This document shows, piece by piece, positions 1-39,183 of a DNA stretch of 39,183 nucleotides. This stretch comes from Microcaldota archaeon. Its GTDB lineage: Archaea; Micrarchaeota; Micrarchaeia; Anstonellales; J096. The DNA lies in assembly GCA_027024255.1 (NCBI GenBank), contig JALVSQ010000021.1, positions 1 to 39,183 of the forward strand. Reading direction: 5' to 3'. The position numbers and the translations under genes were made by a program. Numbering within the stretch: position 1 is the stretch's first letter; each line of letters opens with the position of its first letter. Below the pieces are notes generated by a model that ran no database searches, was not told the origin of the DNA, and saw only the letters and a list, made by a program, of their open reading frames with translations.

Positions 1-1323
1 GTTCTGCTCAAACCATTCACTAAGACTTTCTTTGTAAAGAGAGTAGCTCCTCAACCAGTTTATAGCAGGGAAGTGTCTTCTCTGAGCTAAGGATGCATCT
101 AAGGCAAGGAAAACCTTTGTTACTCTTAATGTGTTTTGAGAAACAGGTTCTGATAGATCACCACCTGGCGGGGAAACAGCACCTATAACACTGACGCTCC
201 CATCTTTACCTGAGAATGTTTTTACTCTTCCTGCTCTTTCGTAAAATTCTGCAATCTTTCTTGCTAAGTAAGCAGGGTAACCCTCTTCACCAGGCATTTC
301 CTCAAGTCTTCCTCCTATTTCTCTTAATGCCTCAGCCCATCTACTTGTGGAGTCAGCCATCAAAGCCACACTGTAACCCATATCTCTATAATATTCAGCT
401 AATGTAATGCCTGTGTAAATGCTCGCCTCTCTTGCAGCAACAGGCATGTTTGATGTATTTGCAATTAAAACAGTTCTTTCCATCAAAGGCTTTCCTGTTC
501 TTGGGTCCTCTAAATGAGGGAATTCTGTTAGTACTTCTGTCATCTCATTACCTCTTTCTCCGCAACCAATGTAAACAACGATGTCTGCATCGCTCCATTT
601 AGCTAAGCTTTGCTGCGTAACTGTTTTTCCTGAACCAAAAGGCCCGGGTATTGCTGCTGTTCCTCCTTTTGCAATAGGGAAGAATGTGTCTATAACTCTC
701 ATGCCTGTTACAAGGGGTAATGAAGGCGGATACTTCTCAACATAAGGCCTGGGTTTTCTCACGAACCATTTTTGATAGAGCTTTAACCCTTTCTTTTTTC
801 CCTCAACTTCAATCTCTCCAATAACATCTTCAACAGTGTACTTCCCGCTTTTTATATCAAGTATCTTTCCTGTGTAAGGAGATAAGACTTTATGCTCCAC
901 AACTTCAGTTTCTTTAACAACACCTATTACCTGTCCATATTCCACTCTTTGCCCTTTCTTAACCTTTGCTTCAAATTCCCACTTCTTTTTTCTGTCTAAT
1001 GCCTCTGCTTTAACACCTCTTGGAATAAAAACACTTTTACTTTTGTCTGCTATGACCTTCAAAGGTCTTTGAATTCCATCGTATATGTTCTTTAATATAC
1101 CAGGCCCGAGCTCAACAGCTAATGGCATACCTGTTGATTCTACTTTTTCACCTGGCTTTAAACCACTTGTGTCTTCGTAAACCTGAATGACAATATTATT
1201 GCCGCTTATCTTAATCACTTCACCTATTAGCTCCTCTTCACCTACTTTAACAACATCATACATCTTTGCTTTCAAGTCCCTTGCAACAACAACAGGTCCA
1301 GAAATCCTGTAAAGATAACCCAT
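1..1323 (-). CDS. atpA: A-type ATP synthase catalytic subunit A (3' end beyond window)
   Basis: Catalytic A subunit of the membrane-bound archaeal A1AO ATP synthase, which couples ion flow to ATP synthesis. I translated it from the minus strand; it is open from the ATG at 1323 to the left edge, giving 441 residues of a family usually near 580, so it is cut by the window and not broken. It shows the N-terminal start [16 protein letters not shown], the A-subunit P-loop GPFGSGKT and the following [19 protein letters not shown] ribosome site lies just before the ATG. It is the last visible gene of the H-I-K-E-C-F-A operon; B and D would be expected further left. Identification is firm. Confidence 0.96.
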
Positions 1324-1332
1324 ATTATCACC

Positions 1333-1644
1333 TCATTTTTTTAATTCAAACCCTAATGCTCTTTTTATCAATACATCTATACTTTCTCCAACAACTTCCT
1401 TTCCTTTAACATTAACAGGAACAACAACAGGTACTGCTCTGTTTTCAATCTCCTTCTTTAGCTTCCAGTTTATACTGCTTAAAAACTCATCCTCAGCAAG
1501 TATAATACCTACTTCTTGATTATTCAGCAATTCTTCGAGCTTTTCCTCAAACTCTGAGGTAGAGGTAACAGTAACAACATCTTCAAGTCCTGCAATCTTA
1601 AAGCCTGTTGAGAATAGCCGTGTACCTATTGCCACAATTTTCAC
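1333..1644 (-). CDS. atpF: A-type ATP synthase subunit F
   Basis: Small central-stalk subunit of the A1 sector, 103 residues, close to family length. It has the typical N-terminal pattern MKIVAIGTRLFSTGFKIAGL and the GIILAEDEF strand. The start is GTG at 1644, supported by a GGAGGTG site 8 nt upstream, and it overlaps the stop of atpC in a GTGA arrangement, which indicates translational coupling. Context between atpC and atpA agrees with the family call. Confidence 0.94.
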   Translation of the reverse strand: MKIVAIGTRLFSTGFKIAGLEDVVTVTSTSEFEEKLEELLNNQEVGIILAEDEFLSSINWKLKKEIENRAVPVVVPVNVKGKEVVGESIDVLIKRALGFELKK

Positions 1645-2636
1645 AGCAACAACACCTCCACATCCTTTTTAGATATGTTTAGTTCCTTTGCAACTCCTAT
1701 TCTGTGCAGGTTTGTTACTTCATACTCAAGCAGTAGCAGGAACAAAGTTGCTTTATCCAATCGCATTATGGTTAAAGGCATTAACTTTCTTGCCCTGTCT
1801 GCAATTAATTTATATGCTCTCTGCTCTACACTGAATAATGATTCCCCTTCCTTTACATCAAGCATTTTAAACCACTTTTTCTTAATTTGCTCTGTATTTA
1901 AACCAAACATGCTAGCATCAAATTTCATGTTTCTTTCATTTGCTCTTTCAGCTGTGATGAGGGCCTTTACCTCAACTATACCCTTTAATATTGAGGCAGT
2001 GAGCTTAAAACTACCCCCAGCTTTTGATAACTCTATTAAATTAGAAAGCATCAAATAATCCATCAGCATTGAGAAGTATGCTGTTCTGTTTCCTGTTTTC
2101 ATCAATTCCAGTAAAACATTTCTGAATCCTTCTGGAATATCTGAGAGCCTTAATTCAGTTATGACCCTTCCTACTGGGTGGAGTCTTAAACATTTTATCA
2201 TATCTTTTTCCTTAAACATTCTCTTATAAGTGCTTAATGAAACACTTCCTTCTATAATATAAGGCTCAACCTCATCAAAATTCTCGTGTTTTTTTGACAT
2301 AAATGCCTTCAAGCTTAGAATATCCCATCTCGATATAAACTTGTCATAAATGCCTAAATCTGATTTAGGAATTGATTTTCTTATCAGCCTTATTAACATG
2401 GATAACCTTTTGGCAGCACTTATATCAATTAACTCCACACCTGAGTAATAAGGCACATAAGCGTCAATATACCTTTTGTAAGGAGTTTTTGTTAGCAAAT
2501 CAATTAAACCATCAACTGTTGAAACATTTGAAGCTTCGTTGTAAAAAGAAGGAGCAAGAAGCTTTGCCTTTAATGCTGAAACCTTTGCATTCATATAGCC
2601 ATAAGATAGAGGATAAAAAATGTTCAGGTTTATCAC
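1641..2636 (-). CDS. atpC: A-type ATP synthase subunit C
   Basis: Subunit C (V-ATPase d homologue) links the central stalk to the proteolipid ring. The protein is 331 residues and all-helical in character, with the family opening YGYMNAKVSALKAKLL. The proposed start is GTG at 2636, overlapping the atpE stop as GTGA. This start sits inside the GAGGTGAT sequence itself, so the ribosome-site geometry is unusual; there is no ATG upstream of the conserved YMNAKV stretch, which keeps the start close to this point. Confidence 0.93.
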   Translation of the reverse strand: MINLNIFYPLSYGYMNAKVSALKAKLLAPSFYNEASNVSTVDGLIDLLTKTPYKRYIDAYVPYYSGVELIDISAAKRLSMLIRLIRKSIPKSDLGIYDKFISRWDILSLKAFMSKKHENFDEVEPYIIEGSVSLSTYKRMFKEKDMIKCLRLHPVGRVITELRLSDIPEGFRNVLLELMKTGNRTAYFSMLMDYLMLSNLIELSKAGGSFKLTASILKGIVEVKALITAERANERNMKFDASMFGLNTEQIKKKWFKMLDVKEGESLFSVEQRAYKLIADRARKLMPLTIMRLDKATLFLLLLEYEVTNLHRIGVAKELNISKKDVEVLLL

Positions 2637-3172
2637 CTCAACTCTTTCTCATATACTATTCTCCTTATTTCATCTCTGTAGAGGTCAATCATATCCTCGA
2701 CTGTGTAACTATAAACTACCTTTCCATCTTTGCTTTCAACTACAAAACCAGCCACTGAATCTAAGTCCTTCTTTACTTTAAATCCCTTTATATCAATACT
2801 TGAATCTTTCGGTAGCCTTATTACTATATCCCCAGCTTCCTTCTTTATTTCACTGGCAACCTTTTTGATGAGCTCTGCAAACTCCTTTGTATTTGCTTTT
2901 TTCTTAAATACTTTTATCACATCTTCTATGGCCTTTTCAACTACCTTTTCGAATGCCCTTGCCTTTATCCTCTTTGCTTCAAGTTTTGCCCATGCGATTC
3001 TTTCATTACCTATCTCCTCTGCTTCTTTCCTTGCCTTTTCCTCTGCTTCCTTAAGCCTTTTTTCCCAGTACTTTTTTCTTTCATTGATTATTTTGTTTGC
3101 TTCTTTTTTAGCCTCGCTTACAATAGCCTCTGCTCTCTTCTTTGCATCGCTGATTATCGCTTCCTTAAACAT
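2633..3172 (-). CDS. atpE: A-type ATP synthase subunit E
   Basis: Peripheral-stalk subunit E, 179 residues. The first 110 residues are a charged Lys/Glu/Ala-rich coiled coil; the C-terminal part (about 110-179) is the globular domain ending YRDEIRRIVYEKELR. E pairs with the H subunit encoded at the head of this operon to form the stator stalks. ATG start at 3172; the preceding GAAGTGAT resembles the archaeal ribosome site. Overlaps atpC by 4 nt. Confidence 0.93.
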   Translation of the reverse strand: MFKEAIISDAKKRAEAIVSEAKKEANKIINERKKYWEKRLKEAEEKARKEAEEIGNERIAWAKLEAKRIKARAFEKVVEKAIEDVIKVFKKKANTKEFAELIKKVASEIKKEAGDIVIRLPKDSSIDIKGFKVKKDLDSVAGFVVESKDGKVVYSYTVEDMIDLYRDEIRRIVYEKELR

Positions 3173-3182
3173 TTACATCACT

Positions 3183-3449
3183 TCAATGGCCAGGGCTTAT
3201 CTGACCTACCAGGAAGTATGCTATAATAAACCCGAGTATAGCCAGTGTTTCTGGTATAGCAATCCATATAATCACATTTCCTGCAATCTCTGGTTTTTCA
3301 CTAACCGCTCCCATGGCTGAAGAACCTATGCTGGACTGGCTCCAGGCTGTTGCCAGTGCAGAGATGGCCATTGTTACCGCTGCACTTAAAGCCACAACAC
3401 CCGGTGATTCCAGAATGGGTCCTGCAATTCCACTAATTGGTTCTGCCAT
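3183..3449 (-). CDS. atpK: A-type ATP synthase rotor proteolipid, subunit K (c)
   Basis: Single-hairpin proteolipid of the ion-driven rotor ring, 88 residues with two membrane helices (about 16-37 and 58-82). The ion-carrying carboxylate is Glu67 in IPETLAILGF. I prefer the ATG at 3449 to the in-frame GTG at 3458, because an AGGAGGTG site lies 6-7 nt before the ATG but would abut the GTG. Gln38 in helix 1 and Thr68 next to the glutamate match Na+-ligand positions of V-type c subunits (Enterococcus Q110 and T64), while the Q65 position is Leu69. The coupling ion is therefore uncertain. A single hairpin implies one carboxylate per two helices. Confidence 0.94.
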   Translation of the reverse strand: MAEPISGIAGPILESPGVVALSAAVTMAISALATAWSQSSIGSSAMGAVSEKPEIAGNVIIWIAIPETLAILGFIIAYFLVGQISPGH

Positions 3450-3450
3450 A

Positions 3451-5292
3451 TTATTCACCTCCTAGCATAAATGGTTTATATTCTTTTCCTCCACCTGAAA
3501 AGAACTTACTGCCAAATTCAACAAGGTTAAGCCTGCCGCCATGAATCAAACTTTCAAACATGGCGAGCAGGGCATTTGAGAAGTGGAGGAATATTAAAAC
3601 AGGTAGCATGATTAATCCACCTATATTTGTTGGTGCAAAGAATTCATTTATCATCTCTGCAATAACAACACCTACAACACCAACAGCTGCAATTCTTGCA
3701 TAGCTGAATATATTGCCTAATACACCCGGAATTTCAAATAATCCTGCAACTTTTTCAATAGCAACCATAACCAGAGCTGATATTACTGTTATGTAAAGAG
3801 CTATGTTTGCAATGCTTTCAGGTACTACATTGAAGAGGAGTCCGCTTACTGCAACTGCTCCTCCTAAGATTAAAGGAATCCAGGCAAGTTTTCCTAAGGC
3901 ATGCAACTTTGAATGTTTCCATTCTCTTATTGCTCCAAGCAAAAATCCAAGGCAGAGATGAGCAATGCCTACAATTACAGTTGCAAGAATCAACAATGTG
4001 ATTTGATGCATTCTGTGAATCAAGGGATGGTAAAGAGGTTCAAAGCTTAGTCCTGCAAACTTACCTATGATGTTAAGCCAGTAAGCATGGCTTGCACCCA
4101 TCCATTCATCAAAGAGCAAGCCCCAGAATATACCTCCTATTGTGCCTACTTTCCATATATCTGTGAATCCCTTAATGTATGGATGCTTTATTTTCTTTTG
4201 TAAGTAGTCTGCAAATGCAAAGGCCATTAAAGAATACACAACATCTCCTATTATCATTCCATAAAGGAAAGGAACTGTAAAAAGATAGATTATGGAAGGG
4301 TCAAGCTCGTCCCCTCTTGGCAACGATGTGAATTTAACAAGAAATTCAAAAGGCTTAACAAAGGATGGATTCTTAAGCAATGTTGGAGGAACCTCATGCG
4401 TGTGGAGTTCCTCTACATAAACATCCTCATTGAATTCTTTCAACCTGCTCTTGAATTCATCGAGTTTTTTCCTTGGCAACCAGCCCTCAACAACCGTGAA
4501 AAATGAAGACCTGCCGAACTTTGCAATGACTCTTTCTCTCTCAGCATAAACAGATAACGAGAAATACAGGTCACCAATCCTTTCTTTATACTTCTCTTTT
4601 ATCTCCTCCAATTTTTTGCTTAGTTCATTTAGCCTTTTCTCAATTTCTTTTATTCTTTCAAGGAGCTCTTTTTCAGCTTCTTTAAGTGGTTTTTGAGGAG
4701 CATAAATGGGTTCAACATCATAGTTTGAATAAATCTTGGAGAGGTTTCCCTTCAAAGCAACTATGAATACGAACTTATCTTCTAATTTCTTATAATCTAC
4801 AACAACATGCTCATATGAGAGCAGGATTTCCTCTTCGATGTTCTTTGCATCCTTTTCGCTGACTTTGAATGCCTCTATTCTCCAGTTTTCAGGCACTTTC
4901 TCATAACTCAATCCAAGTTTTTTGAGCAACCTTATATCTTCAAGTTTTCCTTTCAATTCGCTTAACTCTTCTCTTAATCTTATAGTCTCTTTGTTTATGC
5001 TCTCAACTTCATCGGGCAGGCTTTTTATTTCATCAAATAGCTTTATAGCTTCCTCAAGTGATAAAAGTTTACCCCTCTTTTTTATACCAAATGTTTTTGC
5101 AAGTATTCTGACTTTGTTGAGCATTCCAGCCACTCTATCATACATCTCTCCTGGCACTCCTTTTAGTAGATTTTCTTCATTCACTTCTTCTACATGCAAC
5201 AATCCAAGTTCATGGAGTTTCTTAACGAAAGACTTCAATTTGGATGAGACTGCATATATCCTTACTTTAACCATTTCCTCAGGTCTAAACAT
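3451..5292 (-). CDS. atpI: A-type ATP synthase subunit I (a)
   Basis: Stator subunit carrying the ion half-channels, 613 residues. The N-terminal half (about 1-320) is cytoplasmic with two long coiled-coil stretches (about 85-120 and 205-240). The C-terminal half has several membrane helices beginning at IIYLFTVPFLYGMIIGDVVY. The channel arginine is in the late-helix motif FSYARIAAVGV. The start is ATG at 5292. It lies between atpH and atpK, as in many euryarchaeal operons. Slightly shorter than the usual 640-660 residues but no domain is missing. Confidence 0.95.
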   Translation of the reverse strand: MFRPEEMVKVRIYAVSSKLKSFVKKLHELGLLHVEEVNEENLLKGVPGEMYDRVAGMLNKVRILAKTFGIKKRGKLLSLEEAIKLFDEIKSLPDEVESINKETIRLREELSELKGKLEDIRLLKKLGLSYEKVPENWRIEAFKVSEKDAKNIEEEILLSYEHVVVDYKKLEDKFVFIVALKGNLSKIYSNYDVEPIYAPQKPLKEAEKELLERIKEIEKRLNELSKKLEEIKEKYKERIGDLYFSLSVYAERERVIAKFGRSSFFTVVEGWLPRKKLDEFKSRLKEFNEDVYVEELHTHEVPPTLLKNPSFVKPFEFLVKFTSLPRGDELDPSIIYLFTVPFLYGMIIGDVVYSLMAFAFADYLQKKIKHPYIKGFTDIWKVGTIGGIFWGLLFDEWMGASHAYWLNIIGKFAGLSFEPLYHPLIHRMHQITLLILATVIVGIAHLCLGFLLGAIREWKHSKLHALGKLAWIPLILGGAVAVSGLLFNVVPESIANIALYITVISALVMVAIEKVAGLFEIPGVLGNIFSYARIAAVGVVGVVIAEMINEFFAPTNIGGLIMLPVLIFLHFSNALLAMFESLIHGGRLNLVEFGSKFFSGGGKEYKPFMLGGE

Positions 5293-5293
5293 G

Positions 5294-5623
5294 TTAAACC
5301 CTCATGTTTGAAAGTAAAAAGTCCACGATTTCATTTACTGTGGTTTTGTTAATGGCCTTATTCTCAATCTTTTTACTCTCTTTCTCAGCCTCTTTTATAA
5401 TCTCTTTTACTTTTCCTTCAATCTTTTTCATGTGGCTTTTTATTATTTCTTCCCTTCTTTTTGCCACCTTTTCCTTCATTTCTTCATCCATTCTTTCAAT
5501 TGATTTTTTAGATGATTCTCTTATTTTTTCAGCCTCTTTCTCAGCCTTCCCAATAATTTCTTTGGCCTTCTCCTCTGCCCTGAACAATTCATCCATTTTT
5601 TCATTGAAAGATTTGGTATGCAT
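5294..5623 (-). CDS. atpH: A-type ATP synthase subunit H (peripheral stalk)
   Basis: 109 residues, almost wholly a Glu/Lys-rich coiled coil (about 10-95), as in the H (or G) stator-stalk subunit that dimerises with E. It is the first gene of the operon. A perfectly palindromic TATA-like box at 5648-5657 is centred about 30 nt before the ATG at 5623, so the transcript is probably leaderless or nearly so. Sequence alone is low in information; the call rests on composition, length and position directly before atpI. Confidence 0.85.
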   Translation of the reverse strand: MHTKSFNEKMDELFRAEEKAKEIIGKAEKEAEKIRESSKKSIERMDEEMKEKVAKRREEIIKSHMKKIEGKVKEIIKEAEKESKKIENKAINKTTVNEIVDFLLSNMRV

Positions 5624-5647
5624 GCAGGCTTATTAATTGAGAGTTGT

Positions 5648-5657
5648 ATTTATAAAT
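5648..5657. promoter_or_regulatory. palindromic TATA box shared by atpH and the divergent gene
   Basis: ATTTATAAAT is a perfect 10-bp palindrome. Its centre is about 30 nt from the atpH ATG on the minus strand and about 26 nt from the ATG at 5678 on the plus strand, both fitting the usual archaeal TATA-to-start distance for leaderless genes. One TBP site may therefore serve both directions, with direction set by flanking BRE sequence. The distances are seen; the function is inferred. Confidence 0.6.
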
Positions 5658-5677
5658 CTTTCCTCTCTTATGGCCTT

Positions 5678-6781
5678 ATGACCAGTTCCCCCAAGTTAAA
5701 GACATTTTTAGTTAGAGAGGAAAAGAAGAGATTAAAATTAGGAGATGTAAAAGAGGAAACACAACCCTTTATCCCTATAAAACAAAGATTGTTGAATGAT
5801 GAGGAGGCAAGGGTTGTTATCTCTCTTGTGACTAATAAAAAAATTGGTGTTGATATTAGCGAGGAGGAGCTTAACTTGTTTATGAATCAATACTTTGCTA
5901 ATCCCACTTCTTTCTTTAAGGAAGTTGAGATAAGTATTTTGCCTGTTCAAAGGAGGGAGTTTGCGTGGCACTCAACTGCTTCCCAGAGGCTCAGACTTAA
6001 ACTCAGGAAAAAGGCAAAGGAAGTTGTTGAGACAATCTCATCTGCTTCTCAGGTTCTTCTGGATGGTTTTAAAGTATTGGCAGATGATACGTTCAGGCCT
6101 GTTTTAAAGCAGGATGAATTCGATGATATGGAGATTTATGTTGAAAGAAAGCCAAAGAAAAGAAATGGAGAAAGGAGCGGCATCTCTGCCTTTAATTACA
6201 GAGTGCATTACAATGATTCCGTTTACAGAGTTGCAGGCTTTGTTGAGGTTAAGAACGAGAAGAGGAAAGAAGAGCACAAGGTTGCTGATATGCTGGCAGA
6301 TGAACTGATAGAGTTAATTATTAAGAATATCCCGAGCTACAATGAGAAGGTCCTTGGTGATGCTCTGAATGAATTTGTCAGCAGGTGGAATATCAGGATA
6401 AGACAGGAATTTAACAGTGTTGCTGGCTTTGCCCTTTTAGTCGTTTCAGATGGAGCTGTTCTTTACAGTGCAGGAAATGTCGAGGTAGGTTATGTTGAAG
6501 GAAGGGCCTTTAAGAGCCTTTTTAAGTCCGAAACTCCGATGATAGGGGAGATGGTTCAAGCAGTTAAGTCAAGAGGTAGAATCATCTATATAGATAATCC
6601 TGTCAGAGTTCAGGTTAAAACAATTCCTTTACTCCCTCTTTATGTATTGTTGAGTAAGGGTCTGGTGTCAAGGCTAAAAGACAACACAAAGGTTAATCCA
6701 AAAAACATTGCAAAAAGTTTGGTTAAAAAGGCAAGGAAGCTTGCTCCATTCAGGGATGATATTTGCTGTATAGTTGGTTAA
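5678..6781 (+). CDS. divergent PP2C-like (PPM-fold) protein
   Basis: 367-residue protein from the preferred ATG at 5678; the frame is open to 5618, but the TATA box at 5648-5657 places transcription start at about 5678. I do not recognise it as a whole. The last 110 residues resemble the C-terminal half of PP2C phosphatases: a strand pair FALLVVSDGAVLYSAGNVEVG like the family's ...ANVGDSRAY element, then SLVKKARKLA and RDDICCIVG like ...DDITVVVV. The N-terminal GMGGH metal motif is not evident, so catalysis is doubtful. The gene diverges from the ATP synthase operon and ends tail-to-tail with the next gene, overlapping 4 nt at the stop codons. Confidence 0.5.
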   Translation: MTSSPKLKTFLVREEKKRLKLGDVKEETQPFIPIKQRLLNDEEARVVISLVTNKKIGVDISEEELNLFMNQYFANPTSFFKEVEISILPVQRREFAWHSTASQRLRLKLRKKAKEVVETISSASQVLLDGFKVLADDTFRPVLKQDEFDDMEIYVERKPKKRNGERSGISAFNYRVHYNDSVYRVAGFVEVKNEKRKEEHKVADMLADELIELIIKNIPSYNEKVLGDALNEFVSRWNIRIRQEFNSVAGFALLVVSDGAVLYSAGNVEVGYVEGRAFKSLFKSETPMIGEMVQAVKSRGRIIYIDNPVRVQVKTIPLLPLYVLLSKGLVSRLKDNTKVNPKNIAKSLVKKARKLAPFRDDICCIVG

Positions 6782-7149
6782 AATATACTCTTGTGAGGTT
6801 CAGAAGGCAGGTCGTACTTTAGCCTGTAAGACTCAACAACTATGCTTGCCTTTTTTATGGCTTTCTTCTTGTCTTCGTAAAGCTCAACTCCACCATTTTT
6901 TATAAACCAATCTATGTACAGGCCAAAATCGGCTAAATTTTTACTTCCATCTTCAACCATTTTTTGCATGATAATGGCAATTAATTCAAGTCCTTCATCA
7001 TCAGTTCCCCAGATGCTTAATGCCAATGCAACCTGATTTGTAAAGTGCTCCTTATCCTCCTCACTCATCGTTTTCCATATCCTGACCATCTCCCTCTTTA
7101 TTTCATTGGGCACCTTTGAAAAAGGACCTTTTTTTATTTTCCTTCTCAT
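6778..7149 (-). CDS. hypothetical helical protein, 123 aa
   Basis: Not recognised. Predominantly helical and charged, with a basic N-terminus (MRRKIKKG), a hydrophobic stretch near residues 41-65 (VALALSIWG, LELIAIIM), and no membrane segment or metal motif. ATG at 7149 overlaps the stop of the upstream gene as ATGA, so the two are translated together. Its stop overlaps that of the plus-strand PP2C-like gene by 4 nt. Confidence 0.7.
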   Translation of the reverse strand: MRRKIKKGPFSKVPNEIKREMVRIWKTMSEEDKEHFTNQVALALSIWGTDDEGLELIAIIMQKMVEDGSKNLADFGLYIDWFIKNGGVELYEDKKKAIKKASIVVESYRLKYDLPSEPHKSIF

Positions 7150-7499
7150 GCTAACTTCCCCCTCCTCTGCGGCCAGTAGTCCAGTTTTTTAAACTTTCCT
7201 TCCTCAAGAATTTTACTTAATTGCCCTGCAAATTCCCGGGCCTTTTCTTTTTGGTAACCGCTGTATCCTCTTTCCTTTGGTACATTCTCTTTAATCTTCA
7301 GAATAACTCCCCCCAAATAATATTCCAGACCCTCTTTCTTAAGCTTCTTGGTGCTTTCTTTTACCTTTTCTTCAATCACCTTAATTCCATTATCAATATT
7401 ATTTTTTTCCTTCGTTTTACCACCTTCTCCTTCCAATAATTTAGCTATTTTTTCTTTCAATTTTTTTATTTTAACAGCCTCCTTTACCATTTCAGCCAC
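7146..7499 (-). CDS. hypothetical charged protein, 117 aa
   Basis: Not recognised. Very Lys/Glu-rich, with an N-terminal coiled-coil-like stretch (about 4-60) and a C-terminal part ending KFKKLDYWPQRRGKLA. A TATA-like TTTTTAAAG at 7522-7530 lies about 27 nt before the GTG at 7499, suggesting a leaderless GTG start; an ATG three codons later (7490) is preceded by GGTG and is the alternative. It forms a two-gene unit with the 123-residue protein through an ATGA overlap. Confidence 0.65.
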   Translation of the reverse strand: MAEMVKEAVKIKKLKEKIAKLLEGEGGKTKEKNNIDNGIKVIEEKVKESTKKLKKEGLEYYLGGVILKIKENVPKERGYSGYQKEKAREFAGQLSKILEEGKFKKLDYWPQRRGKLA

Positions 7500-7543
7500 C
7501 TTATTTATTTTACATTGAAGTGTTTTTAAAGAATTATGGTGTT

Positions 7544-7589
7544 TGAAAGCCTGCTGGAGTGTCAGGTAATTCCTTAAAAGAATTTTTCA
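7544..7589 (-). repeat. dispersed repeat near HEAT genes, copy 1
   Basis: On the minus strand this reads GAAAAATTCTTTTAAGGAAT, then TACCTGACACTCCAG and a CAGGCTTTC tail. A 24 of 25 match to its core is found at 33068-33092, and a more decayed relative at 31475-31512. The core contains an almost perfect dyad AATTCTTT-T-AAAGAATT. All three copies adjoin HEAT-repeat genes. It lies between the HEAT gene end and the promoter of the 117-residue protein. No open reading frame or transposase is associated. Confidence 0.6.
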
Positions 7590-7623
7590 AGTTTATTAGC
7601 CCCCTATCTCTAACAATTACCAA

Positions 7624-8859
7624 TTACCTGAACAGCATATGTACAGCAAATTTGAGTAACTCAAGAGAGTAAATAGCTATAATAATCTTGAATAATGTGA
7701 ACCTGGCAACATCATCTTTTCTAAGCTCTTCTTTGATTATCTCTTTGTGCTTTAATGCCCATCCAATAAGTGTTTTGCTATCCAGTTTTGGTTTTATTTT
7801 CTTCAACGATCGTCTTGCAGCCTTACTCACAGAAGGCCATTCATGAAATATGTAAAGTACGAGTAATCTCGCTATAGACTTTAAGGCTGTTTTATTCCTG
7901 TTTAATTCATCTTTACTTAAATCAACCAGTAACTCCCCTATCTTTGTTGCAGCTTCTTTTTTAGTATCTTTATCACTATATAAAGTCAACGCATTTAATA
8001 TTTCGAGCAAAGCTTCACAAATATCAGGGTCTTTCCTGTCAATATTTCTCATAATTAGGTCAACCCCCATCATTACTACTGGCTTGGGATACCAGAAAAA
8101 CCAGGCTGACTGAGCCCTTTCTTTTATACTTTCTATTACTTTTTTATCTCCTAAAGCCAGCAAACTCAAAGAAGAGAGAAATCTAACTTCAACCATGGAA
8201 CTGCTTTCTAGTAATTCTATTTTCTTCTTAAATTTAGTGAGTTTTAGCATTCCTATTGCTATTATAGCCCCGGGTCTGAGCTCAAAAAGATTGTTTCGGG
8301 CAGTTTTTTCAATTACTTTTTCAACCTCTCCTGGATTGTTGAAAGCCCATTCAAAAAGGTCTTTATAGTTAAGTTTAAGTTTAATTTTTTCCCATGCTTT
8401 CCCGGCACTTTCCTTAATTTCTTTAACTTCATCTAATGTTAAAATAAACAATGCTGCGAGCAACTTTCGGGACTCTTTATTTTCCAGTTCTTCTTTGCTT
8501 AACCTGCTTAAGACCTCTCCTATTAACTCTGTTGATGCTCTTCTTATGTTAACATCCCAGCTGAATGCCTTTTCAATCAATACCTGAGAACTAACTTTTA
8601 TGGCAACATCTTCTCCAAAACTCCTTTCAATTTCGTTAAATAATTCTAGATTAAAAATTACTCTCTCATCATTTAAATTAAACATATCAATAACTTTCTT
8701 ACTGATATTACTTCTCCATTCATCGAGCTGAGAAGGAGCTATTGTTTCAACAAGCTCTCTTGAAGGGATTCCTTTATTAAACAGGTTTTTAACTACTTCC
8801 TTTTCCCTTTTTATCGCATTTTTAATGAGTTTTTCCTTCATTGGCAATAGCTTTTTCAT
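7624..8859 (-). CDS. HEAT-repeat family protein 1 with C-terminal hydrophobic segment
   Basis: 411-residue alpha-helical protein. The N-terminal part (about 20-100) shares GIPSRELVETIAPSQ, a following FGEDV and helix pattern with the two HEAT proteins at 31552 and 35538, defining a common N-terminal domain. The middle is divergent helical-repeat sequence (for example RRASTELIGEVLSRL). The final 28 residues (FTLFKIIIAIYSLELLKFA) are hydrophobic enough for a membrane anchor, which the paralogues lack. Function unknown; HEAT solenoids generally bind proteins or nucleic acids. ATG start at 8859, monocistronic. Confidence 0.75.
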   Translation of the reverse strand: MKKLLPMKEKLIKNAIKREKEVVKNLFNKGIPSRELVETIAPSQLDEWRSNISKKVIDMFNLNDERVIFNLELFNEIERSFGEDVAIKVSSQVLIEKAFSWDVNIRRASTELIGEVLSRLSKEELENKESRKLLAALFILTLDEVKEIKESAGKAWEKIKLKLNYKDLFEWAFNNPGEVEKVIEKTARNNLFELRPGAIIAIGMLKLTKFKKKIELLESSSMVEVRFLSSLSLLALGDKKVIESIKERAQSAWFFWYPKPVVMMGVDLIMRNIDRKDPDICEALLEILNALTLYSDKDTKKEAATKIGELLVDLSKDELNRNKTALKSIARLLVLYIFHEWPSVSKAARRSLKKIKPKLDSKTLIGWALKHKEIIKEELRKDDVARFTLFKIIIAIYSLELLKFAVHMLFR

Positions 8860-8896
8860 GTGTTGTAATTTATGATTAGAAGGGTTTTTAAGACTT

Positions 8897-10168
8897 CTAT
8901 TCTCTGCTGAATAATGACCACTTCCACACAGGCTTTACAGTTATTCTTTTCCCCTGCATTTCTACTTCATCTTCCTGGTCATAAGTTAAGATCAAACCTT
9001 CATCTAAGTTAAAGTAATCCATAGCCTCCAACAGACCCTTTATTTCTCTGTCCTTATTTTGCCTGCTCAACTCATAAGTCACCTGAACTGCTTTTGTAAC
9101 GCGCTGAGAGCCATGTTCCTTTACAATAAAGTCGCATTCTCTACCTGCTTTATAGAAGTTCAGGTCGTCACCATATCTCCTCAATAATTCAATTAAAACT
9201 AGATTTTCAAGTAGATGGCCTTTATTCAGTTTGTCTGGTTGTACAAAGTACTTTATGTAAGCATTATCTATTATATATATTTTCTTTGGACTCCTCAAAG
9301 ACTTCTTTGGAGAGTGTGAGAACGGTTCTAATGAGAACAATAAGAAACTCTGCTCACCGTAAAACACATACTTTTTAACAGTGTGTATATCTATTTTTTG
9401 CTGGATAGCATTCATAATGCTGTTGTATGTGTATGTTCTACCTGCATTTCTTATAAGATAAATTAACACCTCTTTCAGAAGAGGAATGTTTTTTACATGC
9501 CATCTGGCAGCAATATCTTTGTAAACTATGTCCTCAAAGTAAGTGCTTATATAAGCTGTGGTGTTTGATTTGACAAGCTCAGGAAAACCTCCATTTATCA
9601 GAAAATTGCTGAATTCTTTTTTTATTTTCCCTTTAATATCAAATCTATAAGCTTTTTTGAAGTCTATCTTTTTATAGGTAAGGTACTCTTTGAAGGAGAA
9701 AGGATATAAAGTGAAGTCAGTATGCCTTCCTGTTAAGTATGTGGTTATCTCTTTACTCAATAATGTTGAGTTTGAGCCTGTGATTATTACCTTATAACCC
9801 ATTTTTATCAATCTATTCAGGAACATATTCCAGTTGGGTTTATTCTGGACTTCATCAAATAAGATAAGCTCAAAATCAGAGCCATCCATGCTGAATACTT
9901 CAAGAATTAAGTCGTATTGGTCTGGCTTGAGATAAACCAGCCGTTCATCGCTGAAATCAAGGTACCTGAACCTGTGGTTTTGAGCAATCTGTCTGAGAAC
10001 GGTACTTTTTCCCACTCTTCTGTGACCGGTAATTACGCAGATTTTTTGCAAAGGACTTTTTAACTCATTTTCTATTTTTTTGTTTATCTCTCTTGTTACT
10101 CCATGTTCCTGTTTAATGAAAAAATCCCTTTGTTCCAGGTATATGTGCCTTAACTCATTAATCTGCAT
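8897..10168 (-). CDS. AAA ATPase 'D' with C-terminal nuclease-like domain (AAA_14/DUF4143 type)
   Basis: 423 residues from the preferred ATG at 10168. A TATA box (GTTTATAAAG, 10191-10200) lies about 27 nt upstream, so the longer frame reaching 10225 is unlikely. Walker A GHRRVGKST (about residues 49-57), Walker B LILFDEVQ, sensor VIITGSNS, then the family feature FTLYPFSFKEYL. The C-terminal domain has the PD-(D/E)XK-like pattern ENLVLIELLRRYG...ECDFIV...AVQV typical of DUF4143. The cellular role of this family is poorly defined. A threefold tandem repeat at 10206-10300 lies directly upstream, between this gene and divergent gatD. Confidence 0.85.
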   Translation of the reverse strand: MQINELRHIYLEQRDFFIKQEHGVTREINKKIENELKSPLQKICVITGHRRVGKSTVLRQIAQNHRFRYLDFSDERLVYLKPDQYDLILEVFSMDGSDFELILFDEVQNKPNWNMFLNRLIKMGYKVIITGSNSTLLSKEITTYLTGRHTDFTLYPFSFKEYLTYKKIDFKKAYRFDIKGKIKKEFSNFLINGGFPELVKSNTTAYISTYFEDIVYKDIAARWHVKNIPLLKEVLIYLIRNAGRTYTYNSIMNAIQQKIDIHTVKKYVFYGEQSFLLFSLEPFSHSPKKSLRSPKKIYIIDNAYIKYFVQPDKLNKGHLLENLVLIELLRRYGDDLNFYKAGRECDFIVKEHGSQRVTKAVQVTYELSRQNKDREIKGLLEAMDYFNLDEGLILTYDQEDEVEMQGKRITVKPVWKWSLFSRE

Positions 10169-10205
10169 AAATAATATTGTGCCTTTAATCTTTATAAACC
10201 TATTA

Positions 10206-10300
10206 CTTTTATGAAGTCCAAGCACATAAAAAATGCCTTATATTTGAAGTACATGCACATAAAAAAGAGCTTTTATATGGAATTTGCACACAAACACTTT
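10206..10300. repeat. tandem repeat upstream of ATPase D, about 31-33 nt period
   Basis: Three degenerate units begin at 10206, 10237 and 10270. Units 1 and 2 share GCACATAAAAAA (10222 and 10255, spacing 33) and TGAAGT; unit 3 has GCACACAAACAC at 10286. Each unit opens with CTT(T)TAT. The array starts about 6 nt upstream of the ATPase D TATA box. It lies within the divergent intergenic region, ending about 10 nt before the gatD TATA-like box, so it could act on both genes. Confidence 0.7.
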
Positions 10301-10339
10301 CATCAAAGCCTTTTAAATATTACCGGGCAGGATTTAAGC

Positions 10340-11530
10340 ATGAAAAAGGTTAAACTTAGATGGAGGGAAAAGGAGATCGAGGGTCTACTGATTGCTAAAA
10401 AAGGAGAATATCTTGAAATAAAGTTAAAGAGCGGCTACAACATAATGTTGAATGAAAATGAAGTTGAAATTCTTAAGGAAGAGGAATTCAAAAGGAGCTA
10501 TGCAAGAGGAGGAGAAGGTAAAGGAGAAGTCAGGATAATAGGATGTGGTGGCACCATAGGCTCCAAGGTAGATTATGAAACAGGAGGTGTTTCTCCTCAA
10601 ATAAGTGCGAGTGAGCTTGTTGCACAATACCCTGAGATAAAAGATATTGCAGGTGTTGAAACAAGGATGCTTTTTTCAATTCTCAGCGAGAATATGAGGC
10701 AGGAGCACTGGGAAAAGATAGTTGATGAAGTGGCAAAAGCATTTGAAGAGGAAAAGAGAGTTGTTTTACTTCATGGCACAGACACAATGCACTACACTGC
10801 CTCAGCTCTGGCATTTGCATTTAGAGGTATGCCTTCTCCTGTTGTTCTTACGGGCTCTCAAAGAAGTTCAGACAGGCCGAGCAGTGATGCGAGGCTTAAC
10901 CTGCTTAATGCTATTTACACATCAAAACAGGAATTTGGAGAAGTTGCTATAGTCATGCATTCATCAATAAACGATAATGAAGGAGTTGTTTTAAGGGGAG
11001 TTAGAGCAAGAAAAATGCATTCAACAAGAAGAGATGCATTTAAACCAATAAACGAAAGTCCATTGGCTTTTGTTGATTTTAAAAAGGGCATAGAATGGCT
11101 GAGCAAACCATCAAAGCCTGTTAGTGATTGGAAGGTTGAGAACGGCTTTTCAAGAAAAGTGGCCATGGTTTATATTTATCCGGGCATTGAGGAAGGAGTG
11201 TTTGATTATTATAAAAGCTATGATGGAATTGTTTTGCTCGGCACAGGCATGGGCCATACACCTACAGATATCATTGAAAAGATAAATGAAATGAAGGGCA
11301 TTGTTGTTATGAGCACTCAAACAATATACGGAAGGATTAACCTCAATGTTTATTCAACAGGGAGATTGCTCAAAAAGGCAGGAGTTATAGGTCATGAGCT
11401 TGATATTACGCCAGAAGCAGCATTTGTAAAGCTTTCATGGATTCTTTATAGAACGAAGGAGAGGCAAGAGGTGAAAAGGCTGTTTTACACAAATATGGCA
11501 AATGAATTTAGCATGAGGAGTGTTATTTAA
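10340..11530 (+). CDS. gatD: Glu-tRNA(Gln) amidotransferase subunit D
   Basis: GatD is the asparaginase-like subunit that supplies ammonia to GatE for converting Glu-tRNA(Gln) to Gln-tRNA(Gln) in archaea. An N-terminal beta-barrel-like region (about 1-65) is followed by the asparaginase fold: GCGGTIGS (catalytic Thr), LLHGTDTMHYTA, TGSQRSSDRPSSDA and VVLRGVRARK. The start is taken as ATG at 10340 (396 residues) because TTTTAAATATTA at 10311-10320 is at TATA distance; the frame runs open to 10211 only through the repeat array. gatE is not in the window; a tRNA-Gln gene lies at 24049. Confidence 0.95.
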   Translation: MKKVKLRWREKEIEGLLIAKKGEYLEIKLKSGYNIMLNENEVEILKEEEFKRSYARGGEGKGEVRIIGCGGTIGSKVDYETGGVSPQISASELVAQYPEIKDIAGVETRMLFSILSENMRQEHWEKIVDEVAKAFEEEKRVVLLHGTDTMHYTASALAFAFRGMPSPVVLTGSQRSSDRPSSDARLNLLNAIYTSKQEFGEVAIVMHSSINDNEGVVLRGVRARKMHSTRRDAFKPINESPLAFVDFKKGIEWLSKPSKPVSDWKVENGFSRKVAMVYIYPGIEEGVFDYYKSYDGIVLLGTGMGHTPTDIIEKINEMKGIVVMSTQTIYGRINLNVYSTGRLLKKAGVIGHELDITPEAAFVKLSWILYRTKERQEVKRLFYTNMANEFSMRSVI

Positions 11531-11554
11531 ATACTTTAACCTTCTATTTTTTAT

Positions 11555-12076
11555 GTGGATTACGAAACCTTAGTTGATATTTACAGGAAGGAAATGGCAA
11601 GTTCTGAATTGGTTAAGGTAGATCCTAACTTTTATACTGAATTAAAGAAACTTTTAGAGGAGAAGAAGAAAAGCCTTAGCGAGGATGATTTGTTAAGCCA
11701 GAAGGAGTACTGGAACCTTAAAAAGATGGTTAGCAGAATTGTTTCAAAAAGAATTCAGAAAATAATAATTGCTGCAAGCGAGGATATCGAGGTTGAGGCA
11801 ACACCTGAGGAGCAGGAGTTGTACGCAAGGGTTAAAGGAGCAATAGAAGGGTTTAAATCAGGAATAGAAACAGTAAAAGAGAATAAGCCCAGAGAAGAGG
11901 AGAAAGAAGAGGAAGTCCAGACTAACCTGAAGAAAATAAAGATAATAAAGTTTGTTGAGAAGTACATAGGAGAAAATGAGAAAGTTTATGGCCCTTACAA
12001 TGTAGGCGATATCGTTGAAATAGAGAAAGAAGAGGCAGAATGGCTTATTTCAACAGGTTATGCTGAAGAAGCCTAG
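11555..12076 (+). CDS. DNA replication GINS complex subunit Gins51 (Gins15)
   Basis: 173 residues. The N-terminal helical A domain (about 1-105) opens MDYETLVDIYRKEMASSELVKVDPNFY, a pattern typical of archaeal Gins51. A Glu-rich linker (about 110-125) leads to the small C-terminal B domain KIIKFVEKYIGENEKVYGPYNVGDIV. GINS joins MCM and GAN/Cdc45 in the replicative helicase. Start is GTG at 11555, leaderless: ATTTAAATA at 11524-11532 lies about 27 nt upstream; the overlapping ATG at 11553 is out of frame. Its 3' end overlaps the convergent membrane gene by 32 nt. Confidence 0.85.
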   Translation: MDYETLVDIYRKEMASSELVKVDPNFYTELKKLLEEKKKSLSEDDLLSQKEYWNLKKMVSRIVSKRIQKIIIAASEDIEVEATPEEQELYARVKGAIEGFKSGIETVKENKPREEEKEEEVQTNLKKIKIIKFVEKYIGENEKVYGPYNVGDIVEIEKEEAEWLISTGYAEEA

Positions 12077-12530
12077 CATAGAGCGTTAATGCAATTGTTT
12101 TTGATTTTCTGAATATGAGGTTTATAATAGTTGAGAGTAGCAGTACAGGATTATTTGACTTCCTTGTTTTGTGGTAAAGGATTGTTTTGAGCACAGCATT
12201 TTTCAGGGATTTTATGCTTTTTGAGAATATGAAGTATGTCTCCTTTGGAAAAAAGAAGGAGAAAAACCAGACTTTTTCATCCTCGCTTGTATCAACAAAC
12301 ATTAAATAGCCTGTATAAAAGCTTGTGAACGGATAAATGAGTAGAGAGGTTTTCCCGGAAACAATGAACAATATAATTGATATGATTAGAGATGGGATTA
12401 AAATAAATTTGGGCATTCCGTAACCTTTTAGAATTCCATATGCCACTAAAACAAGGAATAAAGGAGGCAGGGCATTCTCTGGGAAGAAAGGCAGCAAAAG
12501 AATTAAAGTAAAGAAGAGCAACAACTTCAT
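12045..12530 (-). CDS. membrane protein, possible EcfT/CbiQ-like transporter subunit
   Basis: 161 residues with about four hydrophobic segments near the N-terminus (3-17, 23-36, 42-58, 62-78), then a more soluble basic region ending KTIALTLYARLL. It overlaps the ABC ATPase gene by 4 nt, so it is likely its membrane partner. The arrangement and the C-terminal Ala-Arg-containing helix suggest a short relative of energy-coupling-factor T subunits, but the family motif is not clear. No substrate-binding S component is visible nearby. Confidence 0.55.
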   Translation of the reverse strand: MKLLLFFTLILLLPFFPENALPPLFLVLVAYGILKGYGMPKFILIPSLIISIILFIVSGKTSLLIYPFTSFYTGYLMFVDTSEDEKVWFFSFFFPKETYFIFSKSIKSLKNAVLKTILYHKTRKSNNPVLLLSTIINLIFRKSKTIALTLYARLLQHNLLK

Positions 12531-13192
12531 ATTCTCAGAGGCCTCAATCCAAACTGTTTTGCTTTTTTTAACAGCTCCTTTCCGAAGAGTATTTTCCTGT
12601 CTTTTATTATACCAACTTTTGTGGCATATTTGTATGCAAGGTATGTATCGTGAGTGGATACAATTATTATCCTCTCTTTACTCATCTTTCTGAGCAATTT
12701 GAATAGATTTTCTGCAACTGAAAAATCGAGGCTACTTGTTGGCTCATCGAGGATTATGAGCTTTGCCTTGCTTGATATGGCTGCACTTAGCAAGGTCCTT
12801 AACTTCTCCCCATAGGATATCTCAAACACATCCTTGTTCCTTAATTTGTATATAGCCATCTCTTTCAGGGCTTTTACTGCATCTTCCTCTGTTTTTGCGT
12901 TTATAAGCACATCATCCATTACAGTTGGGCCTATCAACTCGTTCTCTATGTCCTGGAACATGAAAAACTTGTCCTTGAACTCAGAAGGTCTTTTTCCAAA
13001 AATACTTATTCTTCCATCCACATTACATTCAATTTCATCTGGTATGATGCCGTATATGGCATAAAGAAGGGTTGTTTTTCCAGAGCCGTTAGGGCCAAGT
13101 AAGGCAAAGAGGTTCGAGGTCCTTAAGTCAAAGCTGATGTTTTTGAGTATTTCATTGGTGTAGGCAAGTGTAAGGTTTTTAACAGAAAGCAT
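12527..13192 (-). CDS. ABC transporter ATPase, energy-coupling-factor type
   Basis: 221 residues from ATG at 13192 (MLSVKNLTLAY matches family starts; an in-frame ATG at 13216 is the alternative). Walker A GPNGSGKTT, Q-loop FMFQDIENELIGPTV, Walker B LIILDEPTSSLD and switch STHD are intact. The Q-loop with following ENELIGPTV is characteristic of ECF ATPases. The signature loop reads ISYGEKLR instead of LSGGEKQR, a notable deviation at the second glycine-rich position. Coupled to the membrane protein downstream by a 4-nt overlap. Substrate unknown. Confidence 0.85.
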   Translation of the reverse strand: MLSVKNLTLAYTNEILKNISFDLRTSNLFALLGPNGSGKTTLLYAIYGIIPDEIECNVDGRISIFGKRPSEFKDKFFMFQDIENELIGPTVMDDVLINAKTEEDAVKALKEMAIYKLRNKDVFEISYGEKLRTLLSAAISSKAKLIILDEPTSSLDFSVAENLFKLLRKMSKERIIIVSTHDTYLAYKYATKVGIIKDRKILFGKELLKKAKQFGLRPLRI

Positions 13193-13277
13193 AATCCCTT
13201 CTTTATGCCAAGGCATTAAAATCTTTTCTTTTTAAATATTTCCAAGTGCATTTGGAAGGGTTTTTAAAGGAGCTTTT

Positions 13278-13321
13278 ATTTCCACACGGAAAAATTTTCC
13301 CAGCATTTTATTTCCACACGG
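13278..13321. repeat. 44-nt direct repeat, set 1, upstream of ATPase C
   Basis: Contains two cores ATTTCCACACGG at 13278-13289 and 13310-13321, spaced 32 nt, with CCCAGCATTTT between. Each core extended by GAAA/GAAAT is a short dyad TTTCC-ACAC-GGAAA. Identical over 44 nt to 13416-13459. The separation from set 2 is 138 nt, and no gene lies between the sets. Confidence 0.85.
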
Positions 13322-13415
13322 AAATAAAATTGCAGTCCTTTGAACTAATAAATCAGGGACATCATGATTATCTACTGAAAAAATCATGATAATATAATAA
13401 AAACATAGAAAAAAT

Positions 13416-13459
13416 ATTTCCACACGGAAAAATTTTCCCAGCATTTTATTTCCACACGG
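13416..13459. repeat. 44-nt direct repeat, set 2, at the ATPase C promoter
   Basis: Exact second copy of the 44-nt repeat, with cores at 13416-13427 and 13448-13459 (spacing 32 nt). It ends about 6 nt before the TATA-like TTTTTAAAAG at 13465-13474, the same position relative to the TATA box as the unrelated repeats of ATPases A and B. This suggests a promoter-proximal operator or loading site. Confidence 0.85.
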
Positions 13460-13492
13460 GAAAATTTTTAAAAGTTTCACATAATTAGCTAT

Positions 13493-14689
13493 ATGATGGA
13501 CGAGGACATGTTTACAAATGTTGTATCCTATTCACAAAAAATGATAAACAGCAATCTTGTTTCAAAACTCAGGCCTTTATCAATGGAAATAGTAAAAATG
13601 ATTCAAAATCAAAGCATTATAACAGCCATAAAGGGGTTAAGAGGTGTGGGCAAATCCTCTCTCCTCATATACTTTCTTTATCATCAAAAAGATAGCATTT
13701 ACATAAATGCTGAATATCTTCTTAAGCAAGGGCTTTCTCTGTATGAAGTGCTTGACTATGCTTATTCTCAGGGTTACAGGGTTTTCGGTATTGATGAAAT
13801 CCATGTTTTGAAAAACTGGCCTCTTGATGTAAAGCTCTTTTATGACCAAACCAGAGCAAAGATTGTGCTGACAGGTTCTTCAGCAATCTCTTTGCATATA
13901 ACCAGCTCTGAATTATCAAGAAGGGTTGTGTCAGTGGATTTAAAGCCGTTTTCGTTCAGGGAGTTTATATACTTTAAGACAGGCGTTTTACTTGAGAAAA
14001 GAACATTGAAAGAAATTTTAGAGAATAAAAAAGAGATAGCAAGGGAAATTGCTCCATTTGTAAGTATTTACAATGAGTTTCTGGAGTATTATGCTCTCCC
14101 TGCTGCTTTTTTTGAGAGTAAGGATGTTTATCCTGGCATAATAGAGAAGATAGTATATCATGATTTGATTTCATTGAAGAGCATTGATTTCAGTTATGTG
14201 GATGCTGCTTTTAAGACATTAAGATTTCTTGTTTCTTCAAAACCAGGGGAAATAAGTTATAATTCTCTGGCAAGTTCTCTGGGCAAATCTGTAAAGTTTT
14301 CAATCAGTCTGATTAATCTTTTAGCAAATGCAGGCATTCTTAATATAATCAATGCCCATGGAAGAGGGCATAAACCAATCAGAAGCGGGGTTAAAATCTC
14401 ATTACCTTTATCGTTCAGAAGCGCACTTGCCAGATACTTTAATACCGAAGTAGAAAAAGGAGCATTGAGAGAAGATTTTTTTATTCACCATGTTGGAAAC
14501 GCTTTTTATGTAAAGGAGATGGGTAGAAGATCTCCTGATTACTGGGTTGATGGTTATGTGTTTGAAATAGGTGGTCCTTCAAAGGGCAAAAGCCAGTTGG
14601 AAAGGTCTGAGAGAGGATTCCTGGTTAAGGAATCTTTATCAACCATGTCAAACGATGTGCCTATTTATCTGTTTGGTTTACTTTATTGA
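13493..14689 (+). CDS. AAA ATPase 'C' with C-terminal DUF4143-like domain
   Basis: 398 residues. Walker A KGLRGVGKSSL (about residues 45-55), Walker B-like FGIDEIHVLKNW, sensor VLTGSSA, then LKPFSFREFI. A helical/winged-helix-like middle is followed by a C-terminal domain with SPDYWVDGYVFEIGGPSKGK, a PD...E pattern of the PD-(D/E)XK type. It is a clear paralogue of ATPase B (QPDYK...LDLEIGGPSKTK). Start ATG at 13493 or 13496; the TATA box centred at about 13470 favours either. Its private repeat is duplicated upstream, and none is found downstream of the gene. Confidence 0.85.
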   Translation: MMDEDMFTNVVSYSQKMINSNLVSKLRPLSMEIVKMIQNQSIITAIKGLRGVGKSSLLIYFLYHQKDSIYINAEYLLKQGLSLYEVLDYAYSQGYRVFGIDEIHVLKNWPLDVKLFYDQTRAKIVLTGSSAISLHITSSELSRRVVSVDLKPFSFREFIYFKTGVLLEKRTLKEILENKKEIAREIAPFVSIYNEFLEYYALPAAFFESKDVYPGIIEKIVYHDLISLKSIDFSYVDAAFKTLRFLVSSKPGEISYNSLASSLGKSVKFSISLINLLANAGILNIINAHGRGHKPIRSGVKISLPLSFRSALARYFNTEVEKGALREDFFIHHVGNAFYVKEMGRRSPDYWVDGYVFEIGGPSKGKSQLERSERGFLVKESLSTMSNDVPIYLFGLLY

Positions 14690-14732
14690 AACCCACCAAC
14701 TTTTAAAAACAACCTCACCCCATTCTTAACTT

Positions 14733-15305
14733 ATGATTACTTTAACAATACTTGCTGCTCTTTTCATAGTGTTTTTAATGCAGATAGCATTCCCCCCTTT
14801 AACCCAGTTATTTATGTTTTATCCTGATAGAGCATTAACTCAACCATGGCTTTTCATAACAGCGATTTTTTTGCATGCTAACTTTGCCCACATCTTCTTT
14901 AACTCCTATGCTTTATTCTTATTCGGTCCCCTTGTTGAGAGGAAGATGGGAAAAAATGAGTTTTTGAAAATATTTTTTGGAGCAGGTATATTTGGTTCTC
15001 TCCTGTACTGGCTAACATACATTCTGGGTATAATCCCACCTATACCTGCATTGGGAGCAAGTGGGGCCATATACGGCATAATGGCTGCTGCAGCAGTTCT
15101 TTACCCCAATTTAAGGATATTCATGTTCTTCTTTCCCATGAGATTGAGGGAAGCAGTTGTTGTCTGGTTCATTATTTCTTTTATAGGCACTTTTGATGTT
15201 TCATCAGGCATTGCAGCAGCAGCTCATTTAGGCGGTTTAATATTTGGCTATTTGTATGCAAAGGATTGGATGAAAAAACAGGTTTATGAGTGGTGGTGGG
15301 TTTGA
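14733..15305 (+). CDS. rhomboid-family intramembrane serine protease
   Basis: 190-residue membrane protein that probably cleaves membrane-embedded substrates. The catalytic dyad is Ser110 in GASGAIYG and His165 in AHLGG; Asn57 in the FLHANFAHIFFNSY segment fits the oxyanion-side residue of the H-x-x-x-H/N motif. About six hydrophobic segments, no extra domains. ATG at 14733 follows the TATA-like TTTTAAAAAC (14701-14710) by about 27 nt. The 3' end overlaps pelA by 4 nt (TTGA), and it finishes with the unusual tail EWWWV. Confidence 0.92.
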   Translation: MITLTILAALFIVFLMQIAFPPLTQLFMFYPDRALTQPWLFITAIFLHANFAHIFFNSYALFLFGPLVERKMGKNEFLKIFFGAGIFGSLLYWLTYILGIIPPIPALGASGAIYGIMAAAAVLYPNLRIFMFFFPMRLREAVVVWFIISFIGTFDVSSGIAAAAHLGGLIFGYLYAKDWMKKQVYEWWWV

Positions 15306-16297
15306 AGATACTGTTTAAAGACCTTAAAAAAGGAATAATAAAGCTACATATAAATGTGCCAGAGGATTTGTGGTATTTGAGCACGCTCATAAAAAAAGGG
15401 GATATTGTTTCTGGAAACACATACAGAGCAGTTAAGTTCGGTAATAAGGAGGAAAGAAAGCCTGTCTGGATAAGAATGGTTGTTGAAAGCGTTAATTTTT
15501 CGTCTTATGAAGGAAGGTTAAGGCTCTTAGGCATTATAAAGGAAGGAAAGCCAGAAGAGTTCATTCAGGTTGGAAAGCATCATGGAATGGATTTAAAGGT
15601 AGGGGACAGAATAACAATTGAGAAGGACTGGCTTGAATCTGAGTTGGAGAAGTTAAATGAGGCAGTAAAAGAATCTAAAAAGCCAAGGGCAACAGTTGTT
15701 TTGATAGATGATAAAAAGGCTTTGATAGCGAACATAGTTGCTTATGGATTTGATGTTTTAAATGAGATTTACTTCAATGTAAGCAAAAGAATGAGCGATA
15801 AGGATATTGATAAAGAAAGGCAGAAGTTTTATGAAAGAATAAGACCGTTTTTATCCACTAAATTAGTTATTGTGGGGGGCCCTGGCTTTGAGAAGGAGAA
15901 ATTCAGAGATTATTTGATAAGGAAGGGATTTGAGGTTAAGCTTGTTGATGCAGGTTATGCAGAAGTCTCTTCATTAAAAGAGTTGAGTGAAAAAGGCATT
16001 CTTGATGAAGTGCTTGGTATGATAAGGTTGAGGATGGAAGAGGAGTTATTTAACGAGTTTTTGAAGCATTTGATGAGAGAGGATGGCCTTGCTGTTTATG
16101 GAGTTGAAGATGTTAAGAAAGCCATTGCTCTTGGAGCTCTTGATAAGCTGCTGGTTGACATATCCCTGCTTAAAAATGAAGAAATTAGAAAAATCATGAG
16201 GGGTGCTGAAAGCACAGGAACCAATATAATTCTCTCCACATCAGATAAAATAAAGGGATTTGGAGGATTGGTTGGTATTTTAAGATTTAGCTTATAA
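15302..16297 (+). CDS. pelA: mRNA surveillance protein Pelota (aPelota/Dom34)
   Basis: Pelota recognises stalled ribosomes and, with ABCE1, splits them. The three eRF1-like domains are visible: N-terminal Sm-like (about 1-120, KILFKDLKKGIIKL, then DLWYL), central (about 125-250, ATVVLIDDKKALIA, VIVGGPGFEKEKF) and C-terminal (about 255-331, VYGVEDVKKAIALGALDKLLV). I prefer TTG at 15302 since it gives the family N-terminus MKIL-like and has GGTGG 5 nt upstream; in-frame GTG codons at 15290-15296 are alternatives. It overlaps the rhomboid stop by 4 nt. Confidence 0.93.
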   Translation: MKILFKDLKKGIIKLHINVPEDLWYLSTLIKKGDIVSGNTYRAVKFGNKEERKPVWIRMVVESVNFSSYEGRLRLLGIIKEGKPEEFIQVGKHHGMDLKVGDRITIEKDWLESELEKLNEAVKESKKPRATVVLIDDKKALIANIVAYGFDVLNEIYFNVSKRMSDKDIDKERQKFYERIRPFLSTKLVIVGGPGFEKEKFRDYLIRKGFEVKLVDAGYAEVSSLKELSEKGILDEVLGMIRLRMEEELFNEFLKHLMREDGLAVYGVEDVKKAIALGALDKLLVDISLLKNEEIRKIMRGAESTGTNIILSTSDKIKGFGGLVGILRFSL

Positions 16298-16513
16298 CAC
16301 AAACTCTATCTTTATATTGGGCTCATTGTTTCTGTACATTTTTCTGAACTCCATCTTGCTCCAGCAGTCTTTACATATAACAAGCCTCTTTATATCTCTT
16401 CTTTTCACTTTCTTTGATGCTTTTATACAGTGGAAGCAAACTGCTCTTCCACAATAGTTGCAGACCTCAACCTTTGCTGTCTTTCTTCCACATCTTTCAC
16501 ATTCAACGATCAT
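16292..16513 (-). CDS. small zinc-binding protein, 73 aa
   Basis: Four CxxC pairs are visible: CERC, CNYC, CFHC and CKDC, enough for two zinc sites in a cross-brace or double zinc-ribbon form. The rest is basic (KKVKRRDIKR), suggesting nucleic-acid or ribosome binding, which is an inference. An AAAGGTGATAGG ribosome site precedes the ATG at 16513. Convergent with pelA, overlapping its stop by 6 nt, and divergent from the K+ channel gene with a 40-nt shared promoter region. Confidence 0.75.
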   Translation of the reverse strand: MIVECERCGRKTAKVEVCNYCGRAVCFHCIKASKKVKRRDIKRLVICKDCWSKMEFRKMYRNNEPNIKIEFVL

Positions 16514-16553
16514 CCTATCACCTTTTAAAATATTTTTAACATTTGCTTTGTTA

Positions 16554-16904
16554 ATGGAGGAACATATTAAAAGGGTTTTGCTTGCCTTTTCAGTTATACT
16601 TCTGTTTTATGCCACTGGCATTGTTGTTTTTAACCATGTTGAGGGCTGGGATTATGTTGATGCGGCTTACTTTTTAACTGCCACATTCACAACCATTGGC
16701 TATGGGGATGTTGTGCCTTTTACAAAAGAAGGAAAGATTCTTGCTATTTTATTTGCATGGTTCGGCGTTGGTGCAGGCCTTTATTTCATATATACTCTTG
16801 CTGCATACAGAGAGAAGGTTCTTGATGATAAAATAAAGAGGGTTATGGAAAAAATTTCAACCAGGAACAGAAGGAAGATTTATTATAAGCCTCAAAAGAA
16901 ATAG
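16554..16904 (+). CDS. two-helix potassium channel
   Basis: 116-residue channel subunit with helices at about 7-27 and 68-90 around a pore loop carrying the selectivity filter TTIGYGD (residues 46-52). Such subunits tetramerise to make a K+ pore. The frame is open from 16458, but CTTTTAAAATATTTT at 16521-16535 lies about 27 nt before the ATG at 16554, so that leaderless start is chosen. The C-terminal tail (about 92-116) is basic, with no RCK domain. Confidence 0.88.
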   Translation: MEEHIKRVLLAFSVILLFYATGIVVFNHVEGWDYVDAAYFLTATFTTIGYGDVVPFTKEGKILAILFAWFGVGAGLYFIYTLAAYREKVLDDKIKRVMEKISTRNRRKIYYKPQKK

Positions 16905-16944
16905 GCAACATTTTTATATATTCCTTTTAAACATAAAAAACCAT

Positions 16945-17017
16945 GCCCCGGTAGCTCAGCTGGTAGAGCGTCCGGCTGTTAACCGGAAGGTCGGCGGTTC
17001 GAGTCCGCCCCGGGGCG
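16945..17017 (+). tRNA. tRNA-Asn (GTT)
   Basis: Full cloverleaf: acceptor GCCCCGG/CCGGGGC, D-stem GCTC/GAGC, anticodon stem TCCGG/CCGGA with loop CTGTTAA (anticodon GTT), T-arm GGCGG-TTCGAGT-CCGCC, discriminator G. No intron and no encoded CCA. A TATA-like TTTTTATATA at 16911-16920 is about 30 nt upstream. Confidence 0.97.
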
Positions 17018-17018
17018 C

Positions 17019-18521
17019 TTAAATAATCTCCTCTATTTTTTTAACCTCACCAAACTCATTGACCCTTTCAAGGCTCTCTACGCTTTCCTCTACCGTTTGA
17101 GGAATTGCATATCTCGCATAATCAACAAAGCTGAGTATAGAGAAATACCAATCTATATTTAACGGAGGTATTTCAGGTGGAATTTGCTTTTCAGCCCTTC
17201 TTGCAGCAACCTTCACCCTTTTTGCCTGCTCCCTTGCTATCTCCTCAGTTACAAGATAGACAAGAACTCCGAAAGGAACTACCATGTTTCTTTTCTTCAA
17301 TTCCTCTGTTACTTTCTCATAGGAAGGCATTAATATTCTGTTCTCTTCTAAAAGGAGTTTTATAACACCTACATTTATCATATGCACGAGTATATTCTGG
17401 TAATCTTTGTTTGGAGAGGCAAACAGTGCTTTGAATAACTCCTCATCAACATTCTTTGCAAATGCTTCATCAAGATTCATTCTATATGCAGGGTTTGAAA
17501 CAGCGGCTTTCAACTCTGCCATGACAGCCTCTCTATAATCTTCTCCTAACTTTACCAGTGTCTTTAGCATTAAATACATCTTTGTTGCTGATGTTATGTA
17601 GCCGCAGGTTGTATGGAATTCAGAGTGAATAATGCCATGTGGGTTTCTGAGCATTACTCTAATCATTTCATCAACAGTTAAAATGCTTCCGAGTGTTTTT
17701 ACAACTCTTTCTATTTCACCGAGGTTGTGGCTCCTTGCATCGCAACACCTTATAGCTGTGTTGAATAAGGCTAACTCAACAATATCTGGCAAATCAGCTT
17801 TAACATTTTCCATTTTCTCAACAACCTTTTCCTTTATCCATTCAGCAGGTGTTTTTGTTCTGCCTGCCCACTCCCTTAAAGGCATCTTTGTCATGCTGTT
17901 CTCATCCAGCACGTAAAATTTGTTCTTCCCCGGGTTGTAAACCACAATAATTAAGGGAATTTTCACATGCTCTCTGCCGTTTTTATGATAAACAACTTCA
18001 ACAGCATTTTCATCTTCTAAGTAAAGCCTTTTTGATGCTTTTAGTTGCTCTATGAATTTCTCCTTTCTTTTGAGTATGTCTTTTATGCTGTGTGGTGTAT
18101 CAAATGCTAAAAACATCACAAACGGAATCTTTTTACCTGCATGAATTAGATGATTTAGCATGTAGGCAAACTGAGCATAGTCGTTCCTGTTCTTTGCTTC
18201 CCTTCCGTCTATCTCTCCTGTTTCACCGAATATGCCCTCTGTTTGAACGCCATCCACAGCTAAGGGTTTTGCATCATAAACAATGTGGTTAAGGTTTACC
18301 CTGCCTGTATTGGATATAAGCAGAAAATCAGGTAGCTGGTCTTTGTTTGAAGGTGCTTTTTCCTTCAGCGTTCTTAAATTTAAATTGAATGTCCAGAGAT
18401 TTTCAGGGCTAACAGCTCTTTTCAGCCTGGTGAACTCTTCTGATATCTGTCCGGGATTTGACTTTACCTTTGGACTCTTAAACCCAAAGTGTATTTTTAC
18501 AAGATGTGTTTTTGGTGGCAT
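17019..18521 (-). CDS. large protein with beta-carbonic-anhydrase-like core
   Basis: 500 residues, not recognised as a known full-length family. Residues 259-307 carry the beta-carbonic-anhydrase signature: C-x-D-x-R (Cys259, Asp261, Arg263), then GSILTVDEMIR resembling the family's GGVVTDDAIR element, then H-x-x-C-G (His303, Cys306). These would be the three zinc ligands plus the Asp/Arg pair. The spacing from Cys259 to His303 (44) is shorter than in typical enzymes (about 55). The flanking ~250-residue N-terminal and ~190-residue C-terminal regions are unassigned. ATG start at 18521; it ends 2 nt from tRNA-Asn. Confidence 0.6.
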   Translation of the reverse strand: MPPKTHLVKIHFGFKSPKVKSNPGQISEEFTRLKRAVSPENLWTFNLNLRTLKEKAPSNKDQLPDFLLISNTGRVNLNHIVYDAKPLAVDGVQTEGIFGETGEIDGREAKNRNDYAQFAYMLNHLIHAGKKIPFVMFLAFDTPHSIKDILKRKEKFIEQLKASKRLYLEDENAVEVVYHKNGREHVKIPLIIVVYNPGKNKFYVLDENSMTKMPLREWAGRTKTPAEWIKEKVVEKMENVKADLPDIVELALFNTAIRCCDARSHNLGEIERVVKTLGSILTVDEMIRVMLRNPHGIIHSEFHTTCGYITSATKMYLMLKTLVKLGEDYREAVMAELKAAVSNPAYRMNLDEAFAKNVDEELFKALFASPNKDYQNILVHMINVGVIKLLLEENRILMPSYEKVTEELKKRNMVVPFGVLVYLVTEEIAREQAKRVKVAARRAEKQIPPEIPPLNIDWYFSILSFVDYARYAIPQTVEESVESLERVNEFGEVKKIEEII

Positions 18522-18574
18522 AAATTAAAGGAAAGTGGAGAAAGATTTTTAAATCAGGTTGTTCAACTCCTACC

Positions 18575-19243
18575 ATGAAAACAAAAATAGAAAAACTTAG
18601 TTTGGGTGAAATTTTAAGGGTTAGCATGAACAAAGGAGAGGAGATATTTGCCCAGCCAGGAGCTTTGATATCTGCAAAAGGAGAAATTGAGGTTGAATCA
18701 AAGGTGGGCAATTTAGCCAGCAGTTTTATGAGGGCATTTGCAGGGGGAGAGTCTTTGTTTCAAACAAGAATAAAAGCTGTTGATGATAATGTGGAGGTGG
18801 AGATAGGAACTGCCGTGCCGAGTGAACTCATAAAGATAGAGTTAGATGGTGCAATGTTGCTTGGAGATGGGGCCTATCTAGCACATACAGGAGATATTGA
18901 TGTGAGTGCTAAGTGGGGAGGTCTCAACTCACTCGTTGCTGGCTCAGGCCTACTTTTCCTTTATGCAAAGGGCAAAGGTGATTTATACTTGGCAGGAGGA
19001 GAAGCAATACTTTCAAAGGAACTAAAAGAAGGAGAATTTATGTACTTAGATAACACAAGTTTTCTGGCTGTGCCAGAGGGCACAAAGATGGAAAAGAAGT
19101 GGATAGGCAAGGGGCTTATGAGCAAAGTCTTTAGCGGAGAAGGTTTCATGTTCAAGATATATGGGCCTACAACTGTTATCTATCAAACAGAGGCTCCATC
19201 TGCATTGGCAAGGGCAATAGCAAGATATCTAAGACTTCGTTAA
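18575..19243 (+). CDS. AIM24/TIGR00266-family protein
   Basis: 222-residue all-beta protein with repeated Gly-rich hairpins: the opening MNKGEEIFAQPGALIS, GGESLFQTRI and the C-terminal FSGEGFMFKIYGPTTVIYQT are typical of the AIM24 (formerly DUF124) family. Its biochemical role in archaea is not established. TATA-like TTTTTAAA at 18546-18553 lies about 26 nt before ATG 18575, indicating a leaderless transcript. Its stop overlaps that of cysS by 4 nt. Confidence 0.85.
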   Translation: MKTKIEKLSLGEILRVSMNKGEEIFAQPGALISAKGEIEVESKVGNLASSFMRAFAGGESLFQTRIKAVDDNVEVEIGTAVPSELIKIELDGAMLLGDGAYLAHTGDIDVSAKWGGLNSLVAGSGLLFLYAKGKGDLYLAGGEAILSKELKEGEFMYLDNTSFLAVPEGTKMEKKWIGKGLMSKVFSGEGFMFKIYGPTTVIYQTEAPSALARAIARYLRLR

Positions 19244-20625
19244 TCAAGACTGTACTCCGTTTCTTTTCCTTTATCTTTCAGGTTTATGCCTGCTTCCTTC
19301 AATCTTTGCCTTATTTTATCTGCTAACTCATATCTTTTTTCTTTTCTCAACTCATTTCTTACATCTATTACTGCCCTTATTATCATGTCCTCTCTTGTTG
19401 AAATTTCCTTTGTTTCAACCCTTATGCCAAATATGAATTGAAACTCGTTTATGAGAAGTTTGGCAATCTGTAAAGCAGCCCTATCCAGGTTTTCCTGATT
19501 TCTAAACAGCTCATTTATAGATGAGAAAAGGAATGAGAGTGCCTTTGGAGTATCGAAATCGTTTTCAAGAGCTTCAAAGAATTTCTTTCTGTTTTCAGCA
19601 ATTGATTTTCTTAATTTTGGGTTTATGTTTGGATTTTCCTCGTTGTTTTTTATGAAGACCATTGCTTCCTTTATCCTTTTAAGAGAGTTTTTGGCCTGTT
19701 CAACTGCTCTACTTGAGAAATCAACAGGTGAGTTGTACTTTGTTGAAACAAAAAATAACCTCAGAGCCATCGGGTCATACTGGCTTAACGCATCTTTAAG
19801 TGTTATGAAGTTGCCCAAACTCTTGCTCATCTTTACCCCGTTTACAGTCAGGAATCCTGTATGAATCCATAAATCGACGAACTTTCTGCCTGTTGCTGCT
19901 TCGCTTTGAGCAATTTCGTTTTCATGGTGAGGGAATATTAAGTCTCTTGCCCCTCCATGAATGTCAATTGTGTTGCCTCCTGTATATTTTAAAGACATTG
20001 CTGAACATTCAATATGCCATCCAGGCCTTCCATAACCAAATGGACTTTCCCAGCCTACTGGCTCTTCTCCTTTCTTTGTTTTCTTCCATAAAGCAAAGTC
20101 TATTGGGCTTTTTTTGGTTTTATCAGGTTCAATTCTATGTTTTTTCTTTATTTCCTCAATTTTTTGACCTGAAAGCTTGCCATAGTCTTTAAACCTTTCA
20201 ACATTAAAATAAATGCCAGTTGGAGTTTCATACGCATAGCCATTCTCAATTATTTTATTAATCAGGTTTATGATATCGTTGATATGCTCAGAGACCCTTG
20301 GATAAACATCTGCTCTTAATATATTCAATTTATCAAACAATTCAAGGGCTTCATTATGAAATTTTGTTGCCAGCTCAATAGGATTTTCCCCTGTTTCCTT
20401 AGCCCTTTTCAATATCTTATCATCCACATCAGTTATGTTTTGAATATGGAATATGTTATAGCCTTTGTACATTAAATATCTTTTTAATACATCAAAGGCA
20501 ACATATGTTCTTGCATGGCCTAAATGTGCATGGTCATAAGGCGTTAGCCCACACACATACATGTAAATGGTTTCCTTCTTTGGAAGTTCCTTTTCCTTTT
20601 TTGTTAATGAATCGTATATGAACAT
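19240..20625 (-). CDS. cysS: cysteinyl-tRNA synthetase
   Basis: Class I aminoacyl-tRNA synthetase charging tRNA(Cys), 461 residues. The HIGH-like motif is HLGHARTY after the zinc/cysteine-binding MYVCGLTPYDHA; further ligands lie in GWHIECSAMS and FPHHENEIAQSEA; the KMSKS loop is VKMSKSLGNF. The C-terminal anticodon-binding helices are present. ATG at 20625 is preferred because GATTTAAAAT (20648-20657) lies about 27 nt upstream; the frame extends nine nucleotides further to a TTG. Confidence 0.97.
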   Translation of the reverse strand: MFIYDSLTKKEKELPKKETIYMYVCGLTPYDHAHLGHARTYVAFDVLKRYLMYKGYNIFHIQNITDVDDKILKRAKETGENPIELATKFHNEALELFDKLNILRADVYPRVSEHINDIINLINKIIENGYAYETPTGIYFNVERFKDYGKLSGQKIEEIKKKHRIEPDKTKKSPIDFALWKKTKKGEEPVGWESPFGYGRPGWHIECSAMSLKYTGGNTIDIHGGARDLIFPHHENEIAQSEAATGRKFVDLWIHTGFLTVNGVKMSKSLGNFITLKDALSQYDPMALRLFFVSTKYNSPVDFSSRAVEQAKNSLKRIKEAMVFIKNNEENPNINPKLRKSIAENRKKFFEALENDFDTPKALSFLFSSINELFRNQENLDRAALQIAKLLINEFQFIFGIRVETKEISTREDMIIRAVIDVRNELRKEKRYELADKIRQRLKEAGINLKDKGKETEYSLD

Positions 20626-20710
20626 AAACAACAAATTGGAAGAAATGATTTTAAATCAATTTGATTGGAGCCTCCTGTTATCTTACTGTTCTCAAATCTC
20701 CGAGGAAAAG

Positions 20711-20744
20711 CGGGCCCGGAGGGATTTGCCCCTCTTCTCGGGTT
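20711..20744 (-). repeat. duplicated 3' end of tRNA-Arg (att-like or decayed tRNA)
   Basis: The 18 nt at 20711-20728 are identical to 20813-20830, the acceptor 3' strand and part of the T-arm of the adjacent tRNA-Arg, and weaker similarity continues to about 20744. The copy lacks the intact TTC of the T-loop and the rest of the cloverleaf. The spacing is 102 nt. This is either an attachment-site scar of an excised integrative element or the remnant of a duplicated tRNA. Confidence 0.65.
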
Positions 20745-20753
20745 CAAATCTTT

Positions 20754-20770
20754 CCATTGCTTCGCAATGG
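20754..20770. other. short perfect hairpin beside tRNA-Arg
   Basis: CCATTGC-TTC-GCAATGG forms a 7-bp stem with a 3-nt loop, between the tRNA 3'-end copy and the intact tRNA-Arg gene. A T5 run follows 8 nt later on the plus strand, but no plus-strand gene ends here. Role unknown. Confidence 0.35.
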
Positions 20771-20812
20771 AGCCTACTATTTTTAGGAGAATACTAATAC
20801 CCAATAATTACA

Positions 20813-20887
20813 CGGGCCCGGAGGGATTTGAACCCTCGACCTTCGGCTTAGAAGGCCGCCGCTCTATCCAGGCTGAGCTACGGGCCC
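20813..20887 (-). tRNA. tRNA-Arg (TCT)
   Basis: Read on the minus strand: acceptor GGGCCCG/CGGGCCC, D-stem GCTC/GAGC, anticodon loop CTTCTAA (anticodon TCT), T-arm GAGGG-TTCAAAT-CCCTC, discriminator G. The first anticodon-stem pair is mismatched (G/A). No intron and no encoded CCA. Its 3' end is partly duplicated 102 nt away. Confidence 0.94.
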
Positions 20888-20967
20888 TACTTTCAAACTA
20901 TCTCTTGGAGAATAATTAAAAATATTGCAGTTAGGTTTAAAAACACTTATTTTCACTAAATATCACC

Positions 20968-21915
20968 ATGGCATATAAAATAAAGGTTAATATTGCAAAT
21001 TTGTTTTTAGGCAATGAAAGAATTATTAATTTAGGTCATAAAGTACTGGCTCAAACCCGGCTTTCAAATAAGGAAAAATTTCTGAAGGAAGTTATAAGAG
21101 CACTTGATAAAATTGCAGAGAGAGAAGGCAGGGAAGCAACCCAAAGAGCTTATGTGGAGATTCTTCAACTACTTGAGCTTCCTGTTGAGTATATAGAGAG
21201 ATTCAATAAGGTGACAAGCACAATCACTTCGCTTGAAGGACTCAATAAAGCCCTGAGGATAGCTGTTGGAGATGTTGAAAAGCGTTATGGAGAAAAAGAG
21301 ATGAGAAATTTATTCAAAGAAGAGGACTGGACAGTTGTTATGAGAGAAATCTCTATATTAAGAGCAGGCACAGATGAAGGCTTGTTTAATTCAGCTATTT
21401 ACCACATTAAAGAAATATTGAAGGGTAATGAAAAAGATTGGAATTCTTTGATATGGAGAAAAATTGTATCAAATGTGTTGAGCGATTATGAGATAACAAA
21501 GTACAGAGTTGAGGTTCTGGATTTACTCAGGAAGATAAAAACCCAGAGATTGAGGACTTCTGATTTAGACACATTTATTTCATTTATCGATGTGGTTGGG
21601 GATGTAGAGGATAAAATTAAATTCCTTGGTTTGACAATATCTATCCTTTCTTATATCAGGGATCCCACATATGAAAATTATGTTTTGTTGGTCTTGCCTT
21701 CGCTTTACTTAACGAGAAAGGCAGCAGAAGTAAAAGAAGAGGATTTCTTTTACTCTTTGAACAAAATCATTGATGAGTTGAATAAGGCATACAATGAAAG
21801 AATCAAGAAAGGGAAAAAGCTTAAAGACAAAGAGGTTCTTGAGATAATAAATAAAGTTTCCCAAGAAAAAGTTAAATCTCCAAACTCAACCATGATATTG
21901 CCGACAGTTAAATGA
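20968..21915 (+). CDS. hypothetical helical protein, 315 aa
   Basis: Not recognised. Almost wholly alpha-helical and charged, with repeated Leu-rich helices (for example KFLKEVIRALDKIAE and RAYVEILQLLELP), perhaps a helical-repeat fold, and a low-complexity Lys/Glu-rich tail. No membrane segment, Cys cluster or nucleotide motif. TTTAAAAACA at 20936-20945 lies about 27 nt before ATG 20968, so it is probably leaderless. Its last 8 nt overlap the 3' end of hisS. Confidence 0.7.
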   Translation: MAYKIKVNIANLFLGNERIINLGHKVLAQTRLSNKEKFLKEVIRALDKIAEREGREATQRAYVEILQLLELPVEYIERFNKVTSTITSLEGLNKALRIAVGDVEKRYGEKEMRNLFKEEDWTVVMREISILRAGTDEGLFNSAIYHIKEILKGNEKDWNSLIWRKIVSNVLSDYEITKYRVEVLDLLRKIKTQRLRTSDLDTFISFIDVVGDVEDKIKFLGLTISILSYIRDPTYENYVLLVLPSLYLTRKAAEVKEEDFFYSLNKIIDELNKAYNERIKKGKKLKDKEVLEIINKVSQEKVKSPNSTMILPTVK

Positions 21916-23089
21916 ACTCTTTATCCATCTCTTTTTGCTCGCCTGATTCCATGTCTCTTAAAGTAACAACATTCTTTTCCCTTTCTTTATCCCCTACAAT
22001 AATCACTTTTTTGAATCCCATATTTGATGCGTATTCAAGCTGCTTACTCAAACTTCTTTTTGAATAGTTCATATCAACTCTGTAACCTTTTTTTCTCAGT
22101 GCCTGGGCTACTTCAAAGGCATAATCAAAGTTATCCCCTATGAAGGCTATATAAAAATCAATTGCCTGCTTCCTCTCTGCTTTTTTTGATAAGAGGTAGT
22201 AAAGCCTCTCAAACCCCAGGCTTATGCCAACAGCATAATCTCCCTGACCATATATGCTTAGCAACTCATCATATCTTCCACCACCTGCGACACTCCCTAT
22301 TTTGTCACTTAGCTTCACTTCAAAAATAGGACCTGTGTAATAATCAAGGCCCCTGACAAGTGTTAAATCAACTCTTCCGCCGAAGCGAGAGGTTATAAAG
22401 GCTAATGCTTCATAAGCCTCATCACTATACTCCCTAATAAACTTCAGAGGGTCTTTTGCATTACTCAACTCATCAATAATTTTCTCAGCGTTATTGTACC
22501 TCTCCTTCAAAAGTTTAACAACACCTTCTTTGCCTATTTTATCTATTTTGTCAATTGTTCTGAAGAAGAAGGGTTCTTTTACATTCATAGCCTCAGCGTA
22601 GGCAAATAAAAATCTTCTATCGTTTATAAGGAAGTTTTCCTTCCTTACATCAAACCCGAGTTTTGTTAATGCTTCTTTAGCCATGTAAAGAAGTTCAACT
22701 TCTGCTGTTGGCTCCTTAACACCTATGATATCTGCATCTGCCTGAATGAATTCCCTGTACCTGCCTTTCTGTGCTTCTTCATTTCTCCAGACCTTTGCTA
22801 TTGCGTATCTTTTGAACGGCTTTGGTAAATCCAGCTTGCCAGCAACATACCTTGCCAGAGGTACCGTTAAATCAAACCTTAAACCTATGTCTTCACCCTT
22901 TATTATGAATATCTGCTCCTTAATCTCCTCTCCGCTTTTTGCTGTTAGAACATCTAAAAACTCCATGGCAGGCGTATCAATGGGTAAAAAGCCATATCTC
23001 TCGTAAACTTCTTTTATTGTCTTTACCATACTCTCTCTTAAAACCGTTTCCTCCCTGCTGAAGTCTCTCATACCTGTTGGTGTTTTCAT
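21908..23089 (-). CDS. hisS: histidyl-tRNA synthetase
   Basis: Class II synthetase charging tRNA(His), 393 residues, at the short end of the family. Visible are motif 1 region TPAMEFLDVL, motif 2 VWRNEEAQKGRYREFIQADADIIG, the histidine-binding LVRGLDYYTGPIFEV and AGGGRYDEL, motif 3 AVGISLGFERL, and a C-terminal anticodon-binding domain (about 300-393, FYIAFIGDN...VIIVGDKE). A TATA-like element about 27 nt upstream supports a leaderless ATG at 23089. Confidence 0.96.
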   Translation of the reverse strand: MKTPTGMRDFSREETVLRESMVKTIKEVYERYGFLPIDTPAMEFLDVLTAKSGEEIKEQIFIIKGEDIGLRFDLTVPLARYVAGKLDLPKPFKRYAIAKVWRNEEAQKGRYREFIQADADIIGVKEPTAEVELLYMAKEALTKLGFDVRKENFLINDRRFLFAYAEAMNVKEPFFFRTIDKIDKIGKEGVVKLLKERYNNAEKIIDELSNAKDPLKFIREYSDEAYEALAFITSRFGGRVDLTLVRGLDYYTGPIFEVKLSDKIGSVAGGGRYDELLSIYGQGDYAVGISLGFERLYYLLSKKAERKQAIDFYIAFIGDNFDYAFEVAQALRKKGYRVDMNYSKRSLSKQLEYASNMGFKKVIIVGDKEREKNVVTLRDMESGEQKEMDKEFI

Positions 23090-23128
23090 AGATTTATTGT
23101 TTATGGCCCACTTTATTAAGGTTTATGC

Positions 23129-23728
23129 TCAAAACTCAAAAATCTTCTTCTGGTTTTTTATTCTATCAAGAGTTTTCCACTTTTTTCTTAAATATGGTTT
23201 TATTTCTTCGTAATGCTTTTTAACAAACTCAACAGTCCTTTCATCAGAAGGGTAGCCACTTCCAAAAAATCCAACTTTTTTACTTATCTTCTCTATCTCT
23301 TTATCCCTTATTACCTTTGCGACTATACTTGCAGCAGAAACTATGCTGTACTTCTCATCTGCTTTGTGCTCTGCAACAACATCAACTCCGTGCTTTTTTC
23401 CCACTTCTTCTATCTTTGAAGGTGAGTGCTCAAACAAATCAATGAATATTTTCTTGGGTTTGATTATCTTTATCACTTTTTCAATAAGCTGCCTCTCAAT
23501 TGAATTTATATTTCTTTTATCTATTTCGGTGGGCATTACCTTCTCTACAAAAATAAAGTCGGCTTTTTCAACTATTCCTTTGAGCAGCTCCTCTCTTTTA
23601 TTTTTAGAGAATTTCTTTGAATCCTTTTTTATAAACGATAAAAGTCCGGGTTTTCTTGAAAAAACAAATGCAATAACAAGAGGCCCTATTAAGGAGCCTC
23701 TTCCTGCCTCATCTACTCCACATATCAT
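23129..23728 (-). CDS. rnhB: ribonuclease HII
   Basis: Removes ribonucleotides and RNA primers from DNA-RNA hybrids. 199 residues with the active-site opening GVDEAGRGSLIGPLV (Asp, Glu), a conserved KKIFIDLFEHSP strand (Asp) and the later VVAEHKADEKYSIVSAASIVAKVIRD segment with the last carboxylate. Start ATG at 23728, overlapping the PRC-barrel gene as ATGA, so the two form an operon. Confidence 0.95.
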   Translation of the reverse strand: MICGVDEAGRGSLIGPLVIAFVFSRKPGLLSFIKKDSKKFSKNKREELLKGIVEKADFIFVEKVMPTEIDKRNINSIERQLIEKVIKIIKPKKIFIDLFEHSPSKIEEVGKKHGVDVVAEHKADEKYSIVSAASIVAKVIRDKEIEKISKKVGFFGSGYPSDERTVEFVKKHYEEIKPYLRKKWKTLDRIKNQKKIFEF

Positions 23729-23982
23729 TCAAATAGGTGCCTCTTGTCAATTATTATATAATCCCCTATTGCAGTAACAGCAGAGAAGGGAATCAATACA
23801 TAATTTCCATCCTTCCTTAACTTATCCTCCATTTTGTTATCAGGATTCGCATCAACAATTAAATCAATAACATTTCCGTCAACTTCATTAACGCTTAAAT
23901 CAACAACCCTGCCAAAGTCTTCTCCTTCGTTTGTTATAACCTTTTTCCCGGAAATTTGCCTTGCAACAACATACTTGACCAT
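23725..23982 (-). CDS. PRC-barrel domain protein
   Basis: 85 residues forming one PRC-barrel: an opening ISGKKVITNEGEDFGRVVDL, then VIDLIVDANPD, LIPFSAVTAIGDYIIID. Small PRC-barrel proteins are common in archaea and are linked with RNA metabolism and cell division, but a specific role cannot be read here. It precedes rnhB and is coupled to it by a 4-nt overlap. ATG at 23982. Confidence 0.88.
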   Translation of the reverse strand: MVKYVVARQISGKKVITNEGEDFGRVVDLSVNEVDGNVIDLIVDANPDNKMEDKLRKDGNYVLIPFSAVTAIGDYIIIDKRHLFE

Positions 23983-24048
23983 ACTTCCACCTACACTTAT
24001 TTTAATTGGAAGGTTTAAAAAGGTTTAACCTTCTTAATGATTCTGGAA

Positions 24049-24121
24049 AGCCCCGTCGTCTAGCGGCCAAGGATGCAGGGTTCTGGCCCCTGTGACCCAG
24101 GTTCAAATCCTGGCGGGGCTA
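24049..24121 (+). tRNA. tRNA-Gln (CTG)
   Basis: Acceptor AGCCCCG/CGGGGCT, Glu/Gln-type D-arm (TCGTCTAGCGGCC), anticodon stem CAGGG/CCCTG with loop TTCTGGC (anticodon CTG), T-arm CCAGG-TTCAAAT-CCTGG, discriminator A. In archaea this tRNA is first charged with Glu and amidated by GatDE; gatD is at 10340. GGTTTAAAAAGG at 24012-24023 is the likely TATA region. Confidence 0.93.
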
Positions 24122-24188
24122 CTATAAACCGGTGATACGAAGACAGTAAGAAAGCAGAAAAGTGATATTACTCAAAGGAAGTGGGAAG

Positions 24189-24734
24189 ATGGTTGATTTA
24201 AAATCTCTTGAAAAAAGGGTTAAAGAAAACATAAGGAATATACCTGATTTTCCCAAGAAGGGCATTCAGTTCAAAGACCTGATGCCCTTGCTTAAAAAAC
24301 CGTTTTTAATGAATGAAATCATGCTGAGCTTTAGAGAGCATTTTTCAAAAAATGTTGATGGCATAGCAGGAGCAGAAGCAAGGGGTTTTATATTCGGAAG
24401 CATACTTGCTTATGAGATGGGTGTGCCCTTCATCGCTTTAAGAAAAAAAGGAAAGCTTCCTTTCAAAACACTTAGAGAGGAATTTGAATTGGAATACGGA
24501 AAAGATGTGTTTGAAATGCATATTGATGCTTTAAACAAAGGAGATAACATACTCATATTTGATGATGTAATAGCAACAGGAGGGACAGCACAAGCAGCAG
24601 CAAACCTCATAAAAAAGGCAGGCGGTAACATAAGAGGTTTTGCATTCATAGTTGAGCTTGATTACTTAAAAGGCAGGGAGAAGATTGAACCCCTTGCAGA
24701 TGATATATTCTCAATAGTGCATTATGAAAGGTGA
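24189..24734 (+). CDS. apt: adenine phosphoribosyltransferase
   Basis: Salvages adenine with PRPP to AMP. 181 residues from ATG 24189, preceded by a purine-rich AAGGAAGTGGG; the frame extends to a GTG at 24162. The family features are IPDFPKKGIQFKDLMPLL, GAEARGFIFGSILA, LRKKGKLPF and the PRPP-binding loop ILIFDDVIATGGTA. It overlaps the mtnP frame, and together they recycle the methylthioadenosine purine: MTA to adenine, then adenine to AMP. Confidence 0.95.
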   Translation: MVDLKSLEKRVKENIRNIPDFPKKGIQFKDLMPLLKKPFLMNEIMLSFREHFSKNVDGIAGAEARGFIFGSILAYEMGVPFIALRKKGKLPFKTLREEFELEYGKDVFEMHIDALNKGDNILIFDDVIATGGTAQAAANLIKKAGGNIRGFAFIVELDYLKGREKIEPLADDIFSIVHYER

Positions 24735-24739
24735 AAAAC

Positions 24740-25594
24740 ATGATAGGCATCATAGGTGGAAGCGGGATTTACGAAGGCCTTATTGAAGAAGGGAATGAGA
24801 TAGATATTGTAACACCTTTTGGAAAAACAAGTGATAATATTGTTTTAGGCAAAGTCAGTGGTGTGGATATTGCCTTTATTCCAAGGCATGGGAAAAAACA
24901 TGTCTTTCCCCCTCATAAAGTGCCTTACAAAGCCAATATATGGGCACTCAAAAGCTTAGGTGTAAAAGCAATCATAGCAGTATCTGCTGTTGGTTCTTTA
25001 AAAGAAGAGTTAAAGCCGGGTGATTTCGGCATCGTAAAGCAGTACATTGATTTTACGAAGCTGAGGGAAAGAACATTCTTTGATGGAAAAGGATTTGTTT
25101 TGCCCGAAAAATGGAGAAAGGAGATTGAAGAAAGGTTTTCTCCAGAATTTGCCGATGAACTTGCAAATAAGGTTGTGCATGTATCAATGGCTGAACCTTA
25201 TTCAAATGAGATGAACGAAATTATTTACAGAAAAGGTATTGAACTCCTCAAAGACAGAACAATCCATAAAGACTTAACATACATAACCATTGAAGGGCCT
25301 CAATTCAGCACAAAGGCAGAAAGCAGTATTTTCAGGCAATGGGCCGATGTTATAGGCATGACTGGAAATCCTGAGGTGCAGCTTGCAAGGGAAATGGAGA
25401 TGTGCTTTTCAAACATCGTTATGGTCACAGATTACGATTGCTGGAAGGAAGAGATAGTTAATGCAGAGGTTGTGAAGGAGCTTATGGCTTCAAGCATATC
25501 GGTTGTAAAAACATTGATAAAGGAAGTTGTGCCTGAAATAAGCAAACAATTAAATAAACTTAAATGCTATTCCTTAGATAACAGCGTTGTATGA
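24740..25594 (+). CDS. mtnP: S-methyl-5'-thioadenosine phosphorylase
   Basis: Cleaves methylthioadenosine to adenine and methylthioribose-1-phosphate. 284 residues from ATG 24740, with AAAGGTGA about 5 nt upstream; a GTG at 24731 is in frame. Motifs: GIIGGSGIYEG (phosphate), PRHGKKHVFPPHKVPYKAN, TIEGPQFSTKAES and MVTDYDCWKEE, in which the two Asp residues favour 6-aminopurine (MTA) over hypoxanthine/guanine substrates. It directly follows apt, whose product step it feeds. Confidence 0.93.
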   Translation: MIGIIGGSGIYEGLIEEGNEIDIVTPFGKTSDNIVLGKVSGVDIAFIPRHGKKHVFPPHKVPYKANIWALKSLGVKAIIAVSAVGSLKEELKPGDFGIVKQYIDFTKLRERTFFDGKGFVLPEKWRKEIEERFSPEFADELANKVVHVSMAEPYSNEMNEIIYRKGIELLKDRTIHKDLTYITIEGPQFSTKAESSIFRQWADVIGMTGNPEVQLAREMEMCFSNIVMVTDYDCWKEEIVNAEVVKELMASSISVVKTLIKEVVPEISKQLNKLKCYSLDNSVV

Positions 25595-25647
25595 TGAATG
25601 GCGAGAACTCTGAAAAATGATGAGGAATTTAAGTACTGAGTGAGAAT

Positions 25648-26730
25648 ATGGGCATTCTTGAGAAGATAAAAGAGATAGAGGAGGAGATAAGAAAAACGCA
25701 GTACAACAAAGCCACAGAAAAACATATAGGCATACTAAAAGCAAAGCTGGCAAAGTTGAGAAGAGCTTTGCTTTCATCGAAAAAAGGAGGAGGCCATGGC
25801 TTTAGCATTTCTAAATCAGGTGATGCCACAGTTGCCTTAATCGGCTTTCCTTCTGTTGGAAAATCAACACTATTGGCAAAGCTTACAAATGCCGAAACAA
25901 AGGCAGCAGGCTATGCTTTCACAACATTATCAGTTGTTCCGGGCATGTTGCTGTACAAGAAGGCAAGAATACAGATACTTGATTTACCAGGCATTATAGA
26001 AGGAGCAGCGTACGGTAAAGGAAGGGGTAAAGAGGTTATAAGTGTGGCAAGGAATGCGGATTTGCTTTTAATCCTGCTTGAGCCTTTTAATGCAGAGAAG
26101 CACTTTAAAGCGATAATGAAGGAATTAAAGGCAATGGCCATAAGGCACGGAAAAAGGCCTGAAATATATGTAGAAAGAAAGCATAAAGGAGGCATTGCTT
26201 TATTCTACTCAAAACATTTGAGTGTTGATGAGGAGTTGGTTAAATCGATATTGAATGAGTATGGTATTCACAATGCCAATGTTATAATAAGAGAGGAGGT
26301 AACGCCTGAAAAACTCATAGATGTCCTTGAAAATAACAGGGTTTACATTCCTTACATTGTTGCTATAAACAAAATAGATATGTGTGATGAAGAATTGCTT
26401 AACAAGCTCAGGTTAAAGTTTAAAGATGTCGTATTCATTTCAGCAGAAAAGGGCATTGGCATTGAAGAATTGAAGGAAGCAATATTCAATTCCCTGAATT
26501 TTATAAGGGTTTATACAAAGCCTCTTGGCGGAGAACCTGATCTGGATGAGCCGATGATGTTGAGGAGAGGAGCAACGATAAGAGAGGTTTGCTTAAAACT
26601 CCACAGGGATTTGCTCAAAAACTTCAAATATGCTCTCGTATGGGGGAAAAGCGCTAAATTTCCCGGGCAGAGGGTAGGGCTTGACCATAAACTTGAAGAT
26701 GAGGATATAGTTACCATTGTATCAAGATAA
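25648..26730 (+). CDS. DRG-type (OBG family) GTPase with TGS domain
   Basis: 360 residues. N-terminal helical region (1-55), then the G domain: G1 GFPSVGKS, switch AAGYAFTTLSVVPGML, G3 LDLPGIIEGAAYGKGRG, G4 NKID, G5 SAEKGIG. The C-terminal TGS domain (about 292-360) ends KLEDEDIVTIVSR. DRG GTPases associate with translating ribosomes. ATG at 25648 follows a GAGTGAG sequence. Its stop codon is immediately followed by the repeat set of locus A. Confidence 0.94.
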   Translation: MGILEKIKEIEEEIRKTQYNKATEKHIGILKAKLAKLRRALLSSKKGGGHGFSISKSGDATVALIGFPSVGKSTLLAKLTNAETKAAGYAFTTLSVVPGMLLYKKARIQILDLPGIIEGAAYGKGRGKEVISVARNADLLLILLEPFNAEKHFKAIMKELKAMAIRHGKRPEIYVERKHKGGIALFYSKHLSVDEELVKSILNEYGIHNANVIIREEVTPEKLIDVLENNRVYIPYIVAINKIDMCDEELLNKLRLKFKDVVFISAEKGIGIEELKEAIFNSLNFIRVYTKPLGGEPDLDEPMMLRRGATIREVCLKLHRDLLKNFKYALVWGKSAKFPGQRVGLDHKLEDEDIVTIVSR

Positions 26731-26784
26731 CAATTTTCACCTCTTTCACAAATTTCACCTTTGCAATTTTCACCTGTTTCACCC
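26731..26784. repeat. upstream repeat set of AAA+ gene A
   Basis: Two 18-nt cores AATTTTCACCT(C/G)TTTCAC at 26732-26749 and 26765-26782 (spacing 33 nt), with a weaker AAATTTCACCT between them at 26750-26760. The set begins right after the GTPase stop codon and ends about 7 nt before the TATA-like TTTTTAAAAT at 26790-26799. A near-identical set lies 1211 nt downstream, directly after the ATPase stop. Confidence 0.9.
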
Positions 26785-26819
26785 AAAAGTTTTTAAAATC
26801 TGGGTTTCAAATACCAAGC

Positions 26820-27941
26820 ATGAAAGAACTTAAAGAGTATGTTAAAGCCCTTGAAGATAGACCACTAACATTTGAAGATGAGGATTTATTTGTAGATAGA
26901 GAAATAGAGCTAAAAAAGATGGCAGAGCTTGATTATTACTTTGAAGGAAAGATAATAGGTGTGTGCGGCCAGAGGGGCATAGGAAAAACAACTCTCTTCA
27001 ACTTTTCAAGGTTCCCTGGAAAAAATAAACTTATAATAAAAATTATAGACAGGGAAAATAAACTCTCCATCATATCCAACATAATTGGTGAGATAATTAC
27101 ATATTCAAAAACAAAGGGCTATAATGAGATTGAAAAAATGGGTAAGAAACTCTTCACAAAAATTCATGTATCAAAAAAAGAGGCTGTGGGCATATCCTAT
27201 ATAATTGAATATAAGCAAACAAAGGAGGAAAAAATATCACTCTTTAACTTCTTGAAGTCGTTTAAGAAATTCATGGATTTGTTGAGTAAAAAGGAAAGGC
27301 TCGTGATAGTACTTGATGAAATAGATAAGCAGAAGGTGGATGAGATTCTCCTTCTTGTGGATGCTATAAAAGATGCATTTGTATCAAACTCCATCACTCT
27401 GTTTGTTGCCTTGCCTTATGAATTTTACGAAAACTTTATATCATCAAAGACGAGTTCAACAGAAACTCACAACCTTGAGAATGTATTCAGTTATATGTTC
27501 CTTCTGGAACCTTTTTCAGATGACGATGTGAAGAGAATAATCTCAAGAAGATTTCCTTTAAGTCTTATTGAGGAAGAGGCATTGAATAAGATTGTTGAGT
27601 TTGCTGATGGAAATCCAAGAAAGGCAATAACAACGCTTAAAGAGGCAGGCATAATTGCAGAGGGAAAGATAAGGCTAAGTGATGTAAAAGGAGTTATATC
27701 AAGGTACATAAGAACTTGGATAAAATCAACTAAGTTAACTCAAAATGAACTGAATGTTTTCAGATTAATTGAAGATGGTAGAGTTGCAGATATAACTCAA
27801 GGAGTATCTAAAAAACTCAGAAAATCAAGGTCTGTGGTATACAAGTACTTAAAGAAGTTTGAGGAAGCAGGGCTTTTAAATCTGGAAGGTAAAAATGCTG
27901 AGCTGAGCAGGATGGGCAGGCTTGTAAAGGAAGTGATATAA
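26820..27941 (+). CDS. AAA+ ATPase 'A', Orc1/Cdc6-like with C-terminal winged helix
   Basis: 373 residues. Walker A GQRGIGKTTL (residues 50-59), Walker B LVIVLDEIDK (about 160-170), sensor-1 region LFVALPYEF, and sensor-2-like GNPRKAITTLK (about 267-277). The C-terminus (about 305-373) is a winged-helix domain (LTQNELNVFRLIEDG, SRSVVYKYLKKFEEAGLLNLEG). The layout resembles Orc1/Cdc6 and the archaeal ATPase family; the sequence is too divergent to call an initiator. Leaderless start: TATA centred 25 nt upstream. The gene sits exactly between two copies of a private repeat. Confidence 0.8.
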   Translation: MKELKEYVKALEDRPLTFEDEDLFVDREIELKKMAELDYYFEGKIIGVCGQRGIGKTTLFNFSRFPGKNKLIIKIIDRENKLSIISNIIGEIITYSKTKGYNEIEKMGKKLFTKIHVSKKEAVGISYIIEYKQTKEEKISLFNFLKSFKKFMDLLSKKERLVIVLDEIDKQKVDEILLLVDAIKDAFVSNSITLFVALPYEFYENFISSKTSSTETHNLENVFSYMFLLEPFSDDDVKRIISRRFPLSLIEEEALNKIVEFADGNPRKAITTLKEAGIIAEGKIRLSDVKGVISRYIRTWIKSTKLTQNELNVFRLIEDGRVADITQGVSKKLRKSRSVVYKYLKKFEEAGLLNLEGKNAELSRMGRLVKEVI

Positions 27942-27995
27942 CAGTTTTCACCTCTTTCACAAATTTCACCTTTACAATTTTCACCTCTTTCACTT
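27942..27995. repeat. downstream repeat set of AAA+ gene A
   Basis: Cores at 27943-27960 and 27976-27993, spaced 33 nt, the same order and orientation as upstream, offset by exactly 1211 nt, with only a few mismatches over about 54 nt. It starts 1 nt after the ATPase stop and runs into the last codons of the convergent DUF134 gene. Confidence 0.9.
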
Positions 27996-28286
27996 CCTTA
28001 TATGTATTTCAATGCCTTCAACAACGCCCTTTATCAACTTTTTCCTTGCGTTCTTTACGAGCCTTGCTATTGTTGATTTTGAAATATTCATCTTCTTTCC
28101 TGCATTAGCATAGGTCATTCCGAGCATATCAACGAGCCTCATTGCTTCAACCTCGTCAGCGCTTATCTCAACAACACCTTCATTGCACACAGGTTCAGGA
28201 ATAAATCTTTCTATGAGCATCTTTAACGATATTTTCCTTGGCTTGGGCTTTCTACCTACTTTACAGACTCTTTCAGTCCACCACAT
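27990..28286 (-). CDS. DUF134/UPF0251 family DNA-binding-like protein
   Basis: 98 residues from ATG 28286. The family opening GRKPKPRKIS, then IPEPVCNEGVVEISADEVEAMRLVDMLGMTYANAGKKMNIS (helix-turn-helix region about 62-85) and a basic C-terminus. Such proteins are thought to be transcription regulators; no target is known here. The frame runs open to 28331, but GAGAATAAAAATG (about 28306-28318, TATA-like on the minus strand) suits ATG 28286. Its last codons overlap the locus A repeat. Divergent from the 38-residue ORF. Confidence 0.85.
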   Translation of the reverse strand: MWWTERVCKVGRKPKPRKISLKMLIERFIPEPVCNEGVVEISADEVEAMRLVDMLGMTYANAGKKMNISKSTIARLVKNARKKLIKGVVEGIEIHIRK

Positions 28287-28366
28287 AATTTGATTGGATA
28301 TAATGAGAATAAAAATGTTTAAGTTATACACACATTTTTAAACTTTTCCCGGAACAACATTCACTT

Positions 28367-28483
28367 ATGATAAAGAAAAAGGTTACATCCGAAGAGGGTG
28401 TAATCGTAGTTAAAGAGTACATATTGGGTGTTGAGATAAGTAAGAAGCATATATACAAGCCTAAATCTTCAGGTTCTGATTAA
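28367..28483 (+). CDS. small leaderless ORF, 38 aa
   Basis: A 38-residue frame, MIKKKVTSEEGVIVVKEYIL and on to a Lys/Ser-rich end. TTTTTAAAC at 28336-28344 is centred about 27 nt before its ATG, the same geometry as confirmed genes in the window, which is the main reason to accept it. The composition (alternating hydrophobic and charged) looks protein-like. It overlaps the convergent signal peptidase gene by 15 nt. Function not recognised. Confidence 0.55.
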   Translation: MIKKKVTSEEGVIVVKEYILGVEISKKHIYKPKSSGSD

Positions 28484-29428
28484 AACAGTATTGCACAGTG
28501 GGTCTTCTGTAAAGTATAATGATAAAAAGAGTTTATAATAACCTAAATAAGGAACTCTAAATACAACTTTCCCCAGCACATTGCTCTTTTTTACAGGATA
28601 ATTGCCTTTGTTGAACTTATAAGAGTAAAATTGAATATCCATAACATTGTTATTATCTCCTTGAGTCAGGTAATACTCATTCCCTTTTTCATCAACGAGC
28701 CTTACATAAGCTCTGTGAACTATGTCCCCGAACATGCCAAAGAGTTCTGCCTTTGTTGGTCTATAAACAAGAACATCGTTTGATGCATTGAAGAATATTT
28801 TTTCATCTTTGTACTGGAGGTAAGCAAGGCACGGTTCCTCTTTTTCAGTGTTTAAACCTAAAAACTTTCTTGTGCATTTTTTGTATTGAAAAGTAAAGTT
28901 CCCCTTGACCTCTTTATAATTGCCTGGATTACTGGCAAAATCAACGCACCAACCTTCAAGCGTTGCCTGACAATAACTCATTATTGAACCGGGAATTGAA
29001 CCAAGATACTCATTTCCCCTATACACTCTGGATAAGCCTTTTAGACTGGCTATGTCTTTACCTGTTACATGTAAAACAGGAGCCCTGTATTCATCAAGTC
29101 CTTTGACAAATATTAAATCCCCTCTATCAAGAGAGGGAAGCATGGAGCATGAAACAATAGCACTTATGGGTGTTTCTGTATGCATAACCCTCTGAAACCC
29201 GAACCAGAGGAGTAAGGCAACAATTACAGTCGCTATTGTTTCTAGAATTTCTTTTTTAACACCGTGCTTTTTTATTCCAACATACACCTCAATACCCACT
29301 GCGAAAAGAATGAATAAAGCAGTAAGAACTGCAAATATTACACTCTTCGTTAACAGATAAAAGGCAAGTAAAATAAGCAATATTGCAAACTGAACATTAC
29401 CTTTCTCCAACCGCTCTATCCAGTCCAT
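28469..29428 (-). CDS. signal peptidase I, archaeal/ER type, with large insertion
   Basis: 319 residues. Three N-terminal hydrophobic segments (about 14-30, 31-52, 62-78) precede the S26 catalytic core: Ser95 in SCSMLP, His238 in GDIVHRAYV (Ser/His dyad, as in archaeal and ER enzymes), and TQGDNNNVMD (Asp258), then KVVFRVPYLGY. It removes signal peptides at the membrane. Ser95 and His238 are about 143 residues apart, far more than the usual ~40, because of an inserted region (about 110-225) carrying four cysteines (153, 161, 185, 200) that may be disulphide-bonded outside the cell. Confidence 0.88.
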   Translation of the reverse strand: MDWIERLEKGNVQFAILLILLAFYLLTKSVIFAVLTALFILFAVGIEVYVGIKKHGVKKEILETIATVIVALLLWFGFQRVMHTETPISAIVSCSMLPSLDRGDLIFVKGLDEYRAPVLHVTGKDIASLKGLSRVYRGNEYLGSIPGSIMSYCQATLEGWCVDFASNPGNYKEVKGNFTFQYKKCTRKFLGLNTEKEEPCLAYLQYKDEKIFFNASNDVLVYRPTKAELFGMFGDIVHRAYVRLVDEKGNEYYLTQGDNNNVMDIQFYSYKFNKGNYPVKKSNVLGKVVFRVPYLGYYKLFLSLYFTEDPLCNTVLIRT

Positions 29429-29432
29429 AAAC

Positions 29433-29690
29433 TCACTCTAATACCTTTTCAATGCCTTTCAATTCCTTTACAATTGATTTTATTGCCTTTTTGAGTGATG
29501 CTCTTGGGTCTTTTGATTTAACAACTACTAAAGGATAACCTGCCAGAGGGTGTTCCCATTTGTAGGCTGCAAATGAGACATCTTTATCTTCATTAAGCCT
29601 TTCAACTATGAGTTCTGCTAAGCCAGGGTCTTTATCAAGAATCCTGAATTCAAGAATACCTTTTTTATCATTCAGTATTTCAATCTCCAT
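29433..29690 (-). CDS. rpo11: RNA polymerase subunit Rpo11 (L)
   Basis: 85 residues from ATG 29690, with AGGTGG 4 nt upstream; an in-frame ATG/TTG region reaches 29705. Rpo11 pairs with Rpo3 in the assembly platform of archaeal RNA polymerase. The family core is LAELIVERLNEDKDVSFAAY followed by KWEHPLAGYPLVVVKSKDPR, then a C-terminal helix ASLKKAIKSIVKELK. Just upstream of the signal peptidase gene (gap of 4 nt), so probably co-transcribed. Confidence 0.9.
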   Translation of the reverse strand: MEIEILNDKKGILEFRILDKDPGLAELIVERLNEDKDVSFAAYKWEHPLAGYPLVVVKSKDPRASLKKAIKSIVKELKGIEKVLE

Positions 29691-29778
29691 AAAACCACCT
29701 AACAAACATTTTTAGCAATTGTTTTAAAACCTTAACCGTTCTCCCTTATGAATAAGAATTAGATAAAAAAGAAAGAGG

Positions 29779-31398
29779 TTAGTCTAACTCATTGCTTTCG
29801 TTTTCCTTTTTACTTGTTCCTTTTGCAGATATTATATCATCGATTCTTAAGACAAGCCTTGCTGTCTCAACTGCTGAAGATATGGCCTGCCTTTTCACTT
29901 TCAATGGTTCAAGCACACCCAACTCTTTCATATCGCTTACCTTTCCATTGCCTACATCAACACCAAAGTAAATTCCGTTTTCCTTTGAATGCTTGCTCCT
30001 CAGTTCTACAAGTGTGTCTATGGCATCCATACCTGCATTCTCTGCAAGTGTTGTTGGTATTGATTCAAGTGCATCTGCAAATGCCTCAACAGCTAATTGC
30101 TCCCTTCCTCCGACCTCTACAGCGTAATCCCTCAATCTCTTTGCCAGCTCTATTTCAACGCTTCCTCCTCCTGCAACGTACTTACCTACTTCAAGGGTTG
30201 ATGCCACACTGCCCAATGCATCTTTTATTGCTCTTTCAACCTCATTTACAACATGTTCTGTTCCTCCCCTTACAAATATTGTAACACTCTTAGGGTCTTT
30301 GCAGTTTTCTACAAACACCATTGCTTCTCCACCAACCTTTCTTTCCTCAACAATCTCTGCTTCTCCTAAGTCTTTCTCGCTTAAATCGTCAAGGCTTGAT
30401 GCTATTCTGGCTCCTGTTGCCCTGCTCAATTTCTCCATATCACTCTTCTTAACCCTTCTAACCGCTAATATACCTGCCTTTGCTAAGTAATGCTGTGCAA
30501 CATCGTCAATGCCTTTCTGAACAAAAACAACATTTGCCCCAGCCTTCTTTATCTTTTCAACCATCTTCTTTAACATTTCCTCTTCCTGCCTTAAAAATGC
30601 CTCTAACTGCTCAGGAGCCGTTATGTTTATCTTTGCATCTGTCTCTGTTTTCTCAACCTCCAATGCAGCATCAATCAACGCAATTTTTGCATTCTTTATT
30701 TTCTTTGGCATACCTGCATGCACAACTTCTTTGTCAATAACAATCCCGTTTACAAGCCTTGTATCCGCAACCTCCCCTCCTGCTTTCTTTTCTATCTTTA
30801 CAAGGTCTAAATCAACATAGTACTTTCCATCTCTTTTTTCTGAGACTTGCTTTACTGCCTTTACAACAATATCTGCAATCAATTCCTTTTCCTTATCACT
30901 GCCTATACCCTTTGAACCCATGGCAACCATTGCAATTCTCTTTAAAGTCTCAGAATCATCAGGTGTTACATCCTCTCCTATTTTCTCAAGCTCCTCTTGA
31001 GCTTTTGCTTCTGCTAATTCAAACCCTTTTATTATGGTTGTTGGATGTATATTTTTGTCTAACAATTGACCTGCATTTTTTAGCAAGTTTCCTGCAATAA
31101 CAACGCTTGTTGTTGTTCCATCTCCAACCTCTTTGTCCTGTGTCTTTGCAATCTCAACCATCAGCTTTGCTGTTGGATGTTCCACATTCATCTCTTCAAG
31201 AATTGTTGCTCCATCGTTTGTGATTATTATGTCTCCTAAATCGCTTACAAGCATCTTGTCCATGCCCTTAGGGCCAAGTGTTGTTTTCACTATTTGTGCA
31301 ATTGCATAGCCGATGGCTATGTTCAATCTCATTGCATCTCTACCTATAATCCTCTGTGCCCCTTCGGGCAAAGGTTCTGAACTTATCTTTCCTGCCAT
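29779..31398 (-). CDS. thsA: thermosome (group II chaperonin) subunit
   Basis: 539-residue subunit of the ATP-driven archaeal chaperonin. Conserved elements in order: [24 protein letters not shown], the nucleotide-binding [35 protein letters not shown], the helical-protrusion region near residue 250, [21 protein letters not shown] and [13 protein letters not shown]. The tail is charged and lacks a Gly-Met repeat. The ATG at 31398 has GGGGTGGTAT upstream; TATTTTTAAATG near 31447-31456 is a likely TATA box giving a short leader of about 25-30 nt. Confidence 0.97.
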
Positions 31399-31474
31399 TT
31401 ATACCACCCCAAAATAACGGATTTTTTGTCAATACTTATGGTAAAAACATTTAAAAATATTGCTTTGCCTTTTG

Positions 31475-31512
31475 GGCTTTTTGGTCTGTCAGATAGTAAT
31501 TCAGTAAAGAAA
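31475..31512 (-). repeat. dispersed repeat near HEAT genes, copy 2 (decayed)
   Basis: On the minus strand it reads TTCTTTACTGAATTACTATC then TGACAGACCAAAAAGCC, matching copies at 7544-7589 and 33068-33109 in the GAATTAC...(G/T)GACA(G/C)(A/T)CCA pattern. It lies 40 nt past the end of HEAT gene 2. This copy has lost the dyad seen in the others. Confidence 0.45.
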
Positions 31513-31551
31513 ACTCCAGCCTCTCTTATTTTTAACCTGCTATTAACTTTC

Positions 31552-32979
31552 TTATTCTTTCTCTAACTTCAGGGTTTTTTCTGCTAATTGTTCAAGTGCT
31601 GTTTCAGATGCTTCTTTAACATCATAATCCTCGTATTTATCCTTTAACCTTTCCATAAGAGCATTAATGATCTTCCTATTTGCTACCCCTAATTTTCCTA
31701 AAGCCTTAGCAGCTGTTTCTTTAACATACCATTCTTCATTTTTGTCTTTTAACCTCTCTACAAGAGCATTAACAACTTCTTTATTTGCTACTCCTAATTT
31801 TCCTAAAGCCTTAGCAGCTGCTTTTCTAACACTTGGGTGTTCACTTTCATCATTCAACCTTTCTACAAGAGCATCAATAACCTTTTCACTCGCACCACCT
31901 AATTCTCCTAAAGCCAAACATACTCCAGCTCTTTCTTTCCAATCTGTGCTGTTAATATCAGGTAAAATTCTCTCAACAATTTCTTCCTCCATTTTGTTCT
32001 TTTTAGCTATTTTACCAAGGGCTTCAGCAGCTGCTTTTCTAACACTTGGGTGTTCACTTTCATCATTCAACCTTTCTACAAGAGCATTAATAACTTCCTC
32101 ACTTGGAACTCCTAATTCTCCTAAAGCCAGACATACTCCATGTCTTTCTTTCCACTCTGTGCTGTTAATACCGGGTAAAATTCTTTCAACAATTTCGTTT
32201 TCAATGTTATTCTTCTTAGCTGTTTTACCAAGAGCTTCGACAACTGCTTCTCTAACATCTTCATCCTCATCTTTCAGCCTCCCTACAAGAGCATTAATAA
32301 CCTTTTTATTTGCAACCTCCAGTTTACCTAAAGCCTCAGCAACTGCTTTTTTAACATCCCATTTTTCGTTCTCATCCTTCAACCTCTTTACAAGTACTTT
32401 AATGAGCTTCTCGTTTTCTTCCACTGACTTAACCAATGCTTTAATAACTGTTTTTATAACCTTTCGGAATTTACCTTCCTTTTTAAGTTTATCTGTCGTA
32501 GATTTGGTTTCTTTTCTTGCAGCCCCTAATTTGCCAAGGGCTTCAGCAGCTTCTTTTCTAACCCTTGTGTATTCCCTTTTATCATTCAACCTCTCTACAA
32601 GAGCATTAATAACCTTCTTACTTTTTACTCCCAGATCACCCAGGGCAGCACAGGCTTCCATCCTTTCCTCCCAATCCTCACTATTAATCTTAACCAAAAG
32701 AGTTTCTATTACTTTATTGACCAGTTCCTTGGTTACTTCCTCTCCGAACCTTTCCTTTATCTCTTCAATAGTCTTTTTATCAGGGATTCCTTCCTTAAAC
32801 TCTTCAAGCAATCTTTTAACCACCTCTTCTTTGTATTTATGGACCTGAGAAGGAGCTATAAGTCTTACTAACTTTTCATCAGGAATTCCTTTTCCTTCCA
32901 TTAACTTATTAAGTAAATTGGCCTCTCTTCTTTTAGCTTCTTCTATATTCTCCTTCACCCTTTCCTTGAATTTTCTCAT
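31552..32979 (-). CDS. HEAT-repeat family protein 2
   Basis: 475 residues. N-terminal domain (about 1-110) with GIPDEKLVRLIAPSQVHKY shared with the paralogues, then about eight to nine HEAT/PBS-lyase-type repeats with the consensus ALGKLGVANKKVINALVERL. Two neighbouring blocks are nearly identical in DNA, showing recent internal duplication. It ends AEKTLKLEKE just past an A6 run; in another frame the DNA encodes NPEVRERIRKLIAG before a TAA, which looks like the ancestral end. Probably a scaffold or binding protein; partner unknown. ATG start at 32979. Confidence 0.85.
   Translation of the reverse strand: MRKFKERVKENIEEAKRREANLLNKLMEGKGIPDEKLVRLIAPSQVHKYKEEVVKRLLEEFKEGIPDKKTIEEIKERFGEEVTKELVNKVIETLLVKINSEDWEERMEACAALGDLGVKSKKVINALVERLNDKREYTRVRKEAAEALGKLGAARKETKSTTDKLKKEGKFRKVIKTVIKALVKSVEENEKLIKVLVKRLKDENEKWDVKKAVAEALGKLEVANKKVINALVGRLKDEDEDVREAVVEALGKTAKKNNIENEIVERILPGINSTEWKERHGVCLALGELGVPSEEVINALVERLNDESEHPSVRKAAAEALGKIAKKNKMEEEIVERILPDINSTDWKERAGVCLALGELGGASEKVIDALVERLNDESEHPSVRKAAAKALGKLGVANKEVVNALVERLKDKNEEWYVKETAAKALGKLGVANRKIINALMERLKDKYEDYDVKEASETALEQLAEKTLKLEKE
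31813..32087. repeat. internal duplication in HEAT gene 2
   Basis: The 62 nt at 31813-31874 recur exactly at 32026-32087, an offset of 213 nt (71 codons). Exact identity over this length inside a coding repeat points to a recent unequal exchange or duplication adding one block. Confidence 0.8.
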
Positions 32980-33067
32980 TATGTTAATTATTGTGTAGGA
33001 AAATGTTTAAAAAACTTAGATGGATTATTTCTCAGGAGTTCTGGACAGAGCAGAAGTTAAATCAATC

Positions 33068-33109
33068 TGAAAAATTCTTTTAAAGAATTACCGGACAGAC
33101 CAGGCTTTT
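33068..33109 (+). repeat. dispersed repeat near HEAT genes, copy 3
   Basis: TGAAAAATTCTTTTAAAGAA then TTACCGGACAGACCAGGCTT; 24 of 25 identical in its first part to the inverted copy at 7565-7589. The core AATTCTTT-T-AAAGAATT is a perfect dyad. It lies between HEAT gene 2 and the thioredoxin-like gene, about 18 nt before the latter's TATA box. Confidence 0.6.
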
Positions 33110-33140
33110 CTTTATAAACATATCCTCTGCTTACCATTTT

Positions 33141-33710
33141 ATGAGAAGAATTTCATGGCCTCTGTACATAGCTGCCTTTACCATAAGCTTATTCATATTT
33201 GCTCTTGGCTTTTACTTTGCTTTGCTTGTGGAGGAGCACGCCAAAGCGACCATGGCTGAGAAACTTGATAAATTAACTCAAAACAGCGTTTTAATGCAAC
33301 TCTTTTTATTGACAAATTATGATCCTTCATTCTGCCCCATCTATAAGGAGGCTTTGAAGAGGAGTTATGAAGAAGTTGAGACAATAGGCAATGAACTAAC
33401 ATACCTTGAAGAGGTTAGAGGAGAAAGAAATCTGGAATTAAAGAAGGATTATTTTATGTTTGAGTTAAAGACATTTTTACTTGCTAAAAGAGTAAAGGAG
33501 ATATGCAGTACTGATGAGCATTTTGCCCTTTACTTTTATTCTAAAAATTGTTCTGAATGCGATGAGTTAGGAAAGCAATTGATTAATGAGAGAAAGAAGG
33601 ACCCCTCTCTAAAAGTTTTTTCGTTTGAAGATGGTATTAATAGTTCTGTTGTTGAATCATTAAAAGCAAAGTACAATGTTACAGTGCCATCTGTAATTAG
33701 AGTTGATTGA
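33141..33710 (+). CDS. membrane-anchored thioredoxin-like protein
   Basis: 189 residues: an N-terminal membrane helix (about 7-30), a helical linker (35-120) and a C-terminal thioredoxin-like domain. The redox pair is Cys137-S-E-Cys140 in FYSKNCSECDELG, and VTVPSVIRVD supplies the family's cis-proline. Orientation suggests an extracytoplasmic domain, perhaps for disulphide chemistry. Further cysteines are Cys65 and Cys122. TTTATAAAC at 33111-33119 is about 26 nt before ATG 33141, so the gene is leaderless. Its end overlaps the convergent glycosyltransferase gene by 14 nt. Confidence 0.75.
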   Translation: MRRISWPLYIAAFTISLFIFALGFYFALLVEEHAKATMAEKLDKLTQNSVLMQLFLLTNYDPSFCPIYKEALKRSYEEVETIGNELTYLEEVRGERNLELKKDYFMFELKTFLLAKRVKEICSTDEHFALYFYSKNCSECDELGKQLINERKKDPSLKVFSFEDGINSSVVESLKAKYNVTVPSVIRVD

Positions 33711-34743
33711 ATAGTTTTATCCACCTTTTAGCAATTCTTTTTATATCATATTCCTTTGCCTTTTTAATGCACTCCTTTTCATCTGCTTTCTTTGCTTCTT
33801 CAAACGCTTTCATAAAAGAGTGCCTGTCCCAGAATACACTTGTTGCTAATTCCTCTCCTGCTGTGCCTTTTAATGCAATCACAGGCATGCCTGAGGCTAA
33901 GGCCTCAAGAACAACCAGCCCCTGAGTATCAAATTTTGAAGTGAATATAAGGGCAGTTTTTGTTTTGTAAAGTCTTTTTAGCTCTTCATCGCTTACAAAG
34001 CCAAGAAAATGAACAAGGTGAGAAACATTGAATTCTTTTGCTTTTGATTTAAAATAATCAATTCCCGGCCCTTTTCCAGCAATATACAAGTGAATATTCT
34101 TTAAGTAAGGAAATACAACATCAAATCCTTTTTCTTTAACAACCCTGCCAACATGTAGAAGTGAATCTTCTTTACATTCTCTTTTTCCTTTGAATGCATC
34201 TGTTTTTATGCCGTTAGGCATTACAATAGCATTTATTCCATGTGCCTTTAATTTATTTGATGCATATGTGGTTGGAGCAGTTACAACATCGAATTTTGAG
34301 TAAAGAAATTTTAAGTATGCCCAGGCAAGTTTTTCAGCACTCTTTTCTATTAACTTGTTCTTTGCTATGTAATGGGTTGCATCTGCGATGCTTGTGTGGA
34401 ATGTGGCTATTGAAGGAATGCTAAATGCATGTGCCATTGCCAGTGCAGCCCATGCAGTTAGAGCAACACCATGGTTATGCACTATGTCAATGTTCTTTTC
34501 CTTAAATAGGCTCTTTAATTTTAGAAAGTTGGGAAATGCAAATTTATAGTCGGGATAAGGCTTGAAAGGTGTTGATGTGAAGTAAAACACATCTTTAGTT
34601 TGCATTTCTTTACCATCAGGAGATGGAGCAAATACATAAACCTTATGGCCCAGTTTTTCTAACTCTTCTTTAAGCAATGAAATGCTCACAACAACACCGT
34701 CTTTATTTGGTAAATAACTGTCTGTAAAAAAGGCTATATTCAT
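33697..34743 (-). CDS. GT4-family glycosyltransferase
   Basis: 348 residues, GT-B fold. The N-terminal domain opens MNIAFFTDSYLPNKDGVVVS and includes DIVHNHGVALTAW; the C-terminal donor domain has LLHVGRVVKEKGFDVVF and the nucleotide-sugar motif FDTQGLVVLEALASGMPVIA. It probably transfers a sugar to a lipid or glycan acceptor on the cytoplasmic face of the membrane; donor unknown. ATGA overlap with the GT2 gene upstream makes a two-gene operon. Confidence 0.9.
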   Translation of the reverse strand: MNIAFFTDSYLPNKDGVVVSISLLKEELEKLGHKVYVFAPSPDGKEMQTKDVFYFTSTPFKPYPDYKFAFPNFLKLKSLFKEKNIDIVHNHGVALTAWAALAMAHAFSIPSIATFHTSIADATHYIAKNKLIEKSAEKLAWAYLKFLYSKFDVVTAPTTYASNKLKAHGINAIVMPNGIKTDAFKGKRECKEDSLLHVGRVVKEKGFDVVFPYLKNIHLYIAGKGPGIDYFKSKAKEFNVSHLVHFLGFVSDEELKRLYKTKTALIFTSKFDTQGLVVLEALASGMPVIALKGTAGEELATSVFWDRHSFMKAFEEAKKADEKECIKKAKEYDIKRIAKRWIKLFNQL

Positions 34744-35438
34744 TCTCTCACAGCCTCATATTTGTTAAATGAGGAGTTGAGTAAATTTACTTTAAAAAAG
34801 TTTATTGTGTGAAAAACAGCATATCTCAACCAGCCCCATTTCCTTATCCTTCTGTTACTTGTGAATGTTCTTGCATTCTCAACAAAAACAACCTTACATA
34901 TTTTCTTTACTCTTTTTATTAAATCAGTATCTTCACCTGTTTGCATATCTCTGATTCCACCAACCTTATCGTAAACACTCCTTTTTATTGCTATACTGTC
35001 ACCTGAGGCAAACACAAAGCCTATTAAGAAAGCAAGAGGGATGAGGCATTTATTTAATATGAATCCACCTACTCTTTCAATTAAATTTGATTCTTCAACA
35101 TAAATGCTTCCCACAGCAGCGCAGGCTTTTCCTTCTATTATTGGTCTGGTTAAGTTGTAAAGCCACTCATTATCATAAACTGCATCGGCACTTGCCAAAA
35201 CAATTATATCTCCTTTTGCCTTTTCAACACCCTTTGCCCTTCCATAGCCAATACCTTCTCTCTTCACATCAACAATTCTGCATTTGAATTTCTTTGCTAT
35301 TTCCCTTGTCTTATCTTTACTTTTATAATCAGCTATTATTACCTCATCAGGTTTAAGGCTTTGTCTCATTATACTTTTCAGTGTCTTTGCTAAATACCTC
35401 TCTTCATTGTAAGTTGGAATAACGATGCTTATCCTCAC
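34740..35438 (-). CDS. GT2-family glycosyltransferase
   Basis: 232 residues, GT-A fold. It opens MRISIVIPTYNEERYLAKTL, with VIIADYKSKDKT and GRAKGVEKAKGDIIVL. The usual DxD metal motif appears as ASADAVYD, keeping the second Asp only. GEDTDLIKRVKK is the catalytic-base region. A hydrophobic stretch (about 128-147) may associate with the membrane. First gene of the operon with the GT4 enzyme, suggesting joint work on a surface glycan or lipid. Confidence 0.88.
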   Translation of the reverse strand: MRISIVIPTYNEERYLAKTLKSIMRQSLKPDEVIIADYKSKDKTREIAKKFKCRIVDVKREGIGYGRAKGVEKAKGDIIVLASADAVYDNEWLYNLTRPIIEGKACAAVGSIYVEESNLIERVGGFILNKCLIPLAFLIGFVFASGDSIAIKRSVYDKVGGIRDMQTGEDTDLIKRVKKICKVVFVENARTFTSNRRIRKWGWLRYAVFHTINFFKVNLLNSSFNKYEAVRE

Positions 35439-35537
35439 AACTTATGCTTAACAAACAACATTTAAAAAAATTCCTGAGGCAGTGTGTTTTGCTTTTTGGA
35501 GTAATTTCTCTTCATTTTTAACCTGCTATTAACTTTC

Positions 35538-36352
35538 TTATTCTTTCTCTAACTTCAGGGTTTTTTCTGCTAATTGTTCAAGTGCTGTTTCAGATGCTTC
35601 TTTAACATCATAATCCTCGTATTTGTCCTTTAACCTTTCCATAAGAGCATTAATGACTTCTTCATTTGCTACTCCCAATTCTCCCTGCGTATTTTAACTA
35701 AAGCCTCAGCAACTGCTTTTTTAACATCCCATTTTTCGTTCTCATCTTTTAACCTCCCTATAAGAGCATCCATTACTTCTTTACTTGCAATTCCTAATTC
35801 TCCTAAAGCCAGACATACTTCATATCTTTCTTCCGGGTTTCTGCTGTTAATACCGGGTAAAATTCTTTCAACAATTTCTTCCTCCATTTTGTTCTTTTTA
35901 GCTATTTTACCCAGGGCTTCAGCAACTGCTTTTTTAACATACGGCAATTCGCTCCCATCTTTCAACCTTTCTAAAAGAGCATTAATAACCTTCTTACTTT
36001 TTACTCCCAGATCACCCAGGGCAGCACAGGCTTCCATCCTTTCCTCCCAGTCCTCACTATTAATCTTAACCAAAAGAGTTTCTATTACTTTATTGACCAG
36101 TTCCTTGGTTACTTCCTCTCCGAACCTTTCCTTTATCTCTTCAATAGTCTTTTTATCAGGGATTCCTTCCTTAAACTCTTCAAGCAATCTTTTAACCACC
36201 TCTTCTTTGTATTTATGGACCTGAGAAGGAGCTATAAGTCTTACCAACTTTTCATCAGGAATTCCATCTTCCATTAACTTCTTAAATAAATTAGCCTCTC
36301 TTCTTTTGGCTTCTTCTATATTCTCCTTCACTATTTTCATCAATTTTCTCAT
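35538..36352 (-). pseudogene. HEAT-repeat family protein 3, frameshifted copy of protein 2
   Basis: The intact N-terminal frame (35669-36352) codes for 227 residues, nearly identical to HEAT protein 2 over its N-terminal domain and first repeats. Relative to the paralogue, about 14 extra nt near 35682-35695 shift the frame, so translation stops at 35669. Past that point the other frame still encodes the C-terminal repeat through AEKTLKLEKE, ending at 35538. The 139 nt at 35518-35656 match 31532-31670 with one mismatch, so the damage is recent. The copy also lacks most middle repeats. It may be a pseudogene or a functional shortened protein. Confidence 0.75.
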
Positions 36353-36464
36353 TATGTTAATTATTGTGGAATGAAATGTTTAAAAAACTTAGATGGAATT
36401 ATCCTGAATGATTATCTGGAAAGCACCTGTTTTAAATAATCTTTGTTGAGTTAAATACAAAACC

Positions 36465-37409
36465 ATGAATGTTATGCTTATTGCTGAGGGCAACGGTTAT
36501 GGTCATGCTTCCAGGCTTTCTTTATTGGCTACTTACTTCAAGGAGCCTATAATTACATTCTACAAAGGCGTTGAGTTTTGTAAAAAAGAGGGCATTCCAT
36601 ACATTGATATTGGCACGCCTTACTACATTGATGATGAAAATGTTGCCTTAAAGTTAAACATAAATGGTATGAAAAGATGGTTCAAGCCCCTTTTGCTCAA
36701 AAATCTTGTGGATATGGCTAAGGAAAAGGATGTAATTATAGGGGATACATCTCTTTTAGCATTGGTAATCGGCAAGATAGCAAAGAAGCCAGTCATAGGT
36801 ATTTTCAGCGATGTTTACAGCAATACATTTATCCCTTCATTTATAAATCCAATAAGCAAGAAGACTATTGCAGCAGTCCTGAATATGTTTGATTCTCTCC
36901 TCATTCCTGATTTTCCACCACCTTATTCAATTTCCTCCTTAAACCTTCAATTAAAAAAAGCAAGGTTCATAGGACCTATGGTTAAGCCCATCAGGCAGGT
37001 AAAGCATAACATTCCATTAGTTGTTTCAGCAGGGGGCAACGGCATTGAGGTTAAGAGGATTAAAGACCTTGGTTTAAGGTTTATTTCTCAATACGATGTT
37101 AAAAACATAAGGCAGTATTACAAGCATGCAAAGGGTATTTTGACCCATGGTGGCCACACAACAATAATGGAAGGCATTTACTATGCTAAACCACTTTTGT
37201 TTTTTGTTAATAAAAAGTACAAAGAAAGGCTCAACAACTCTGTGAAGGCAGAATCCTTAGGCATTGGAAGGATTGTTTCCTTAGAGAGTTTACCCATGGC
37301 CATTGATGAGATTGATTTTATGAAAAAGAGGGTTTTGTGGTTTTCCAAATGGGCAAGAAGGTTTAATCCTGTAAAAGATGTTGAAGATGAAATAAGTAAA
37401 TTTGTTTAA
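36465..37409 (+). CDS. GT-B glycosyltransferase (MurG/UDP-GT-like)
   Basis: 314 residues. The N-terminus MNVMLIAEGNGYGHASRL has the Gly-rich acceptor loop of MurG-like enzymes; the C-terminal motif GILTHGGHTTIMEGIYYAKP is the nucleotide-sugar site of this group. LVVSAGGNGIE marks the start of the second Rossmann domain. Likely transfers a sugar from a UDP/NDP donor. TTTTAAATA at 36431-36439 lies about 30 nt before ATG. The locus B repeat begins right after its stop. Confidence 0.83.
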   Translation: MNVMLIAEGNGYGHASRLSLLATYFKEPIITFYKGVEFCKKEGIPYIDIGTPYYIDDENVALKLNINGMKRWFKPLLLKNLVDMAKEKDVIIGDTSLLALVIGKIAKKPVIGIFSDVYSNTFIPSFINPISKKTIAAVLNMFDSLLIPDFPPPYSISSLNLQLKKARFIGPMVKPIRQVKHNIPLVVSAGGNGIEVKRIKDLGLRFISQYDVKNIRQYYKHAKGILTHGGHTTIMEGIYYAKPLLFFVNKKYKERLNNSVKAESLGIGRIVSLESLPMAIDEIDFMKKRVLWFSKWARRFNPVKDVEDEISKFV

Positions 37410-37413
37410 TTGT

Positions 37414-37461
37414 CCATTTTTCTGGACAAAAATTTCAATTTTTGTAAATTTTTCTGGACAA
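37414..37461. repeat. 48-nt direct repeat downstream of ATPase B
   Basis: Two cores ATTTTTCTGGACAA at 37416-37429 and 37448-37461, spaced 32 nt. The 48 nt are identical to 38732-38779, offset 1318 nt, same orientation. At this copy TGTCC at 37411-37415 also makes a dyad with GGACA at 37423-37427. It ends 2 nt before the ATPase stop codon. Confidence 0.92.
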
Positions 37462-37462
37462 G

Positions 37463-38695
37463 CTATACAAGGCAGGCAAGGTATAAGGGTAAGGTGACCA
37501 CATTACCTTCTATACTTATCTCTTCTCCTTCTTTTAAAAGAAAGCCCTTTCTTATCTGGCTTTTTGTTTTTGACGGGCCTCCTATTTCAAGGTCAAGGAA
37601 CGCATTGCCTGCCCTTATCTTATAATCAGGCTGTTTTTTTCCATGATTGTAGAAAAGAGGTATTTTTTTGTAATAAAAAGAGGAGACAACTGCATCTTCT
37701 CTGAGGCCACCTATGTTTTCTCTGAGATAAAGGTTAAGTGTTAAGCTGTGCCTTAATAAAGGAGATGAAAACAAAAACTTTCTTTCTTTCCTTAACGAAG
37801 CAGATGAAGGGGGATATGGCAACACAGATATAAGAAAGGAGGATGTTTCAAGAGCATTTAAGATGTTCAACACAGTCGTTCTTGATGTTCCTGCTATTTC
37901 TGCAAACCTCTGGAGCGATATCTTTTCAGGTGGGGAAAGGGCTATTGTTTCAACTATCTTTCTTGCTTTTTCACCTGCATCTATGTTGAAGCCTCCTATG
38001 TAGGGGAAATCAAATGTTACTATCTGGGAGAGGAGGCTGTAAGCAACATCCCTGACATTCATCCCGAATGCAAGGGGAAATCCATGGGTGAGGTATTCCC
38101 TGAATTCGTAGCTTAAACTCCTTAACCTTAATAAATAATCTTTTGCCTTTGTGTATGCATCCTTTGGCATAGATGAAAATATGTCAATTGCAGATTCATT
38201 TACATGTATGCCTTTCTTTATTCTCAGATATTCCCTGAAGGTAAGAGGAGGCAGTTCATAGAATACGGCCCTTCTTGCCATTGCAGAACCTTTGAGCCTT
38301 ATCTTTATGGCTGAGGATCCCGTTGCTATTATTTTAAGCTTGAAGTTATCATATATTATTTTAAGCTTTTTATCCCATTCGCTAATGTCTGTTAGCTCAT
38401 CTATGTAAAGTGTTCGGAGGTTGGTGTGCTTTATGTAGTCTTTAACAACCTTCACAATGTCCAGTTTGTAATAAGATAGACTCGACCCGTCTATGAACAT
38501 GCCGTCTCTTTCAGCCATTGCCTGATTCAATGAAACAGATTTTCCTATACCTCTTAATCCGTAATATATGAAAGCAAGTTCTCCTTTTTCATTTTTGAGC
38601 CTTTCAACAATATCTCTTTGTTTGTACTTTTTAGCATCTTCTTTTCTTTCCTCTTTCTTTTCTTCCATGAACCTTATGAATTCAAAAACGTCCAT
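37463..38695 (-). CDS. AAA ATPase 'B' with C-terminal DUF4143-like domain
   Basis: 410 residues. Walker A YYGLRGIGKS (about 44-53), Walker B TLYIDELTD, sensor IIATGSSA, then LPPLTFREYL, a winged-helix-like segment (LQRFAEIAGTSRTTVLNIL, about 265-290) and a C-terminal PD-(D/E)XK-like domain (QPDYKIRAG, LDLEIGGPSKTK). Closest relative in the window is ATPase C. ATG at 38695; ATATTTTTAAAGT on the minus strand (about 38717-38729) is at TATA distance. The gene is enclosed by two perfect 48-nt direct repeats and sits between a glycosyltransferase and an S-layer gene. Confidence 0.87.
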   Translation of the reverse strand: MDVFEFIRFMEEKKEERKEDAKKYKQRDIVERLKNEKGELAFIYYGLRGIGKSVSLNQAMAERDGMFIDGSSLSYYKLDIVKVVKDYIKHTNLRTLYIDELTDISEWDKKLKIIYDNFKLKIIATGSSAIKIRLKGSAMARRAVFYELPPLTFREYLRIKKGIHVNESAIDIFSSMPKDAYTKAKDYLLRLRSLSYEFREYLTHGFPLAFGMNVRDVAYSLLSQIVTFDFPYIGGFNIDAGEKARKIVETIALSPPEKISLQRFAEIAGTSRTTVLNILNALETSSFLISVLPYPPSSASLRKERKFLFSSPLLRHSLTLNLYLRENIGGLREDAVVSSFYYKKIPLFYNHGKKQPDYKIRAGNAFLDLEIGGPSKTKSQIRKGFLLKEGEEISIEGNVVTLPLYLACLV

Positions 38696-38731
38696 TGTAA
38701 GTCTTTTTAATAAAATACTTTAAAAATATTG

Positions 38732-38779
38732 CCATTTTTCTGGACAAAAATTTCAATTTTTGTAAATTTTTCTGGACAA
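38732..38779. repeat. 48-nt direct repeat at the ATPase B promoter
   Basis: Cores ATTTTTCTGGACAA at 38734-38747 and 38766-38779 (spacing 32 nt). The near core lies about 7 nt upstream of the ATPase B TATA box, matching loci A and C. Its other side is 36 nt from the stop codon of the S-layer gene. Confidence 0.92.
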
Positions 38780-38815
38780 ATAAAATAATAAATAAAGAAA
38801 AAAGAGAGTTTAGAT

Positions 38816-39183
38816 TTACTGTCTCTGTAAAGCAGATATGAACTGCTGTGCTGCTGAGACTGTGTCTTCTGCTGTCCAACCTGCAACAACGATCTTGCCA
38901 CCAACTTCCTTGACAACCACTGGGTTCTCTGGACTTAACTCAACATCGCTGCCTTCAAGTGCTGCTGCTGTAACACTGTTTACAGCAGGACCACCGACTG
39001 TTACGACTGTACCTGTGTCTGGAGCCTGTGAATCAAGGACAACTAAGTCACTTACTGTACCTGATGGAACTGCTGCCTGGAATGTTGTGTATGTCTGCGA
39101 ACCATCGCTTATAACTGCTGAAACTCCGCTCATGTCAGCAGTTGTTCCTCCTTCTGCTGATGCAGTGCATGATGCTGTTGCCT
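38816..39183 (-). CDS. S-layer protein, C-terminal part (5' end beyond window)
   Basis: About 122 codons, open through the right edge. The sequence VVTVGGPAVNSVTAAALEGS, then VVVKEVGGKIVVAGWTAEDTVSAAQ, is typical of the C-terminal domain of methanococcal-type archaeal S-layer proteins, which form the cell's outer protein lattice. The segment is rich in Ala/Val/Thr/Ser, with few basic residues, and has one Cys (SCTA) upstream. An internal ATG at 39133 is not the start, because the frame and S-layer-like composition continue beyond it. Confidence 0.85.
   Translation of the reverse strand, partial: ATASCTASAEGGTTADMSGVSAVISDGSQTYTTFQAAVPSGTVSDLVVLDSQAPDTGTVVTVGGPAVNSVTAAALEGSDVELSPENPVVVKEVGGKIVVAGWTAEDTVSAAQQFISALQRQ

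Follow-up and report, generated by a model that had tools for sequence, protein, structure and literature searches.

The closest described relatives of most genes analysed here are the AAA_14/DUF4143, COG1373-type ATPases, which we take to be the family listed as PDC-S01 and for which, to our knowledge, no mechanism is known. A survey reports PDC-S01 as ranking fourth by frequency among the defence entries of prokaryotes and as an abundant candidate single-gene defence family of unvalidated antiviral activity, in which an ATPase is fused to a PD-(D/E)XK-type domain (PMC12988326). The survey covers prevalence and phylogeny, and in the part available paired upstream sites and bracketed genes are not mentioned (PMC12988326). 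A second point of comparison is provided by the haloarchaeal origins adjacent to orc/cdc6 genes, whose ORB repeats are specific to the adjacent gene and shared only within a protein family, so that the likeness consists in an AAA/winged-helix gene with adjacent gene-specific repeats (PMC3528665). However, ORBs belong to the origin and surround its AT-rich unwinding region, whereas the sites described below are paired, lie 31-34 nt apart and are located at a promoter (PMC3528665). The proteins differ from haloarchaeal Orc/Cdc6 as well, with the remote exception of gene A.

Two further classes of system share single features with the locus. The controllers of toxin-antitoxin and restriction-modification systems have palindromic operators of system-specific sequence at their own promoter, as is partly the case here, but one protein would in our case be both regulator and effector, and the same spacing holds in archaea and bacteria alike. 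Insertion sequences and integrative elements carry a single gene between terminal repeats and occupy different locations in different genomes; this also applies to the bracketed units reported below, but their end blocks are direct and private, no known transposase or integrase was found in the units, whose sole content is the ATPase gene, and no target-site duplication was found. While the protein family and the private repeats at orc/cdc6 genes are thus known, the spacing rule and the bracketed genes are apparently unreported for the AAA_14/PDC-S01 family, since no report of either was encountered in the open-access literature searched (COG1373, DUF4143/DUF234, PF13173/PF13635).

Four ATPase genes and their repeat blocks

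The window is the whole stretch of 39,183 nt that was analysed and corresponds to an entire contig of an AT-rich archaeal genome (G000; 874,647 bp in 52 contigs), which contains more than 20 AAA_14 genes. Four ATPase genes of the window, here called A to D, are listed with their repeat blocks in Table 1. B, C and D are AAA_14 ATPases (PF13173), and A belongs to a separate, Orc/Cdc6-like family; against the TIGR02928 model it reaches 29.8 bits (2.7e-7), far under the cut-off of 181.3, and therefore falls outside the Orc1/Cdc6 family as delimited by that model. Residues 302-369 of A match a profile of the Csa3/CasR-like wHTH. Its structure model, computed from a single sequence, was too poor for use (pLDDT 36). 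With the PDC-S01 models of PADLOC, D and the proteins of two further loci (L004, L008) are matched over nearly their full length (1e-99 to 7e-93), B and C only weakly and in part, and A not at all. The likely start of D is the ATG rather than the GTG at 10225.

Table 1. Positions of the ATPase genes in the window and of the repeat blocks beside them.
Feature	Position	Strand	Description
Gene A	26820..27941	+	373 aa; Orc/Cdc6-like ATPase with C-terminal winged helix; weak PF01637 (3e-5)
A upstream block	26727..26782	+	cores at 26734 and 26767, 33 nt apart; TATA-like box 26790-26798
A downstream block	27938..27993	+	cores at 27945 and 27978, 33 nt apart; overlaps the A stop codon
Gene B	37463..38695	-	410 aa; AAA_14 ATPase, weak DUF4143; PF13173 7e-18, PDC-S01 4e-20
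B upstream block	38728..38779	-	TTGTCCAGAAAAAT twice, 32 nt apart; cores at 38734 and 38766; TATA-like box 38719-38728
B downstream block	37409..37461	-	48 nt identical to the upstream block, inter-core spacer included; between convergent genes
Gene C	13493..14689	+	398 aa; AAA_14 ATPase; PF13173 1.2e-21, PDC-S01 4e-23
C proximal upstream block	13415..13468	+	TTTCCACACGG at 13417 and 13449, 32 nt apart; TATA-like box 13465-13473
C distal upstream block	13277..13330	+	first 45 nt identical to the proximal block
Gene D	8897..10168	-	423 aa from ATG 10168; AAA_14 + DUF4143; PF13173 3e-34, PF13635 6e-19, PDC-S01 1e-99
D upstream block	10212..10277	-	two 33-nt copies, GCACATAAAAAA at 10222 and 10255; TATA-like box 10190-10198

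The model of D, based on 56 aligned sequences (pLDDT 93.7), comprises the ATPase core together with a helical part, the winged helix (approximately 228-299) and an alpha-beta-beta-beta-alpha-beta domain at 316-413, with the Walker motifs at G48-K54 and D105-E106. Read from the modelled secondary structure, residues 316-413 have the element order of PD-(D/E)XK nucleases, so that the fusion of an ATPase core with a PD-(D/E)XK-type domain that is described for PDC-S01 is also found in D, the one protein among B, C and D that was modelled. Invariant residues are E321, E344 and D346; the E-x-K motif, on the other hand, reads Q-V-x-Y in D, and catalysis by D is uncertain because the usual catalytic lysine is absent; B and C carry E-I-G-G-x-x-K. 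The nearest solved structures, and the best structural matches of the model, are the archaeal STAND/MNS-type ATPases SSO1545 (2fna, E 6e-9) and PAB2304 (2qen, E 7e-8), at a TM-score of just 0.43-0.51 and 14-15% identity.

A repeat search of the window recovered the repeats of all four genes. The core of A is TTTTCACCT(C/G)TTTCAC and that of B is ATTTTTCTGGACAAA; the repeat of C, TATTTCCACACGG, begins at 13415 and 13447. The downstream block of B contains the dyad TTGTCCA-gaaaaa-TGGACAA. The preliminary description of this DNA had reported repeats spaced 31-33 nt upstream of all four genes, each ending about 6-7 nt before a TATA box. The spacing is borne out at every gene, including D, whose copies had been misplaced and whose supposed third copy near 10270 is not an exact one. 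As to the promoter, a TATA-like box lies within a few nucleotides of the repeat at A, B and C and is followed by the start codon, whereas the gap at D is about 23 nt. The blocks behind A and B and the second block of C, which lies 138 nt from the first and likewise upstream, go beyond that description. For D, the repeat search of the window detected the one upstream set and no downstream copy.

In a search of the entire genome (874,647 bp) the core of A occurs four times, that of B four times and that of C three times, each solely at its own gene, so the addresses of A, B and C are private. The 12-mer GCACATAAAAAA of D is found three times, twice at D, with the only other exact copy at G000:C2:18381-18392.

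Spacing and divergence of the paired sites

The spacing was measured for 96 distinct AAA_14 genes of the window's genome and of related ones. For each gene, the 140 nt upstream and the first 45 nt of the open reading frame were searched for their best self-match, which was evaluated against dinucleotide-preserving shuffles. A significant upstream repeat was obtained for 37 genes, with an offset of 31-34 nt in all 37 and of exactly 32 nt in 22, and the remaining 59 had none by this strict test. If the best offset is taken whether significant or not, it falls within 31-34 nt in 63 of the 96. Among control genes with independent upstream regions, 2/52 were significant and 0/52 were so at 31-34 nt, while the best offset lay in this range in 7/52, approximately as expected by chance. 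An earlier control set had given seven hits at 32 nt; it contained neighbours that share intergenic DNA with an ATPase gene and was evaluated with a weaker shuffle, and none remained at 31-34 nt after filtering and dinucleotide shuffling. Among 76 loci from one GTDB scan, 33 were significant against simple shuffles, and 27 of these showed an offset of 32-34 nt (archaea 12/13, bacteria 15/20). Examples are TTTGTTTCCTTTAAGAAACAA in a genome of the same order and AATTTGTCCTACCCACAGGACAAAATGA, which occurs exactly twice, 32 nt apart, in another archaeon. Dyads are enriched, being present at 29/96 AAA_14 genes as opposed to 5/60 controls, but are not universal. The spacing is therefore a strong tendency and not a law, because the loci are phylogenetically non-independent and most genes fail the strict test. 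A common ancestral site of the form TCCTT-n-AAGGA was considered and rejected, as it accounts for a minority only (6/75 loci, 0.3 expected).

The arrangement is not confined to one ATPase family, since homologues of A with private repeats of their own are present in another genome (G025), three of them at 38-42% identity and a fourth, truncated one at 32%. Two of these homologues have a block on both sides (scores 30 and 53), in which the half-sites are spaced by about 10 nt and point in the same direction. On another contig of the window's genome (C26, locus L146, 9364-14993), four AAA_14 genes stand head to tail, three of which have a detectable upstream repeat, all different.

In the preliminary description, the combination of same geometry and different sequence was read as a modular system in which each ATPase has its own DNA address. 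This is well supported in that the geometry recurs in dozens of archaeal and bacterial homologues, although the four ATPases do not form a single set, A being of another family and D differing in promoter geometry. Against its own idea, that description had set repeats scattered over the genome, which were not found, the cores of A, B and C being restricted to their genes, and homologues without upstream repeats; a good part of the AAA_14 genes indeed have no detectable one. It had also proposed to test whether the repeat varies together with the winged-helix region. At a protein identity of 55% or above, half of the cross-genome pairs had upstream regions more alike than shuffles, and this share was 31% at 45-55% and 7-9% at lower identity; this trend fits a site and a protein that change together and is supporting, not decisive, because plain divergence gives the same pattern. 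The rank correlations between site similarity and domain identity are equally weak for the ATPase, the wHTH and the nuclease part (0.13-0.15, from non-independent pairs), so that the wHTH is not singled out; judging from the model of D, each protein may plausibly recognise its site through its own winged helix.

Genes bracketed by two blocks

When the upstream flank of each gene was compared with its downstream flank, a score of at least 20 was reached by 35/100 AAA_14 genes and 2/90 control ORFs, the latter after removal of gene A, which the way of compiling the controls had placed among them. Some of the 35 owe their score to tandem gene copies or repeat-rich DNA, and a tight set of 32 units, all from the window's order within the Micrarchaeota, was drawn from them by position. 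These units measure 1073-1445 bp (median 1280 bp), and their blocks of 20-97 bp (median 55 bp) have a median identity of 94%. Relative to the stop codon, the downstream block begins between -44 and +22 nt. The set includes at least two units (L035, L060) whose blocks are a short match and not a paired operator. A neighbour was called for 28 of the tight units and is convergent in 15 of them; the downstream blocks of A and B also lie between convergent genes and are hence not promoters of a neighbour. In 14 loci searched outside the window's order, no comparable copy was found behind the gene.

Possible roles of the private blocks

We consider it most probable, at roughly 0.6, that the paired sites are autogenous operators, i.e., that each ATPase binds its own address and thereby regulates itself. 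The short, often palindromic sites form pairs, sometimes groups of three or four, 31-34 bp apart, which corresponds to about three helical turns and places both sites on one face of the DNA beside the promoter. The gene's own product would bind through its winged-helix domain as an oligomer spanning the paired sites and would repress its promoter until a signal, which for a putative defence gene may be infection, releases it. The spacing would be fixed by the shared protein architecture, and the sequence by the recognition surface, so that it could drift with each protein, and the privacy of the addresses would insulate the 20 or more paralogues of a cell from cross-control. Sites that are located at the gene's own promoter and unique in the genome were found for A, B and C, and the case of D is less clear. 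A modelled winged helix between the ATPase and the PD-(D/E)XK-like fold of D counts in favour of this reading. Counting against it are the A-type sites, which are direct repeats, the absence of dyads from many genes, the 59 of 96 genes without a significant upstream repeat and the failure of covariation to single out the wHTH. The paired private site beside the gene, with its 31-34-nt spacing, points to the likely DNA ligand of many PDC-S01 members at once, and the private addresses amount to an extensive body of natural data on changes in the target of a DNA-binding domain.

Autoregulation alone does not account for the blocks behind the genes, A and B included, about half of which face a convergent neighbour, and promoter function is thus an insufficient explanation by itself. 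Judged from the sequences, a bracketed gene may constitute a mobile cassette, the blocks being the ends of an element whose ATPase-nuclease binds both of them, excises or copies the unit and inserts it elsewhere, perhaps via a circle with one block. Genes with only an upstream block would then be decayed or settled forms. We regard this reading, which is compatible with autoregulation, as possible but tentative. It is favoured by the uniformity of the 32 tight units, by the excess of bracketed AAA_14 genes over controls (35/100 against 2/90), by a patchy distribution among relatives, by 11 cross-genome homologous pairs that have only ATPase-family ORFs in common within flanks of 0.7-4 kb, and by boundaries of homology that coincide or nearly coincide with the blocks. 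Two members of a pair from different families share 92% identity over a stretch made up of 106 nt before the gene, the gene itself and a further 6 nt, where the homology ends. At least six cross-genome pairs have upstream repeats that are more conserved than expected from shuffles, and several show a match between genomes for the blocks of both ends. Two genomes of the same genus (G007 and G003) share a unit that is homologous from block to block at different loci, and what lies to the left of the G007 unit is found on one G003 contig and what lies to its right on another, with synteny broken. In addition, the two blocks of one unit are usually more alike (81-100%) than is the same block between homologues (64-84%), with the exceptions of one cross comparison at 98% and of locus L078, whose computed 65% reflects the annotated start and whose blocks are nearly identical. 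In G003, 27 nt of the upstream block recur at the opposite end of the unit, where they code for the C-terminal end of the ATPase. At L060 (genome G014), an AAA_14 gene lies between 21-bp copies of AAAAGCCCCAGGAGGGATTTG, which resembles a tRNA 3' end (1282-1302 and 2652-2672), and ARAGORN calls no tRNA at these copies; as a general rule, tRNA insertion was rejected, this being one suggestive case and others not having held.

Several observations speak against movement. Flanks of the 32 units gave a mean longest match of 4.7 nt as compared with 4.2 nt in permuted pairs, with no consistent length, and hence no target-site duplication. No clean empty site was found when the window and two elements were compared with related genomes, where synteny was too eroded. 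A, B and C are single copies in their genome, with neither a multi-copy family nor solo blocks, bracketing was missing from the 14 loci outside the order, and D lacks the usual catalytic lysine. As for viral carriage, one scan of IMG/VR yielded only 23 relatives. Should the bracketed form move nevertheless, it would represent a mobile unit that lacks any recognised transposase. A more specific version, which appears doubtful to us, would be a minimal mobile unit in which the private operator of a single ATPase-winged helix-nuclease gene doubles as the end sequence and one protein both controls and moves itself, each of the many copies per genome having its own address.

Bracketing could also be left over from tandem duplication, with gene and promoter duplicated and the second gene subsequently lost while its operator stayed behind. 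The ATPase tandem arrays on contig C26 and the gene's 3' end within the upstream block of G003 would agree with this, but in the units inspected the downstream block ends before any coding sequence of a second copy, and many unrelated members, as well as the family of A, show bracketing, which makes such an origin unlikely. Considerably less probable is that the repeats are iterons and that each ATPase initiates replication at its own set, in the manner of orc/cdc6 genes and ORB repeats. A is Orc/Cdc6-like, and haloarchaea are known to carry private repeats next to the cognate orc/cdc6 gene (PMC3528665), but more than 20 such genes in 875 kb are far too many for origins, B to D are ATPase-nuclease proteins and not Orc1/Cdc6, and the sites are located at promoters and behind genes. 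Chance repeats, for which the shortness of the cores and the AT-richness of the genome might be cited, can practically be dismissed in view of the dinucleotide shuffles, the gene controls, the genome-wide uniqueness and the conservation between genomes.

Some minor features of the surrounding DNA were also recorded. Downstream of the ATPase gene at L085 (genome G004, contig C11), the intergenic DNA is rich in repeats, with many short, near-palindromic, GC-rich units, and adjoins a tRNA-Pro gene. In the window, positions 20711-20728 are an exact 18-nt copy (CGGGCCCGGAGGGATTTG) of the 3' end (20813-20830) of a tRNA-Arg gene on the minus strand (20813-20887), at a distance of 102 nt, and resemble an integration scar. 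Furthermore, families of 105-nt and 36-nt repeats that are 62-92% alike and in phase with 35-aa units occur at 31584-31898 and 35570-35793, in or near two open reading frames, and from their sequence probably encode a repeat protein, e.g., of the HEAT-like type.

What the first reader, a model, noticed from the sequence alone, without database searches (positions are those of the whole stretch)
37414..38779. Perfect 48-nt direct repeats enclosing ATPase B next to the S-layer gene
The two 48-nt copies are identical although both are non-coding, so they are either recent or under strong selection or gene conversion. They frame a single gene (offset 1318 nt) inserted between a glycosyltransferase and the S-layer gene, where surface genes often vary. 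Recombination between them would remove the ATPase cleanly and leave one copy.
Basis: partly seen in the sequence, partly recalled or inferred. Interest (0 to 1): 0.75.

Follow-up and report, generated by a model that had tools for sequence, protein, structure and literature searches.

The report
ATPase genes bracketed by private repeats
The perfect repeats around this archaeal ATPase gene are real and not a one-off: across the Micrarchaeota, dozens of genes of the same candidate virus-defence ATPase family carry their own, gene-specific paired DNA sites just before the promoter and often again at the stop codon, which suggests that each ATPase recognises its own brackets.

Summary
The 48-nt perfect direct repeat is real (37414-37461, 38732-38779; ~1e-19 expected by chance). 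It is one case of a pattern found here in Micrarchaeota (DPANN archaea). The bracketed gene encodes an AAA+ ATPase / winged helix / PD-(D/E)XK-like protein of the AAA_14 family that PADLOC lists as PDC-S01, a widespread, untested defence candidate. Of 85 such genes, 39 have a gene-specific direct repeat (often 40-73 nt, up to 100% identical) with one copy just upstream of the start and one at the stop codon, against 2 of 227 other ORFs, one of which is another ATPase (window 26820-27941). Copies usually hold two short motifs, often dyads, exactly 32 bp apart (29/85 genes; that spacing is not prominent in controls). The repeat is conserved between related ATPases (25 of 43 pairs with >=45% identity, permutation p=0.0005), while sequence 230-420 bp upstream never is. 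The same unit occurs in different contexts in different genomes. Best reading: the repeats are cognate binding sites of the ATPase, probably autoregulatory, travelling with the gene as a ~1.4-kb unit. Self-mobilisation by the protein is possible but unproven; deletion between repeats was not seen. S-layer proximity is probably incidental.

The parts
37463..38695 (-). ATPase B, 410 aa: AAA_14 ATPase, helical part, winged helix (about 244-293), PD-(D/E)XK-like C-terminal domain; PADLOC PDC-S01 family
   Evidence: Pfam AAA_14 7e-18; PDC-S01 E 3.9e-20; AlphaFold2 model pLDDT 94.7; C-terminal domain model matches MarR/IclR winged helices and, weakly, FokI and HindIII
38732..38779 (-). Upstream repeat copy, -84 to -37 from the start codon, next to the TATA-like box
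37414..37461 (-). Downstream repeat copy, beginning 2 nt after the stop codon
37410..37429 (.). Perfect 20-bp dyad TTGTCCA-N6-TGGACAA; identical 20-mer also found in G012 and G014
37442..37461 (.). Second, imperfect dyad TTGTAAATTTTTCTGGACAA, 32 bp from the first
38760..38779 (.). Imperfect dyad of the upstream copy; its partner (38729-38747, TTGCCATTTTTCTGGACAA) is 1 bp short
38720..38729 (-). TATA-like box ATATTTTTAA at -34 to -25, between repeat and start codon
   Evidence: read from sequence
13493..14689 (+). ATPase A, same family, with two repeat copies upstream and none downstream
13277..13321 (+). ATPase A repeat copy 1 (TATTTCCACACGG motif twice, 32 bp apart)
13415..13459 (+). ATPase A repeat copy 2
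26820..27941 (+). ATPase C, 373 aa, a different ATPase family (ATPase_2/Cdc6-like AAA+ with C-terminal winged helix, no nuclease domain detected) with the same bracket layout
26727..26782 (+). ATPase C upstream repeat (56 nt, 53/56 identical to the downstream copy; TTTTCACCT motif at 32-bp spacing)
27938..27993 (+). ATPase C downstream repeat, starting in the last codons

Best explanation
The repeats are the private binding sites of the ATPase that they bracket. Each copy holds two short, mostly dyad-symmetric sites 32 bp (three helical turns) apart. The protein's winged helix probably binds them, and the AAA+ part assembles across the paired sites and may bridge the upstream and downstream arrays, so that the gene controls its own promoter and is self-contained. 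Sites plus gene form a ~1.4-kb unit that spreads horizontally as an accessory, probably defence-related, gene. SHOWN: layout, gene specificity, 32-bp spacing, conservation of the repeat with the gene, one unit in different contexts, domain make-up. INFERRED: binding, autoregulation, bridging, and the cause of perfect identity (recent duplication or gene conversion).
For: Flanking repeat in 39/85 ATPase genes versus 2/227 other ORFs, one of these an ATPase. 30 ORFs at Orc1/Cdc6-like loci, also AAA+/winged-helix genes, reach at most 12 against a threshold of 20. Lag-32 repeats at 29/85 ATPase genes, not prominent at 132 non-adjacent control genes; lag 32 far above every other lag. Dyad score >=7 in 42% of lag-32 units versus 4% of shuffles. 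Repeat region similar in 25 of 43 protein pairs with >=45% identity, permutation p=0.0005, about 1% of pairs below 40%, and never for DNA 230-420 bp upstream. Homologue at 52% aa has the same 20-bp dyad. Repeat 97-100% versus gene 78.5%; repeat 82-85% versus unit 67%. Winged helix in the model. The upstream copy sits at the TATA box.
Against: No binding or expression data. 29 of 85 genes showed neither feature, although some were missed through wrong start calls (e.g. L006). Binding sites alone need not be identical over 48-73 nt including spacers, so a duplication or conversion process must be added. Automatic dyad arms were not more conserved between the two copies than spacers (7.0 versus 7.5% mismatch, p=0.89). 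Some downstream copies contain a TATA-like box, which a plain operator would not need. Bacterial plasmid members tested (10) lack the layout.
Confidence: 0.6

Rival explanations
1. A self-mobile single-gene element: the repeats are the element's ends, and the ATPase-nuclease cuts or joins them to move, copy or home the gene; terminal redundancy (direct repeats) results from the insertion reaction.
For: Same unit in different contexts: G003/G007, G012/G014 at about 98% DNA with a left edge ~25 nt outside the first dyad, G000 C40/C30 with an edge ~33 nt outside the repeat. Similarity stops at the repeat edges. The upstream copy can carry 19-41 nt of the gene's own 3' end. The family has a PD-(D/E)XK-like domain (PMC12988326).
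Against: Ends are direct, not inverted; no target-site duplication recognised; no multicopy family inside a genome; no closed empty site found; ATPase C has the same layout without a detectable nuclease domain. Defence genes move often by other means.
Confidence: 0.2
2. Recombination cassette: RecA-type recombination between the repeats deletes the gene and leaves one copy (on/off variation).
For: Identical 48-73 nt direct repeats 1.3 kb apart are a permissive substrate; the gene is patchy among relatives.
Against: No lone repeat scars for nine units in G000 or for nine units tested in 301 genomes of the phylum. 32-bp spacing and conservation of motifs are unexplained by this alone.
Confidence: 0.07
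3. Replicator-like (iteron or ORB-type) sites: the AAA+/winged-helix protein is an initiator acting on its adjacent repeats.
For: Orc1/Cdc6 and plasmid Rep proteins have private repeats next to their genes (own knowledge); ATPase C is distantly Cdc6-like.
Against: Sites beside about nine different genes in one 875-kb genome; no Orc1/Cdc6-level match (29.8 bits against a cut-off of 181); real Orc1/Cdc6-like genes of relatives lack the layout.
Confidence: 0.05
4. Long target-site duplication left by insertion of the gene through some unrelated transposase.
For: Perfect direct repeats flank one gene.
Against: Repeat sequence belongs to the gene, not to the site: it is shared by related ATPases in unrelated sites and often includes the gene's last codons.
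Confidence: 0.02

Closest known systems
PDC-S01 candidate defence family (AAA_14 / DUF4143; ATPase fused to PD-(D/E)XK)
   Same: AAA_14 domain, C-terminal winged helix and E...PD...ExGGxxK motif, matches PADLOC PDC-S01 models; described as one of the commonest, untested defence candidates (PMC12988326)
   Different: No paper found in the held library describes private flanking repeats or 32-bp paired sites; ten bacterial plasmid members lack the layout
Autoregulated winged-helix regulators (MarR/IclR type, e.g. TtgV, SlyA)
   Same: Winged helix next to dyad operators at the own promoter; fold matches
   Different: Fused to AAA+ and nuclease-like domains; a second full operator array sits at the stop codon
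Orc1/Cdc6 with ORB sites, or Rep proteins with iterons
   Same: Private repeats beside the gene; AAA+ plus winged helix
   Different: Many units per genome, both sides of the gene, no origin evidence; Orc1/Cdc6-like ORFs lack the layout
Tn7-type modules (TnsA nuclease, TnsC AAA+, repeated TnsB sites at the ends)
   Same: AAA+ and PD-(D/E)XK functions plus multiple ~20-bp sites at each end
   Different: Single gene, direct not inverted ends, no transposase found, repeats differ between units
Integron gene cassettes (gene plus attC)
   Same: Compact gene with a structured, gene-specific site starting at the stop codon
   Different: Sites at both ends of a single-family gene; no integrase seen beside it; no cassette array

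Membership tests
PDC-S01 (AAA_14/DUF4143 candidate defence ATPase) | AAA_14 domain with Walker A and B motifs | tested here: met
   Pfam AAA_14 65.3 bits against cut-off 27; G46, R48, G51, K52, D99, E100 invariant in 44 sequences
PDC-S01 (AAA_14/DUF4143 candidate defence ATPase) | DUF4143 domain above Pfam cut-off | tested here: not met
   ATPase B 19.3 bits against 28.1; a paralogue in the same genome scores 69. ATPase B is a divergent member, so the name DUF4143 is not claimed for it
PDC-S01 (AAA_14/DUF4143 candidate defence ATPase) | Match to PADLOC PDC-S01 models | tested here: met
   E 3.9e-20, residues 18-358 of 410; no curated cut-off shown
PDC-S01 (AAA_14/DUF4143 candidate defence ATPase) | PD-(D/E)XK-type catalytic residues in the C-terminal domain | tested here: inconclusive
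   E, PD and ExGGxxK conserved, lysine displaced; FokI and HindIII fold matches weak, E about 0.01-0.03
PDC-S01 (AAA_14/DUF4143 candidate defence ATPase) | Protection against viruses | not testable with these tools
   needs an assay
DNA transposon | Terminal inverted repeats | tested here: not met
   copies are in direct orientation
DNA transposon | Target-site duplication | not tested
   no empty site found; family-level neighbours are not syntenic
DNA transposon | Near-identical copies at several sites | tested here: inconclusive
   one pair within G000 (C40/C30) and one pair between G012 and G014; most units unique among 301 genomes
Orc1/Cdc6 initiator | Match to Orc1/Cdc6 family model above cut-off | tested here: not met
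   ATPase C 29.8 bits against 181.3; ATPase B no match

The most novel reading that the evidence does not exclude
These ATPases found a new class of self-mobile single-gene units with direct-repeat ends: each protein recognises only its own paired, 32-bp-spaced sites and uses AAA+ and nuclease activity at them to copy or home its gene, doubling as defence against incoming DNA.
Probability: 0.2. Interest if true: 0.88.

Novelty: new variant of a known kind. Interest (0 to 1): 0.7.

Why it matters
PDC-S01 ATPases are reported as the fourth commonest defence candidate in prokaryotes, enriched in archaea, and their mode of action is unknown (PMC12988326). The finding gives each Micrarchaeal member a defined DNA partner sequence, which makes binding specificity, stoichiometry and function directly testable in vitro without culturing the archaeon. 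It also shows that an unrelated ATPase family (window 26820-27941 and its relatives) uses the same bracket layout and spacing, which suggests a general principle.

Tried and rejected
Solo repeats: none apart from the C30 contig end. Close relatives of ATPase B in named genomes: one, Micrarchaeota isolate AUK049; none in viral contigs. RNA reading: no Rfam family at the repeats. Dyad arms versus spacers: no difference in mismatch rate. Rank correlation of repeat similarity with protein similarity over all pairs is weak (Mantel p=0.11), because most pairs are too diverged; the effect is a threshold above about 45% identity. Bacterial plasmid homologues: no comparable layout in ten. Literature searches for flanking repeats of this family found nothing; subscription papers and preprints are not covered. 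Target-site duplication by another transposase rejected, because the repeat sequence follows the gene, not the site.

Full report
OBSERVATION. The 48-nt direct repeat is exact, at the stated coordinates and offset, and both copies are intergenic. About 3e-19 such pairs are expected by chance. Its motif TTTTTCTGGACAA occurs four times in the genome, all here. The window is a whole 39,183-bp contig of an 875-kb, 52-contig genome assembly.

THE BRACKETED GENE. The 410-aa product has an AAA_14 ATPase domain (7e-18), sub-threshold DUF4143 and HTH_11 matches, and matches PADLOC PDC-S01. The AlphaFold2 model from 44 window and locus sequences is confident (pLDDT 94.7); full-length fold matches are AAA+ proteins (RuvB, clamp loaders, STAND). 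A model of the last 174 residues (pLDDT 92.9) matches MarR/IclR winged helices including operator-bound TtgV and SlyA, and weakly FokI and HindIII. E, PD and ExGGxxK are conserved, in line with the published description of PDC-S01 as an ATPase fused to a PD-(D/E)XK domain (PMC12988326).

A GENERAL LAYOUT. Homologues in 50 of 99 related genomes were fetched with flanks. The best direct repeat between the region upstream of the start and the region around the stop scored at least 20 in 39 of 85 ATPase genes and in 2 of 227 other ORFs of the same loci. One of those two is window 26820-27941, itself an ATPase of a different family. Examples are 73/73, 70/70, 58/58 and 54/54 identical nt. Upstream copies mostly end 20-40 nt before the start, at or across the TATA-like box; downstream copies begin between 41 nt inside the gene and 28 nt past the stop. 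In two units the upstream copy carries 19 or 41 nt of the gene's own 3' end (L090, L089). A few of the 39 are tandem-gene or coding repeats (e.g. L075) rather than clean brackets. Other genes have two copies upstream and none downstream (ATPase A in the window; G012 homologue), the pairs often 82-84 nt apart.

INTERNAL STRUCTURE. Within a copy, short motifs recur at exactly 32 bp: 29 of 85 genes with a tolerant test, far above any other lag; lag 32 is not among the leading lags of 132 control genes not adjacent to an ATPase. Units around these motifs are dyad-symmetric more often than shuffles (42 versus 4%). In ATPase B the site is TTGTCCA-N6-TGGACAA. The layout also occurs in other families of the phylum. 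It was not seen in ten bacterial plasmid members.

COGNATE TO THE GENE. The 52%-identical homologue in G012 has four copies of the ATPase B dyad, one of them identical over 20 bp. Across the repeat-bearing ATPases compared, repeat-region similarity is present in 25 of 43 pairs with at least 45% protein identity (permutation p=0.0005) and in about 1% of pairs below 40%, whereas DNA 230-420 bp upstream is never similar. This tracks protein relatedness in general; the data do not single out the winged helix.

A SECOND ATPASE FAMILY. ATPase C is AAA+ with a Csa3-like winged helix. Its 42%-identical relative in G025 has a repeat pair at -84 and at the stop codon with the same TTTCACC motif, and another relative has a pair with a TTCCC motif. 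30 ORFs at Orc1/Cdc6-like loci score at most 12.

MOBILITY. The G003 and G007 units share gene (78.5%) and repeat core (97-100%) but not flanks. G012 and G014, of different families, share the repeats and gene start at about 98% DNA identity with an abrupt edge ~25 nt outside the first dyad. In the window's own genome, the C40 unit's upstream end recurs at the end of contig C30 with a different flank. All these are draft assemblies, probably metagenome-derived, so misbinning or strain mixtures could account for single cases. Units are nearly all unique among 301 genomes of the phylum. No empty site could be read.

MECHANISM. Best supported: the repeats are cognate binding sites of the ATPase, used for self-control and perhaps for assembling the ATPase, and are part of a compact horizontally spread unit. 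Steps shown: layout, spacing, specificity, co-conservation, variable context, domains. Steps inferred: binding, autoregulation, bridging, the reason for perfect identity. That ATPase C keeps the layout without a detectable nuclease domain favours binding or regulation over nuclease-driven mobility.

NOVELTY. The protein family is known; its private flanking arrays were not found described in the library searched. Subscription papers and preprints were not covered.

Noticed in passing
L190 (G014:C39) 608-806: tRNA-Val(CAC) gene with an 88-nt intron that contains GTTC-N12-GAAC dyads 32 nt apart, resembling a repeat array without its ATPase.
   Followed up: partly
window 31552-32979 and 35669-36352 (-): Two HEAT-repeat genes share exact stretches of 194, 111 and 75 nt, suggesting recent duplication or gene conversion.
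   Followed up: no
L099 3399-5022 (G000:C4): Archaeal 16S rRNA gene of this genome is 1624 nt long against a 1478-nt model; comparison with G007 shows a ~128-nt insertion.
   Followed up: partly
L075 (G000:C26): Tandem run of at least four AAA_14 ATPase genes without bracket repeats; the genome has 34 AAA_14 profile matches in all.
   Followed up: no
L192 / L096 (G000 C40 and C30): 115 bp next to one ATPase start recurs at 98% at the end of another contig with a different flank, so this unit probably exists at two sites in the sampled population.
   Followed up: partly
L159 (Treponema saccharophilum plasmid): PDC-S01-type ATPase gene lies between hsdR and a type I methyltransferase gene, a defence-like setting.
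   Followed up: no
L160 (Sulfurimonas aquatica plasmid): ATPase gene next to a tyrosine recombinase with a 47-nt imperfect repeat on both sides (-147 and +128), of different layout.
   Followed up: no
L063 668-1525: Non-ATPase ORF flanked by 39-nt copies of a palindromic ATAAAGGGGGCCC...CCCCCTTTAT repeat, perhaps another small element.
   Followed up: no
window 8897-10225 (-): A further AAA_14 ATPase gene in the window without detectable repeats.
   Followed up: no
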